Assembly: GCA_003194525.1 (NCBI GenBank)
Contig: NBIV01000343.1
Location: 1-64,000 of the forward strand
Reading direction: 5' to 3'
DNA from: Gracilariopsis chorda
Taxonomy: Eukaryota > Rhodophyta > Florideophyceae > Gracilariales > Gracilariaceae
DNA length: 64,000 nucleotides
The translations under genes were made by a program, and so were the position numbers. This document shows, in pieces, positions 1 through 64,000 of the stretch; position 1 is the first letter of the stretch; each line of letters starts with the position of its first letter. The notes beneath the pieces were generated by a model, which was not told the DNA's origin, did no database searches, and saw only the letters and a program-made list of their open reading frames with translations.

Positions 1-2
1 AA

Positions 3-1556
3 CTCGAGAAGACGGGACAAGGGCTACCTAAGTCTACCTCCGAAATGGTTCTGAGGGACCTGAGGGAAGCTGTTGAATCGGTGAACTCAACTAGGAAGCC
101 CGGAGCCCTTTCTAGCATCTTAAAGAAAGGGTTCGAATACATCCGGAAGAAGAATTGGATTGTGAAGGAATCAGACAAGAACCTAGGCCTGGTGCTTATG
201 CACAAAGAGGTATACTCCAACCTCGTAGAGGGGGAGTTAAGCAAGGGTGTATTCTCTGAAGTGAACTCATTTCCTTATGAGCAGATCTTCAGTAACCTTG
301 TGAGGCTTACCAGAATAGGTAAGCTACCTCAACAGGAAAGGGAACTGATTTTGGATGAGGCTAAGGAACGCCAAAGCCCCAACCCCTTCTATATCCTTCC
401 GAAGATCCACAAGTCCACACTTGGAAGCAGGCCTATAACCGCTCAATGTTCATTCATATTGAGTGGTTTATCTCAAAGGCTAAGCTCCGTCCTGAATGAG
501 GTTGTACAGAGTATCAGAGTTATCACTGTCAACAGCAAACAGGCCGTGCGGCAATTGGAACAGCTGTATCTGCCCAAAGACTGCATCTTCGTTACTTATG
601 ATGTCGAAAGATGTTACCCTAACATTGACATCGATGATGCATGCAGAACACTGGTGGAATTCTTGCCTCATATCTTCCAAACCCAGAACTTCTTCTGGGC
701 TCAAGTCCTACGCTTCATTATGAAGAACAACTTCATAACAGTGGAGGGGAAGACGTACAAGCAGGAAACTGGTACAGCAACAGGAACAGCAGTAGCTCCG
801 GCTTTTGCCAATCTGTACCTGTATTTCAAGTTCCAACCGATCTTCAGAAGATTTGCCAAGGATATCATCTTTCAGAGGCGCTATATTGACGATGGGTTTA
901 TGATTCTAAGGAGCATAGGTGACCCCCAAAAAATTTTGGGATACCTGAACGCTTCAACAAACCTATCACTCACATATGTAGTAAGCCCTGGAAGAGCGGT
1001 ATACCTTGATTTGGAAATCTACAAAGGAAAAAGGTTTTATAAGGAAAATCGTCTTGACTTGATGGTTTATACAAAACCGATCTCAAAATTCCTTTATCTT
1101 CATGGCAAATCAGACCATCCGGAACACGTCTTTATTGGTATTGTGAAAGGAGAAATGATTCGCTATCTCCGCAACACAAATTCTGAAGACGTATGGAAAA
1201 GGAAGGTAGCCTTTCTCTTTGGAAAGCTATCTAAACGAGGGTACACGAGGAAATCCCTGAAGGAAGCTATCAAGTATGTTAGCTATAAGGATCGGGAATC
1301 CTATCTTCAAAATGATAGGAAAAAGGAACCGTTCAACTCAGGCCCATTTGTGACATGCCAATTCCATCCAGGCGCAAGGAAAGCTTGGAAAAGGCTGTAC
1401 CAGTATGCTACATTTAAGTACATCTGGCCAGCCATCAAGGAACAGTGGCCCCACACGCTAATTCATTCAAGAGGCAAAACGGTGGCCAAGGCGATCATAT
1501 CGAGCAAGGAACAAACGAAGGAAGGCACCAGCAATGACATACAGCAAGACCTTTGA
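3..1556 (+). CDS. Penelope-like element reverse transcriptase, copy 1 (5' end outside window)
   Basis: This is the C-terminal 517 codons of the PLE polyprotein; the frame is already open at base 3 and ends in TGA. It carries the PLE fingerprint LPKIHK, motif A YDVERCYPNID, motif B GTATGTAVAPAFANLYL and catalytic motif C YIDD. The roughly 200 residues after the RT contain no GIY-YIG nuclease motif, as in the telomere-associated, endonuclease-deficient PLE class. The enzyme would copy PLE RNA onto a chromosomal 3' end. Compared with the intact copy at 9447-12035 it has amino-acid changes (for example VEFLPH against VECLPH, SKRGYTRKS against SQRGYTRKY) but no frameshift, so it is a diverged and possibly functional copy. 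Confidence 0.9.
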   Translation, partial: LEKTGQGLPKSTSEMVLRDLREAVESVNSTRKPGALSSILKKGFEYIRKKNWIVKESDKNLGLVLMHKEVYSNLVEGELSKGVFSEVNSFPYEQIFSNLVRLTRIGKLPQQERELILDEAKERQSPNPFYILPKIHKSTLGSRPITAQCSFILSGLSQRLSSVLNEVVQSIRVITVNSKQAVRQLEQLYLPKDCIFVTYDVERCYPNIDIDDACRTLVEFLPHIFQTQNFFWAQVLRFIMKNNFITVEGKTYKQETGTATGTAVAPAFANLYLYFKFQPIFRRFAKDIIFQRRYIDDGFMILRSIGDPQKILGYLNASTNLSLTYVVSPGRAVYLDLEIYKGKRFYKENRLDLMVYTKPISKFLYLHGKSDHPEHVFIGIVKGEMIRYLRNTNSEDVWKRKVAFLFGKLSKRGYTRKSLKEAIKYVSYKDRESYLQNDRKKEPFNSGPFVTCQFHPGARKAWKRLYQYATFKYIWPAIKEQWPHTLIHSRGKTVAKAIISSKEQTKEGTSNDIQQDL

Positions 1557-1946
1557 GTCCTGCGGGTCCTGCAGGTCCTTTAAGGCCTGCAAGGCCTAGG
1601 TTTCATAGCTGTAATACGTAGAGCAGTGAGTAGAATAGGTCTATATAAGGGCTACCCGCCTAGCGGAATCCCTTCTCCCCTCATCTCTCCTCACCACCAA
1701 CCGAGGCACTGATGAGTCATAAAGACGAAAGCGCTCTGCCAAGTCAACTGTCTAAGCCTTTAAGCCGTCTCTCTCCCTTCCCTTTAGCCGTCTCTCTCCC
1801 TTCCTTTCCCTCCTCTCCCCCTCCCTCCTTTTCCCTCACCGCGAAGCGACGCCGCACATCCCCACCGCAACATTTCAACCTAAAAACCCCTTTTGCGGGA
1901 CAGTTGCCGTCGCCAGTCTCTTCTCAGCCATCCGCCACCCTCTACC
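1557..1946 (+). promoter_or_regulatory. PLE pLTR/5'UTR module between copies 1 and 2
   Basis: This module follows one RT stop codon and leads into the next ORF. In order it holds a hairpin just after the stop (TGCAGG..CCTGCA, near 1569-1590), a TATA box (TATATAAG, 1643-1650), a hammerhead ribozyme, a long pyrimidine-rich tract (about 1750-1840), a telomere-like tract CCTAAAAACCCC (1879-1890) and the next start codon at 1947 in a good context (ACCATGG). Sharing one module between head-to-tail copies is typical of tandem PLEs. That the TATA box drives transcription is inference. Confidence 0.75.
1705..1740 (+). ncRNA. Type I hammerhead ribozyme (PLE copy 1/2 junction)
   Basis: Stem I is GGCA (1705-1708) pairing with TGCC (1737-1740). 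The core CTGATGA is at 1709-1715. Stem II is GTC (1716-1718) with GAC (1724-1726) around a 5-nt loop. The core GAA is at 1727-1729. Stem III is the loopless palindrome AGCGCT (1730-1735). The residue before the scissile bond is C1736, so predicted cleavage is between 1736 and 1737. Hammerheads in PLEs are established, and such minimal stems III favour a dimeric ribozyme. Confidence 0.85.
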
Positions 1947-4535
1947 ATGGCTCCCGGCACCCGTTCGGCTTCCAACGCCGCTTCGAACGACGGGATTTAC
2001 AGCTCGATTGAGGAGCACCTTCACACCGTCACTGCACCCCTCGGCAAACGGATAGAAGATATTGAGAAGAAGATTGCCTCTCGCCGCGTCGTTCTGAATC
2101 AGCACTCTGAACATCGACGAAATGGAACGCTGCCGAAAGGGTTTGTGGCGCCGCGAATGCCACAAATCCCAGCGACCATGGCGAATGAATTCCGTGAGAA
2201 GTTTGACTCCCTGGCTGAAAAATTCACAAAGGATGTACTCGATGTCGCCATCGTACTCCGAAACAAAGAAGTGAATCAGCTTCAGGCCGAGAAGGATCAG
2301 ATCGTCAAAGACACCAAGGAAAAAGTCCACGAGGCACTCACTTATGCCGCAGGACTCCTTGACGATCTCCAACCCTCGGGTATCCCCTCCCTGGTCCAAC
2401 GCTATATGACCAACTTTCTAAACCAACTCCAGGAGCAGAAAAGGGATAACGATGTCGCTTCAGTCTTCAAGGACTTTGTCACCAGAGAGAAGAAAGCAGC
2501 GGACCTCCTGAAGAATGCTGCTGCCGAGGCCGATGAAGTGGAGGCTCCTGAAGGAGTCGATCGGCTGCGCAAGGAGGTCCATTCAATGAAGAAGGAGATA
2601 GCTGCTCTCCGCTCTGGGAAGGCCAAGGATACCCCTAAAGGGAATAAAAAACCTCAAGGGAAGGAGCTAAAGCCCCTAAAACCCCTAAAGCCCCTAAACC
2701 GGGTAAGGGTAAATCCAAGGCCGGACCGTCCAAGAAGAACAAGTCGAAAAAACGGGCAAGGCGCTCCAGAACGGGGCGCCAAAGCAAACTAAACCGTACT
2801 AGACCACGGAAGCCCCGCTCTTCCCAGTCCAACGAAGTGAAGTTCAACACTCCTATTGGCATCCCGATTGAAGAAGTACCGTACTGTGTACGAAGAGTTC
2901 TCTCTGTTGGTGGTGGATTTGCCATAAGGACTTCACTCAAGGACTGCCTCAACGAAGCTATCTCCAAGCTTCCTGGGAAACTCGAGAAGACGGGACAAGG
3001 GCTACCTAAGTCTACCTCCGAAATGGTTCTGAGGGACCTGAGGGAAGCTGTTGAATCGGTGAACTCAACTAGGAAGCCCGGAGCCCTTTCTAGCATCTTA
3101 AAGAAAGGGTTCGAATACATCCGGAAGAAGAATTGGATTGTGAAGGAATCAGACAAGAACCTAGGCCTGGTGCTTATGCACAAAGAGGTATACTCCAACC
3201 TCGTAGAGGGGAGTTAAGCAAGGGTGTATTCTCTGAAGTGAACTCATTTCCTTATGAGCAGATCTTCAGTAACCTTGTGAGGCTTACCAGAATAGGTAAG
3301 CTACCTCAACAGGAAAGGGAACTGATTTTGGATGAGGCTAAGGAACGCCAAAGCCCCAACCCCTTCTATATCCTTCCGAAGATCCACAAGTCCACACTTG
3401 GAAGCAGGCCTATAACCGCTCAATGTTCATTCATATTGAGTGGTTTATCTCAAAGGCTAAGCTCCGTCCTGAATGAGGTTGTACAGAGTATCAGAGTTAT
3501 CACTGTCAACAGCAAACAGGCCGTGCGGCAATTGGAACAGCTGTATCTGCCCAAAGACTGCATCTTCGTTACTCTATGATGTCGAAAGATGTTACCCTAA
3601 CATTGACATCGATGATGCATGCAGAACACTGGTGGAATGCTTGCCTCATATCTTCCAAACCCAGAACTTCTTCTGGGCTCAAGTCCTACGCTTCATTATG
3701 AAGAGACAACTTCATAACAGTGGACGGGAAGACGTACAAGCAGGAAACTGGTACAGCAACAGGAACAGCAGTAGCTCCGGCTTTTGCCAATCTGTACCTG
3801 TATTTCAAGTTCCAACCGATCTTCAGAAGATTTGCCAAGGATATCATCTTTCAGAGGCGCTATATTGACGATGGGTTTATGATTCTAAGGAGCATAGGTG
3901 ACCCCCAAAAAATTTTGGGATACCTGAACGCTTCAACAAACCTATCACTCACATATGTAGTAAGCCCTGGAAGAGCGGTATACCTTGATTTGGAAATCTA
4001 CAAAGGAAAAAGGTTTTATAAGGAAAATCGTCTTGACTTGATGGTTTATACAAAACCAATCTCAAAATTCCTTTTATCTCCATGGCAAATCAGACCATCC
4101 GGAACACGTCTTTATTGGTATTGTGAAAGGAGAAATGATTCGCTATCTCCGCAACACAAACTCTGAAGACGTATGGAAAAGGAAGGTAGCCTTTCTCTTT
4201 GGAAAGCTATCTCAACGAGGGTACACGAGGAAATACCTAAAGGAAGCTATCAAGTATGTTAGCTATAAGGATCGGGAATCCTATCTTCAAAATGATAGGA
4301 AAAAGGAACCGTTCAACCCAGGCCCATTTGTGACATGCCAATTCCATCCAGGCGCAAGGAAAGCTTGGAAAAGGCTGTACCAGTATGCTACATTGAAGTA
4401 CATTCTGGCCAGCCATCAAGGAACAGTGGCCCCACACGCTAATTCATTCAAGAGGCAAAACGGTGGCCAAGGCGATCATATCGAGCAAGGAACAAACGAA
4501 GGAAGGCACCAGCAATGACATACAGCAAGACCTTG
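1947..4535 (+). pseudogene. Penelope-like element polyprotein, copy 2, frameshifted
   Basis: This is full-length when aligned to the intact copy at 9447-12035. The N-terminal frame runs 1947-2792. It is then broken by single-base indels: one C lost near 2653, one G lost near 3210, and others near 3575, 3704, 4073 and 4405. The RT motifs are spread over three frames. Substitutions relative to the intact copy are rare, so the damage is almost purely 1-nt indels. This could be recent decay or uncorrected long-read errors in a near-identical array. Confidence 0.85.
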
Positions 4536-4683
4536 AGTCCTGCGGGTCCCTGCAGGTCCTTTAAGGTCTGCAAGGCCTAGGTGTCATAGCTGTAATACGT
4601 AGAGCAGTGAGTAGAATAGGTCTATATAAGGGCTACCCGCCTAGCGGAATCCCTTTCCCCTCATCTCTCCTCACCACCAACGA

Positions 4684-4727
4684 GGCACTGATGAGTCATA
4701 AACGAGATCAGTCAAAAGCGCTCTTCC
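4684..4727 (+). ncRNA. Degenerate hammerhead ribozyme
   Basis: GGCA and CTGATGAGTCATAAA are retained. The stem II 3' arm and the core GAA are replaced by an unrelated insertion, and the TGCC arm of stem I is lost (CTCTTCC). It should not cleave. Confidence 0.6.
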
Positions 4728-4932
4728 CCCCTGCGAAGGAGGACATCCCACCGCACTTAACTCTAAGCCCCCGCTTCTCTTCGGGCCTGCCACCGTATAT
4801 CCCGTGGCCCCGACTACATCCCTTTCCTCCTCCGCAGGCCTTCTGCACCCTAGGTGTTCATGCTGCATACGAGGCCACGTGAGTGAAAGCGTCTATATAA
4901 GCTACCTAGCGAACATCTCTCCTACCAAACGA

Positions 4933-4966
4933 GCACTGATGAGTCATAAAGACAAAGCGCTCTGCC
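4933..4966 (+). ncRNA. Damaged hammerhead ribozyme (core G lost)
   Basis: The layout matches the intact copies, but one G of stem I is missing and the core reads GAC-AAA instead of GAC-GAAA. The catalytic-core guanosine is therefore deleted. Inactive by inference. Confidence 0.65.
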
Positions 4967-5172
4967 CAGTCAACTGTCTAAGCCTTAAGCGTCTCTCTCC
5001 CTTCCCTTTCCCCTTCCCCGCCCCCTTCCCTTTCCCTCCTCCCCCCTCCCTCCTTTTCCCTCACCGCGAAGCGACGCCGCACATCCCCACCGCAACATTT
5101 CAACCCTAAAAACCCCTTTTGCGGGACAGTTGCCGTCGCCAGTCTCTTCTCAGCCATCCGCCACCCTTTACC

Positions 5173-7766
5173 ATGGCTCCCGGCACCCGTTCGGCTTCCA
5201 ACGCCGCTTCGAACGACGGGATTTACAGCTCGAATTGAGGAGCACCTTCACACCGTCACTGCACCCCTCGGCAAACGGATAGAAGATATTGAGAAGAAGA
5301 TTGCCTCTCGCCGCGTCGTTCTGAATCAGCACTCTGAAACATCGACGAAATGGAACGCTGCCGAAAGGGTTTGTGGCGCCGCGAATGCCACAAATCCCAG
5401 CGACCATGGCGAATGAATTCCGTGAGAAGTTTGACTCCCTGGCTGAAAAATTCACAAAGGATGTACTCGATGTCGCCATCGTACTCCGAAACAAAGAAGT
5501 GAATCAGCTTCAGGCCGAGAAGGATCAGATCGTCAAAGACACCAAGGAAAAAGTCCACGAGGCACTCACTTATGCCGCAGGACTCCTTGACGATCTCCAA
5601 CCCTCGGGTATCCCCTCCCTGGTCCAACGCTATCATGACCAACTTTCTAAACCAACTCCAGGAGCAGAAAAGGGATAACGATGTCGCTTCAGTCTTCAAG
5701 GACTTTGTCACCAGAGAGAAGAAAGCAGCGACCTCCTGAAGAATGCTGCTGCCGAGGCCGATGAAGTGGAGGCTCCTGAAGGAGTCGATCGGCTGCGCAA
5801 GGAGGTCCATTCAATGAAGAAGGAGATAGCTGCTCTCCGCTCTGGGAAGGCCAAGGATACCCCTAAAGGGAATAAAAAACCCTCAAGGGAAGGAGCTAAA
5901 GCCCCTAAAACCCCTAAAGCCCTAAACCGGGTAAGGGTAAATCCAAGGCCGGACCGTCCAAGAAGAACAAGTCGAAAAACGGGCAAGGCGCTCCAGAACG
6001 GGGCGCCAAAGCAAACTAAACCGTACTAGACCACGGAAGCCCCGCTCTTCCAGTCCAACGAAGTGAAGTTCAACACTCCTATTGGCATCCCGATTGAAGA
6101 AGTACCGTACTGTGTACGAAGAGTTCTCTCTGTTGGTGGTGGATTTGCCATAAGGACTTCACTCAAGGACTGCCTCAACGAAGCTATCTCCAAGCTTCCT
6201 GGGAAACTCGAGAAGACGGGACAAGGGCTACCTAAGTCTACCTCCGAAATGGTTCTGAGGGACCTGAGGGAAGCTGTTGAATCGGTGAACTCAACTAGAA
6301 GCCCGGAGCCCTTTCTAGCATCTTAAAGAAAGGGTTCGAATACATCCGGAAGAAGAATTGGATTGGTGAAGGAATCAGACAAGAACCTAGGCCTGGTGCT
6401 TATGCACAAAGAGGATATACTCCAACCTCGTAGAGGGGGAGTTAAGCAAGGGTGTATTCTCTGAAGTGAACTCATTTCCTTATGAGCAGATCTTCAGTAA
6501 CCTTGTGAGGCTTACCAGAATAGGTAAGCTACCTCAACAGGAAAGGGAACTGATTTTGGATGAGGCTAAGGAACGCCAAAGCCCCAACCCCTTCTATATC
6601 CTTCCGAAGATCCACAAGTCCACACTTGGAAGCAGGCCTATAACCGCTCAATGTTCATTCATATTGAGTGGTTTATCTTCAAAGGCTAAGCTCCGTCCTG
6701 AATGAGGTTGTACAGAGTATCAGAGTTATCACTGTCAACAGCAAACAGGCGTGCGGCAATTGGAACAGCTGTATCTGCCCAAAGACTGCATCTTCGTTAC
6801 TTATGATGTCGAAAGATGTTTACCCTAACATTGACATCGATGATGCATGCAGAACACTGGTGAATGCTTGCCTCATATCTTCCAAACCCAGAACTTCTTC
6901 TGGGCTCAAGTCCTACGCTTCATTATGAAGAACAACTTCATAACAGTGGACGGGAAGACGTACAAGCAGGAAACTGGTACAGGCAACAGGAACAGCAGTA
7001 GCTCCGGCTTTTGCCAATCTGTACCTGTATTTCAAGTTCCAACCGATCTTCAGAAGATTTGCCAAGGATATCATCTTTCAGAGGCGCTATAATTGACGAT
7101 GGGTTTATGATTCTAAGGAGCATAGGTGACCCCCAAAAAATTTTTGGGATACCTGAACGCTTCAACAAACCTATCACTCACATATGTAGTAAGCCTGGAA
7201 GAGCGGTATTACCTTGATTTGGAAATCTACAAAGGAAAAAGGTTTTATAAGGAAAATCGTCTTGACTTGATGGTTTATACAAAACCAATCTCAAAATTCC
7301 TTTATCTCCATGGCAAATCAGACCATCCGGAACACGTCTTTATTGGTATTGTGAAAGGAGAAATGATTCGCTATCTCCGCAACACAAACTCTGAAGACGT
7401 ATGGAAAAGGAAGGTAGCCTTTCTCTTTGGAAAGCTATCTCAACGAGGGTACACGAGGAAATACCTAAAGGAAGCTATCAAGTATGTTAGCTATAAGGAT
7501 CGGGAATCCTATCTTCAAAATGATAGGAAAAAGGAACCGTTCAACCCAGGCCCATTTGTGACATGCCAATTCCATCCAGGCGCAAGGAAAGCTTGGAAAA
7601 GGCTGTACCAGTATGCTACATTGAAGTACATCTGGCCAGCCATCAAGGAACAGTGGCCCCACACGCTAATTCATTCAAGAGGCAAAAACGGTGGCCAAGG
7701 CGATCATATCGAGCAAGGAACAAACGAAGGAAGGCACCAGCAATGAACATACAGCAAGACCTTTGA
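5173..7766 (+). pseudogene. Penelope-like element polyprotein, copy 3, heavily frameshifted
   Basis: This is full-length relative to the intact copy and starts at ATG 5173 in the same ACCATGG context. More than a dozen single-base insertions or deletions (for example near 5234, 5338, 5634, 6299, 6413, 6751, 6862, 7091 and 7195) cut the reading frame. The RT motifs, including YIDD-region and GTATGTAVAP-region DNA, are recognisable. Substitutions are few, so the copy looks young despite its broken frame. Confidence 0.85.
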
Positions 7767-8078
7767 GTCCTGCGGGTCCTGCAGGTCCTTTAAGGTCTGC
7801 AAGGCCTAGGTGTCATAGCTGTAATACGTAGAGCAGTGAGTAGAATAGGTCTATATAAGGGCTACCCGCCTAGCGGAATCCCTTCTCCCCTCATCTCTCC
7901 TCACCACCAACCGAGGCACTGATGAGTCATAAAGACGAAAGCGCTCTGCCCAAGTCAACTGTCTAAGCCTTAAGCCGTCTCTCTCCCTTCCCTTTCCCCT
8001 TCCCCGCCCCCTTCCCTTTCCCTCCTCCCCCCTCCCTCCTTTTCCCTCACCGCGAAGCGACGCCGCACATCCCCACCC
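7767..8078 (+). promoter_or_regulatory. PLE pLTR ending at a telomeric repeat junction
   Basis: It contains the post-stop hairpin, TATA box (about 7853-7860), an intact hammerhead and the pyrimidine tract. Homology stops at CACATCCCCACC (about 8078), just before the usual GCAACATTTC and the telomere-like tract, and telomeric repeats follow. This is a 3' junction of a PLE with telomeric DNA, slightly short of the usual site. Confidence 0.7.
7915..7950 (+). ncRNA. Type I hammerhead ribozyme (after PLE copy 3)
   Basis: Same core and stems as the 1705-1740 copy, with no change in conserved positions. Predicted cleavage is after C7946. Confidence 0.85.
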
Positions 8079-8625
8079 CAAAAAACCCTAAAAACCCCTA
8101 AAAAACCCTAAAAACCCCTAAAAACCCCTAAAAAACCCCTAAAAACCCCTAAAAAACCCCTAAAAAAAAAAAAAAAAAAAAAAAAAACCCCTAAAAACCC
8201 CTAAAAAAAAAAAAAAAAAAAAAACTAAAAACCCTAAAAAAAAAAAAAAAAAAAACCCCTAAAAAAAAAAAAAAACCCCTAAAAAAAAAAAAAAAAAAAA
8301 AACCCCTAAAAACCCTAAAAACCCCTAAAAACCCCTAAAAAAAAAAAAAAAAAAACCCCTAAAAAAAAAAAAAAACCCCTAAAAACCCCTAAAAAAAAAA
8401 AAAAACCCCTAAAAAACCCTAAAAAACCCCTAAAAACCCCTAAAAATCCCTAAAAACCCCTAAAAAACCCCTAAAATCCCCTAAAATCCCCTAAAAACCC
8501 CTAAAAACCCCCCTAAAATCCCCTAAAAACCCCTAAAACCCTAAAATCCCCTAAAACCCCTAAAATCCCCTAAAATCCCTAAAAACCCCTAAAAAAACCC
8601 TAAAAACCCCTAAAAACCCCTAAAA
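8079..8625 (+). repeat. Telomeric-type repeat block CCCCTAAAA(A/T)n inside the PLE array
   Basis: About 547 bp of CCCCTAAAA, CCCCTAAAAA, CCCTAAAAA and CCCCTAAAAT units. Between 8160 and 8410 several A-runs lengthen to 15-26 nt. The C-rich strand reads left to right, so the chromosome end lies to the left. The block abuts a PLE 3' side on its left and a 5'-truncated PLE on its right (CCCCTAAAAC then the RT fragment). That fits telomere repeats being added to an eroded or truncated end, with later PLEs attaching outside it. The long A-runs may be assembly artefacts. Confidence 0.9.
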
Positions 8626-9055
8626 CGTCTTTATTGGTATTGTGAAAGGAGAAATGATTCGCTATCTCCGCAACACAAACTCTGAAGACGTATGGAAAAG
8701 GAAGGTAGCCTTTCTCTTTGGAAAGCTATCTCAACGAGGGTACACGAGGAAATACCTAAAGGAAGCTATCAAGTATGTTAGCTATAAGGATCGGGAATCC
8801 TATCTTCAAAATGATAGGAAAAAGGAACCGTTCAACCCAGGCCCATTTGTGACATGCCAATTCCATCCAGGCGCAAGGAAAGCTTGGAAAAGGCTGTACC
8901 AGTATGCTACATTGAAGTACATCTGGCCAGCCATCAAGGAACAGTGGCCCCACACGCTAATTCATTCAAGAGGCAAAACGGTGGCCAAGGCGATCATATC
9001 GAGCAAGGAACAAACGAAGGAAGGCACCAGCAATGACATACAGCAAGACCTTTGA
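8626..9055 (+). pseudogene. 5'-truncated Penelope-like element (RT C-terminus only), copy 4
   Basis: The last roughly 140 codons of the PLE ORF, in frame to the TGA at 9053-9055. It is truncated at GTCTTTATTGG directly after telomeric repeats. Its sequence matches the intact copy very closely. The 5' truncation lies on the chromosome-terminal side, the expected outcome of incomplete reverse transcription or end erosion followed by repeat addition. Not functional alone. Confidence 0.85.
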
Positions 9056-9446
9056 GTCCTGCGGGTCCTGCAGGTCCTTTAAGGTCTGCAAGGCCTAGGT
9101 GTCATAGCTGTAATACGTAGAGCAGTGAGTAGAATAGGTCTATATAAGGGCTACCCGCCTAGCGGAATCCCTTCTCCCCTCATCTCTCCTCACCACCAAC
9201 CGAGGCACTGATGAGTCATAAAGACGAAAGCGCTCTGCCCAAGTCAACTGTCTAAGCCTTAAGCCGTCTCTCTCCCTTCCCTTTCCCCTTCCCCGCCCCC
9301 TTCCCTTTCCCTCCTCCCCCCTCCCTCCTTTTCCCTCACCGCGAAGCGACGCCGCACATCCCCACCGCAACATTTCAACCTAAAAACCCCTTTTGCGGGA
9401 CAGTTGCCGTCGCCAGTCTCTTCTCAGCCATCCGCCACCCTTTACC
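9056..9446 (+). promoter_or_regulatory. PLE pLTR/5'UTR upstream of the intact copy
   Basis: This is the best reference module: post-stop hairpin, TATA box (9141-9148), intact hammerhead, pyrimidine tract (about 9265-9335), telomere-like CCTAAAAACCCC (9379-9390) and the start codon at 9447. The order promoter, ribozyme, telomere-like tract, ORF puts the telomere-like tract in the RNA 5' leader. In tandem read-through RNAs it would also lie in the 3' tail. Confidence 0.75.
9204..9239 (+). ncRNA. Type I hammerhead ribozyme (upstream of intact PLE)
   Basis: Fully consensus core (CTGATGA, GAAA, scissile-side C) with the same 4-bp stem I, 3-bp stem II and palindromic stem III as the 1705-1740 copy. 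Predicted cleavage is after C9235. Confidence 0.87.
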
Positions 9447-12035
9447 ATGGCTCCCGGCACCCGTTCGGCTTCCAACGCCGCTTCGAACGACGGGATTTAC
9501 AGCTCGATTGAGGAGCACCTTCACACCGTCACTGCACCCCTCGGCAAACGGATAGAAGATATTGAGAAGAAGATTGCCTCTCGCCGCGTCGTTCTGAATC
9601 AGCACTCTGAACATCGACGAAATGGAACGCTGCCGAAAGGGTTTGTGGCGCCGCGAATGCCACAAATCCCAGCGACCATGGCGAATGAATTCCGTGAGAA
9701 GTTTGACTCCCTGGCTGAAAAATTCACAAAGGATGTACTCGATGTCGCCATCGTACTCCGAAACAAAGAAGTGAATCAGCTTCAGGCCGAGAAGGATCAG
9801 ATCGTCAAAGACACCAAGGAAAAAGTCCACGAGGCACTCACTTATGCCGCAGGACTCCTTGACGATCTCCAACCCTCGGGTATCCCCTCCCTGGTCCAAC
9901 GCTATATGACCAACTTTCTAAACCAACTCCAGGAGCAGAAAAGGGATAACGATGTCGCTTCAGTCTTCAAGGACTTTGTCACCAGAGAGAAGAAAGCAGC
10001 GGATCTCCTGAAGAATGCTGCTGCCGAGGCCGATGAAGTGGAGGCTCCTGAAGGAGTCGATCGGCTGCGCAAGGAGGTCCATTCAATGAAGAAGGAGATA
10101 GCTGCTCTCCGCTCTGGGAAGGCCAAGGATACCCCTAAAGGGAATAAAAAACCCTCAAGGGAAGGAGCTAAAGCCCCTAAAACCCCTAAAGCCCCTAAAC
10201 CGGGTAAGGGTAAATCCAAGGCCGGACCGTCCAAGAAGAACAAGTCGAAAAAACGGGCAAGGCGCTCCAGAACGGGGCGCCAAAGCAAACTAAACCGTAC
10301 TAGACCACGGAAGCCCCGCTCTTCCCAGTCCAACGAAGTGAAGTTCAACACTCCTATTGGCATCCCGATTGAAGAAGTACCGTACTGTGTACGAAGAGTT
10401 CTCTCTGTTGGTGGTGGATTTGCCATAAGGACTTCACTCAAGGACTGCCTCAACGAAGCTATCTCCAAGCTTCCTGGGAAACTCGAGAAGACGGGACAAG
10501 GGCTACCTAAGTCTACCTCCGAAATGGTTCTGAGGGACCTGAGGGAAGCTGTTGAATCGGTGAACTCAACTAGGAAGCCCGGAGCCCTTTCTAGCATCTT
10601 AAAGAAAGGGTTCGAATACATCCGGAAGAAGAATTGGATTGTGAAGGAATCAGACAAGAACCTAGGCCTGGTGCTTATGCACAAAGAGGTATACTCCAAC
10701 CTCGTAGAGGGGGAGTTAAGCAAGGGTGTATTCTCTGAAGTGAACTCATTTCCTTATGAGCAGATCTTCAGTAACCTTGTGAGGCTTACCAGAATAGGTA
10801 AGCTACCTCAACAGGAAAGGGAACTGATTTTGGATGAGGCTAAGGAACGCCAAAGCCCCAACCCCTTCTATATCCTTCCGAAGATCCACAAGTCCACACT
10901 TGGAAGCAGGCCTATAACCGCTCAATGTTCATTCATATTGAGTGGTTTATCTCAAAGGCTAAGCTCCGTCCTGAATGAGGTTGTACAGAGTATCAGAGTT
11001 ATCACTGTCAACAGCAAACAGGCCGTGCGGCAATTGGAACAGCTGTATCTGCCCAAAGACTGCATCTTCGTTACTTATGATGTCGAAAGATGTTACCCTA
11101 ACATTGACATCGATGATGCATGCAGAACACTGGTGGAATGCTTGCCTCATATCTTCCAAACCCAGAACTTCTTCTGGGCTCAAGTCCTACGCTTCATTAT
11201 GAAGAACAACTTCATAACAGTGGACGGGAAGACGTACAAGCAGGAAACTGGTACAGCAACAGGAACAGCAGTAGCTCCGGCTTTTGCCAATCTGTACCTG
11301 TATTTCAAGTTCCAACCGATCTTCAGAAGATTTGCCAAGGATATCATCTTTCAGAGGCGCTATATTGACGATGGGTTTATGATTCTAAGGAGCATAGGTG
11401 ACCCCCAAAAAATTTTGGGATACCTGAACGCTTCAACAAACCTATCACTCACATATGTAGTAAGCCCTGGAAGAGCGGTATACCTTGATTTGGAAATCTA
11501 CAAAGGAAAAAGGTTTTATAAGGAAAATCGTCTTGACTTGATGGTTTATACAAAACCAATCTCAAAATTCCTTTATCTCCATGGCAAATCAGACCATCCG
11601 GAACACGTCTTTATTGGTATTGTGAAAGGAGAAATGATTCGCTATCTCCGCAACACAAACTCTGAAGACGTATGGAAAAGGAAGGTAGCCTTTCTCTTTG
11701 GAAAGCTATCTCAACGAGGGTACACGAGGAAATACCTAAAGGAAGCTATCAAGTATGTTAGCTATAAGGATCGGGAATCCTATCTTCAAAATGATAGGAA
11801 AAAGGAACCGTTCAACCCAGGCCCATTTGTGACATGCCAATTCCATCCAGGCGCAAGGAAAGCTTGGAAAAGGCTGTACCAGTATGCTACATTGAAGTAC
11901 ATCTGGCCAGCCATCAAGGAACAGTGGCCCCACACGCTAATTCATTCAAGAGGCAAAACGGTGGCCAAGGCGATCATATCGAGCAAGGAACAAACGAAGG
12001 AAGGCACCAGCAATGACATACAGCAAGACCTTTGA
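9447..12035 (+). CDS. Intact Penelope-like element polyprotein (endonuclease-deficient RT), copy 5
   Basis: An uninterrupted ORF of 862 residues from ATG 9447 (context ACCATGG; upstream in-frame codons have no ATG). Residues about 1-240 are charged and helix-forming, probably coiled coil, and of unknown function. Residues about 240-290 are a Pro/Lys/Arg-rich basic linker likely to bind nucleic acid. The RT follows: LPKIHK near residue 478, motif A YDVERCYPNID near 543, motif B GTATGTAVAPAFANLYL near 601, motif C YIDD at about 638. No GIY-YIG nuclease motif follows. Known endonuclease-lacking PLEs (Athena and Coprina types) attach to chromosome ends, which matches the telomeric setting here. 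It could be the source of the other copies. Confidence 0.93.
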   Translation: MAPGTRSASNAASNDGIYSSIEEHLHTVTAPLGKRIEDIEKKIASRRVVLNQHSEHRRNGTLPKGFVAPRMPQIPATMANEFREKFDSLAEKFTKDVLDVAIVLRNKEVNQLQAEKDQIVKDTKEKVHEALTYAAGLLDDLQPSGIPSLVQRYMTNFLNQLQEQKRDNDVASVFKDFVTREKKAADLLKNAAAEADEVEAPEGVDRLRKEVHSMKKEIAALRSGKAKDTPKGNKKPSREGAKAPKTPKAPKPGKGKSKAGPSKKNKSKKRARRSRTGRQSKLNRTRPRKPRSSQSNEVKFNTPIGIPIEEVPYCVRRVLSVGGGFAIRTSLKDCLNEAISKLPGKLEKTGQGLPKSTSEMVLRDLREAVESVNSTRKPGALSSILKKGFEYIRKKNWIVKESDKNLGLVLMHKEVYSNLVEGELSKGVFSEVNSFPYEQIFSNLVRLTRIGKLPQQERELILDEAKERQSPNPFYILPKIHKSTLGSRPITAQCSFILSGLSQRLSSVLNEVVQSIRVITVNSKQAVRQLEQLYLPKDCIFVTYDVERCYPNIDIDDACRTLVECLPHIFQTQNFFWAQVLRFIMKNNFITVDGKTYKQETGTATGTAVAPAFANLYLYFKFQPIFRRFAKDIIFQRRYIDDGFMILRSIGDPQKILGYLNASTNLSLTYVVSPGRAVYLDLEIYKGKRFYKENRLDLMVYTKPISKFLYLHGKSDHPEHVFIGIVKGEMIRYLRNTNSEDVWKRKVAFLFGKLSQRGYTRKYLKEAIKYVSYKDRESYLQNDRKKEPFNPGPFVTCQFHPGARKAWKRLYQYATLKYIWPAIKEQWPHTLIHSRGKTVAKAIISSKEQTKEGTSNDIQQDL
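10171..10203 (+). repeat. Telomere-like repeats inside the PLE coding sequence
   Basis: Three tandem 9-mers of the form (G/A)CCCCTAAA run in frame and encode the repeated Ala/Thr-Pro-Lys of the basic linker. They match the CCCCTAAAA telomeric unit of this window. The same tract occurs in copy 2 (about 2671-2702) and copy 3 (about 5899-5928). Confidence 0.75.
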
Positions 12036-12374
12036 GTCCTGCGGGTCCTGCAGGTCCTTTAAGGTCTGCAAGGCCTAGGTGTCATAGCTGTAATACGTAG
12101 AGCAGTGAGTAGAATAGGTCTATATAAGGGCTACCCGCCTAGCGGAATCCCTTCTCCCCTCATCTCTCCTCACCACCAACCGAGGCACTGATGAGTCATA
12201 AAGACGAAAGCGCTCTGCCCAAGTCAACTGTCTAAGCCTTAAGCCGTCTCTCTCCCTTCCCTTTCCCCTTCCCCGCCCCCTTCCCTTTCCCTCCTCCCCC
12301 TCCCTCCTTTTCCCTCACCGCGAAGCGACGCCGCACATCCCCACCGCAACATTTCAACCTAAAAACCCCTAAAA
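12036..12374 (+). promoter_or_regulatory. PLE pLTR ending in telomeric repeats at its built-in telomere-like tract
   Basis: Same module as 9056-9446 up to CCTAAAAACCCC (12358-12369). The sequence then continues as telomeric TAAAA and joins the next unit, instead of reading into TTTTGCGGGAC and the ORF. This marks the 3' end of an inserted PLE at the telomere-like tract. Confidence 0.75.
12184..12219 (+). ncRNA. Type I hammerhead ribozyme (3' of intact PLE)
   Basis: Consensus core and stems. Predicted cleavage is after C12215. Together with the 9204-9239 ribozyme it brackets the intact copy, so a read-through RNA could be cut into a unit-length RNA. Confidence 0.86.
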
Positions 12375-12579
12375 CCACCAACCGAGGCACTGATGAGTCA
12401 TAAAGACGAAAGCGCTCTGCCCAAGTCAACTGTCTAAGCCTTAAGCCGTCTCTCTCCCTTCCCTTTCCCCTTCCCCGCCCCCTTCCCTTTCCCTCCTCCC
12501 CCCTCCCTCCTTTTCCCTCACCGCGAAGCGACGCCGCACATCCCCACCGCAACATTTCAACCTAAAAACCCCTAAAAAA
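12375..12579 (+). repeat. Short PLE-derived unit 1 (hammerhead plus telomere-like end, 205 bp)
   Basis: It starts at CCACCAACCG and ends in CCTAAAAACCCCTAAAAAA. It contains only the hammerhead, the pyrimidine tract and the telomere-like tract, with no ORF. Its left edge is the same base as that of the next unit. Confidence 0.75.
12386..12421 (+). ncRNA. Type I hammerhead ribozyme (short unit 1)
   Basis: Consensus core. Predicted cleavage is after C12417. Confidence 0.85.
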
Positions 12580-12782
12580 CCACCAACCGAGGCACTGATG
12601 AGTCATAAAGACGAAAGCGCTCTGCCCAAGTCAACTGTCTAAGCCTTAAGCCGTCTCTCTCCCTTCCCTTTCCCCTTCCCCGCCCCCTTCCCTTTCCCTC
12701 CTCCCCCCTCCCTCCTTTTCCCTCACCGCGAAGCGACGCCGCACATCCCCGCCGCAACATTTCAACCTAAAAACCCCTAAAA
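12580..12782 (+). repeat. Short PLE-derived unit 2 (hammerhead plus telomere-like end)
   Basis: Same left edge (CCACCAACCG) and content as unit 1. Its right end merges into the inner telomeric block through CCTAAAAACCCCTAAAAC (12766-12782). Being innermost, it would be the first addition to the original telomere. Confidence 0.75.
12591..12626 (+). ncRNA. Type I hammerhead ribozyme (short unit 2)
   Basis: Consensus core. Predicted cleavage is after C12622. Confidence 0.85.
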
Positions 12783-13078
12783 CTCCCCTAAAAACCCCTA
12801 AAAACCCCTAAAACCCCAAAAATCCCCTAAAATCCCCTAAAAACCCCTAAAAAACCCCTAAAAACCCTAAAATCCCCTAAAAACCCCTAAAAAACCCCTA
12901 AAAACCCCTAAAATCCCCTAAAAATCCCCTAAAATCCCCTAAACCCCTAAAAACCCCTAAAATCCCCTAAAAACCCCTAAAACCCTAAAAATCCCCTAAA
13001 ATCCCCTAAAAAACCCCTAAAAACCCCTAAACCCCTAAAAACCCCTAAAAACCCCTAAAAACCCCTAAAACGCTAAAA
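12766..13078 (+). repeat. Inner telomeric repeat block CCCCTAAAA(A/T)n
   Basis: About 310 bp of CCCCTAAAAA and CCCCTAAAAT units with a few degenerate ones (CCCAAAAA, CCCTAAAA). It ends at AAAACGCTAAAACC and then gives way to unique sequence. It has the same strand orientation as the 8079-8625 block, so it looks like the original chromosome end onto which the PLE array was built. Confidence 0.9.
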
Positions 13079-13976
13079 CCACATATCCAACATGAACAAT
13101 CCAATCTTACCCCCCTCAACAAACACAAAAGTGCTACGACCGCTCTGCGAAGCCTCATATGTCTCAAGAGCGAAGAAAAACGCAGCTCAGATTGAGCATT
13201 TGCGCTTCACTTACACACGCATAACCACTTGCACGCGTCTGACGGAATACGCGAAAAACGTTGTCCTAGAGCACGTTCATTTTGGCACGGAGAATGCCTT
13301 TACGTACCTCAAAAACCCGCTTTTGTGGTGCACGCACCAGGCACGTGCCAAATCCTTCCAATACGATGTCCTAGGGGGGGTGGAAAATTTTAATTTTTTG
13401 AACCCAGGACAACGTTTTTTGCAAAACGCTGTCCTCTATAATCTCTGTCCACATTTTTCAGCCGTCTGGATTGTATCATACAGTGCCTACAGGACAACGA
13501 TCTCCACACAAGGTGTCAAAAATGCACATACACGCGCATTCAGCCTTTCCACCACTAGGTCAACGTTCTGTGTCAGTACCATGCCCAAGCCGACACCGCC
13601 TAAAACGCTGTCCTAGCCCATACTTACAAGTAACACTACTATAAGGGTCTGAAATCCTGCTATAGTTATAGTACTCGTTCTTTGTAAGGAGCATGCCCGA
13701 CAGCGCCTAAAACGTTGTCCTACTCCATACTTAGAAAGAATACTAAAACAAGGATAGAGTACTCTTTATAGTTATACACGACAAAGTGGATGTTTGGAAC
13801 TTTTTATTGCTCCAAGCATAGTATTATTACTGCTTTTTGAAATACAAGTTTGGTGTACTTCTGGAATATAGTCAGTGCCTAATAATCTTTAGTTTATGCT
13901 AATGATTTGAGGCAAAGGATTGCTCGAAGGAGGCCATGTCCTTCTCAATGGCCTTCAATGCCTTATCTAGGTTCTT
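13079..13976. other. Subtelomeric non-coding stretch with AACGYTGTCCTA motifs
   Basis: No convincing gene. The motif AACG(T/C)TGTCCTA or its complement recurs near 13258, 13360, 13405, 13423, 13489, 13604 and 13709 in both orientations. An open frame at 13092-13616 spans most copies, but its composition looks random. The 13620-13920 part is AT-rich with no clear features. Confidence 0.5.
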
Positions 13977-14622
13977 TTACCGTTTTCTAATAGTTTTAGA
14001 ACTTTTGGGTATCTGTGTCACATGGCCCGTCACTCTGAGCCTGAATGCTGGGACGTCTACGTCTGTACCGTGTTCAAACAGGTTTCCGGTGTTGGCATTA
14101 ATACCTTCTACACCATGAGGGGCTCCGATGAATGCTGTTGTGGCTGTATTTGTGCCTGCTGTTGCTGGAACAGCCGCATTTTGCTTGTCTATAAGCCTCT
14201 GTGACCGTATCAATGGGAGTGCAGCTCCTGCAATACCCTGTCGTACTGCGCCAGAGCTTTCTACTTGCCCAAAAAACTCCACCGCACATACAGGGAGCGC
14301 GGGCATAATCCCAGCAGACTCAGTCCTACCTGTACTTGTGGAGCTGCTACCGTTTCCTGCTTCATTCGCTATGGGAAGATTAACTGCTGCCTGTGCAAAG
14401 GCATGCACAGGCACAACGACTGGTGGGTGAGGTGGTGTGGGAGGCGTGGAAGGAAGATTTACCGGAGACAGTGGGGGTGAAAGAAAGTTTTCATTTGATG
14501 GCTCTGTTGAGAGCGACTCCGTGCCATGCTCTGAAATTTCTTGTTCTACTTCAGTATGCTTTAGATGTCCTCTATACGAATTATTTGCCGTACGTTTATA
14601 TCTCTGTATTGCTTGAAGTCAG
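13977..14622 (-). CDS. Hypothetical proline-rich protein fragment
   Basis: An open frame of about 215 codons without a clear start. It opens with an acidic stretch and a Pro-rich run (SPPLSPVNLPSTPPTPPHPP), followed by an Ala/Gly/Thr-rich region, and ends in KTIRKR and a TAA. In the same frame beyond that stop lies a short helical stretch (KALKAIEKDMASFEQ), and the stop sits in GGTAAAAG, so a splice donor is conceivable. No family recognised. It could be the downstream end of the 15111-18894 gene or an independent gene. Confidence 0.35.
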
Positions 14623-15110
14623 TAGGATCCTCTTCTTTAGTAGACCTTTTAAACATCACGCTATTGTACGTGTCACAATGGAAAGTAGCAAAACCCACAC
14701 CACATGAGACACTCTAATTGTATCACTGTACAGTATCGGTTTGCTTCTATATGACCCATAAACCTAAAGACATATTTAATATGTAGTCCATACGCTCTGT
14801 ATGAAACCCCTTCGTATGCACTGACCACTCTATGATACCGAAGCCCCCTAAACGTACACCTAGGTTGCGGATCTACGACTACGGTAAAACTGTGTAACCC
14901 CTAAACGTAATGGCTACTCACACCCGCTTACTCACCAGTAACTAGAAAACACTCGACTTAAGATGCTCAGTCACTCCTTGAGGCCGATGTGCAAATCATA
15001 CACGACCGTCTACCCCCCCAATGGAATCATTGATCTTCATTGCATCTCAAGTACAGAACCCCAGTGACCCTTAACCTACTCACGCACATTACTTTGCTCA
15101 GTCTTCATCC
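14623..15110. other. Intergenic stretch without recognised features
   Basis: No supported ORF, repeat or RNA gene. A small TGTATCACTGTACAGTATC palindromic stretch lies near 14718. Confidence 0.4.
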
Positions 15111-18100
15111 TTACCATAAGCTCATATATCTTACGCTTGCATGCCTTCCACTCACGCTTAATTTCATCATCCTCCACTGTCTTCTCAAGCCCAAGGCTTC
15201 CTCCACAACACTTAACAAACCCCGGTCACCACTACCATACTGCAGTCTGTTCTTGCATAGGGTATCTCCGACCTCTTCAAGGTTTAGACCCGCAAACCCC
15301 TTGCGCAAAACTCCGTGTTCCATTTCCGCTGCCGGCTTCACCACCGCCCTCTTCTCACCATTCTGCTTCGAACGTACAACGACAGTGTTTGTATTTTCTG
15401 AAAAACAAACTGTCTTCACGCCTTCTAACTCTACGCCTGGCTGCCCATCGCACCCGTTTTTGGCACATTGTGAAAACACTTCATCCAGTACTTCCAATAA
15501 GATTCCTTGAACCCAGTTATGAACGTCAACCCTACGCCCTGCACTACTCTCCCCGCAAACCCCAAAAGCCCCACGCCTGTTAATTCTTTTGCTTGGTGAC
15601 ATGGTGTTTGATCGTCCCTCGAGCTTCAGCATATTTTGCACATCCTTCCGATACCCCTCTTTCACCCTTTCACATGCGTTTCCTAAATCTGAAAACCCCA
15701 CTAAAAGCCCATCTTCTAAAACACGAACTCGTTTAGTTGGCGTTCCCGGCACACTAAACTTGACCAGCTGGCGTTTCCTCTGTTCCACTGCAGAGGCCTT
15801 GCCTAAACCAGAAACCACTTCTCGTGAACAAACCCTCTTCTGATTTCCGCGCATGTCTTCGTTGGAACAGCCAGCACCAGATTGTAGTGATGCATCACCG
15901 ATTCCAATATCCTCTTGGTCTGAACCCCAAAGCCACACTGGCAGCTCAAAGGTCTGCTTGCCTCCATCACGATATTTGCCTATGCAAATTGCGATTCGAC
16001 TGATCATTTCCCTCTGCTATTTTTCAAACGCATTAGACGAGTGTCCTTTTGTTGGAATGGATTCCACTGTCGCAGGCGACCCAAGCAGCAGGTTCTGTAT
16101 CGCGTGACTTAGCAGCGTGACGTGGTACCCTACGTAAAAGCCGCACTCCAAAGAACTCTGGAGAGCGAACCGGAGCTGATGGAATGATATCCTGGCCGCC
16201 ACCGTTTGAACAGATGGCTTCACTACCCCTGGATAGAAAAAGTTAAGACAATGGTACACATTGAGAGCAGTAGCAGCATGGGGTGACTATTTTCCAATAC
16301 TGTCCACAAAGTAAACTCGCACCGGACGCTCTGACTCCGTAAAGGCTCCCGTCATCTGCTGCACACCTTCCAGGTCTTCAAGAAGGTACTTCAGGTTCAG
16401 AAACACCGCTAAAGACCAATGAACTCCTCCACAAATGGGCATGAAGCACACCTCCGTACGCCCCAAATCCTCACATGCATTAATGGTTCTCCTCCCTTTT
16501 CGACAAAAGGCTTCCGTTAGCTCAAGCAAGCATCCCTTGTCAACGGATATATCACTATCCCACAACCCAGAGGTTAATAGTGAGTCCACCATCGTACATG
16601 TCCGAACACTACAAGCATCCCACTTTGTCAGAAAAGAAAGGGTGAACATCACAAACGTATCCGTTGCAAGCCGAAATCCCTGAATTGACATGAGATCCTT
16701 CTTGCATAATGTCAACTTCCCTTGCAAAAAGCCCCCATGCACGACAAGCTTGATTGCTCTTTCATCTACGGATTTCATGTCCTTGGCCGTTTCCTGCATC
16801 ATCTCCGAAATATCCATGTTGGAGTACCCACGGTCCTACTCAAGCTTCTCCAAAACTCGTTGAGTAACTCCTATTTCCTTATCTAGGTCAGCATCACACA
16901 CATCTCCTTCCACTTCCTTCTTTCTCCTTCTCAACGTTCGAAGCATGTCTTGAACGGTGCCCGTAGTAGCCAGAACCCCTGACTCGTCAAACTGCTTCAA
17001 GCCACTGCATGGCAAGGGTAAACGTTCGTCAACGGGCCGAGATTGGTTTCCATACACCTGGCGCTCACCCTTCAGTTATGGAAGAGGTACTGTCTCTATG
17101 GATGACATCGGGTATGGAGGTGGAGACACCAGTGACATTTCTTGCGTTGGGGTCACTTGCGTCAGTATCAGATGAATATTTCTAGATTGTGAAGGCGTTG
17201 AACGCGGATATGCGTCGTCCGGTAGCTTTTTGTACCTCAATATTCGACCAGAAGGTGTGGGTTCCGATAATTGCATCGTCGCGGGATGACTCAGCATCTC
17301 GTCCGAGGACTTTGTATCCAGGATCGTCTGAACCCTCATGGTTGGGGACGAAGGCGGTAAAGGCAGTGTAGGCTCCCCTGCAGTAGATGGCTGAAGCTTC
17401 CTTCAGTTAGGCACAGTTTAACCGGTATCGACTTCCTTCTGCGACGATGGCCGAATAAGATTTTGGTCTATCCGGCTGCGATGCGACATGACTGCATCCA
17501 TAGACGATAGTTGGCGATCTGCCCCGTTCGGCGGTGTTTGATGTACATGGTTCCGCTGAGGTATCCTGGAAGCCGAACTTGTTCCGTTGCCTGAAGTGCT
17601 ATGCGGACTACTGCAAATATCTAATGCAGGGGGTATGGGTTGTCGGGCTGTTTTCGTAGACTGTGGTGTGGCATGAGGCAGGGATCCTAATAGCCGAGTC
17701 TCTGGGCTGGGCGATCGAGTCCTTAATGTCGTGCAAGGTGAAAACTCGCGTGAGGGTGAATCATGAGACAATGGCGTGCCTTCGGATGTGCGCTTCTCTG
17801 CTTTTGGCTTTGCAGCTTGGCTTTGAGATATGTCTCCTTTTCTTCCGCGCCCCTTCCCGTCTAGCTCCCATCCAATCCGATCGGAGAACAAATAATGCAC
17901 TCTAATACCTGTCTCTCGACGAACTTTCCATAGCTCAATCACCTTTTTGATCTTCGTCACTGACCAGTTCCGCACTGAGTTGAGCGACGATTTGTTGAAT
18001 GCAGCAACACCGAATCGTTCCAGGTAGGAGAGGTACGGAGCAACACCAGCCTCTAACAGACGATCCGCGCCAGACATGTAGTGTCCCCTTGTGGATTGCT

Positions 18101-18894
18101 TCATATCCGTAAGAAACTCAATCGCCCATCTCGACGTAGGACCCGCTCCATCCACCGTTTTCTCATAGACCTCGTAGAGCTTCCTGTGTGACATTGCTTG
18201 GGGAATTGTCTTCTTTCCTTTCAGCTCAGAAACGCGGTCTTTTTCCATGCGCTGCCATCGCTCCTTCAGATCCCCGTAGAGTGTGATCTGCTGCATAAAT
18301 CCGTACTTCTCCGGGCGTGGCTCATTTACTTCAACTTGGAACGCGATTAGCCCCCTGTACTCAAATAGATCCAAGGTGTCTTCGTCCATACCCAGTCCAT
18401 CAAACGAGACCATCTTATACGGCAAAATAAGCACATGTAGTACTCTACCAGATGCCAGTAATCGATGACCGCCTCCGATAACCACGAGTCGTCCCTGCGC
18501 AGACGGCGTAATTCCCTTCACTACGAGTAGATGCTCCCAACTGTGAAAGCGTTGCGGAGCCCCAATGTCTTCACTCAGTGATTGTAGTCGTAACGAGGAG
18601 GTTTCGCGTCCGAAAAATGGTCCGATGAACAGGTCAACTGCAGCGTATCGCGTAGTAGAACCCCTCCTCTGCTCGATTCGGCGCTTAATCTGTGAGGAAA
18701 TAGAGGATGCGAGATGTGCATTAGGTGGCGACGTGGCGTAGGGAATGGGAACTTACCAAGGTAAGATGGTCGTTAAACAAAACCTGAGGGTAGATGGGGA
18801 ACAGCTCGGCATGGGAGTCGATGGAAAATAAAAGCGATGCGTCGGGACAGGGGCGGAAATAGGGGAAACATTCCCCCAAAAACGCCCATGCCAT
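15111..18894 (-). pseudogene. Ulp1/C48-type cysteine protease gene with one intron and in-frame stops
   Basis: Exon 1 starts at ATG 18894 (46 codons). A canonical intron (GTAAGT..CACAG, 18756 down to 18690) follows and splices in phase. One frame then runs to 15111, interrupted only by in-frame stops near 17418 (TAA), 17403 (TGA), 17076 (TAA), 16836, 16287 and 16017 (TAG). Part 18.69-17.42 kb encodes a domain of unknown function with a Ser/Pro-rich tail. The part at 16.8-16.0 kb carries Ulp1 signatures: GGVHWSLAVF (His), VYFVDSIG (Asp) and ECGFYVGYH (Cys) preceded by a Gln. Such SUMO-protease-like domains often ride in DNA transposons. The 15.1-16.0 kb tail is unrecognised. Likely a decayed transposon or host-defence gene; the family of the N-terminal part is unknown. 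Confidence 0.6.
18690..18756 (-). other. Spliceosomal intron, 67 nt
   Basis: Donor TTG|GTAAGT and acceptor TTTCCTCACAG|ATT on the minus strand. Removal keeps the reading frame (phase 0). Confidence 0.75.
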
Positions 18895-18951
18895 TCAGCA
18901 GTGGATGTCAATTACTTTGACTGGAAGTTGTAAAATAAACTGACAGTGACG

Positions 18952-18977
18952 GACAGTGCGCGCACGAGCGCACTGTC
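18952..18977. repeat. Perfect inverted repeat GACAGTGCGC / GCGCACTGTC
   Basis: 10-bp arms around a 6-nt loop (GCACGA). The arm core ACAGTGCGC recurs in the larger hairpin at 25281-25337. Confidence 0.7.
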
Positions 18978-20244
18978 TGGAATTCGTATTCCAAATCCTT
19001 AAACATACGCACAAACTCTACGGACAACACATCGCAGAAGAGATTGTGACACCGACTGTCACTTGTACAAGTAAGGTTGCCGACATTGCACTGCGTGCAT
19101 AGTATCTGGACCAATGAAAAGCTGCTCACTGTACATGAACTTGACGTGCCCAAATCTGTGGCTCACAGTGCCCTAGCGTAAACAAGTCGTTACTGTACGT
19201 ACGCAGTTTGTTTCCGTACAGAGCATGAAGCCTTACCATACCATTATTCACCCAGCTGCTATCGAAGCAACCCCACCGCCATGTAACTCACAGTGTAATT
19301 CGGTCTCCACCATTTCCAAAAACCGTAGTAGTGACGAAATGGGGGAATCATTCCCCCAAAAAAACCCAAAAAAACCCATCCCACTTTCTTCGAATGTCGC
19401 ATACCAAACGCCACCGCCGCTCATCCAAAACCGCTTTCATTTCAGTTGCGCGCCTAAAACGACCATAGGAAGACCTGCCCGCTGTACAAGGAGACCAAGC
19501 ACTACCATCCACTAAAACCGCGCTCACCTCTTGGAAAACCACCGCTCTTACCCGCAAGCCGAACAACATACAACATGGTCTGACCTGATTCTAATCTACA
19601 TCGAACAGCAAACATCCTGCTTCTCAACCCCGTGCTACACATCTCCGTCTACACTTCTGATTCCCATACTTCAGCACCACAGTTTGAGCCCGCGAGCCAG
19701 CGAACCCCTTGAACGGCTGCCCTCACGACGGAAGTCTACACACCTACACACCGCAAAAGCCTAATCCGAACCCGATCCCCGCCAGCATCTGTATTGCAGG
19801 TGTACCGAAGAACATATTTCCACGAAGCGGCGCCTTTTCTGCTCCCATTGTAGCGAACACCTCTACTAACCACACGGTTGTACATTACTCTACACCGGCC
19901 GAAGCATATTTGGAACAGCATAACTTCACCACCTTCGTTGCAGCCACACAAGAAACCCGTACAAAACACTTGCAGAAAATTCTAAACCGGAACAGAGAAA
20001 AAGGTCTTGAACAAGTATCAGGGAAGTAAAAGAGCACCACTGCAACCACCTTTCTACCAATACAGTGAGACACCTTCAACCCGGAGCTTATCACCCTCGC
20101 GGCGGTCCCCTAACAATCAACGGAACACAAACGCAAAACCCCGCTTCTGCCCCCATCACAGTGCGATTCTGATTTCCACGGCTACAGAAGTGCAGCACAG
20201 TCATGAATACTAAATGAGGACGAAGAAATGGATGGGCTAGATTC
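18978..20244. other. Intergenic region with decayed coding fragments
   Basis: No intact gene. On the minus strand near 19370-19320 a fragment resembles the start of the 15111-18894 gene (FLGE, stop, FPHF). On the plus strand two open stretches (19709-20029, 20007-20213) could be upstream exons of the following gene, but no splice junction could be fixed. A palindrome TGGGGGAAT-C-ATTCCCCCA lies at about 19340-19358. Confidence 0.4.
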
Positions 20245-21787
20245 ATGGGAACGCCGAAGAAACCTTTGGAGATAATTGTGGACAGCAATCACTACGAAGA
20301 GACTGAGGACAATTCGAAGGAGACTAACACAATGACGGTGGCTTTCCGCAGCTTACAACAAGGATTCGGTTTTACTATGGGGGTTCACAATCTCACGGTG
20401 TGTGAATATGCAGATATCCTAAAATATCTGCAGCCCACAACTTCTGACGTCATAAGTGGTTTGTCAACCTTTCAAACCCCTTTGACCCTTGAGAACAGCT
20501 ACCTGGGGCCAGTCTTCATGGCGCGCCTCGTCCAACTCACAGATCGCAGGGATAAAGGTAAATGCGCGGCGCGTTAGTCCATGGTTGTGGCTCATCAGTA
20601 TGCGCTGTGTACTGTTTGTGGGAAAGGAGGGTTCTGGGGACCAGGGCAGGAGACTCCCGGACAGAATACCCCTAAACACCCTGAACAACATGTGAGCACA
20701 TGGGGCGGGTTTCCTTACTGTGCTATAATACCACCTCTCTGTGGCATGCAGGACTTCTTGGGCGTAGTGGACGCTCCAATCGCATCGGTCACCCTGAGTT
20801 GCGGGCGGAGTACTCTGTTCTCGAGAGAAGGCAGGTTCCCTGCAAAGGGAAAGACGCTGGCCGAGTACTGTTGGAGTAATATAATCCTGAGTGAAGATGG
20901 ATGTAACGACGAAGCCTTGTTCGTAGTGTATACTTTGCTCCCAAGCAGAAAAGATGAAAACTATTGGTATGTACGTCACAATAATGGAAGGGATAGTGCG
21001 TGGTCACAGTGGAGCGCGCGGAAAGAAGGGTAATTACTACGAGTGGGTCCCTCCCATTGCAGCTGGTACGCCCAGGAAGCGAGTGCAAACATTGTATCTA
21101 ACGATAGGATGTAGCATCTTCGTCCCAAGTACATGCGTGGTGCGTCTAAAATCGCACCCTAAGGAAGAGGTTGTGGTTTTTATTCATGCCGTGCGTGTGA
21201 CGTTAACCGGCGAGGACAAATTGGTTTTCATGAAAAGACCAGCATCGTACCACTCCCCTGACCTGGACGAGTATGCTAACTACACGGATTTTCTTGAGCG
21301 CGGCTACAGGTCGAAGGCAAGCTACGTCGATTGGAACGAGTTCTTTAATAATGATGAGCAACAAGACCTCGGGGTAGTTGGGACCATTCCTTCGGTTGTC
21401 AATGTCCCCTTGAACACCGAGACGCGTTTGAAATTGGTGAAGTTGGATTCAAACCATCGGTCGGGCACTGATGGAATCCTGGACGCTTTTCGGAAAACAC
21501 TGGTTTTCAGACTACGACACACTAGCGTGGGAGATGGTAACGCTGATGATGCTGATGCTCCAGAGGATGGGGTACATGTGATGGGACTTCAAGGGGATGA
21601 CCGACACTTCATTGAGAACGTGCCTTACGAATTCTTTGAGTACGTATTGGGAACGCCATTGCCATTTCCACTGTGCATTGGAGAAGTATGGAAACCGGAG
21701 AAAGAGCAGGGCAGTGATTTGTTGAGTTCAAGCCAGTCAAGTAGTGCAACGCAGTCTGAAGAGAGCGAGGGCGAGCGTTCGGAGTAA
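20245..21787 (+). CDS. Hypothetical protein, one intron, one in-frame TAG
   Basis: ATG at 20245. The frame stays open to 20574, meets an in-frame TAG (20575-20577) and continues in the same frame to 20966. There a 43-nt intron (GTATGT..TCACAG, 20967-21009) splices in phase to the last exon, which ends at 21787. The predicted protein has about 500 residues, a Cys-containing middle (YALCTVCGKGG) and a Ser/Glu-rich acidic C-terminus. No known family recognised. It converges on the recombinase gene at 22.2-24.6 kb. The TAG makes it a probable pseudogene unless another small intron removes it. Confidence 0.5.
20967..21009 (+). other. Spliceosomal intron, 43 nt
   Basis: TATTG|GTATGT and GTGGTCACAG|TGG. 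Splicing joins two frames into one continuous reading frame (NYCGARGKKGNYYEW). Confidence 0.7.
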
Positions 21788-22193
21788 AGACCGCTACAAT
21801 TTTTCCTGACGACGATTGAAAATTCATTCAAGCCCATTTGGTTTAACCCCGCTACCTTTTTCAGGTTCACGTGGACAGTTATGCTATCGTGTCGAAGAAT
21901 GACATGGGTTTCACCCCCCTGATAACTACACGTCACCCGGATTGTTCTGCACTATGGCATGGCTCTAGAAAGGGACTACAACACACACGGATGTCAACAT
22001 CTAGTGTAATGCTAGCTACAGTCCGATATGTAAACCGCGGACATGGTGTCTCCGCAGGTACGCAGTGTACCCCACCGGCCACTTGCACCCACATTTTATG
22101 TGGGCTTAACTGCCAAATTGTGACGCAACGCATGTTTCTAGAGACTGTACTCTTCTCCCATATACCCGTGCTGCTACACTATTTCTACAAACT
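21788..22193. other. Convergent intergenic gap
   Basis: About 400 bp between the 3' ends of two genes on opposite strands. No repeat or RNA gene seen. Confidence 0.4.
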
Positions 22194-24628
22194 TCAGTCG
22201 TCTTCCTCCTCTTCCTCGTCAGGGAATAAGTTTTCAGCGTCGTCTCCACCATCGACACCACTGTTCGAGGAACCTCCACTACCGAGCATCAATGTCTCCT
22301 TGGTCTTCCTCCTCACCTTTCGCTTGGGGCACGGTACTTCCGCATCACTTTCACTGTCATAGTCGAATAGACCCTTCGGTAATCTACGACGTTGCTCAGC
22401 GCGTCGTCTCTTCAAATGCGATTCCCCAACATCCACTTTATCATCATCATCTTAGCTTTATTCTATTTCAACACAAACTTCGTTCTCGTCACCCTTTTCG
22501 TCCATAACAATGCTGAAGTGCTTCGTGAGGAGCTTCATCGTCTGCTTGAAGTCCTTGGAGTATGCAGCCATGTAAGTACCTCGCAACTGCTCAACTGACG
22601 TGTTCATGTGCTTCGTTACTAACCCCAAGAACTCGTCTTCCGACAACTTGCTGTCCTTAAAGATTCCTTTCCGGTAGCTGTGAATCATGGATGTGGCGTA
22701 ACTTGCGCGCAGTGTCATTGCCGTGACGTTGGTGAGCTTTGGTTCTACACCTCGCATGAAAGCAAGGATGGAGTGACTCACATTTCTGGGAGTCATGTAC
22801 TCTCCTGTTCGAGTATGCAGAAGAAGCCGCTAGTTCTTTCAGAAAACAGCAGACGGCTTAACCTGCCGGCGGTTGATTAGTATCGGAGTATCGGCCTTAT
22901 CACTTCCACGTGAAACGTAATGTATGGAAGCACGATTCCTGAGAATGCAACATCCGGTATGTCGAGGGCACGAGCGGTCTTCTCTCTGAATGTCTTCACA
23001 CTGACAACTTCTTGGGTAAGCTCATCGTCTCCGTACACTGCCTCTAAAACCTTTCGGGTGGGACGTTGTAGACGTGCGTACGCTTGAGGTCTCTGGCCAC
23101 CACAGCTGGGTGTCAGCAAGGCCAGAAAGTTAAGGCACCACTTCTGGATAAGTCCACTCGTCTTGGCCAACATCCTCTCCGCGGACTCCGGCCCCTTCTT
23201 CTCCGCCCTTTCAAAGTAAGAGTCAATGATGTCTTCCAGAACGGCCCTTGCCAAACGAATATCCTTCTTGGTCGGGCTCTCGGTTACGATGCAGTGCTCT
23301 TTGACCCGGCGATCGGCATCCTGCTTCTGTCTGGCGTCCTCCCTGTACTTGCACTTTGCTGCATTGAAGGTGGGTGTTAGAAACAAAGCCACTCTTGCGA
23401 TCCGAAGACGGGTTGCATCGTCATTGAACTTAAGCGTCGCATATTTTGTGACAATATGAAGAGCGTTGCACTTCGATGCCACATTTGAGGACGAAGAAGT
23501 GGTAATGAAATGGTTCACAAGCACTTGGACAAGGTCTTCTTTGGCCAGTTGTCTGAAAACTGCACTTTCCTTCCACCCATCGTAGCAGCCCAATCGCTTG
23601 GAACTAATACACCACCGCAGGAACTGGCCCAAAATCGACTGAAACAGCTTGAAACTGGATCCGGATGCCATATTCATCAGCTCCTTTGTGCGATATCGAA
23701 GCGTATAGATTTCATTCAGGTCAAGGCAGTTGTACCGGTTGACTTTGAGTCCGGAATACGCGGCAGAACCCTTTCCCACACACCGATTTGAGTTCTTCAT
23801 ACGAGCGTCGTCACTGGAAAAGAAGCCGGGGTCGCGAGCTACTGCAACATCCACCAAACCGTTCCACAACCCCTCTGGAGTATCAGACTTGTTGCTATGG
23901 TCTCCCATCGTGGCTTGAAGTGAATTTATGCTGAGCACTGCCGCAGTGTTACCCCGGTTACGTGGGCTTTGAAAGATGTCAGCCCTTTCATGGAACAATT
24001 CATTGTTCCTATTCTTCAAGGTGCGCTCCTGCCTTTGTAACATTTCTCGATGATCGACCTGTATTTCTTCAACACCCTCCTCCCCTCTGGCTGTAACATC
24101 TTGACTGACCTCCCCCTCGTGTTCTTCTTCGTCCAAACCCCGCTCAGTACCAACTCCGTCGACATCCAGCACCGCTTCCGTGTTGTCTAAACCACTTCCT
24201 TCCTCTGGGGTCTCTGGAACTACCTGAACAACGTTGATGACAGCTTGCTCAACAGCTTTCACCTCCTGTTCATCTTCTTATACCTGCTTCCCAAGTTCCT
24301 CCGTCGAGAACTCCTCGACGTCCTCAACGACGACCCCAACGGGTGCTATGGGGTTCCCAGTGACCACTTCTGCGGTATGAGTGGAGCGTCGTACATTCCT
24401 TGCGGCACCTGCCCTCGCCCTTGCAGCATTTGCCTTTCGGGCTTTCAGATTCGGGATCAGGATGCGGGTTGGGCTTTCGGATTGCGGATGGGAGTTGCCC
24501 TTTGGAACAGCATTGCCCTTCTTGGCATCTGTGGAGGTACTCTGAGCTTTGGATGCAAACCCCTGTGGTGCTTGAAGGTGGCGTACGGGAGAGTTTAACG
24601 GCGCCGAAACGCCTCTCTTTTTCGTCAC
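22194..24628 (-). pseudogene. Crypton-like tyrosine recombinase gene
   Basis: One frame runs from about 24628 to 22877 with a single TAA (24278-24280). After a frame change or unresolved intron it continues from about 22830 to 22194. The N-terminus is basic and then acidic. A central helical part (LFQSILGQFLRWCISS, DLVQVLVNHF) resembles a core-binding domain. The catalytic region shows the expected order: Arg in PTRKVLEAVYGDD, Lys in VSVKTFREKT, then LPYI, Arg in MTLRASYATSM, His in TKHMNTS and Tyr in RGTYMAAY. The C-terminal tail is very acidic and follows two further stops. Eukaryotic recombinases of this kind mobilise Cryptons. I am confident of the superfamily, less so of the Crypton assignment. 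Confidence 0.72.
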
Positions 24629-25840
24629 AACCTAATCGGCTGTGGGACCCTGCGGGGGCTGGTCCGTGCGAAGTGCAGATGAGCCATTCGTACTGCCTTT
24701 TGCGGTTGGTGGATGTTTGTGCGACAAAGCGGCATTTTCGGCGGATGTAGCTTTCTTCCGGTACACGGATCGGATTGGTTTTGCGAGCCCACGGCGTGAG
24801 CAATCGTTGGATTCGAGGTGATGGAAGAGAAAGCTCTTCATGTTATGTATCGAACTGACGGCGATGAATACGGAACAAACTGGCGACGGTGTGTTGTTTT
24901 CGTATGCACCTATTCGGATAGCGGTGATGAAACGAAATGACTGCGGCTCTGTGCACTTCAAGACCCGGTTTGGTAATGCTTCAAAACTGAAACCCCTCCC
25001 CTCACGTCTGGGATCAGCAAGGAGGTGGGTACACCAGCGATGCGTCGTGACTCCTTTGCGCACGCGTACGTCACGCTTCATCAACACCACGCGCGCAACT
25101 GTCTTCTCTACACAGACACACAGGTCACTCAAACACACGCTCTATAGTAACTGGACACCCCTTTCGGCCTTCCACCCTTCACCGTCAGCTCTAAAGGTAA
25201 GCCAAAAGGCGTACTATGTTGTCTAGGGCACACGATGGTGCACGTGCCACATGGACTGTATAGTTTCAGAGAGCGCTGTGTTACGTAATGTACAGTGCGC
25301 TGTCAATAAAAAAGGCAGCGCACTGTACTTCACGTAATATGTTTCTACGCTGGCGTTACCTGTAAAACCCTTCCATCACATAACAGCACGATTTACATTG
25401 CTCTACGGACAAAATCTCGATGTACGCATGTACTTGCAGTATCGTTTTTTGACATGCCTTCTTCTCTCGTTCAAGTGACATGTTTGTCACCAGCGCAGTT
25501 TAGTGATAGCGTTAATCAAGTGTCGTCCCCAATCGGGGGATTCGTAATAAGCCTTTTCTACCCTTCCCGGGGAGGCCTCGATATGTTGAAGTGGGGGAAC
25601 GCTTCCCCCATTTCGAGGAACCTCAGTGCAGCCTGTACCCTAGACAATCTACACCTATAACATAATAGACTATCGTTCCCGGTCCATAGAGATCTGTACA
25701 ACCTACTAATGTATTTAATAAAACTAGTTTCTTCCTAAAACCAACCTAGAGTAGAAAAAGGCAACGGGAAAAAACAATCCCCCCCCACACACGCACACAT
25801 TGCGCAGCGTGCATGGCCAGTGCATGCTGCGGAATGTGCG
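24629..25840. other. Region upstream of the recombinase gene; no firm gene
   Basis: Both strands have medium open frames (minus 25138-24632, plus 24840-25226) without a recognisable domain or convincing start. A hairpin lies at 25281-25337. Near 25590-25625 a plus-strand stretch reads VGERFPHF, recalling LGECFPYF at the start of the protease gene. A run of ACAC/CCCC-rich simple sequence is at 25783-25800. Confidence 0.35.
25281..25337. repeat. Long hairpin with AATAAA in its loop
   Basis: GTACAGTGCGCTG (25290-25302) pairs perfectly with CAGCGCACTGTAC (25316-25328). An outer stem TTACGT/ACGTAA extends it past a small internal loop. The 13-nt loop contains AATAAA, a possible poly(A) signal. 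The arm core is shared with 18952-18977. Confidence 0.75.
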
Positions 25841-25925
25841 CGTGTGGAGAATCGAACCCATGATCACCGGTGTGGTAGCGCAGTGGGCATGGCCAGTACC
25901 CACTGAGCTACCGAAGCGATTTTCA
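25840..25925 (-). repeat. tRNA-derived element with a palindromic A box
   Basis: On the minus strand there is a pol III A box TAGCTCAGTGGG (complement of 25899-25910) and a B box GGTTCGATTCT (complement of 25848-25858) at tRNA-like spacing. The anticodon arm is replaced by an inverted copy of the 5' part: GGTAGCGCAGTGGG on the plus strand faces GGTAGCTCAGTGGG on the minus strand (13 of 14 identical, 25874-25912). It cannot fold as a normal tRNA, so it is a tRNA relic or SINE head. Confidence 0.6.
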
Positions 25926-26010
25926 CCTGGCAAAACCCCTCAGCTTTGCACCTCTTAAAGCAATTAGTGGCGGTGTAAGGCGTTGTAAAGCGCCAGCTGC
26001 TATCGCGTAC

Positions 26011-26089
26011 GTGTGCTGCGTGTCGCTGGGTGTGGTGCGTGTCCCGTGCGTGTGATGCGTGTCACTTGTGTGTAGTACGTGTCACATGC
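26011..26089 (+). repeat. 20-bp minisatellite
   Basis: Four imperfect units of the form GTGTGNTGCGTGTCNCNTGN (the first 19 nt, the others 20 nt). Confidence 0.75.
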
Positions 26090-26129
26090 CAAGCGCCCAG
26101 CCTGGGTGGGTGGCTCATGCCAGGTGGCA

Positions 26130-26479
26130 GCGCCCGGTTGCCGTGGGTGGAAACCCCACTGTTACCCGCGTGAAACCACCCGTAAACTGAAACCCCATCG
26201 TGAAAACACCGTAAAACCACTCTATCAATATAAGCCCACTGCAAAACCATGGCATTCCTGAAACCCCACTGAAAACCCTTTGAAAACCGCGCAAAACCAC
26301 AGAAAACCTGGAAACCTCGTAAATCCTGAAAATCTTGTACATCTATAGAATCCTATAAACCTACAAAACCGGAAAACCTGAAAACCTAATATACGCGAAA
26401 CCATCCTATATTCGTAAATCCAAACAAAACATTGGTCTCTATAGCTATAGACGTGAAAACCCCTAAAATCCCCTAAAAC
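26130..26479 (+). repeat. Degenerate (N)GAAAACC/GTAAAACC repeats ending in an interstitial telomeric repeat
   Basis: About 350 bp of irregular units ending in AAAACC or AAACC every 8-15 nt. The last two units (26458-26479) are exact telomeric-type repeats, ACCCCTAAAATCCCCTAAAA, in the same orientation as the blocks at 8.1 and 12.8 kb. The whole may be a decayed telomeric tract. Confidence 0.6.
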
Positions 26480-26763
26480 GGTGACGGGTAACGTCCGCTA
26501 CAAGGAGGAGGACAAAACTTGGAGATGGGCTGTATAATTTTTGGAAGACGAGTTTCAGTGGCACTGACCGCGCCAAATATTTGGCCGGTTAGCATTCTCT
26601 TAGTTTCTGAATGCACTCAATGAGTTAACAGCGTCCCGTGTTCCTTGTTCGCCCGTTCATGCCTTTTGACTCACTCTCGTACTTGCTGCTTTCCCTCGCT
26701 TTCAAGCTCATCCCCATCAGACAGGACTCAAGGCAAAGAGACGGTTAAATAAAGTTTTGCGAG

Positions 26764-27128
26764 ATGAGCAGCCAGTCGTTACGATTGAAGCTTTTGGAAA
26801 TGCAACCTGCTGCAATGAGTTCGGAGTTTCGGGCGATATTCTCTCAGGATTTGTACAAGGTTCCTGATGCTGTCGTATTACCGCCTGAATTGTGCGATGA
26901 GTTTTCAACTGAGTTGCTCAGCAAGAAAGCAAGATTGCTCTATCTTTCCGCCTGTCATATGAACGCGCGGCAGATTTGCTGGCAAAAATAAGAGATGAGT
27001 TACTTGACTCACCAGATCCGGACAACGGTATTTCATTCGAGACAGCCGCAGGAATCGCTTATTTTGCATGCGAATTAAATCGCCAGATGTTCCGTCTATG
27101 GTCGATCCTGGCACGAGAATGCGACTAA
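26764..27128 (+). pseudogene. Hypothetical short gene with a frameshift
   Basis: ATG 26764 opens a frame that turns into a second frame near 26935. The combined product has about 120 residues, begins MSSQSLRLKLLEMQPAAM and ends FRLWSILARECD with TAA at 27126-27128. Composition across the shift (YERAADLLAKIRDELLD) looks coding. Family unknown. Confidence 0.35.
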
Positions 27129-27825
27129 TCCTTCGATATTTCGATAGGCTCTGATGCAAGAGCTCAATTGGAACATGTACTGTGGGACAGATCACCATCG
27201 ACTAGGTAGTTTCTGGTTGAAGGTGACGGTCTTATTTAAATCGCCTGCAGAACCCAACACTGAACAGAATATTCGATACCAGAAAGAAGTTATCAATGTA
27301 ACTTTGCAATGCTTTTTGAGACTTGGATACATGAGAAGGTCTTGGTGTATAGCAACGGAAATTTTCATTAATTTCATTGACCTGATCGGTCCTTGCTCAG
27401 TGGCGTCAGTGCGCCGAAAATTAAGCTACGTTAAACGCTCGCTTCTTGTTACATCCTGGACGTAGAGACAATCTCTTCCCCCGTAGCCTATATTCTGATA
27501 GCCATGCATCTGCTTTAAAGCCGAAGCAGTATTCAGATCCTGCAACCCGCCACCATGTGCCGCACAAGCGCACAAGGCCACGCAAAATGTGTCAACACCC
27601 CGCCAACACGAGACGAGCTCGTCTCTCTCACTACACCGGAAAGCGCTCGCTTCATTCGGATGGGAAACTTGCCTCACCACTGGCCCATCCAAACATAAAT
27701 AAGAGCTCAACCTCCACTGAACGAGCCATTCAATTATAGCTGTACATGTGACACATTATCAATAGGTAACTCCAATTGCCATTGCTGCGTTATTGGGTTA
27801 TGGCTGGAGAGGATACTGGGTGTCG
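27129..27825. other. Unannotated spacer before element A
   Basis: About 700 bp. Open frames on both strands are short and lack recognisable motifs. Confidence 0.4.
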
Positions 27826-27830
27826 GTCGC

Positions 27831-28885
27831 AAAATTTGTAGAATATTCCAGCACTGCTGGAACTTACGTGTAGAGTGCTCCAGCAGTGTCTGGAGCATTG
27901 TTAGCTTTGCTGGCCCAGCATTACCACTGTATCTCGGTGATGCAGTCGCCAGTTGGCAAATTAATATTGGTTAGTGTGCAGCTCCAGAGGCTTCTGGAAG
28001 CCAATGGAGTAACCTAGACACACACATCAGTAAGTAGAAAGTAGTAATGCGTTTCTGTGTTGTTTTGCATGCTTTTTGACTCTAAGAGGGCGAGCTGAGT
28101 CCCGAAATTCGGTCTGGACTCATCTCAAAGAGAACCACATCTAAAAGTCCTCACCCCCGCAACTATCTCAACTATTACTATCAACCATCAACTCTCGATC
28201 GCACTTAGTGAGGCGCTAGCCACTTTGTGCATACTTGGGGTGGGGCATTATTGTCGCTGAGACCAGTTGAAGCGCCCTTGGCGTGGACGGGAGACGGGTA
28301 GTGTGTAACAAAGGCGCTTCTGTCGTCCGTGAGCCCCAACCGGAGCTTTGCTCGGATAACGGTGACGGTCGAAAGAGCTGGTGGTTTCCGGACGGATGTG
28401 CTTGTCGGGAAGCTGTCCGCAGGCGACGTGCCGTGTAACCTCTCCTGCAAAGAGCCAGATCGGGTATAGAGTGAAAGCATACCCCGCTGTTAGTAGCTCT
28501 CCTTTAGAAGCCCTGTAAGTATTGTACGCACCTGCTTCTGTTTGGTGCAGAAGTGGGTAGGCTGCAGAAATGACTTCACATCCGGAGTGTCTTACCGGAA
28601 GCCGGGAGTCTGACTCCTATTGACCCTTGAAATAATTCTTGGGTTGTGCGCCGTTTCAAGGAGTATCAAGAAGTTTGTATCTGGATTGAGCCTTGTGCTC
28701 TCCTTTTTTATTTGTTGTTACCGTTGCAGATTGAGTTCTTTTGGTACCTGCATTGGTTGTTCGTTTGATCTTTTGTTCGTGTCGTTTCATCTTGTTAGGG
28801 CTTCGAGCTACGAGGAATACCCTTTTTAGGCTAGTTTGTCATTTATTTTGGCCCCCTGCGTCACTGTCCCGTGATGACGTCCACA
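27831..28885 (+). repeat. Element A 5' LTR (1055 bp)
   Basis: Near-identical to 35341-36407. Three hairpins lie near its start: TTCCAG/CTGGAA, GCTCCAG/CTGGAGC and, further on, CCAGA/TCTGG. The LTR pair differs by scattered substitutions and small indels. Confidence 0.9.
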
Positions 28886-30245
28886 TGGTACTCTCGAGGA
28901 GGGCATTCTTTTGATTCTAGCCCTACATTCAGTTCTTTCGATGGACTTTCTGTAGACGTTGTGATTTTTTTCTTCTACTTTGAGAATGTTGCTATGAGAG
29001 GAAAGACCGAAGACGATATGGCGCTTGAGCTTCTTGGCTTTCTAGAGAAGAAAACCTTCGAGTTTTTTTATTATACTTACGCCAATAATGGTTCCCTCTC
29101 TGAAGAAGCAAAAGATTATCAATCCGTGAAACAAGCTTTTATCAATCGCTTTGGAAAAGTCGAAGAACCTGAAGAAGATATACGCCTGGCAATTGGCTAA
29201 ACTGGATTATGGAGATTTAGTTGGTTCCTTGAGTCATATGGACAACCTCTTCCCGAAAGCTGGATTCAATTGTAAGGCAAAATTTGGCCTGTTAAGAAAA
29301 GTGGTGATGGAATACGCTGATTTAGCTCAGTTTATCGTCTTTCGTGGTGCAGAAGATTATGAAGAGTTGAAGATTCAATTGAAAGCCTTCGTTGCTACCA
29401 AGAAAGCGATGGGTTCGCATGTTTCATTCATGGGCCCACCGAAGCGTATTGTCCAAAACCACAGACCATTGGATCATTCGTCCCACCAGGGTTTGGAATC
29501 CAAGGTTGATAAATTATCCGAACAGTTTGCAGAGCTTACTCTCATGGTAAAGAAGTCACAGGCGGGGCGCAGAGATTACGAGAAAACATGCGCCTACTGT
29601 AGGAAGCCCGGTCACTACACGTCTCAATGTGATGCCAACCCACACCGTGATACCAGATGTGCTAGGTGTGGAAAGCTTGGGCACTCTGAGATTGCTTATT
29701 GGAGACGTGTCCGGCCCGAAGAGACTCGAAAAGTGTCGGAAAACAGAGAGGAACAGAGAGATTCTTCGTCCGGCACGCAGAAGAGGTCTGATACCGTTTC
29801 CACCGTGACTGAGAACCCTCAGAGTGCCGAAGTCGTCGCTACGACCAAGAAAAGTGCCGATGGTGAAGCGCTCTCAAAGCAGCGACGTTCAGAAGGCAGA
29901 GCAACTATCCCTTCCTTGTTGAATCCACCTGGCTATGAAGAGAGAATCCCCCGCGCAAAAGGTCATGAGCAGAAGCAAAAGAAACAAAAACCGAGAAAGT
30001 CCAGGAAAGAGAGCGTACAGGATCATGCAAGCAAGTATAATGTTCTAACGGAGCTGGCTAATGCCTCAGCTGGGCTCACGTTTGGGCAATTAATCCGTGG
30101 AGACGGCGATGACGCTAAGAAAGAGATTCGAAAGTTCATTAGCCGAAAAAGCAGTGTCCGGCGCTCTTTTGTTGGTCCAGTTAGCAGACAGCCTAGACAT
30201 CTGAAAGCAATTCTTACAAGGAAACAAGTGCAAACGGCCTTCGGC
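28874..30245 (+). pseudogene. Element A gag (frameshifted, cut by the tandem array)
   Basis: A retrotransposon Gag region starts at ATG 28874. The first frame ends at 29200, and homologous coding continues in another frame from about 29180. The second frame has a zinc knuckle CAYCRKPGHYTSQC followed by a second one whose last Cys is Tyr (CARCGKLGHSEIAY), then a Lys-rich tail. It reads into the 470-bp repeats, which cut it from the protease. Confidence 0.8.
28886..28903 (+). promoter_or_regulatory. Element A primer-binding site
   Basis: TGGTACTCTCGAGGAGGG directly follows the 5' LTR and begins with TGG, the complement of a tRNA CCA end. The tRNA identity is not known. Confidence 0.6.
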
Positions 30246-32039
30246 CGTGGGCGGCGCTGCGCGCCGCGTCGGTTTTGTAGCTTTGTGTAATTAGTAGCGT
30301 TCGGAGGTTCTCCGAGCACATTGCTCGCTTGCGCTCGCAATAGCGATCGTAGAACCACGGAGCGCCGCGGCGCCGAGAGTATGTGGAGCCGTAGGCGTTT
30401 GTGTTTAGGTGCTAAAATTGACTGTAGTGCCCGCCAATGATGAGGAAGCGCGACACGTTGCTTTGTGTAACTGGGTGGCACTGCAGTCATTATGGGAGTG
30501 CGAGCCAGTAAGCAGGAAGCTTTGCTGCTGCTGTTGCTGCTGAATTTTTTAAATGGTAGGGAGGCGTTGCGCCAAATGGGCGTTTTGCATGCGCAAACGG
30601 GGGCGTGCAAGAACATTTTGTGGCGCAACGCCTCCTGTCAGTCAACCACACCCCCCTCATACATGTGTAAATCATTAAGAGTGGGGTGTTGAGACAAGTG
30701 GAAACGGCCTTCGGCCGTGGGCGGCGCTGCGCGCCGCGTGGTTTTTGTAGCTTTGTGTATTTCGTAGCGTTCGGAGGCTCTCCGAGCACTTTGCCCGCTT
30801 GCGCTCGCAATAGTGCTCGTAGAACCACGGGGGGCTGCGGCGCGTAGAGTATGTGGAGCCATTAGGGTTTGTGTTTAGGTATCTCAGTTGACTGCAGTGC
30901 AAGCCAATGATGAGAAAGCGCGACACGTTGCTTTGTGTAACTGGGTGGCACTGCAGGCATTATTGGAGTGCTAGCCAGTAAGCAGGAAGCTTTGCTGCTG
31001 CTGCTGCTGCTGAATTTTTTAAGAGGTAGGGAGGCGTTGCGCCAAATGGCAGTTTTGCAAGCGCGTAGAGGGGCATACAGGGCGGTTTATTGGCGCACCG
31101 CCTCCCGTCAATCAACAATACCCCCCTCATACATGTGTAAATCATTAAGAGTGGGGTGTTGAGACAAGTGGAAACGGCCTTCGGCCGTGGGCGGCGCTGT
31201 GCGCCGCGTGGTTTTTGTAGCTTTGTGTATTTCGTAGCGTTCGGAGGCTCTCCGAGCACTTTGCTCGCTTTCGCTCGCAATAGTGCTCGTAGAACCACGG
31301 GGCGCTGCGGCGCGTAGAGTATGTGGAGCCATTAGGGTTTGTGTTTAGGTATCTAAGTTGACTGCAGTGCCAGCCAATGATGAGAAAGCGCGACACGTTG
31401 CATTTTGTAACTGGGTGGCACTGCAGTCATTATGGGAGTCCCAGCCAGTAAGCAGGAAGCTTTGCTGCTGCTGCTGCTGCTGAATTTTTTAAGTGGTAGG
31501 GAGGCGTTGCGCAAAATGGCAGTTTTGCATGCGCGTAGAGGGGCATACAGAGCGGTTTATTGGCGCACCGCCTCCCGTCAATCAAGAACACCCCCCTCAT
31601 ACATGTGTAAATCATTAAGAGTGGGGTGTTGAGAAAAGTGGAAACGGCCTTCGGCCGTGGGCGGCGCTGCGCGCCGCGTTGGTTCTGTAGCTTTGTGTAT
31701 TTAGTAGCATTCGGAGGCTTTCCGAGCACTTTGCTCGCTTGCGCTCGCAATAGCGCTCGTAGAACCACGGGGCGCCGCGGCGCCTAGGTGCCTAAATTCA
31801 CTGCAGTGCCAGCCAATGATGAGAAAGCGTGACACGTTGCTTTGTGTAACTGGGTGGCACTGCAGTCATTATGGGAGTGCCAGCCAGTAAGCAGGAAGCT
31901 TTGCTGCTGCTGCTGCTGCCGAATGGTTTAAATGGTAGGGAGGCGTTGCGCCAAATGGGCGTTTTGCATGGGCAAACGGGGGCGTGCAAGACGATTTTGT
32001 GGCGCAACGCCTCCATTCAATCAAGAACACCCCCCTCAT
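30222..32039 (+). repeat. Tandem array of four 470-bp units
   Basis: The landmark AAACGGCCTTCGGCC recurs at about 30232, 30702, 31172 and 31642, an exact 470-bp period; the fourth unit is shorter. Each unit contains CGGCCTTCGGCCG, GCGGCGCTGCGCGCCGC, an inverted pair ACTGCAGTGCCA/TGGCACTGCAGT, a (CTG)n run and the pair GAGGCGTTGCGCCA/TGGCGCAACGCCTC. A related single copy lies at 62655-63117. No coding function seen; open frames inside follow hairpin arms. Confidence 0.85.
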
Positions 32040-32637
32040 AGAGGAACAAATACTTATGATGGAGAGATATGAAATTGAAACCGAAGCTTTGCTTGATTCT
32101 GGTGCTGTCCCTAACATCATGTCTACTAAGCTGTGCATGAAGCTATCGTTGGAGCCCGAACCTACCTCAAAGAAGATCACGGTTGCTAATGGAACAAGCT
32201 CTGTATGCAAGGGTATACTTCATGATGTGCCCATTTTGTTCGGAGGCATTTCAATTCCATTGGACTTCCTTGTAATCGAAGGGCCTCCATTCGATATTAT
32301 TGTTGGGTGTCCCACACTTGAGACGCTTCAGGCCTGCCTAGATCTTGGTAATCAACAAGTTAATATGAAAATGGCTGGCAAGAAAGTGAGACTTGGGTTT
32401 GACTATGCTCGCGTTGAAGCATCAAAAGGGGATGAAGGTGACACGGATAGTGACGATTATATGTCTGACTCCGACCCTGCTTGTGATGAGAGCAATTCCG
32501 AGAAGGATGATGAACTGGTCGTCGCTCTGACAGGCAAGACTCAAGACGAAAGTAATGGCATGATACCAGATTTGGACATCACTACTAAGGATCAGCATGA
32601 TGAGTTTTTATTCTCAAAGCTCTCTAATGTACCATAG
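32040..32637 (+). pseudogene. Element A aspartic protease region
   Basis: The open frame enters from the repeat array. The active-site motif LLDSGAVPN (D-S-G) and a later FDIIVGCPTLE (the conserved I-G region of retropepsins) identify the protease that matures Gag-Pol. An acidic Asp/Ser-rich stretch follows. The frame ends at TAG, with a TAA two codons later, before the RT in the same frame. Confidence 0.8.
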
Positions 32638-32652
32638 AAAGAATAAAAGGAG

Positions 32653-34347
32653 ATGAGCTCATGTCTGAAAGAAGCTGATTTAATCGCATGGTCACTAACA
32701 GATCTGCGCCTTGCCGATGTCCCCGTCTCACATCCCTTCGAGCTCACCGTTAATAAGCCAATATATTTCTGGGCAAGAAGAAGGTCCCCGATACACAATG
32801 ATTTTATTCGAAAGGAAATAGATCTCCTACTTGAAGCCGGTATTATTACCCCTTCTTGGTCAGCCTGGTCGTTTTCAGTGGTCATAGCCTCTAAGAAAGA
32901 TGGATCTCCAAGGTTCTGTGTGGACTACCGAGAACTCAATAGGGTCATGAAGGCCGATCGCTGGCCGCTGCCTCGAATGGAGGAAATCTTTGACTACCTT
33001 GGCGGGTGTTGCGTGTTCACTACACTCGATCTGTTTTCTGGATATTGGCAAGTAAGAATGTCTGAATAATCCAAAGAGATGACCACTTTTGTTTGCAGGT
33101 ATGGAACTTTCATGTTCGAAGTCATGCCTTTTGGTCTAATGAATGCTCCCTCTACCTTCCAGGGGATGATGGACCATGTTCTCAGAGATCTGCCCTTTGT
33201 GAGAGTATATATTGATGACGGTGTTATATTCTCTAATAGCCTGGAAGAGCACACTGTTCATCTGAAGGTAGTGCTGGAACGCATTAGTAAGCACGGCCTT
33301 AAGCTTAAGTTGTCAAAGTGTTTCTTTGCACTCCCGAGAATATCTCTTCTTGGACATATCATTGATTCCAGTGGGGTATCTGTGCACTATTCAAAGATTG
33401 AGAAGATACGGGACGCCCCAATCCCCAGAACTACGACAGAGCTAAGGTCATTTCTTGTATTGGCAGGGTACTATCGCCGATTCATCAGAGGCTTTGCAGA
33501 GACATCTTCGGCTCTTCACAGTGCTACATCTGGGACCAGGACTCTGACATGGACGGATGGGATGCTTGATGCTTTTCACAGTTTGAGGAACAAGCTGACA
33601 GAGCCCCCATTGTTGTCATTTCCAGACTTTGAGAAGCCTTTCATTGTGGAGACTGACGCTTCCAGTGTTTCCCTTGGCGCAGTGTTTTCTCAGAAGAAAG
33701 AGGATGGAAAGATTCACCCGCTGCAATTTGCCAGCCGTACCATGACTGCAGCAGAGAAAAATTACTCTGCATGCGAAAGAGAAGCTTTGGTGGTCATATT
33801 TGCTCTTAAGAAATTCAGGCTGTATCTTCTTTCGTCCGTTCCATTCAAGCTTATCACTGATCACATGGCTCTGCGTTATGCATTCCAGAAGCGAGATATA
33901 CATGGACGCTTGGCACGCTGGCTCGATTTCCTGGCTGAATATGACTTCGAGATTGAGTACCGCGCAGGCAAGGATAATGGTGCTGCCAATTATCTCTCTG
34001 GGGTCGTTCATGGAAATGAAGTTGAAGTGCACGAAGACGAAGGGGATTTGGTTTGTCTGGCCTCTGACACCGTACAGTTTTCTGGACTGGAACCGTACTA
34101 TGCTAATATTGCTCGCTACCTTTCTGGGTTGCGTTCTGATGAGGAAGATGTCTACATCCGTCAGGCGATCCGACGAAACGCTAAGCGGTTCCTTGTCTGG
34201 GAAGGGAAGCTCTTCAGAAGAATGGTGAATCACCTACTAGTTGTTCCGGACATCAAACTGAGACAAAACATCATCAAGTCGTTTCATGATGAGATCGAAC
34301 ATTGGGACGTAAAGGCTACGAGGAAGATGATCACTGAGAGGTTCTAG
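32653..34347 (+). pseudogene. Element A reverse transcriptase and RNase H
   Basis: One frame with a single internal TAA (33067-33069) inside the conserved RMSE-SKEMTTFVC region. RT motifs: RFCVDYRELNRV, TTLDLFSGYWQ, MPFGLMNAPSTFQ and catalytic YIDD (33208-33219). The RNase H has ETDAS (first Asp), YSACEREALVVIFAL (Glu) and ITDHMALRYAF (Asp). It ends at TAG just before WPNI of the integrase zinc domain. The domain order is that of Ty3/Gypsy. Confidence 0.9.
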
Positions 34348-35295
34348 TGGCCCAATATATACCAAGAAATTGTGGAATATGTCAAGAGTTGCGACAAATG
34401 TCAGAGAATGGCCCCATTGCACAAGTACTACGGCAACATGCATACTCCCATGTCCTCTCTTTTTGATGTATACTCGATTGACTTCGCAGGCCCAGTCCCG
34501 AAAAGCAAGTCCGGGCGCAGGTTTCTCCTGGTTTGTGTGGAGCACTTGACTGGCTGGCCTATTTCTACTCCCACCAAAACATCTACGTCACAAGTGGTTA
34601 TTGAGTTTGTGAAGAAGATGATCATTTCTCCCTTCGGGCTGCCTAGGATCATTGTGTCAGACTACGCGACTTGCTTCACTTCTAACTCACTTTCACCTTT
34701 CATGGAAGAAAATGGTATTAAGTGGAAGACAGCCCTGGCTTACGCTCCCATGTCGAATGGTAGAGCTGAAAGAATGGGTGCTACACTTAAGCGGTCTCTT
34801 GGAAATATGGTGCTTGCAAACCGTTCTACTTCGGACAATGAGCTTTCTTCTGTACTGTATGGATACCGTCGCGGACACCTAGCCAGTGAAATCTCGCCTT
34901 CCGAGCTACTTTATGGCGTGAAGCCGCGCATGGCCCGAGAGGAGGATGGCATGGTTACCAGAACGACGAATTCTACCGACACATTCATAGCAGTCGAAGC
35001 TTTAGCAGCATCTAACCCCAGGGCGGAGCGTTCTGCGCTCACACGCAGGGAAAATGTTGACGAGAAGAAGATAGAGAAGTTTCAAGTTGGCGATCTGGTT
35101 TTGGTTGCAAAGAAAAAGGCCTTGAATACAACAATTACGTGGCCTGCATTCTCTTCGAAGTTCTTTGGCTCATTTCGTGTTGGGAGAGCCATGCACCCCC
35201 GCTACACATTGATTTCCCAACACAATCGCTACACCAAACATGGCAGACACGCCCGTCGCTTGAACATGTTCTTTCCGCGTCCAAATGGAGTTTAG
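34348..35295 (+). pseudogene. Element A integrase
   Basis: Same frame as the RT, separated by a TAG. The zinc-binding Cys pair is in SCDKCQ, with its His pair upstream of the stop. The catalytic triad is Asp in IDFAGP, Asp in VSDYATCF and Glu in NGRAERMGATLK. The C-terminal part (FQVGDLVLVAKK) resembles the usual DNA-binding end. No chromodomain seen. Confidence 0.88.
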
Positions 35296-35340
35296 ATTCT
35301 CAAGGTTGCCGCGGCGTAGCCACCTTTGGGGCTGGGATTG

Positions 35341-36407
35341 TGTCGGTCGCGAAATTGGTAAAATGTTCCAGCACTGCTGGAACACACGTGTAGAGTGCTC
35401 CAGCAGTGTCTGGAGCATTGTTAGCTTCGCTGGCCCAGCATTACCACTGTATCTCGGTGATGCAGTCGCCAGTTGCCAAATTACTATTGGTTAGTGTGCA
35501 GCTCCAGAGGCTTCTGGAAGCCAATGGAGTAACCTAGACACACACATGAGTAAGTAGAAAGTAGTAATGCGTTTCTGTGTTGTTTTGCATGCTTTTTGAC
35601 TCTATAAGAGGGCGAGCTGAGTCCCGAACTTCGGTCTGGACTCATCTCAAGGAGAACCACATCTAAAAGTCCTCACCCCCGCAACTATCTCAACTATTAC
35701 TATCAACCATCAACTCTCAATCGCACTTAGTGAGGCGCTAGCCGCTTTGTGCATACTTGGGGTGGGGCATTATTGTCGCTGAGACCGGTTGAAGCGCCCT
35801 TGGCGTGGACGGGAGACGGTTAGTGTGTAACAAAGGCGCTTCCGTCGTCCGTGAGCCCCAACCGGAGCTTTGCTCGGATAACGGTGACGGTCGAAAGAGC
35901 TGGTGGTTTCCGGACGGATGTGCTTGTCGGGAAGCTGTCCGCAGGCGACGTGCCGTGTAACCTCTCCTGCAAAGAGCCAGATTGGGTATAGAGTGAAAGC
36001 ATACCCCGCTGTTAGTAGCTCTCCTTTAGAAGCCCTGTAAGTATTGTACGCACCTGCTTCTTTTTGGTGCAGAAGTGGGTAGGCTGCAGAAATCACTTCA
36101 CATCCGGAGTGTCTTACCGGAAGCCGGGAGTCTGACTCCTATTGACCCTTGAAATAATTCTTGGGTTGTGCGCCGTTTCAAGAAGTGTCAAGAAGTTTGT
36201 ATCTGGATTGAGCCTTGTGCTCTCCTTTTTTAATTGTTGTTATCGTTGCAGATTGAGTCCTTTTGGTACCTGCATTGGTTGTTCGTTTGAGCTTTTGTTC
36301 GTGTCGTTTCATCTTTTCGGGGCTTAGAGCTACGAGGAATACCCTTTTTAGGCTAGTTTGTCATTTATTTTGGCCCCCGGCGTCAATGTCTCGTGATGGC
36401 GCCCACA
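35341..36407 (+). repeat. Element A 3' LTR (1067 bp)
   Basis: Matches 27831-28885 end to end and is followed by the duplicated target CTGGG. A purine-rich GGGGCTGGGATT tract lies immediately upstream. Confidence 0.9.
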
Positions 36408-36412
36408 CTGGG

Positions 36413-37715
36413 GAAGAAGCGTTTATACAGCAAATTCAATGGTACTAACAAGATTATGTTCAAAGTGCATATGGTTCAGGAAAAGGTGATGCAAAAGTTT
36501 CCACCGATACTACGGGCTGTGACACAGTAAGGACACAATCTTGTATGAAGCATCGATCCACTGCATGGAATAGCCACGGCTCTCCCTTCTTCGGTGAGTA
36601 TCACACATAGATTTCTAACGCCCTTCCTCGCTGATACCACGCACCTGTTACCCATTAGACTTGGTGGAAAAGCACAGCATGTTCTACCTACAATGCATAT
36701 CAACGTTTCATCACGATTAAAATATCGAGACCCGACGGTTACTTCTGTGTCTTACCACCACTATCTTCATTCCCTGACAAAGAGACGTTCTGCCCGCTTT
36801 TGGTGGACGATACTTGACTCTTTGCATCTTCAGACTTCTCTACTGACTTCGTCGTGTCTCCTTGGCTTAGTTTCTGTCTGCATTTAACGGCCAAGGCTGA
36901 CCCTAGTTGATTTCGCGCTTCTTTCGTGTTCTTCAATATTGTCTCAAACGCTCTTTTAGCACCAGATATTTTGAAAGGTTTTGCTCAACAAAGATGGCGT
37001 GGGCGATGAGGGCGAGAAGGACAGCAGGCCACGGGCAGACGAAGATGGCGAATCAGAAGGAGAACAGCGGCGGTAGTGGCGGCGGTAATGACGGCGAAGG
37101 CGGCGGTGGCGAAGGTGACGCGCGGTGGTGACTGGTGGCGGCGTTGCGCAGTGTCGACGGTGGCGACAGTGTAGAGGCTGCAAAAATGCGAAAGTGGCAG
37201 CAAGGTGGCGAAGGTGGCAGCGGTGGAGGTGGTGGCGGCAACGGCGGCAACGGCGGCAGCTACAAGGTACCAGCCTGGTACTACCAGGGTAAACAAGGTT
37301 AAAGGGTTAGCGATCCTAACTGCTAACCCTTAACTCCTACCTGGACCTTTGTACCGAACGAACGAACATACGCCTTATAGTATTTTGCGAGTCGGCACTA
37401 AAGCGATTTCCAGCGCACCATAAGTTCTGTTCGTCAACACGTGGTGTCTGTGGGCGCCATCACAAAACGGTGACTCAGGGGGGCCAAGCATAGCAATATA
37501 ATAGGCTTAAAAGGGTGTCCTCGTAGCTGAAAGCCGCGTAGATATGAAAATTTGCGCGTGTGCTGGGCGCCGTCAACGCAGCTTGGCGATTTCTCTAGTT
37601 TCGATATGTTCACATCGTACCAAAAGTAGAGTGACTGTTCATTCACTTGGAAGGTGAGCGAACGTTTCTGCTCAGAGGTTCAAATCAAATCCATTGCGCA
37701 TCGCCACCGTCTACG
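36413..37715. other. Spacer with a GGC/GGT-rich tract and a hairpin
   Basis: No supported gene. 37050-37265 is dominated by GGC/GGT triplets, which create long Pro- or Gly-rich open frames without meaning. At 37289-37324 GTTAAAGGGTTAGC faces GCTAACCCTTAAC (one bulge). Confidence 0.5.
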
Positions 37716-39640
37716 TTGGAGAGATACTTTGCAAGGCCCGAAGCATATGCGAGCCTCGATTACCTTTCGTGCTTTGAAAAAGTTTGATTGTATCGCACGC
37801 TTCTAGCTTGCGTGCTTAACAAATACTACGAAGACAGCACTCATGTGCCCACAGACGAATGCGATCCGCTCATGTACGTGGTACAGTGCATGGAAGACGA
37901 GCAGTGCGTCACAAGGATCAGAGGTGTTTCACTGTCCGACATTGAGCTCTTTTCTCTGCGCTTGCTGCTCATGAATCACGGCTCGAGCTCTTATGAAGAC
38001 GCAAGGACCTTCAACGAACAGCAATATGGAACGTATCGTGAAACTGCAATTGTAAGCGGACTGCTAGCGGACGGATCCGAGATGGATATTTCATTTCAAG
38101 AAGCAGTGCAGATCTACAGCACACCCTCTGAGCTACAACGTCTGGTTATGACACTATACCAAGGAGGCGCAGAACCAGAGAAAATGGCCATCCAAAACTG
38201 GAAGGCGCTATGTAGTGACATACATAAAGGAGATGAGCAGCAACAAAAGCAAGGAATATATCGAGGTGTGGTGGATATCACAGACCGGCACGGACGACGA
38301 CTGCTTTGCGACAACAGCTTCTTCTCCAAACACCTACAACAGGATCATGCAGCATTGAATGAGGCAAATCGAGCTGCAACTACTTGAGACGGGCGAGTTG
38401 TGCAAAACTCGTCAACTTTGCAGTCAAGGCACGCCAACTTAAAACCTCGCCATAAACGATTCATTGAGATCGTCATTTCCGCATTAAAACAACTGCAGGC
38501 GCTGCAAGAGCGAGCAAGCAAACCTTGAAACGTGTTCTTTGTGCAAGGATTCACAAGTACTGGAAAGAAATACGTGCTGAACCTCCTTCGTGATATTGCT
38601 GAGTCGGAAGGGGTGGTATAGTGGGAATGATCTAATTCCACAACCATAGGGCCATAGGAATGGACCCTTAGAAGTAGAAGATAGTGCTGGCGTGCCTTAC
38701 CAGTGGTACACGCACTGCCTGCGAGTGGCGTCTAGCGGGTAACTAATTTTCTAATGCCATAGGTAGTGTAGATGGTACACGTGGTAGATCGCATTAAAGC
38801 GGGTTCCAAATTAGGTAGAGGCGCCTTGCAGCTGGTATTAATGCTGCTTGAGCTGCGCCTCTCTCCTGAGGTAAAGGCAGAGACCCTCTCGAGTACGACT
38901 AGCCCCCTTGGTTAGTTCTACTCCATTCCTTTACGGCTTGTACGTCTTCGTTACGCTAACCGCCGCCTCCTGTAGGCATAGCAGTTACTGCCGCCCGAGT
39001 GCGCCGTTTATACCAGTAGTCTCGCTGTTGGTCCTCATCTTTTGGACAACTCCGGTGGGCAATGCCCGTGCGCACTATACTACAGAAGGAATGCTCGCCT
39101 AAATGACTGCTACAACAGGCATTGCAGCTTCGTTGTACGAAGGTGGCCGCACTTTACATAGCCTGCTCGCACTGTGTGTAGCTGATAGGGACAGCACAAG
39201 CAGCACTACAGCCATTTCGTCAAACTACGGTCCCCGATCTCAACTTGTAGAACTGCTACGCGTAATACAACTGCTCGTCTTGGATGAGGCGTCCATGCTC
39301 TCACGAAATCTCTTCGAACTCATGGATGAGTTGCTCAAAGATCTTCGCTGCAGTGGAATGGAAAACCCGCCTCCGTTTGGAAACTCGACCATCGTTCTAT
39401 CCAGCAACTACTCCCAGCTGCTTCCAGTGGTGCCGCAGGTGTACATGGAGGCTGAGCCAAGTGGAAATGTGAGACGAGTGTACACAAACATTCTGAACGA
39501 ATTGCCGTGGAAGAGTGATCTGTGGGCATTGTGCTCAGTTCAAGTGCTGTACCTCACCGAACAGGTACGCCAAGCCGATGATCCGGCATTTACCTGGCAT
39601 CCAGTCGAAACCCGTGATTATGTGCTGCTTCTCCTGTGAC
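37716..39640 (+). pseudogene. Helitron replicase-helicase remnant (Pif1-like helicase)
   Basis: Starts near RYFARPEAYASLDYLS, a conserved Helitron stretch. An in-frame TGA follows at about 37785. Residues then run to 38387. A degenerate Walker A (QGFTSTGKKYVLNLL) is at 38540-38585. After a 460-bp insertion the helicase resumes at 39103 with TATTGIAASLYEGGRTLHSLL and Walker B LVLDEASML. The rest of the helicase is missing. In an intact element the protein would nick and unwind DNA for rolling-circle transposition. Confidence 0.75.
38618..39085 (+). mobile_element. Probable MITE-like insertion in the Helitron helicase
   Basis: It separates parts of the helicase that are normally adjacent (Walker A region and TATTGIAA). 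The ends carry GTATAGTG and its complement CACTATAC. No coding capacity. Exact ends and target duplication are uncertain. Confidence 0.45.
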
Positions 39641-39797
39641 TATTCAGTTTTTGGCTTCTTTGTTGTGGAGAAATAATGCTGACAAAACTGTCTCTTTTGA
39701 CGCAATCAATTTTGGCCTCATGTGATGACATTGTTTGAAAAGACCTTGAATAGGACGTATGCGCAAGTTAATGGGTCGAGCGCACATATTCCCTCGT

Positions 39798-39849
39798 CCA
39801 TAGGATACTGGTGCGCATCCTATGGAAGAGGCGGTATCTGCGCAGCTAG
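39798..39849 (+). other. Possible Helitron 3' end: hairpin then CTAG
   Basis: CCATAGGAT (39798-39806) and ATCCTATGG (39817-39825) form a 9-bp hairpin. CTAG (a CTRR end) follows 20 nt later at 39846-39849. It lies downstream of the helicase on the same strand, as in Helitrons. Confidence 0.4.
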
Positions 39850-40493
39850 AAAACGCAACCGCATCGGAGTAAAGCCTATGCGAAACTAAGACTACGTCTG
39901 CAACATGTTATCAATAGAGGTAGACTACGTAGCTGCAGTTAAACACATAAAAACCGTAGTAGACTACAATAAACATAACTTCACAGACTCTTCTACGTTT
40001 TCTGCAGATCTCCCGATCTCCAACCAAGGTCATGGCCAACATTTTGCCTTCTGACGCTGCGAACGCGCTTAAACTTCTGGCTGAGACAACTTTGCAAACG
40101 CCAGCAACACATTGACGCTGCGCCCAGCACTCTCGCCCATCCCGATAGTAAGGAAGATTTGGGCTTTCAAAGCCCAATCTCCGACACTTTCTACAAGTAA
40201 GAAGGGTCGAAAACCCTTCTCCAAATGGGAAATGGTAATGCGTCAGAATTTCAACAGGTCCGGAATTTCTTGTCGACGTTTATACGTGACCACTGGAACA
40301 CGAGCCATGGAAAGAAATTTTTAGTTTCTGGGAAAGATGTTTTATTCATGATGCTGACTGTCGGTAAACACGGTGGTAAATGGGACTTTCTTGCCAATAT
40401 TTGCAAATGAAATGGATTACTTTTGAGCATGTAATCAACAAATGTATCGATATTATTGCAGTCGACGTGTAAGACGAGTTCTTTTTAGAAACG
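39850..40493. other. Spacer before element B
   Basis: No supported gene; short open frames only. Confidence 0.4.
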
Positions 40494-41288
40494 TGTAGTG
40501 AAATGCCCGGAAGTGGGAGTGCACCGAAAGACGTTCGGGATCTTTCCTCGTTAGAGGTGATCCCAGTTCGGTAGAGCCCTCCCAGGAGTGGCACGACTAT
40601 GTCGGGTTGTAAGGCCGAGGCCACGCGTTGCGACTTCCGCAGGGAGGTTGAGGCAAGAATCGGGTATCCGCAGGAGCGGTGTATGGGGGTGGTCGTCCTT
40701 TAGAGAGGTGAGGTTTCCACGTTGGTGGCAGGCGCGAACACGAGCCGTGGGTTGCGGGAAAGCCACCCTGTAAAGGGAAAAATAAGGTGGAGCGGAGTCA
40801 CAAGTGTCGTGACGAAGACTAACGGCAGTGCCGGTAAATAAACCTTATACAAGGCGAACACCCAGACAGCTCGAATAACAATCCGAATACTCGGGTTCTT
40901 TAGATAGGCAAGGGGGTTAGACTTCCCGTATGCGACGGTGCTTCCCTCCAAAGAGTAGTAGAGAACACGCGAAGGCAGTGAGGTCTAGAGCCAATATCCC
41001 AGGTTAGGATCCCTTGTTGGGGAAGGTTTACTGGGGCGACGGCAAACCGCCGGCGCACTAAGTACTAACCATCCCAGAAATGTGTGTAAAATAATAAATA
41101 GAATTAACTAAATTACTCCACTTTGGTGGTTCATGCCCACTACTGTGGCCAACCACCAATTGACTGTTCCGTCTCCCAAGTGTGAAATTCACTATTAGTG
41201 GTCGTAGTTCATGCAATCACTACATTGCCGAAACATTCGGGAAACCAACCAAGTACCAAGAATATCTCTCTGAGGGCATTGCACTTCA
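40494..41288 (-). repeat. Element B 3' LTR (795 bp)
   Basis: Pairs with 60956-61751. Its ends form an inverted repeat (TGTAGTG..ATGCCC against GGGCATTGCACTTCA, imperfect). Rich in small hairpins. The purine tract (complement of TATCCCCCTCC, 41289-41299) abuts its inner edge. Confidence 0.88.
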
Positions 41289-41344
41289 TATCCCCCTCCT
41301 TAGTCGGGAAAGCAACCGCGAACGCGGGCGAATCCCAGCGGAAA

Positions 41345-43160
41345 ATGGGTGATAAAAGTCCAAACCTCTCCGGGTCACCGGGTCAAGCCTCTGCCTCAGA
41401 GAAACAACCTCCTGCAAAAGTAGTAAACCAGCCTTCCACAAGTGCACGCTCCTCCTCTTTATGCTCAACTCAGTCAGATCACGCCCTTTCGAAGGGGAAC
41501 ATGAACAAAAAAAACAACCAGCCTCCAATACTGACTCCAGTCGGGAACTTTACAACCGGTTTCCAGTCGGTACCCTTGCCAAAAAGGAGGCAAACTCCTC
41601 CCCAGCTGGCCAACTTTGGCGCAGCGTCCCAGCATGGGTTCCAACTTCCAACAGCGGTGGCTCCTTTCAGACTGATCCCGGCGGCGACTTGGACTTCTCT
41701 TAACGCCCTTTTAGGTTAAATCCGATGAGTCAGAGTCACACCACTCGTCTCCGGCTTGCGCCGTGACACCATCCCATCGCTGCTTTCAACGAGGATTTGG
41801 GTACGGCCTACGCGAATGGTTCCGGTACTTTGCCCGGAGATCTACCCAGCCTCGTCACCTCGTCGTGGGACTGGCAGCATTCATTCGCCATCCCGGTGCA
41901 CCATATCCGAAGAAACTCGGGAGAATCCACGATTGCGGCTCATGCGGCGCTGGTGCGGATTGCATATCAACAGCAGAACCAAGCGCCTTTCGAATTCCCG
42001 GTGCCTACCGGCTTTGGCTTGGACGTCAGCCTATTCCGCACGCGCGGTGAAATCGGTTCCGGCGAACGCCTGGCCAGCCTTGAAACCCTCCCGTGGAGGA
42101 ACCTTCCCACTGCGCGGCAAGGAGCCCTGCGTTGGGAACCACTGATACTTCGGGCTGAGTTCCGGTTCCTTTCCCGGCAGTTGCGGTCTAACTTCCTCCA
42201 AAACTTCTTCCGTTATGAATGGCACTGGCGATCCCGATTTGGGTACTTTGTCCCGTATCAGAACGTGGAGATTGAGCGGATCGCTCCGCCTCACCGCCAC
42301 GGTCGGTACGTCGCACTACCCGATTGGTGGAGGTTCCATGAAGCCTGCCGGGGTTGCTACGTTGAGCTCCTGCGGGCACTCACGTACCTCGGTTCCTTAT
42401 GATTCAGGATCCCTGGTCGAGGCTTTGGTCAGTAATTGTAACCGAGTGGGCCGCCTGCACTGCGGCTTGTATCCTGGCTGATGTTTATGACCAGTATCGA
42501 CTGTGGTTCATCCAACCGCGTGTGCGGGCCGCTATTCGCAATCTGGACCTCAGCGTCCCCCTTTGGGGTATTGCCAATAATGACGAAGTATTCCACTTAC
42601 TTGGCTTGATCGACAGTATTGACCGGAGCGAGGTCCCCCTGGAACAGAGCGGTTGGCTTGACGTCGGCGGTGGCGATACCGTTGTTCCGGGTCTTGGTAG
42701 AAACACCGCCCTTGCGGGGGACTTCATCTAATTCGATCCCTGGGAGTTCCGGGAGATTTCCTCCAAGGAGGCAAAGGAACTCCGCGATGCACCGCGGCAC
42801 GTGCCGGACGACCACCCGATTGGGTACGTCGATTCCAACGATTACTACCGCGCGTATAGCGGGGATGACCCGATGGTCGATAAAGAACCCGAAGACCCGG
42901 GGGAAATTGAACTAGACGTTCCCGACATGGTCGTAGACGAATCTCCCGACGGTGTGCCTCTGGTTCCCAGTCCTCCAACGGCGAGCGGCGGGCCTTCACT
43001 CGCCAGCGGGGGTACAGTCAATGAAAGCGATATCATTGCCCGCTTCCTCCGCGGAGCGGGTTTAAGCGCTGCTGAAGTTTCGGGTGACGTTACCGCGATA
43101 GCGGATGCCTTGGCCTACCGCCTTGCGGGTGGTCACGCCCGGACGATGGGGAGGGGTTGA
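41345..43160 (+). pseudogene. Antisense accessory ORF set of element B
   Basis: Coding-like sequence on the strand opposite gag-pol. ATG 41345 (MGDKSPNLSGSP) opens a frame to 41719. A second frame runs about 41725-42402, with a TGA at 41764. A third runs 42399-43160, with a TAA at 42729. The second and third overlap as ATGA (42399-42402). The last part is acidic and ends with an Ala-rich helix (IIARFLRGAGLSAAEV). No homology recognised. It ends 35 bp before the pol-side stop codon, tail to tail. Element C keeps only the start of this gene (ATG 49475). Confidence 0.5.
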
Positions 43161-43195
43161 ACCTCTAATCCATTGTCCTGGTCTCTTTTCCTGGC

Positions 43196-45230
43196 CTAGC
43201 CGGTAATGTAGCTTAGCATCACACAGGAGGTCGAGGCTCCTGAGTAAACTTTCCCGTTTAGAATGGCGTTTTCTCTTTCATACCCGCCCTTGACGTAGTC
43301 CATACAAAAGGGGGTGTACTCCTTCTTTCCTACCTTCCCCGGCTTCGCGGCGTTTTTATCCCACTTGGGCGTTGCACAGCATAGCTGAATTTGCGGTACC
43401 CGCGCTGCGGTGATATTGGACCATCTTCGAACAAGGGAGGTGTTCGATGGGATCCATGGTGTCCCAGCTTGGGTCATATCCGTACCAACGGAGGCTGTAT
43501 CTTAGAATGCTTTCCTGATTCCAGGTCTGCCCGACGATTCGGTCAATCACAAACTCTTGTTTGTATACCTGCCGGCCTTGCCATGTTATAGTGACCTCGC
43601 TTGTCAGGGGTTGCCGATGGACGGGATATTTTCCCTCAGGGGTGCGTCTGGATGCAACGTGCCAGCTTCGCTCAAAGGATGCAGCACAGAGTGCCGAATA
43701 ATATCCCTCAAGAAGGTGTCTTCGTGGAACGGTTGCCACGTACAGCGGTAATTGGGTCGTACCGCTAGTTTGCGGGGGTCCTCCGTCCCTTGTTGACGGT
43801 AGTCCGGTCGAACCGCGAGCTTGCGGGCATCTTGCCGCTTTGGAGGAGTTGTGGAGGTCACTCTCCGGTCGAGCTTTCCGCGTCCCGTGGTGATTGGTGC
43901 GGGGCGCACAATCTCCGTACGTTCACGTGACTCCCACGGCATGTGGCTCTGAACCGCCTCCTTGCGTTCCGCCTCCCTTGGCTTGGGCCTTACACTGTCC
44001 GGCTGAGCCATGCACTGCTGTCTTGGCACCCAGTATCGGGCGGTTACTTCCGGTGCTCCGGTGTGTTGCCTCAAACTCCCTGATGGGGCGTGGACAGCTG
44101 GCGCCGTGGACACCCTGTTCGGGGACTTTGCCTCTAATTGAAGTGTGATGTCTTCCTCAAGAGGTGCATCATCTGGGAAGACCGGTTTACCCCTGGCAAC
44201 GACGGCGGATTTTTCCAAGGCGCTCGCTATATTACTGCGATTTCGTGGAGACTACGGCACTTCTATCTCCAAAGTTTGGACAACATTCCGGTTATGAACG
44301 GTTCTCAAGTCCTGGGCTGTAGAGCCAGGGATTTGAGTTCCAAGATGTGCATTCCTGCCTTCCTCCCTCAAGAGGGTCTTTTCACCTTCCAGCGTTGCTG
44401 GGTTTTTCAAGGCGTGCGTTGCCTGCTACCAGCGGTGTTAATGGTGCTGAGGAATCCGTTTTGGCGGGAAATTCCGTCGACGTCGGTTCTGCGACTACAC
44501 CCTCGTGAGGGGTCTGCGAAACTATATCGCTATCCTGATTCAGGGAATTGCACTGGTTCAGGTGTAGGGACTGCGATGTCGGTCCACTCTCCCGTACCAT
44601 ACGGTGTAACTGCGTTGTTCCGGAACCCTGTGTGGGGGATTGCGAGGCTCCATCAACCTTCCGTGTTTCACGGCTCAAATCCCTTTGCGACGGTAATAGA
44701 TTTCCAGCGTGACGATAGGTCCCCTCCCCCCCTTTAGACGGAGCAAGGGGAGTAATATTAGGATATCCCGCATGGCGGGAGTAAATCCGCGTCGCAGGGG
44801 CGGTAGTGTTATGATTAGAGAAAGGTCCGTTTCGACTTGAACGATCCGGCCGAGCCGTGGGTTCAGACAAAGTCGGTAAATCTGAGAGGCGCTGAGTAGG
44901 TTGTGGTAGAGTAGTCGGTCTATTTAGTCCCGGGGTTTCCGGCGTTGCTGAGTGCGTAGAGACGGGTTTCCCTGTTTCCAGGACGACCTCAGACGAGGGA
45001 GAAGGGGCAGGTACAACTCGATCGCGAGAAATCCGCTAGGGTGCCTTGCCCATTTCCATTACGACACTGTCGGAGTTAACGGATACCACTTTAAACGGTC
45101 CATCCGCCACAGACGAAAGCTTGTGACGCGTCTCCCATTTCGGGTTATAATATTTCTTAAGTATAAAGATGTAGGTATTAGCCCATATGCGGGGAGCATT
45201 ATCTCGTAAACGAGCGTAAAAATCACGCTT
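43196..45230 (-). pseudogene. Element B pol tail and chromodomain
   Basis: It follows the stop at 45231 in pol. About 45.2-43.75 kb encodes a Ser/Pro/Arg/Thr-rich variable tail broken by frameshifts. 43.56-43.42 kb encodes a chromodomain (VIDRIVGQTWNQESILRYSL, then RWYGYDPSWDT). Chromodomains at the integrase end steer insertion toward heterochromatin marks in chromoviruses. The usual TWEP is changed to TMDP. Confidence 0.72.
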
Positions 45231-47690
45231 TTACGCGGCTTGCGCGCGTTGCATAGACGTCCGTGCTGCGGGGACCAGTTTAGTAAGCCATTCTATCCAT
45301 TCCTGGCGGTAGCGACCCACAGATGGGAAATTGTCCAAGGTGGTTTGGGATTCTAACGCCGCAGGTGGGGTTGAACGAGATAGAACCAAGTCGAACGGTG
45401 ACACTTCGGTAGTCCGGTGAACTTGTGTATTGTATGCAAATGGTAAATGATCTGCATACAAGTCCCAAGTTTTGGGGTGATCAGCAACGTAGGAACGGAG
45501 AGAGGCCAACAAAGTCCGGGTGAACCGTTCGACTTGCCCATTGCACTGGGGACGGTAGATTGTCGTGAACAAGTTCTTCACGTCCAGGATGCGACAAACA
45601 TCCTGAAAGAACTTGGACGCAAACTGCCGTCCGTTATCAGAGAGCACCTTCACAGGAGGACCGTAGACAAAAATCCAGTGCGTTACCAGAGCCTGGGCCA
45701 CCGTGAAAGCGGTTATCCTCCGAAGAGGGACAGTACGAACAAGTTTTGAAAAGCGATCGGTGATCACAAGTAAGAACTTGTTGCCTCTCTTTGTAGTGAG
45801 GAGAGGTCCGAGAATATGGATTGCGATTAACTCGAGTGGCGCCCTAGCAGGTAATAAATTCATTTTATTCGCGTTCCTGCGGAGCTTCACCTGGTTCCTC
45901 GAGCATTCGGTACAAAACCGCACGGTTGCATAGCAATCAACCGCTATGGCGGGCCAGTACAAAGCCCTTCGCACGGTGAGGTAGAGCGTCCTCCCACCTA
46001 CGTGACCACCGAGCTTCGCATAGTGCGAGAGATGTAACACCCGCGACTGCAGGGAATGGGATACCACAATATGTGGGCGAGCTTCGACCAACCGAACGAG
46101 GTTCCCTTTATCATTCACCTCGAACGGGATGTCTTCGCCACCGTTTAAACGGGCACGAATTCTCATACAGAAGGGGTCAGAGAATTGTTCTCGGATCAAT
46201 TCCTCCGGTGAAACCAGTACAAAACTTCCCGGTAAGGGGTTCTCAGGGGTCTCACAGGATGCGAGTAAGTTGTCAAAGTCAGCATCTTCATCCCACTCTT
46301 CTGGCCATTCCTTGAACTTCCACTCCGTGTCATCCGGTTCTTCAACCATGAAGCATAGAATGTCGTCATCCTCCGTTGGGAGTGCTTCCTCATTTGTGGG
46401 TAAACGCGACAAAGCGTCGGCCTGGGTGTTGAGCGCCCTCTTTTTATATATGACTAGGAAGTCATATTCCGCAAGGCGGAGTCTCCAGCACATAAGGCGG
46501 CCCGTGGGATCGGATATGTTCATTAACCACCTCAACGAGGAATGATCCGTGTATACGGTAAATTGAACTCCCATAAGATAGGGGCGTATGGTGGAAAGCG
46601 CCCACACGACGGCGAGACACTCTTTCTCCGACACAGAGCAATTCCGCTCGTGGACATTGAGCGACCCTGACCAATAAACAATTGGCCTTCGGTCCACCTC
46701 TGGGGTAGTTCGGAAAAGAACACAACCTTGGTAGTCGCTCGAGTCCGTGTCCGCGGAGTATGGGAGTCCCAGCTTGGGTGAAGATAAGATAGGTGCTGAC
46801 GTGACAGCCTCCTGTAAGGAGTTAAACGCTTCCCATTGCTCGGGCGTGAATTGTCCCAATTGTGGGGGATTTACTTTGCGTAACAACGCGTTCAACGCTG
46901 CCGCGATATCCGAAAAGTTCGGGATAAACCGTCGGTAGACGTTGAACAGCCCTAAAAAGGAGCGGAATTCCGTTTGAGTGCGTGGTTCCTTAGCCCCAAC
47001 GAGGGACTTGACTCGAGCCTTGTCGATCATTAACCGTCCCGGACGAATGATATGTCTCAGATGCTTGACAGTATCTGTGAAGAACTCGCACTTCCCCAAC
47101 TTGAGGGTAATTCCCGCATCGTGGAGCATGGTCAGAACGTCTCTGAAATGGGTGAGATGGTCGTCCAAATTGTTGGAGAAGATGATAATATCATCTGGGT
47201 AGACCAGGCAGCTCCGCCACTTGAAGAGGTTCAATAGAATATCTATTGCACGCTGAAAGGTAGCGGGAGCGTTGGTCAAACGAAACGGCATCCGCTTGAA
47301 GTGGTACGATCCTACGTGGCAGGTGAACGCGATCTTATCGCGATCTTCCTGTCTAACCGAGACCAGCCAATAACCCCAATTGGCGTCCAAAGCCGTGAAC
47401 ACGGTAGCGTCTTCAAGGGAGTCGATGCACTCGTACATACGAGGGATGGGATATGTGTCCCTAACAGTGATGGCATTGAGCCAGCGATAGTCAACACAGA
47501 ACCTCCAGGTTCCGTCGGCCTTCAAAACCAGTACAACTGGAGATGACCAGGGTGATTGAGTGGGCTCTATTACACCTGCGCGGAGCATTTTGTCCATTTG
47601 GGACTGCTCCTCTTCCCGAGGGTTTGGTCCTGCCTTGTAAGGTTGGGCCATCGGACGTGCACCCGGTAACAAATCTATCCGGTGTTACGT
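45231..47690 (-). pseudogene. Element B reverse transcriptase, RNase H and integrase
   Basis: An 814-codon open frame. RT: RFCVDYRWLNAI, FTALDANWGYW, MPFRLTNAPATFQ, and the catalytic box reads YPDD (complement of about 47188-47199) where family members have Y-hydrophobic-DD, so activity is doubtful. RNase H: DTDSSDYQG, SEKECLAVVWAL, TDHSSLRWL. Integrase: zinc domain CTECSRNQ, then IHILGP (the first catalytic Asp is changed to His), SDNGRQF and NGQVERF. It is preceded by an in-frame TAA (about 47690) and ends prematurely at AQAA-TAA where element C continues KRDF. Confidence 0.88.
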
Positions 47691-48592
47691 AGCATTAATC
47701 TTGCCGAGCGATCCATCCCTCTTCGTGGTAAATTCCCGTAGCATTGCACAGAGTTTGTCGCGGTGTGACTCCGGCACATGGCCGAGGTCTATATCTTCGA
47801 GTGCCTTTATGGGTTCCATTCGGTCAGAACGCGCTGTAACATTGTCCTGTGATACCAGTGTGGCCGTCGTTTCCGAGTTATTCGGGGTGTTCGATTGTTA
47901 AAACAACGGTTTCCTCTCCCTACTTAGACGATAGTTCGTCAGTGACGGGGATGGATTCCTCAGAAGAGACGGCAATTCAGAGAACATCGGCGGTCGTCAT
48001 CTTCTTCGGGAGCAACCAAGGGGGTGTAGAGTGACGCTTCCAATTACTTGGTTCTTTACCAGATACTGGGGGCGTTGGCTAAGATTGGCAACGAGTATCC
48101 GGAAAGGAGCATCCGGGGTAACGTGAACAATTCCGTTTGCCAGCGCGAGCTGGTATACCACGTATAAAGAGGACAGAGGTTGAATAACCCGAAGACCGTG
48201 TTTACGGCAATTGAGCTCCACCCAGACTTGGGACTCAGGCCGTATAGAAACAGAGGCTGCGACTCGAAGTTTGATGGACTCGCAAGACGCGGGCGGTGGT
48301 TCCTGCGCAGCATGTAGTGGGACTTGCTTCTGCAAAGCACGCTTCAGCGGGCGACGGATGATCGGGACTGACGATTCGTCGTCGAGATCCACACGCCTTA
48401 GGCTGGGCCTGATTGCGTCGACAAATCTTTCGCAGTAATCTCATCCCAGTATGACTGGAGCGGCCAATGACTGACAAACAATAAAGTCGAGCTTCACCAC
48501 GGAGGTGCCCAACCGCACGACTAAGTCGACGGTACCCACCGTTTTTAACGGATTGTTGTTCGCATCTGCGACGTTGGGAACCGTTTCGGAAC
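47691..48592 (-). pseudogene. Element B protease, 3' part (downstream of the element C insertion)
   Basis: It resumes at the duplicated GGAAC with codons matching element C's protease (VPNVADANNNPLKTVGTVDL). It ends in a frameshift near 48000 and stops. The in-phase match to 58342-58668 shows that one gene was split by the insertion. Confidence 0.85.
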
Positions 48593-49419
48593 TGTGGTGC
48601 AATGCCCCAAAGGGGAAAAACACCGAAAGACGTTCGGGATCTTCCTCTCACGAGGTGAACACAGTTGGATAGAGCCCTCCCAGAGGTGTCATGGCGAGGC
48701 CGGTTTGTAAGACCAGGGACACCTGTCGCGACTCGCGCAGGGAGGTGAAGGCGAAGAATCGGTATCCGCGTGAGCGGGGTGTCATCCTCAGTAGAGGTAT
48801 GTTTCCACGTAAGTGGTGGTGTGTGAGCGGATGCGCACACGATGGCCGCGGGTAGCGGGAGGTGCTACCCTAAAAAGGGGGAAAAGGAAGGGCGAAGAGG
48901 AGGAAGAGAGGACGATGTGAAATGCGAGAGCGACGGGCAGATACAGCAATGCCGGTGGACAGGACTCCCTATACAGGGCGAAACACCAATATGATTGGAA
49001 CAATTATACTCCCAAGGATGGGCTTCTTTAGATGTGCAAGGGGGTTAGAAGTCCCGTGGTTTACGGCGTTTCCCTCCAAGGAAGAGTAGAGTACGCGCGC
49101 AAGCGGCAACAACTAGAGCCAATTCCCCAGGTTGGGGTCCCTTCTTGGGGAAGATTTACTGGTGCGACGGCAGTGCGCCGTCGCACTAAGTACTAGCTTC
49201 CCAGAAATGGGTGTGAAAATAATAAATAATATTAACTAAAATACTCCACATTTCGTGGCAACATCCACTATTGTGGCCAACCGCCAATTGACCCAAAACC
49301 GTGTCCCACGTGTCCATACCCACCATTGTGGGGCGTAGTTCATATACACACTACACAACCGATAATATCGGGAAAGCGTTCAAGTACCAAGAATCCCTCC
49401 CTGAGGGCGTTGCACTACA
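48593..49419 (-). repeat. Element C 3' LTR (827 bp)
   Basis: Same length as 57515-58341, with scattered differences. Its inner edge abuts the purine tract AGGGGGGGAAA (complement of 49420-49430). Confidence 0.92.
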
Positions 49420-49555
49420 TTTCCCCCCCTAAGACGGGAAAACGACCGTGGACGCGGAGGGTTCCCAGAGGAAAATGGGTGATAAAAGCGCGTACGCCCT
49501 CTCCGGTTCTTCTTTCCTGGGATAGCCGGCTATTGTAGTATAGTGTTGTGGGGAG

Positions 49556-50060
49556 CTAGCTGCTCCCTTGAATAAACTTTCCCGTTTTGAACGGTGATTC
49601 TTGTTTGAGTTCCCCGTCTTCGACGGACCTTGCCTTGTTATCCTTTCTTATCGCCCTCCGTTCGCGCGGCAACGTTACCCAACTTGGGCATTTACCAGCG
49701 TGGCTGGAGCTGCAGTTCCCGTTTGACGGTGGTATCCCACGACCTGCGACCGTGGGAGGTGTTCGAATGGCTCCCACGTATCCCCACTGGGGTCATACCC
49801 GTACCAGCGCACGCGGTATTGTAGAATACCATCCTGGTCCCAGGTGTGTCCGACAAGTCGGTCTACTACGAACTCTCGTTCGTAGACCTGCCGGCCGTGC
49901 CGGGTGGTGGTTGTACTTCCTTGCGGGGGCTACCCGCTGTGCAGTATAATGTCCCTTAGCAGGGTGTTCGGCGATAACTCCGGCGTTGCCGTGCGCTGTG
50001 ATAGCGGCCGCTGCTCATGCGGGAAGATATCCCTCAAGAGGGTGTGTGGTGCCACGGTTT
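49556..50060 (-). CDS. Element C chromodomain region
   Basis: The chromodomain lies at about 49.89-49.75 kb: VDRLVGHTWDQDGILQYRVR, then WYGYDPSGDTWEPFEHL, with the expected aromatic cage region and TWEP. It lies beyond the TGA that ends the 999-codon pol frame (50061), in another frame reached through 50301-49930, so a further frameshift or unusual expression is required. A basic tail ends near 49556. Confidence 0.68.
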
Positions 50061-53060
50061 TCACCGGCAAGTCATTCCCCATTGGGGCAGGTTCATTTCC
50101 GCTTTCGCAGTATTGCGGGCGAACCGCCAGTCGGCGGGGGACTTGGGCTCCGCCTTCGCGGTTGAGCTCACGAGCCGCGAGTTTGCGGGAAGATGACCGC
50201 TCCTGCGGGGTCGGCATTTCCACAATCCCCTGGGGGGTCCCGTGTGACACGGTGATTGGGTGGTAAACCGCCTCCCTGCCAGGCGCACGAGTGCTCTGCA
50301 CCGTTCCGGCGGTGCCGTGGTGTCCCCGGCTACTGACGGGTTGCCTGGGGCTAACTCCGGTACACCGGTATTTTGGTCAAAATTCCCCTTTGGGGGGTGC
50401 CGGGCAGGTGCCCATGACACCCTTTTCAGGGGATTTGCCGCTAAGCGCGGTGCACCATCTCCATGAGGAGGAGCAGCGTCCGGTACGACCGGTTTCGAGC
50501 GTGCGATGGCGCGCGTTATTCCTGAGTTCCTCGGTTCTTCGCCGCAGCGTTGCGGGGGTTGGCGCAAATTATTCCCCGTAGCGGGGGCTTCGATTCCGTC
50601 AACGACGAGAAACGTTTCCGGTGCTTGCGAGCCAGGGCTTAAAGCTTCGACTGCGGCTTGGCTGCCTTTTTCCCCAAGAGGGGTGCGGGTATTTCCCAGC
50701 GGCGCTGGTGTATCTGGGCGCCTCTTCTCCGCAAGGCGCGGGTCTGATCGACCTGATTGAACCGCTTCCGCGGGGACTTCCGCCAACGTCGGCTTCGAGG
50801 CATCGCCCTGCTCAGGGGATTGGGGGCAATCGTCACCATACTCCCTTGTCGGGGATCCTTCCCTGACAGGGGTGTGCGGTAGTTGCGCTTCAACTTCCCG
50901 TGTAGCACGGTATGTTTTCCGCGTTTGTGGCGATGCCTCCGGGGATGGATTGGGCGATTGCCTTTCCGCTGCTGCGGTATTGGAGTGAGGCTTCTCGTTT
51001 TCCCGTGACAAACGGTGTATTTGCCGCTTTTGCGGGGCCTGCGCGTCTGGTTCCTGTTGCACAGCACTGCCCGGGAACGCGGGATTAGTGTCGCGTGACA
51101 TACTCCGTGCTCCACGGTCAGTGTTCCGTATGTTACGGTGTGTTTCCCGTTGCGACGGCGATATCGTTCCTCGAAAACGAGTGTTCTCCTCCCCCTCCTT
51201 AGACGGAGCGGCGGGATAAGGGATAAAATTCCCCGCCTGGCGGGTATAGATGCGCGCCAGTGGGGCAGACGTGGTAGGGGCGGGCGCTGAGGGGCCCGAA
51301 TTACCCGGCTGAGCCGGTGAGGCCGACAGAGTCGGTAGGTCTGAGAGTCCCCGGCTGGGGTTTGGTAGTACCGTAGGTCTAGTACTCCCGGATGGTTCCG
51401 GTGTTGCAGAGTCCGTAGAAACGGGGTTGCCTGGATCCAGGACTACCTCTGACGAGGGAGGAGGGGCAAGGACAACACGATCACGGGAAATCCGTTCGTG
51501 CGTGTCGCCCATCTCTACCACGACAGTGTCGGTGTTAACAGAGATGACCTTGAAGGGTCCATCCGCCACAGGCGAGAGTTTGTGACGCTTCTCCCGTTCC
51601 AGGTTGTAGTACTCCTTCCTGATGAAGACGTAGTTATTTGCCCGAATCGGAGGGGGCTTTCCTCGCAAGCGAGCGTCAAAATCCCGCTTGTAAGCGGCTT
51701 GGGCCCATGCCATAGACTTCCGCGCAGCGGGGACCAGCTTGGAAAGCCATTGCTTCCATTGCTGCCGGTAGATACCCACAGATGGGAAATTGTCCAAGGT
51801 AGCTTGGGGTTCCAGCGCCACAGGCGGGGGTGTTCTAGATAGAACCAACTCGAATGGCGAAACTCCGGTAGTCCGGTGTACCTGCGTATTGTACGCGTAG
51901 GTTACTGCATCAGCGTAGAGATTCCAATTCGTTGGGTGGTCAGCGACGTAGGAACGTAACGCCGCGAGTAACGTCAGGTTAAACCGTTCAACTTGCCCAT
52001 TACACTGGAGGTGGTAAGTAGTCGTGAACAAGTTCTTGACATCCAGGATGCGACAAACATCCTGGAAGACCTTGCTCACGAACTGCTTCCCGTTGTCGGA
52101 GAGCACCTCCACAGGGGGACCGTAGACAAAAATCCAGTGCGTCACCAGAGCCTGGGCCACCGTGAGAGCGGTTATCCTCCGAAGAGGGACAGTCCGTACC
52201 AGCTTAGAAAAGCGGTCGGTGATGACAAGTAGAAACTTGTTTCCACGTTTTGTGGTGAGTAGTGGTCCGAGAAGATCAATTGCGATAAACTCGAGTGGCG
52301 CCCTTGCGGCGAATGGTTTCATCTTCTTCGCATTTTTGCGGAGTTTGACGCGATTCTTCGCGCATTCGCTACAAAACCGCACAGTTGCGTAGCAATCCAC
52401 CGCCATTGCGGGCCAATAGAAATCCCTTCGCAGGGTTAGGTAGAGTTTCCTCCCACCTGGGTGACCTCCAATGGGGGCGTAGTGTGATAGATGAAACACC
52501 CGCGATTGCAGGGAATGTGGTACCACAATCTGTGGGCGGGCTTCGACCTTTCTTACGAGGTAGCCTTTGTCGTTTACCCCGAAAGGGAGATCTTCACCAC
52601 CGTTGATACGGGCACGAACTCTCGTACAGAATGGGTCGCCGAATTGTTCTCGGATCATTTCTTCCGGTGATACGGGTACAAAGTTTCCCGGTAACGGGTT
52701 CTCAGATTTATCTCGCGATGCGAGTAGTTCGTCAAAATCAGCATCCTCGTCCCAGTTTTCTGGCCTAGCCTCGACGGCATATTCCGGATCATCCGGGTCT
52801 ATAGCCATGTAACATGGGACTTCATCATCCTCCGTTGGGAGTGCTTTTACACTTGTGGGTAACCGCGAAAGAGCGTCGGCTTGGGTGTTCTGTGCGCCCT
52901 TTTTATAAATGACTTGAAAGTCATATTCCGCGAGGCGGAGTCTCCAGCGCATGAGGCGTCCCGACGGGTCGGAGATATTCATCAACCACCTCAATGAGGA
53001 ATGATCCGTGTACACGGTGAAGTGAAGTCCCATAAGGTAGGGGCGCAGAGTGGTCATCAC
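50061..53060 (-). CDS. Element C RNase H end, integrase and long variable tail
   Basis: A 999-codon open frame. The first part is the end of RNase H (VYTDHSSLRWLMNISD). The integrase follows with zinc domain HYAPIGGHPG..CSECAKN and triad Asp in AIDLLGP, Asp in SDNGKQF (about 52085-52105), Glu in NGQVERFN. A GPFKVISV-type C-terminal domain follows. About 450 residues of Pro/Ser/Arg/Thr-rich tail then lead toward the chromodomain. The DNA of the tail is saturated with small hairpins (for example 51126-51138, 51147-51158, 51164-51180). Confidence 0.88.
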   Translation of the reverse strand: MMTTLRPYLMGLHFTVYTDHSSLRWLMNISDPSGRLMRWRLRLAEYDFQVIYKKGAQNTQADALSRLPTSVKALPTEDDEVPCYMAIDPDDPEYAVEARPENWDEDADFDELLASRDKSENPLPGNFVPVSPEEMIREQFGDPFCTRVRARINGGEDLPFGVNDKGYLVRKVEARPQIVVPHSLQSRVFHLSHYAPIGGHPGGRKLYLTLRRDFYWPAMAVDCYATVRFCSECAKNRVKLRKNAKKMKPFAARAPLEFIAIDLLGPLLTTKRGNKFLLVITDRFSKLVRTVPLRRITALTVAQALVTHWIFVYGPPVEVLSDNGKQFVSKVFQDVCRILDVKNLFTTTYHLQCNGQVERFNLTLLAALRSYVADHPTNWNLYADAVTYAYNTQVHRTTGVSPFELVLSRTPPPVALEPQATLDNFPSVGIYRQQWKQWLSKLVPAARKSMAWAQAAYKRDFDARLRGKPPPIRANNYVFIRKEYYNLEREKRHKLSPVADGPFKVISVNTDTVVVEMGDTHERISRDRVVLAPPPSSEVVLDPGNPVSTDSATPEPSGSTRPTVLPNPSRGLSDLPTLSASPAQPGNSGPSAPAPTTSAPLARIYTRQAGNFIPYPAAPSKEGEENTRFRGTISPSQRETHRNIRNTDRGARSMSRDTNPAFPGSAVQQEPDAQAPQKRQIHRLSRENEKPHSNTAAAERQSPNPSPEASPQTRKTYRATREVEAQLPHTPVREGSPTREYGDDCPQSPEQGDASKPTLAEVPAEAVQSGRSDPRLAEKRRPDTPAPLGNTRTPLGEKGSQAAVEALSPGSQAPETFLVVDGIEAPATGNNLRQPPQRCGEEPRNSGITRAIARSKPVVPDAAPPHGDGAPRLAANPLKRVSWAPARHPPKGNFDQNTGVPELAPGNPSVAGDTTAPPERCRALVRLAGRRFTTQSPCHTGPPRGLWKCRPRRSGHLPANSRLVSSTAKAEPKSPADWRFARNTAKAEMNLPQWGMTCR

Positions 53061-54293
53061 CCATACGACGGCGAGGCACTATTTCTCCGATACGGAGTAG
53101 TTCCGCTCATGAACATTGAGCGAGCGCGACCAATAACCAATTGGATGTCGTTCCCCCTCGGGGGTGGTTTGAAAAAGAGCTCACCGGACTTGGTAGTCGC
53201 TCGAGTCCGTATCTACGGAGTATGGCAACCCAAGTTTTGGGAGATGTAGGATTGGTGCTGATGTGACAGCCTCCTTCAAGGAGTTAAAAGCTTCCGATTG
53301 TTCGGGCGTAAATGGTCCCAGTTTTGGGTGGTTCCCCTATCGCAACAACGCGTTCAGGGGCGCCGCAGTATCCGAAAAGTTCGGGATAAACCGTCGATAG
53401 ACGTTGACCAGCCCCAGAAAGGAGCGCAGTTCCGTTTGAGTACGGGGTTCTTTCGCCTCAACGAGGGATTTGACTGGAGCTTTCTCGATCGCTAACCGTC
53501 CAGGACGGATAATGTGACCCAGATACTTCACAGTATCTGTGAAAAACTGGCATTTTCTCAACTTGAGGGTAATTCCAGCATCGCGGAGTACGGTCAGCAC
53601 GTCTCGGACGTGAGTGAGATGGTCGTCCAACGAGTTGGAGAAGATGATAATATCATCAAGGTAGACCAAACAACTCCGCCACTTAAAGCGGTTGAGTAGA
53701 ACATCTACTGCACGCTGAAAGGTGGCGGGGGCGTTGGCTAACCCAAATGGCATCCGCTTGAAGCGGGACGTTCCTGCATGGCAGGTGAATGCGGTTTTGT
53801 CGCGATCCTCCTGTCTGACAGGTACTTGCCAATATCCCCAATTGGCATCAAGTGCCGTGAACACGGTGGCGTCTCCAAGGGAGTCAATGCACTCGTCCAT
53901 ACGAGGGATGGGGTACGTGTCCCTAACAGTCACGGCATTGAGCCGGCGGTAGTCGACACAGAACCTCCAGGTTCCGTCGGCCTTTAAAGCCAGTACAACT
54001 GGGGATGCCCAGGGTGATTGAGCGGGCTCAATCACACCTGCGCGGAGCATCTTGTCCACTTGGGACTGCTCCTCTTCCCGAGCTTTCGGACCTGCCCTGT
54101 AAGGGGGTTGTGCAACCGGTCGCGCACCGGGGATTGCTCGATGGAGCATTGTCCTGTGGAACAGGTGTGGTTCGCAATTCCGAGTTACTCGGTATGTTCG
54201 ACGCTGAAGTAGCGGTTTCCTCCCCCTCCTTAGACTTGACGTCTTCGGACGGCGGGGCGAACTCCTCAGAAGAGTTGGTAACTCCGAGTACAT
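53061..54293 (-). pseudogene. Element C reverse transcriptase and RNase H start
   Basis: RT with VDYRRLNAVTV, FTALDANWGYWQV, MPFGLANAPATFQ and catalytic YLDD (complement of about 53653-53664). An in-frame TAG at 53337-53339 (after LNALLR) and another in the RNase H (EK-TAG-CLAVV, about 53082) interrupt it. Neither shifts the frame. Coding resumes in the 50061-53060 frame. Confidence 0.88.
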
Positions 54294-55217
54294 CGGCGGC
54301 TGTCATCTTTGTTGGCAGCATTCCCATAGGATGGGGGGTTACACTCCAAATTACTTGGTGTTTTACCAGATACTGGGGGTGTTTGCCAAGGTTGGCAACC
54401 AATATCCGGAAAGGGACATCCGGGGAAATGGAGACAATTCCATTAGCGCCAGCTGGGATTTCTCGTACAACGAGGCGAGGGGTTGTATAACCCGAAGACC
54501 GTGTTGACGGGAATTTACCTGCACCCAGACTTGGGACTCAGCCGGTATAGAAACAGAGGCAGCGACGCGGAGCTTGGTGGACTCGCGGGACGCGGGCGGC
54601 GGTTCCTGCACAGCAGGGAGCGGAACTTGTTTCCGAGAGGACCGCTTTAGCGGGCGGCGAACAATCGGAACCGACGATCCGTCGTCAAGTTCTACACGCC
54701 TGAGGCGGGGCCTGATTGCTTCGACAAATCTGTCGCAGTAATCACAACCCAGTATGACTGGTGCTGCCAATGAACGGCAAACGATGAAGTCCAACTTCAC
54801 CACAGAGGTACCAAGTCTCACGACGAGGTCCACTGTGCCCACCGTTTGTAACGGATTGTTGTTCGCATCCGAAATGTCGGGGACCGCGTCAGAGCGGATA
54901 CCAGACCGCACAAGCGGGGTTAACAATGCTTTCACAACAAAGTTGGGGCCTGCACCTGTATCCAGGACGGTGAGAAACCTCACCATAAACTGGGGGTCAA
55001 GGCCAAGGTCGGCATAGACCTTATAGTTGCGCTTGGCCAAGACCAAGACTCTACCGGGAATCCGGGGAGTTTTACTCCGTATCCACGGGCGACGCAACAC
55101 ACCGAGGTGCGCAGAGTCCGCGTCAGCGGTGTCTTTCCTCGAGAGGACTTTCACCGGGGAGCGAGGCGAGGACGCCTCGGGCGCCAACAGCCTCGTTCTT
55201 GAGGACGCCTCTCCCAA
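54028..55217 (-). pseudogene. Element C aspartic protease region
   Basis: The active site is LDTGAGPNF (about 54945-54970). VILGCDYCDRFVEAIRP marks the later conserved part. The frame shifts near 54447 relative to element B and continues as ILVANLGKHPQY in another frame toward the RT. It lies in a different frame from gag, so Gag-Pol would need frameshifting. Confidence 0.82.
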
Positions 55218-55234
55218 AGGGGAGACTCCCTCAG

Positions 55235-56509
55235 TTAGTTTTCCGCCTTCGGCGGTGGGTTGGTTTCCTCGACAACGAGTGCTTCATCCCGTTGACAGGG
55301 GTTTCTATCCGCATAAGCGGGGTTTGCAACGGATGGTTGCGTGATCTCCCGAATCGGGATGTATGAAGCTTGCCGCGCACGCGGGGTCTGTGGTAGGGCG
55401 TGGGAAAAGTCCGTTTTAGCACGGAGGTAGGAAGCCGTCGGGACGGAACGTTTCTCCTCTGGAGTGAGGGCCTCATAATTTGCCACCACCTTGGACATAT
55501 CCTTCAGTGAACAAATACACTGAGGAGAGGTATGGCCATGGGCATAACACAGGTGGCAAATGAGAGCCAGCACCGCGACACCCGGATTATTATTCCGAGT
55601 ATCGGAGAAGCGAACCGCAGGGCGGGTGTCAGTCCATCCAGGCCGTTGATAACGGGATTGACCGTTTGAAAACGGGAGTCGTTGGGGTTGAACCCGACTG
55701 TTACCACCGTATAGAACGGGATCTTCTGTTCCCGTATCATGGGTCATCTCCGTCGTTGACGGTAACTCACTGGTGGGTATCGACACACCATCCTCCTGCA
55801 CTAAATGCACGGTATCAAATCCCTGTCCAGGGTTCCCATCCGCGGTGAGCGGGAGAGAGGAAGCTTCGTTTTCCAGCAACAACGCCTTGGCGGATTTAGA
55901 CCGATTGTTCGGAGTTCTTGCACGAAGTGCATCCCCTTCCGCTCGGGCGTGTTGGACCAGCTCGAGGTAGGTGATCCTCCGCTTTTCCTCCCGATAACGG
56001 GTAACTAAACTCCGGATTGCCGGGTCAAGACCATCAATGAACATGGTACTGCGCTTCCCAGCGGGGTATACGTTACCACATCTGTAGAAAGCCTTGTTAA
56101 GGCGCACCGAGTAATCGGTCTCGGTCTCTCCAGCACGCTGGCGTGTATCTCGCAAAGCGAGGATAGCCTGCTGAATAGCGTTGTTGGTGGCGTAGGAGCG
56201 CAGAAGATACTGCACAGCCTCCGGCCAGCAAGTAACTCCTCCCTCGGAGGCGCGAGAAGATCCTCTGACAGAGGTGTATTGGTCCTCCGCCACTCCCCGT
56301 AAGAAATACGGTAAAGCCAAATAGGCTTGTCCCTCATTCATACCGAGGATATCGGCTTCCGCTACAAAGCGGGATAGGACATCCAGTACTAGGACTGGGT
56401 CCTCTCCAGTAAAATACTGGTTGCGGAGCGAGAGCTGCATTCGCTTAATGCATTCTCGCACCTTTCCCGTACCACGGGGCGTACGTCCAAGTGACAAATC
56501 TTCGAGCCG
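55235..56509 (-). CDS. Element C Gag, capsid and zinc-knuckle part
   Basis: An uninterrupted frame of 420 codons (first ATG 56497). It contains the retrotransposon Gag core (ALPYFLRGVAEDQY, CWPEAVQYLLRSYA, YSVRLNKAFYRCG) and one zinc knuckle CHLCYAHGHTSPQC (CX2CX4HX4C), which packages the RNA. It lies in the same frame as the upstream ORF, separated by a single TAG. Confidence 0.87.
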   Translation of the reverse strand, partial: RLEDLSLGRTPRGTGKVRECIKRMQLSLRNQYFTGEDPVLVLDVLSRFVAEADILGMNEGQAYLALPYFLRGVAEDQYTSVRGSSRASEGGVTCWPEAVQYLLRSYATNNAIQQAILALRDTRQRAGETETDYSVRLNKAFYRCGNVYPAGKRSTMFIDGLDPAIRSLVTRYREEKRRITYLELVQHARAEGDALRARTPNNRSKSAKALLLENEASSLPLTADGNPGQGFDTVHLVQEDGVSIPTSELPSTTEMTHDTGTEDPVLYGGNSRVQPQRLPFSNGQSRYQRPGWTDTRPAVRFSDTRNNNPGVAVLALICHLCYAHGHTSPQCICSLKDMSKVVANYEALTPEEKRSVPTASYLRAKTDFSHALPQTPRARQASYIPIREITQPSVANPAYADRNPCQRDEALVVEETNPPPKAEN

Positions 56510-57409
56510 CTAGTACCGGTATGATAAAAGCTTCCGGTAATCTGGGTTTGTCGGTTTCAATTCCCGGAGACCGGGGTGTCTTCTCCCCTTCTGGCGGGTT
56601 CGGACCACACCTTCAGTGGCCGATGACCGCTTCGAGCGGGAGGAGTAGCCTCGCTTCTCGTCCTCCGAGTCGGAGTCCGAGGAGCTCGAGCTAACCGAAT
56701 GGTTTCGGGATGAGTCCGACGATGTCGAAGAATCGGAGTCCGAATATTTTCGGTGGTGTTTCCGTCGATGACGGCGTTTCTTCTTCCCGGCAAGCTGGTC
56801 GTTGTGCGATGCCTCGTTCACCGGATCATCCGGGGATGGTTTTTCCATGAGGAAGAACTGCTCCAGCGTCTCCAGGTGGGCACCAATCCGATCAAATCGG
56901 GCTTCAACTCCTTCGATGAAGGTGGCGGGTTGTCCCAAACTCTCCAACACGGAGTTGACGTCAGACCGTAAAATACGGAGTTCCTCGGCGACCTCCTTTA
57001 CGGGGGTTGCCGAGACCACCTCTTGGAGGGATTTTAGTTCCCCTACAAGGGTGTCGTGGGCGGTCCACAGAGCGCGGACCTGGGATTCCAGGGAAGTCCC
57101 CTGGGGGGTGTTATCGCCCGTTCCACGGGGGCTTGAAGCCGCGACAGCGGGAGCAGGCCGGGGTGCCTGGGGCACTGCGGCAACAGCCGGAGTCGATGCT
57201 GCATTCCCCTGTGGGGGTGATAACGAGGGCAAAAGGAGGTTCCGGGGTTCCCGGTCGGGGGTATCATTCCGCGATGAAGCGGCGCCAGCACGGCTGGAAC
57301 TTGTCCGTAAAGGGATACGGGGTACGAACCGAACTTCAGATGTGTCCGCGTTGTCGCGGGAGCGACTACGCGTAACCACTGGCTCCGCATCGGAGCGATT
57401 TCTCGACAT
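56510..57409 (-). CDS. Element C Gag N-terminal ORF
   Basis: 299 residues from ATG 57409. Low-complexity N-terminus, a coiled-coil-like middle (LWTAHDTLVGELKSLQEVV), a Lys/Arg/His-rich stretch (KKKRRHRRKHHRK) and a Ser/Asp run. It ends SYRY-TAG and the same frame continues as RLEDLSLG into the Gag core. Probably a matrix-like or RNA-binding part. Readthrough of the TAG is inference. Confidence 0.8.
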   Translation of the reverse strand: MSRNRSDAEPVVTRSRSRDNADTSEVRFVPRIPLRTSSSRAGAASSRNDTPDREPRNLLLPSLSPPQGNAASTPAVAAVPQAPRPAPAVAASSPRGTGDNTPQGTSLESQVRALWTAHDTLVGELKSLQEVVSATPVKEVAEELRILRSDVNSVLESLGQPATFIEGVEARFDRIGAHLETLEQFFLMEKPSPDDPVNEASHNDQLAGKKKRRHRRKHHRKYSDSDSSTSSDSSRNHSVSSSSSDSDSEDEKRGYSSRSKRSSATEGVVRTRQKGRRHPGLRELKPTNPDYRKLLSYRY

Positions 57410-57493
57410 GAGAAAATACCGTTACGACGGGAAACGATCACAAAACTTCCAGTGAATGAAAACAAACCTCGTAAGAGGGAAAACAAAAACCGA

Positions 57494-57511
57494 TTCTAGG
57501 TCGGGAGACCA
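57494..57511 (-). promoter_or_regulatory. Element C primer-binding site
   Basis: TGGTCTCCCGACCTAGAA on the minus strand, 3 nt from the LTR edge. Its complement reads as a tRNA 3' end (T-loop TTCGATT-like, T-stem CTAGG, acceptor TCGGGAG, A, CCA). Confidence 0.82.
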
Positions 57512-57514
57512 CTT

Positions 57515-58341
57515 TGTGGTGCAATGCCCCAAAGGGGAAAAACACCGAAAGACGTTCGGGATCTTCCTCTCACGAGGTGAACCCAGTTGGGTAGAGCCCT
57601 CCCAGAGGTGTCACGGCGAAGCCGGTTTGTAAGACCAGGGACACCTGTCGCGACTCGCGCAGGGAGGTGAAGGCGCAGAATCGGTATCCGCGTGAGCGGG
57701 GTGTGATCCTCACTAGAGGTATGTTTCCACGTAAGTGGTGGTGTGTGAGCGGATGCGCACACGAGGGCCGCGGGTAGCGGGAGGTGCTACCCTAAAAAGG
57801 GGGAAAAGGAAGGGCGAAGAGGAGGAAGAGAGGACGATGTGAGTCGCGAGAGCGACGGGCAGATACAGCAATACCGGTGGACAGGACTCCCTATACAGGG
57901 CGAAACACCAATATGATTGGAACAATTATACTCCCAAGGATGGGCTTCTTTAGATGTGCAAGGGGGTTAGAAGTCCCGTGGTTTACGGCGTTTCCCTCCA
58001 AGGAAGAGTAGAGTACGCGCGCAAGCGGCAACAACTAGAGCCAATTCCCCAGGTTGGGGTCCCTTCTTGGGGAAGATTTACTGGTGCGACGGCAGTGCGC
58101 CGTCGCACTAAGTACTAGCTTCCCAGAAATGGGTGTGAAAATAATAAATAATATTAACTAAAATACTCCACATTTCGTGGCAACATCCACTACTGTGGCC
58201 AACCGCCAATTGACCCAAAACCGTGTCCCACGTGTCCATATCCACCTTAGTGGGGCGTAGTTCATATACACACTACACAACTGATAATATCGGGAAAGCG
58301 TTCAAGTACCAAGAATCCATCCCTGAGGGCGTTGCACTACA
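57515..58341 (-). repeat. Element C 5' LTR (827 bp)
   Basis: Starts TGTGGTGCAATGCCCC and ends GGGCGTTGCACTACA. It contains more than twenty 4-9 bp hairpins, the largest being GTGCGACGG/CCGTCGCAC near 58084-58108. Confidence 0.92.
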
Positions 58342-58668
58342 GGAACGGATACGAGACCACACCTGTGGGGGTAGAAATGATTCCACGATGAAGTTGGGGC
58401 CTGCACCTTTGTCCAGGAATGTTAGAAATCTCACCATAAAATGGATGTCAAGGCCAAGGTCGGTGTAAACCTTGTAGTTGCGCTTGGCCATGACCAAGAC
58501 TCTATCCGGGATCCGGGGTTTTTTAATCCGTATCCACGGGCGACGCAGCACAGAAACGTGTGCAGAGTATGCGTCTGCGGTGTCCTTCCTTGAAATGATT
58601 TTCACCGGGGAGCGAGGCCGCGACGCCTCGGGCGTCAACAGCCTCATCTCTGAGGACGCCTCTCCCAA
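58342..58668 (-). pseudogene. Element B protease, 5' part
   Basis: The region matches element C's protease up to the insertion point. The active-site motif reads DKG (LDKGAGPNF, about 58400-58418) instead of DTG, so it would be inactive even without the insertion. Confidence 0.85.
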
Positions 58669-58685
58669 AGGGGAGACTCCCTCAG

Positions 58686-59969
58686 TTAGTTTTCCTGGGA
58701 GGTTCTCGCTGTAGGCGGTAGTCCAGGATCCTCGACCACGAGAGCTTCGTTCCGGGGGCCGGGGTTTTTATCCGCATAAGTGGTGGTTGCGTCGGACGTG
58801 TGCGCGACTTCCCGACTAGGGTTAATTGAAGCTAGCCGCGCACGCGGGATATGTGGCAAGGCATGCGAGAAGTCCGTTTTAGCACGGAGGTAGGAAGCCG
58901 GCGGAACAGAAAGTTTCTCCTCTGGAGTGAGGGCCTCGTAATTTGCCACCACCTTGGCCATACCCTTCAGTGAGCAATGACTCTAAGGGGATGTATGGCC
59001 ATGGGTGTAGCAAAGGTGGCAGATTGGAGCCAACACGGCGATGCGCCGGTTAATATCCCAAGCATCGGAGAAGCTTACCGCCGGGCGGGTGTCATTCCAT
59101 CCAGGCCGTTGATAACGGGATTGGCCGTTCATAAATGGGACTCGTGGCGGCTGAACGAAATGGTTCCCCACGTACAATACGGGGTTGTGCTGCGCCGTTT
59201 TGAACGTGTCCTCCGTCTTTGACGGAAAATCCGTGGTTAGTATAGACACACCATCTCCCTGTGCAAAATGCACGGTGTCGTATCCCTGTTTGGGGGTTCT
59301 ATCCGCAAAAAGCGAGGACGATGAGGAGTCACTCTCCAGCACCAACGACTTGGCGGGCCTAGACCGAGGATTCAGAGTTCTGGCACGAAATGCTTCGCCT
59401 TCCGCTCGAGCATGTTGAACAAGCTCGAGATAGGTGACCCACCGCTTGTCCTTGCGGTAACGAGTGACAAGACTCCGGATTGTCGGGTCAAAGACATCTA
59501 TGAACATGGTACAACGTTCCCCTGCGGGGTATGCATTCCCACAACAGTGGAAGGCGTTGTTAAGGCGCACCGAGTAATCCGTTTAAATCTCGCCTGAGTG
59601 CTGACGATTATCTCGCAAAGCGAGGATTGCCCCCTGAAGGGCGGTATTGGTGGCATAAGAGCGCAATAAATATTGTACTGCCTCCGGCCAGCAGGTTACT
59701 CCTCCCTCTGAGGCACGAGATGATCCTCTGACAGAGTTGTACTGTTCCTCTGCCACTCCCCGTAAGAAATACGGTAATGCCAAATAGGCTTGTCCCTCAT
59801 TCATTCCGAGGATATCGGCTTCCGCTAAAAAGCGGGAAAGAAAGTCCAACACCATAATTGAGTCTTCTCCAGTAAAATACTGGTTACGCAGTGAGAGTTG
59901 CATACGTTTTATGCACTCTTTCACCTTACCCGTGCCACGGGGTGTATGTACTAAAGAGGAATCTTCGAG
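58686..59969 (-). pseudogene. Element B Gag, capsid and zinc-knuckle part
   Basis: Collinear with element C's Gag. In-frame stops occur at about 59583 (TAA, in GEI-TAA-TDYS) and at 58983 (TAG within the zinc knuckle, HTSP-TAG), which removes its last Cys. No frameshift. Confidence 0.85.
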
Positions 59970-59975
59970 CCAGTA

Positions 59976-60839
59976 TTACCGGTACGGCAATAGTTTCCGA
60001 TACAACAGGTTCGTCGATTTTAATTCCCTGAGGCCAGGGTGTCTTCTCCCCTTGCTGCAGGTCGGTATCCCATCTTGGGTGACGGATGACCGCTTAGAGC
60101 GGGAAGAACGGCCTCGTTTCTCGTCTTCCGAATCGGAGTCCGAGGAACTAGAACCATCTGACCCGTTTCGGGATGGATCCGATGATGTCGTAGAATCAGA
60201 ATCCGAGTGATCTCGTTTGTGTTTCCGCTTATAGCGGCGCTTCTTTCTTCCAGCATGCTGGTCTTGATGTGACGCAGCTGGTGCCGGATCATCCGGGGAC
60301 GGTTTATCCATGAGAATAAACTGCTCTACCGTCTCCAGACGGATACGAACTCGATCAAATCGTGAGTCAACCCCTTCTATGAAGGTGGCAGGTTGCCCCA
60401 AACTCTCTAACATAGAGTTGACATCGGACCGTAAGATACGGAGATCCTCTGCCACCACCTTTATAAGGGTGTCCATCACCACCTCACGAAGGGTTTGTAA
60501 TTCCCCGACAAGGGTGTCGTGGGCGGTCCACAAAGCGTGAAACTGAGATTCCAGGGAATTCCTCTGGGGGGTGTTATCGCCCGTCAGACAGGGTCCAGGT
60601 GCTTCGGCAGCCACGGCCGGAGCCGGATTAGTACCATCCACAGCATTCGATAACGGGGTCGACGTGGAGTTTCGGGGTTCCCGGGGTGGGTTTGGAGTCC
60701 TAGACGAGGCACACCCAGCATGGCTGGATTTAGCCCTAGTCGGGATCCGAGAAACGAACCGAACTTCGGGGTTATCTCCAACATTTTGGGAGCGACTGCG
60801 CGTTGTCACAGGCTCCGCAGAGGAAGGCTTCCTCGATAT
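59976..60839 (-). pseudogene. Element B Gag N-terminal ORF, start codon lost
   Basis: Homologous to 56510-57409. The start ATG of element C corresponds to ATA here (60839-60837). It ends LPYR-TAA; the frame then continues YWLEDSSL, similar to element C after its TAG. Confidence 0.82.
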
Positions 60840-60934
60840 GAGGGCCAAACGTTTCGACGGGAAAACTACGGAACTTCCGGAAAACAAACAGAAGAAAGAA
60901 AAACTCAAAAGAGGGAACCAAATACCAAACCCGA

Positions 60935-60952
60935 TTCTAGGTCGGGAGACCA
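60935..60952 (-). promoter_or_regulatory. Element B primer-binding site
   Basis: Identical 18-mer to the element C site, again 3 nt from the LTR. Confidence 0.82.
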
Positions 60953-60955
60953 CTT

Positions 60956-61751
60956 TGTAGTGCAATGCCTGGAAGCGGGAGTGCACCAAAAGAAGTTCGG
61001 GATCTTTCCTCGCTAGAGGTGAGCCCAGTTGGATAGAGCCCTCCCAGGAGTGGCACGACTATGTCGGGTTGTAAGGCCGAGGCCACCCGTCGCGACTTCC
61101 GCAGGGAGGTTGAGGCAAGAATCGGGTATCCGCAGGAGCGGTGTATGGGGGTGGTCGTCCTCTAGAGAGGTGAGGTTTCCACGTTGGTGGCATGCGCGAA
61201 CACGAGCCGTGAGTAGCGGGAAAGCCACCCTGTAAAGGGAAGAATAAGGGGGAGAGGAGTCACGAGTGTCGTGACGAAGACTAACGGCAGTGCCGGTAAA
61301 TAAACCCTATACAAGGCGAACGCCGAGACAGCTGGAATAACAATCCGAATACTCGGGTTCTTTAGATAGACAAGGGGGTAAGACTTCCCGTATGCGACGG
61401 TGCTTCCCTCCAAAGGGGAGTAGAGAACACGCAAAGGCGGTGAGGCCTAGAGCCAATTTCCCACGTTGGGGTCCCTTGTTTGGGAAGGTTTACTGGGGTG
61501 ACGGCAACCCGCCGGCGCACTAAGTACTAACCATCCCAGAAATTTGTGTAAAAATAATAAATAGAATTAACCAAATTACTCCACTTTGGTGGTTCATGCC
61601 CACTACTGCGGCCAACTGCCAATTGACTCCTTCGTGTCCCACGTGTTAAATCCACTATTTGTGGTCGTAGTTCATGCAATGATTACATTACCGAAACATT
61701 CGGGAAATCAACCAAGTACCAAGAATCCCTCTCTGAGGGCATTGCATTTCA
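60956..61751 (-). repeat. Element B 5' LTR (796 bp)
   Basis: Pairs with 40494-41288 and shares hairpin positions with element C's LTR, with different loops. Confidence 0.88.
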
Positions 61752-61815
61752 AAATCGACGTCCACTCGTCTCTGCAAAACACATATCGAGAAGAATAAGG
61801 AATTTATATAGTTTA

Positions 61816-62374
61816 TGGATGCACGCTACGCCATTGATGTTACTTTTCAGCAATCGTACGGTCCATCGGGAAGTGTTGAAGAAGGGAAAAATATTCTAAT
61901 AGAAAGTATAAGCTTTACGGATTTAAGATTTAAGTGTCTGTGCTACCGAATGGTTTGGCATTTGGATGCTTTAATCATTACCCTGGATCAGTAACGAATG
62001 TGGATATTCTGCATGAAAATTTTGAAAATTTTCACGCAGTTGCTTTGAAAGAGACAAATTCGGAGAGGAATATTATAAACATTGGATTTTAATCTGATGA
62101 GAACGAAAATTATTGGGCTGTACTCTTTGCAAAAAGAATATCAGGGAGTAAATGAATTTTGCAGGGCTAAGCATCCCAAACGGAAGCCAAAAAAACGGGT
62201 TCCTTAGTTTGGATGATAAAAGTGAAAATAAAAAACCTTCATCGGATCTTATTATCGTCAAAAATTGTTTTCGTCGCTTTTCCAATATGTAGTCTATTTT
62301 GTCTTTCAAAGTTAGATGGAAGGAACAATCGTATGACAAAATTTTTAAATTTTGTCTTGGAATGACGAACATGC
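61816..62374 (+). pseudogene. DDE-superfamily transposase remnant
   Basis: Starts near ATG 61816 (MDARYAIDVTFQQSYGPSG). It continues through EEGK, YKLYGFK and VSVLPNGLAFGCFNHYPGSV, then NYWAVLFAK and, in another frame, SDLIIVKNCFRRFSNM and KIFKFCLGMTNMHV. The motif order matches a family of DDE transposases widespread in algae and oomycetes. Several stops and frameshifts are present, and part of the catalytic region is lost. Confidence 0.62.
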
Positions 62375-62654
62375 ATGTGAATTTTCATCCGCTCCCAAAC
62401 ATCGATGGAGAGTTTTATGTGCATGTCATGAACAAAAAGTAGGCTATAAGGGTGAAAATTAGAAAACAAAGATTGACTATCCAAAAATGTCGCAAAACGC
62501 GGCAGCGCCACTTGAACGATCAGTTTCATAACGTTACGAGCGATGAGGAGACGCTAGATCCGCGTTGTTGATTGAAAAGTACGTAATTTTGAGTTTTACT
62601 GGTGTGTTTAGCTAACAACGCTAGTACTACACTTTATGAAAAGTTTATAAGTAA
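62375..62654. other. AT-rich spacer
   Basis: No gene or repeat recognised. Confidence 0.4.
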
Positions 62655-63170
62655 ACAAGTGGAAACGGCCTTCGGCCATGGGCGGCGCTGCGCGCCGCGT
62701 TGTTTTTGTAGCTTTGTGTTTTTAGTAGCGTTCGGAGGCTCTCCGAGCACTTTGCTCGCTTGCGCTCGCAATAGCACTCGTAGAATCACGGGGCGCCGCG
62801 GCGCCCAGAGTATGTAGAGCCGTAGGGATTTGTGTTTAGGTGCCTAAATTGACTGCAGTGCCAGCCAATGATGAGAAAGCGCGACACGTTGCTTTGTGTA
62901 ACTGGGTGGCACTGCAGTCATTACGGGAGTGCCAGCCAGTAAGCAGCAAGCTTTGCTGCTGCTGCTGAATTTTTTAAATGGTAGGGAGGCGTTGCGCCAA
63001 ATGGGCGATTTGGATGGGCAAACGGGGGCGTGCAAGAGGATTTTGTGGCGCAACGCCTCCATTCAATCAAAAACACCCCCCTCATACGCGTATAAATACT
63101 TGTAGTGGAGAGACAAGAGGAAGCGGCCTTCGGCCGCGGGTGGCGCTGCGCGCCGCGGTGGAGGAGTGAT
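62655..63170 (+). repeat. Dispersed copy of the 470-bp repeat plus the start of a second unit
   Basis: Begins ACAAGTGGAAACGGCC like the units in element A, with the same hairpins and a shorter (CTG)n run. It ends near 63117, where a partial second unit (GAAGCGGCCTTCGGCCGCGG) begins. It adjoins the 3' side of a Helitron helicase. Confidence 0.8.
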
Positions 63171-63263
63171 AAACAGCGGTGAGGAAGAAAGAGGGTGGAG
63201 AAAGCAAAAGCAGAAAAGCAAGTAGTTTAATTCAATGAAAGAAGAATGCAAGAGATATGATTA

Positions 63264-64000
63264 CGGTTGTGGAGGGATGCAGAACTGAATAGCTTCAGGC
63301 AGCACTGGGTTGGCGATGGGAATAGGCATGGGATGAATTGTGTGCGCATTCGAGGGTGTAAGCTGCGGATCATGCAGGAGCAGCACATGGTCGTTCCTTC
63401 GAACGCGCGACAATGCGACATACAACTGACCAGCGCAGAAGAAGTTGGATCGCACATCCACAACCAAGCCATCCAACGTCTTTCCCTGTCCTTTGTGAAC
63501 GGTAGCTGCAAACGCGAGACGAATGGGAAACTGCCTTCGAATCATGCGAATATCTGCGAAAGAAAACTCGAAGTCGATACGATGCAGGAGCTGTCGTTCG
63601 AGCACCTGTCTGTTCTCGTCGAATCAAGCCACCTGCATCGTAAAGTGATCGACACGCACGACTACGAATAGCTTTCCGTTGACCACAGCCGGATGCAACA
63701 CGTTCCGAATGACCATAACTGGCACACCAATCTTCAAATCCAAGTTATGAGGAGGTACACCAGTAGGTGCATACTGATACGCAAACTCGGGAACAAAGGT
63801 ATTGGTGACGTCGGGCTCTGAGTTTGGTACACCGTCAGGTTGTACCGTCGTAGCTGACGGAAGAGTGAAGCGTTCACCAGGAAACAGATCCAGCGCTGCC
63901 GCATTGTGTTCATCGACCAACTGATTTGTGGAGGCAATGAGCATTTTGCTGAGATCCACATCCTCCCTGCGTCGTGTTGTGAGCCACTTCCACAGGAATT
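63264..64000 (-). pseudogene. Helitron Pif1-like helicase, C-terminal part (continues outside window)
   Basis: Open from the window edge. Helicase motifs: [49 protein letters not shown] (motif V-like, with Gln-Gly) and [11 protein letters not shown] (motif VI). A single in-frame TGA lies at 63624-63626 and the stop is near 63261. These are the last helicase motifs of Helitron replicases. A remnant or a very recent pseudogene. Confidence 0.8.

Follow-up and report, generated by a model that had tools for sequence, protein, structure and literature searches.

What would keep a retrotransposon full of tiny hairpins, inside its genes and outside them? The question is raised by two elements, B and C, in a contig of the red alga Gracilariopsis chorda (NBIV01000343.1, positions 1 to 64,000; these 64,000 nucleotides are called the window below). 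An earlier note had described dense micro-hairpins in the coding and non-coding DNA of both, and the six sites that it quoted have the letters and coordinates given there.

As judged from their sequence, B and C are related LTR retrotransposons of the Ty3/gypsy type. They are nested, not adjacent: C (48593-58341) is inserted within B (40494-61751), and the gag-pol sense of both is the minus strand. C is flanked by the target-site duplication GGAAC (48588-48592 and 58342-58346). Its two LTRs of 827 bp (3' LTR, 48593-49419; 5' LTR, 57515-58341) start with TG and end with CA (TGTGG...CTACA) and show 18 mismatches in an ungapped comparison. A putative primer binding site, TGGTCTCCCGACCTAGAATCGG (57490-57511, minus strand), with identical letters in B, and a putative polypurine tract, AGGGGGGGAAA (49420-49430, minus strand), were assigned by eye. 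The insertion of C cuts the gag side of B (58347-60955) off from its pol side (43160-48592), where reverse transcriptase (RT), RNase H and integrase lie within 45231-47684 in the Pfam order RVT_1, RNase H, H2C2, rve. The LTRs of B were placed from their edges (3' LTR, 40494-41288; 5' LTR, 60956-61751), and 40494-40793 matches 60956-61255 at 94%; the outer flanks, AAACG and AAATC, are not identical.

The gag of C (55235-57421) is split in the window copy into two ORFs of 303 and 424 amino acids, the first with a basic tract (KKKRRHRRKHHRK) and the second with a CCHC knuckle (CHLCYAHGHTSPQC); in most copies among the matches listed it is a single open frame of 728 amino acids. It has no Pfam match, a sequence search of solved structures returned one chance-level match (E 0.73), and the predicted Gag structure (pLDDT 34) is unusable as a model. 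The pol of C (50061-55283) is in pieces, with RT at 53337-54302 and RNase H, integrase and a long tail at 50061-53078. The Pfam order RT - RNase H - integrase is that of B, spread over two ORFs, and 17 of the 55 copies among the matches listed have an open frame of 1875 amino acids. No relatives of the RT piece were confirmed in viral contigs. At least 99 copies of the C family were scored in the genome, and most of them are 95-97% identical in gag.

B also has an antisense ORF between pol and the 3' LTR (41346-43160, plus strand), which in the window copy is open in three different frames (longest open piece, 41767-42402); the C of the window has none. Antisense open frames of about 610 amino acids (609-629) are found in many relatives. 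When matches were paired by eye, using 150 scored matches of 1,218 candidates, 20 of the 55 pol loci among the matches listed had an antisense-ORF match 2.3-3.0 kb beyond the pol match, in all 20 cases on the strand opposite pol. A search of solved structures with the antisense-ORF piece matched nothing in sequence.

How dense are the hairpins? We counted stems of at least 5 bp with loops of 3-8 nt and compared them with local dinucleotide shuffles. C (49510-57500) has 145 against 43.6 (z 15.7), the pol side of B 52 against 27.5 (z 4.0) and its gag side 36 against 13.4 (z 6.4), while the two C LTRs have 10 against 4.0 and 9 against 3.8. There is no clear excess of such stems in B 40494-43160 (18 against 14), and the B 5' LTR region (60930-61751) has 4 against 4.1; with stems of at least 4 bp the counts are 97 against 55.4 and 35 against 17.6. 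Element A, which had been thought by eye to lack the hairpins, does lack them (35 against 35.8). The other controls were 35500-40490 (26 against 25.9), 12500-29000 (87 against 74.4), 61752-64000 (21 against 15.5) and the PLE region, which has a mild excess (91 against 63.1) with the short-loop peak absent. For stems of at least 5 bp, shuffles that left the protein and the codon set unchanged gave z-scores of 3.9-8.4 for the five ORFs of C and of 4.8 and 2.7 for two of B; two ORFs on the plus strand of B scored 3.1 and 1.6. Among the controls, three ORFs of element A scored -0.9, -0.9 and -0.4, that of the PLE 1.8, and two others -0.7 and -1.0. The dense hairpins of B and C are thus confirmed against both kinds of shuffle, and the codon-preserving ones rule out codon usage or amino-acid order as their source.

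The excess has a definite form. The loops, first put at 3-7 nt, are indeed short, but that range was too wide: in C the excess lies at loops of 1-5 nt, with a peak at 3. The motif consists of CC, two or three Watson-Crick pairs, a loop of 3-4 nt, the complement, and GG, 11-14 nt in total. C with one LTR (48593-57514, minus strand; 8,922 nt) contains 166 such hairpins against 12.0 in shuffles (approximately fourteen-fold), or about one per fifty nucleotides along the whole element. CC-N8-GG with both inner pairs occurs 69 times (5.0 expected) and CC-N9-GG with three inner pairs 50 times (1.2 expected), whereas the same spacings without any inner pair are near chance (41 vs 35.8 for N8; 40 vs 28.1 for N9). 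Size is capped as well. An extra pair outside the motif is avoided (17 of 166; 38.1 expected), and with 3-nt loops there are 5 stems of 6 bp (1.4 expected) against 52 of 5 bp (5.2 expected). The dominant size, 5 bp plus 3 nt, is seen in CCCGT-acc-ACGGG (56466-56478); CCGTA-agaaa-TACGG (56297-56311) falls outside the strict class owing to its loop of 5, and the 9-bp hairpin at 54014-54035, singled out before as the strongest case, is real but atypical of the class. Letter tables of the loops show no strong consensus. That the arms differ while the geometry is conserved was therefore right as far as it went, but incomplete: the CC...GG ends are dominant, size is capped, and the flanks are biased. 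We also looked for regular spacing and found it near random, and only 1 of 182 gaps between neighbouring hairpins is 0-3 nt long (17.4 expected).

The motif occurs in LTRs, untranslated DNA and coding DNA, every tested region is enriched, and all codon phases are used (45/41/38). The 5' LTR of B has 12 motif hairpins against 1.33 in shuffles and that of C (57515-58340) 15 against 0.77. At the edges of B the motif ends: the three 500-bp bins that precede the element contain none, nor do the four that follow. Related elements of the same genome, a check that the earlier note had proposed, are likewise hairpin-dense: eight gag loci have 81-90 motif hairpins per 4,272 nt and 28 C-type pol loci 95-109 per about 5.4-5.5 kb; over the C copies read, the density is 17-21 per kb. 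Thirty further gag loci from the same genome show no enrichment of the motif (36 vs 33.8), and window positions 1-40400 have a slight excess (30 vs 20.5); neither supports a genome-wide mutation bias.

Is the motif under selection? When B is compared with C, third codon positions in stems are identical in 226 of 278 cases (0.81) if stems are defined in C and in 94 of 108 (0.87) if they are defined in B, against 0.62 in linkers and flanks (p = 2e-10 and 5e-8, respectively) and 0.57 and 0.56 in loops. The divergence of stem third positions is at most about half that of linkers. Singleton variants per site are even, at 0.1215 in stems and 0.116 in linkers of pol (28 copies) and 0.0357 and 0.036 in gag (stems vs rest, p = 0.92), whereas variants common to at least four of the 28 pol copies avoid stems (2/831 vs 57/4,624, p = 0.006). 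Even singletons together with shared variants that keep off the stems point to selection and not to a palindrome-making mutation habit. A motif hairpin stands at the same place in B for 64 of 162 C hairpins, 51 of them with other letters (e.g., CC-GTC-atc-GAC-GG and CC-GCT-ata-AGC-GG), and at the same place in C for 62 of 84 B hairpins; for the other 98 C hairpins the aligned stretch of B lacks a motif, perhaps because the window copy of B has decayed. These comparisons show that the motif is maintained by selection while the element replicates. Selection on structure had been one of two causes offered for the hairpins, and the third positions and the shared variants support its single-strand form; very probably, then, the hairpins are a selected single-strand motif.

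On which strand do they act? On the coding strand, the flanks lean to C/A on the 5' side and to A on the 3' side and are not mutual complements (p = 3e-13), which speaks for a single strand; part of the bias follows from a mild C and A excess of the strand. Applied to 135 motifs in the remainder of B and C, a flank model trained on C favours the sense strand in 93, a count that alone decides nothing because 19 of 30 chance motifs from the rest of the window also lean sense. RNA should tolerate G-U pairs. Near-misses with G-U number 36 (18.7 expected) and with A-C 58 (21.5 expected), a difference (p = 0.12) that gives no strand verdict, and among changed pairs G-U is likewise no better tolerated than A-C. 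Folding z-scores in 120-nt windows, sense and antisense, are -1.33 and -1.08 in C, -0.38 and -0.67 in B pol, -1.53 and -0.32 in B gag, and -0.21 and -0.28 in A. With z-scores this modest, the hairpin signal is not one of strong general RNA structure. The mean pairing probability of motif stems is 0.44-0.47 in sense and 0.38-0.42 in antisense, and in sense it stays nearly unchanged (0.41-0.49) when the linkers are shuffled.

The second cause offered was a replication habit, in which a template-switching reverse transcriptase perfects small palindromes that have no function. The inner arms do tend to perfection as far as the loop of 3-4 nt, there is no preference for G-U, and LTRs and all codon phases are affected. 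Nevertheless, stems gain no excess of new mutations and are shunned by the shared variants, their third positions diverge less than linkers where correction alone would be expected to swap both partners without lowering divergence, and they are capped rather than lengthened. Stems thus mutate at the normal rate yet are protected, and the copy variants and third-position identity largely refute template switching as a sole or sufficient cause; we consider such an origin very improbable. A motif acting on DNA, as hairpins of minus-strand cDNA or as a palindromic duplex site for integrase or a chromatin protein, we consider improbable. Loops as short as 3-4 nt are suitable for DNA hairpins, and A-C near-misses (minus-strand G-T) are at least as numerous as G-U, although not significantly so. 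A dimer on duplex DNA, however, would have no need for inner letters that vary yet stay complementary around a free loop, the near-chance counts of unpaired CC/GG spacings rule out a dimer site of spacing without pairing, and the flanks are not strand-symmetric.

If the motif acts on RNA, it could serve to evade silencing, the hairpins in both strands blocking sense-antisense pairing or shielding the RNA from small-RNA guides. The antisense ORF in many copies makes antisense RNA plausible, and stems of Watson-Crick pairs form in either strand, so that the absent tolerance of G-U would be accounted for; but the CC/GG ends, the size cap and the oriented flanks are left without a reason, and evasion seems rather unlikely to us. 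The hairpins might instead recruit a host RNA-binding protein for export, stability, translation or hiding in granules. The sequence evidence for it is the same as for Gag. Against a host factor, the 30 other gag loci have no excess, and their elements thus make no such use of one; in addition, the density would be far above the need of one export or stability element; recruitment of a host protein is possible, though unlikely.

The hairpins are probably protein-binding sites. They would function in a single strand, most likely that of the genomic RNA in gag-pol sense. There the protein would recognise the CC/GG pairs that close the hairpin and how tall it is, loop included, would ignore the loop letters, and would require a few unpaired nucleotides between neighbouring hairpins. 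The binder would be encoded by the element and is most likely Gag, with its basic tract and zinc knuckle. Free loops and the spread over the whole element suggest that a coat-type role fits better than one in translation or splicing. Packaging or assembly by Gag through the hairpins is plausible, with a little short of an even chance, the reiterated sites serving as dispersed signals by which Gag may pick out its own RNA and condense it in a virus-like particle. As a whole, reiterated RNA sites for a protein, perhaps Gag, that work as dispersed packaging signals are the best explanation we can offer, and it has about an even chance of being right. Against it count the lack of any preference for G-U over A-C pairs, the weak global folding with modest pairing of the motif stems, the C hairpins that have no counterpart in B, and the near-random spacing. 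More tentatively, the 170 or more hairpins could form a second code over the protein code, a ruler-like coat address along which Gag coats and selects its RNA bead by bead.

RNA viruses have few dispersed packaging signals in each genome, and these are degenerate and hence hard to tell from ordinary structure. The signal here is approximately fourteen-fold over chance, with hard edges at the element borders, a uniform size and a signature of selection. In the family of B and C one could ask directly how a capsid protein might read an entire RNA genome, and how far protein-coding sequence can bend to a second code. Other genomes can be scanned simply, for CC, two to three pairs, a 3-4 nt loop and GG.

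How does this compare with known systems? The earlier note knew of no retrotransposon of such design, and in the open-access literature we found no LTR element with an element-wide repeated hairpin address. The plant LTR retrotransposons Grande, RIRE2 and Retand are described as having an extra opposite-strand ORF between pol and the 3' LTR (PMC7264820), which by position resembles the antisense ORF in many copies here; the main text of that review contains neither "hairpin" nor "secondary structure". Packaging and dimerisation structures of Ty1 are reported near the 5' end (PMC5454406). Like these and retroviral psi, the hairpins would be cis-acting packaging RNA of an LTR element; unlike them, well over a hundred motif copies cover an element of the B and C type. 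Pervasive stem-loops across coding sequence, as in B and C, have been described for RNA viruses as GORS. What defines GORS is excess folding energy overall, whereas B and C have modest energy z-scores, no strong genome-wide folding excess, and a signal that is one size-restricted motif.

Single-stranded RNA viruses (MS2, PMC6281560; STNV; parechovirus) and HBV are described as having many small stem-loops with proposed coat contacts, and B and C share with them many related stem-loops over one genome, kept as structure. Recognition in MS2 involves (x)xYA in the loop and a 5' bulged A (PMC6281560), and in HBV RGAG in the loop (PMC7612645). Loop recognition of this type is not seen in B and C, where loop third positions are 0.56-0.57 identical against 0.62 in linkers. 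In contrast to MS2 and HBV, B and C, whose hairpins are proposed binding sites, have free loops and fixed stem ends, repeated 17-21 times per kb in a retrotransposon.

Elements B and C have the plan of an ordinary LTR retrotransposon. B, with gag-pol on the minus strand, spans 40494-61751 between LTRs at 40494-41288 and 60956-61751. Its relative C is inserted within it, bordered at either end by GGAAC, and has 827-bp LTRs (48593-49419 and 57515-58341) with 18 mismatches between them. The two elements are 77% identical in gag and 80% in pol. The Pfam domains of B follow the order RT, RNase H, H2C2, integrase core; in C the RT lies in one ORF, and RNase H, H2C2 and integrase in the following ORF. 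No gag family was matched in the Pfam search of B and C; the Gag of C has a basic tract (KKKRRHRRKHHRK) and a CCHC knuckle. A putative primer binding site, TGGTCTCCCGACCTAGAATCGG, is located at 57490-57511 (minus strand) of C, and identical letters adjoin the 5' LTR of B. After the integrase, the pol of C continues into a long tail (50061-51297, minus strand) that by eye is rich in P, S, R and E. Copies were searched for in the assembly holding the window (91.3 Mb, 1,081 contigs). The gag of C recurs at no fewer than 98 places besides the window, mostly at 95-97% identity (best 99 of 2,439 candidates), which makes it a large young family. On contig C183 of genome G000 (74551-126971), gag matches stand in series, mostly about 4.77 kb apart, and resemble a tandem array formed by a different LTR element.

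Between pol and the 3' LTR, B has an antisense ORF region (41346-43160, plus strand). Its ORF at 41767-42402 is a repeat with at least 150 matches at 70% identity or more (best 150 of 1,218 candidates), and many of the relatives among the matches listed have open frames of about 609 amino acids. By eye, at least 20 of the 55 listed pol matches are followed by the antisense ORF at a distance of 2.3-3.0 kb, in every case on the other strand. The copy of C in the window lacks it, with only 641 nt from pol ORF to 3' LTR. The 211 amino acid piece in B has no match in Pfam or by sequence search of solved structures. In plant elements, Grande and Retand among them, antisense ORFs are described at the corresponding position (PMC7264820).

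The earlier note held that B and C are saturated with micro-hairpins and that element A, another element of the window, is not. Both statements are borne out: counting stems of at least 5 bp with loops of 3-8 nt, C has 145 where local dinucleotide shuffles give 43.6; for element A the corresponding figures are 35 and 35.8. Shuffles preserving protein and codon usage agree. The loop size given there, 3-7 nt, holds for 3-5 nt and fails for 6-7 nt, since the excess in C is found at 1-5 nt and is absent at 6-9 nt; 3-nt loops number 61 (8.6 expected). The PLE region (1-12500) has long stems over expectation (at least 6 bp, 31 vs 15.7; at least 7 bp, 18 vs 4.1; at least 8 bp, 4 vs 1.0). The short-loop peak is absent from that region, and its excess differs in kind from that of B and C. 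Beyond element B, a G+C-rich stretch (62661-63160) shows by eye longer inverted repeats, e.g., GCGGCGCTGCGCGCCGC and GGGGCGCCGCGGCGCCC.

The hairpins of C share letters as well as size. The table of stem by loop length has two peaks, 4-bp stems on 4-nt loops (79 vs 20.6) and 5-bp stems on 3-nt loops (52 vs 5.2); 6-bp stems on 3-nt loops number 5 vs 1.4. Of the 74 stems of at least 5 bp whose loop is 3 nt, the opening letters are CC in 48 (1.0 expected) and CT, the second commonest opening, in 7. The main unit is therefore CC, two or three further pairs, 3-4 nt, the complement and GG. In C there are 69 cases of CC-N8-GG in which both inner pairs form (vs 5.0) and 50 of CC-N9-GG in which all three do (vs 1.2), while the same frames without an inner pair are little above chance (41 vs 35.8 and 40 vs 28.1). 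Pooled, these motif hairpins number 166 vs 12.0 in C (one LTR, 8,922 nt) and 72 vs 7.4 in the B pieces. The pair immediately outside is formed in 17 of the 166, compared to 38.1 expected from the flank letters, so the stem is capped.

Every 500-bp bin from 40501 to 62000 contains 1-14 motif hairpins, and the three bins before B (39001-40500) and the four after it (62001-64000) contain none. The bins at 50001-51500, in the C pol tail, hold 12, 10 and 13, among the highest in the window. Coding and noncoding parts are both populated: the C LTR (15 vs 0.77), the B 5' LTR (12 vs 1.33), C downstream of the pol ORF (11 vs 1.1), B at 40494-43160 (25 vs 3.6), and the three codon phases of the C ORFs (45, 41 and 38; codon shuffles, 3.8-5.9 each). 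Within B, density is 8.3 per kb in the antisense-ORF region and 6.7 per kb in pol (45000-48592). The window at 1-40400 has 30 vs 20.5, and 30 other gag loci in the genome (98 kb) show no excess (36 vs 33.8). Eight C-type gag loci (4.27 kb each) have 81-90 motif hairpins per locus, 28 C-type pol loci (5.4-5.5 kb each) have 95-109, and two B-type pol loci have 61 and 48; density is higher in C-type copies than in the older B. Four B-like gag pieces (L069-L072, 867-870 nt) have 14, 10, 14 and 5 stems of at least 5 bp (codon shuffles, 2.9-3.6). Among the loci examined, the motif hairpin is a property of the B/C lineage.

Are the hairpins maintained by selection, or perfected by a template-switching habit of replication? 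The earlier note offered both causes. At third codon positions, B and C are identical at 226/278 sites (0.81) in C-defined stems vs 956/1,534 (0.62) in linkers and flanks (p = 2e-10) and 63/111 (0.57) in loops. Defined on B, the values are 94/108 (0.87), 717/1,156 (0.62; p = 5e-8) and 23/41 (0.56). Base and codon-position matching predicts 0.65 for stems under either definition, and first and second positions in stems likewise exceed their matched values. The CC...GG letters are kept in 380/434 cases in hairpins vs 157/200 in unpaired CC...GG of the same spacing (p = 0.004). A mutational habit should show among recent changes. We compared variants within the 28 C-type pol loci, excluding the two B-type loci and taking singletons as mostly post-insertion. 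Singletons per site are equal in stems and linkers, both in pol (0.1215 and 0.116) and in gag (0.0357 and 0.036; eight loci); a Fisher test on singletons gives p = 0.92. Pol variants in 2-3 copies occur at 0.0229 per site in stems, 0.0277 in linkers and 0.0512 in loops, and those in at least four copies at 0.0024 in stems and 0.012 in linkers and loops (2/831 vs 57/4,624, Fisher test, p = 0.006). For pol and gag variants in at least two copies, the counts are 22/1,559 vs 219/8,166 (Fisher test, p = 0.0024). Equal singletons, together with multi-copy variants that avoid stems, mean that selection acts during element replication on stems whose mutation rate is ordinary; of the two causes, selection stands and the mutation habit, as a sufficient cause, does not.

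Replacements that keep pairing are also seen: the C hairpin CC-GTC-atc-GAC-GG corresponds to CC-GCT-ata-AGC-GG in B, and CC-GTA-aca-TAC-GG to CC-GTG-aaa-CAC-GG. When three pol loci are compared with one another in both directions (six comparisons), 11-26% of altered stem pairs have both sides changed with pairing kept, vs 3-8% of altered complementary pairs outside hairpins. A motif hairpin stands at the same place in B for 64/162 C hairpins, and in C for 62/84 B hairpins. The hairpin feature is real, strong and selected.

In which strand might it act? The base 5' of the hairpin (n = 238) is C 106, A 72, T 43 and G 17 times, and the complement of the base 3' of it C 40, A 63, T 110 and G 25 (asymmetry p = 3e-13). 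The bias is seen in each of the three codon phases and also outside gag-pol, LTRs included. It speaks for action in the coding-sense strand, although that strand is itself mildly enriched in C and A, which accounts for part of the bias. When the flanks in C were used to train a model, it called sense in 93/135 B/C hairpins elsewhere and in 19/30 motifs arising by chance in the remainder of the window, and did not separate the two. Other observations tell against a plain RNA reading: G-U pairs have no advantage over A-C, predicted folding is only modestly stronger than in shuffles, and the predicted pairing probability of motif stems is about 0.45. The flank bias and these weak RNA signs would be reconciled if a protein held the hairpin, or if the hairpin had to form in both strands.

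Neighbouring hairpins are separated by gaps of 0-3 nt in 1 of 182 cases, compared to 17.4 expected; spacing is otherwise near random. Free loops, fixed ends, fixed height and avoidance of short gaps together resemble a repeated docking site. Its basic tract and CCHC knuckle make Gag the first candidate binder, which would dock on the repeated hairpins.

The hairpin overlay matches nothing in the literature searched: no element-wide uniform hairpins in a retrotransposon were found in open-access sources. By analogy, the closest known way of working would be that of dispersed packaging signals. In MS2 (PMC6281560) and HBV the recognised letters are described in the loop, whereas in the B/C hairpins they are not.
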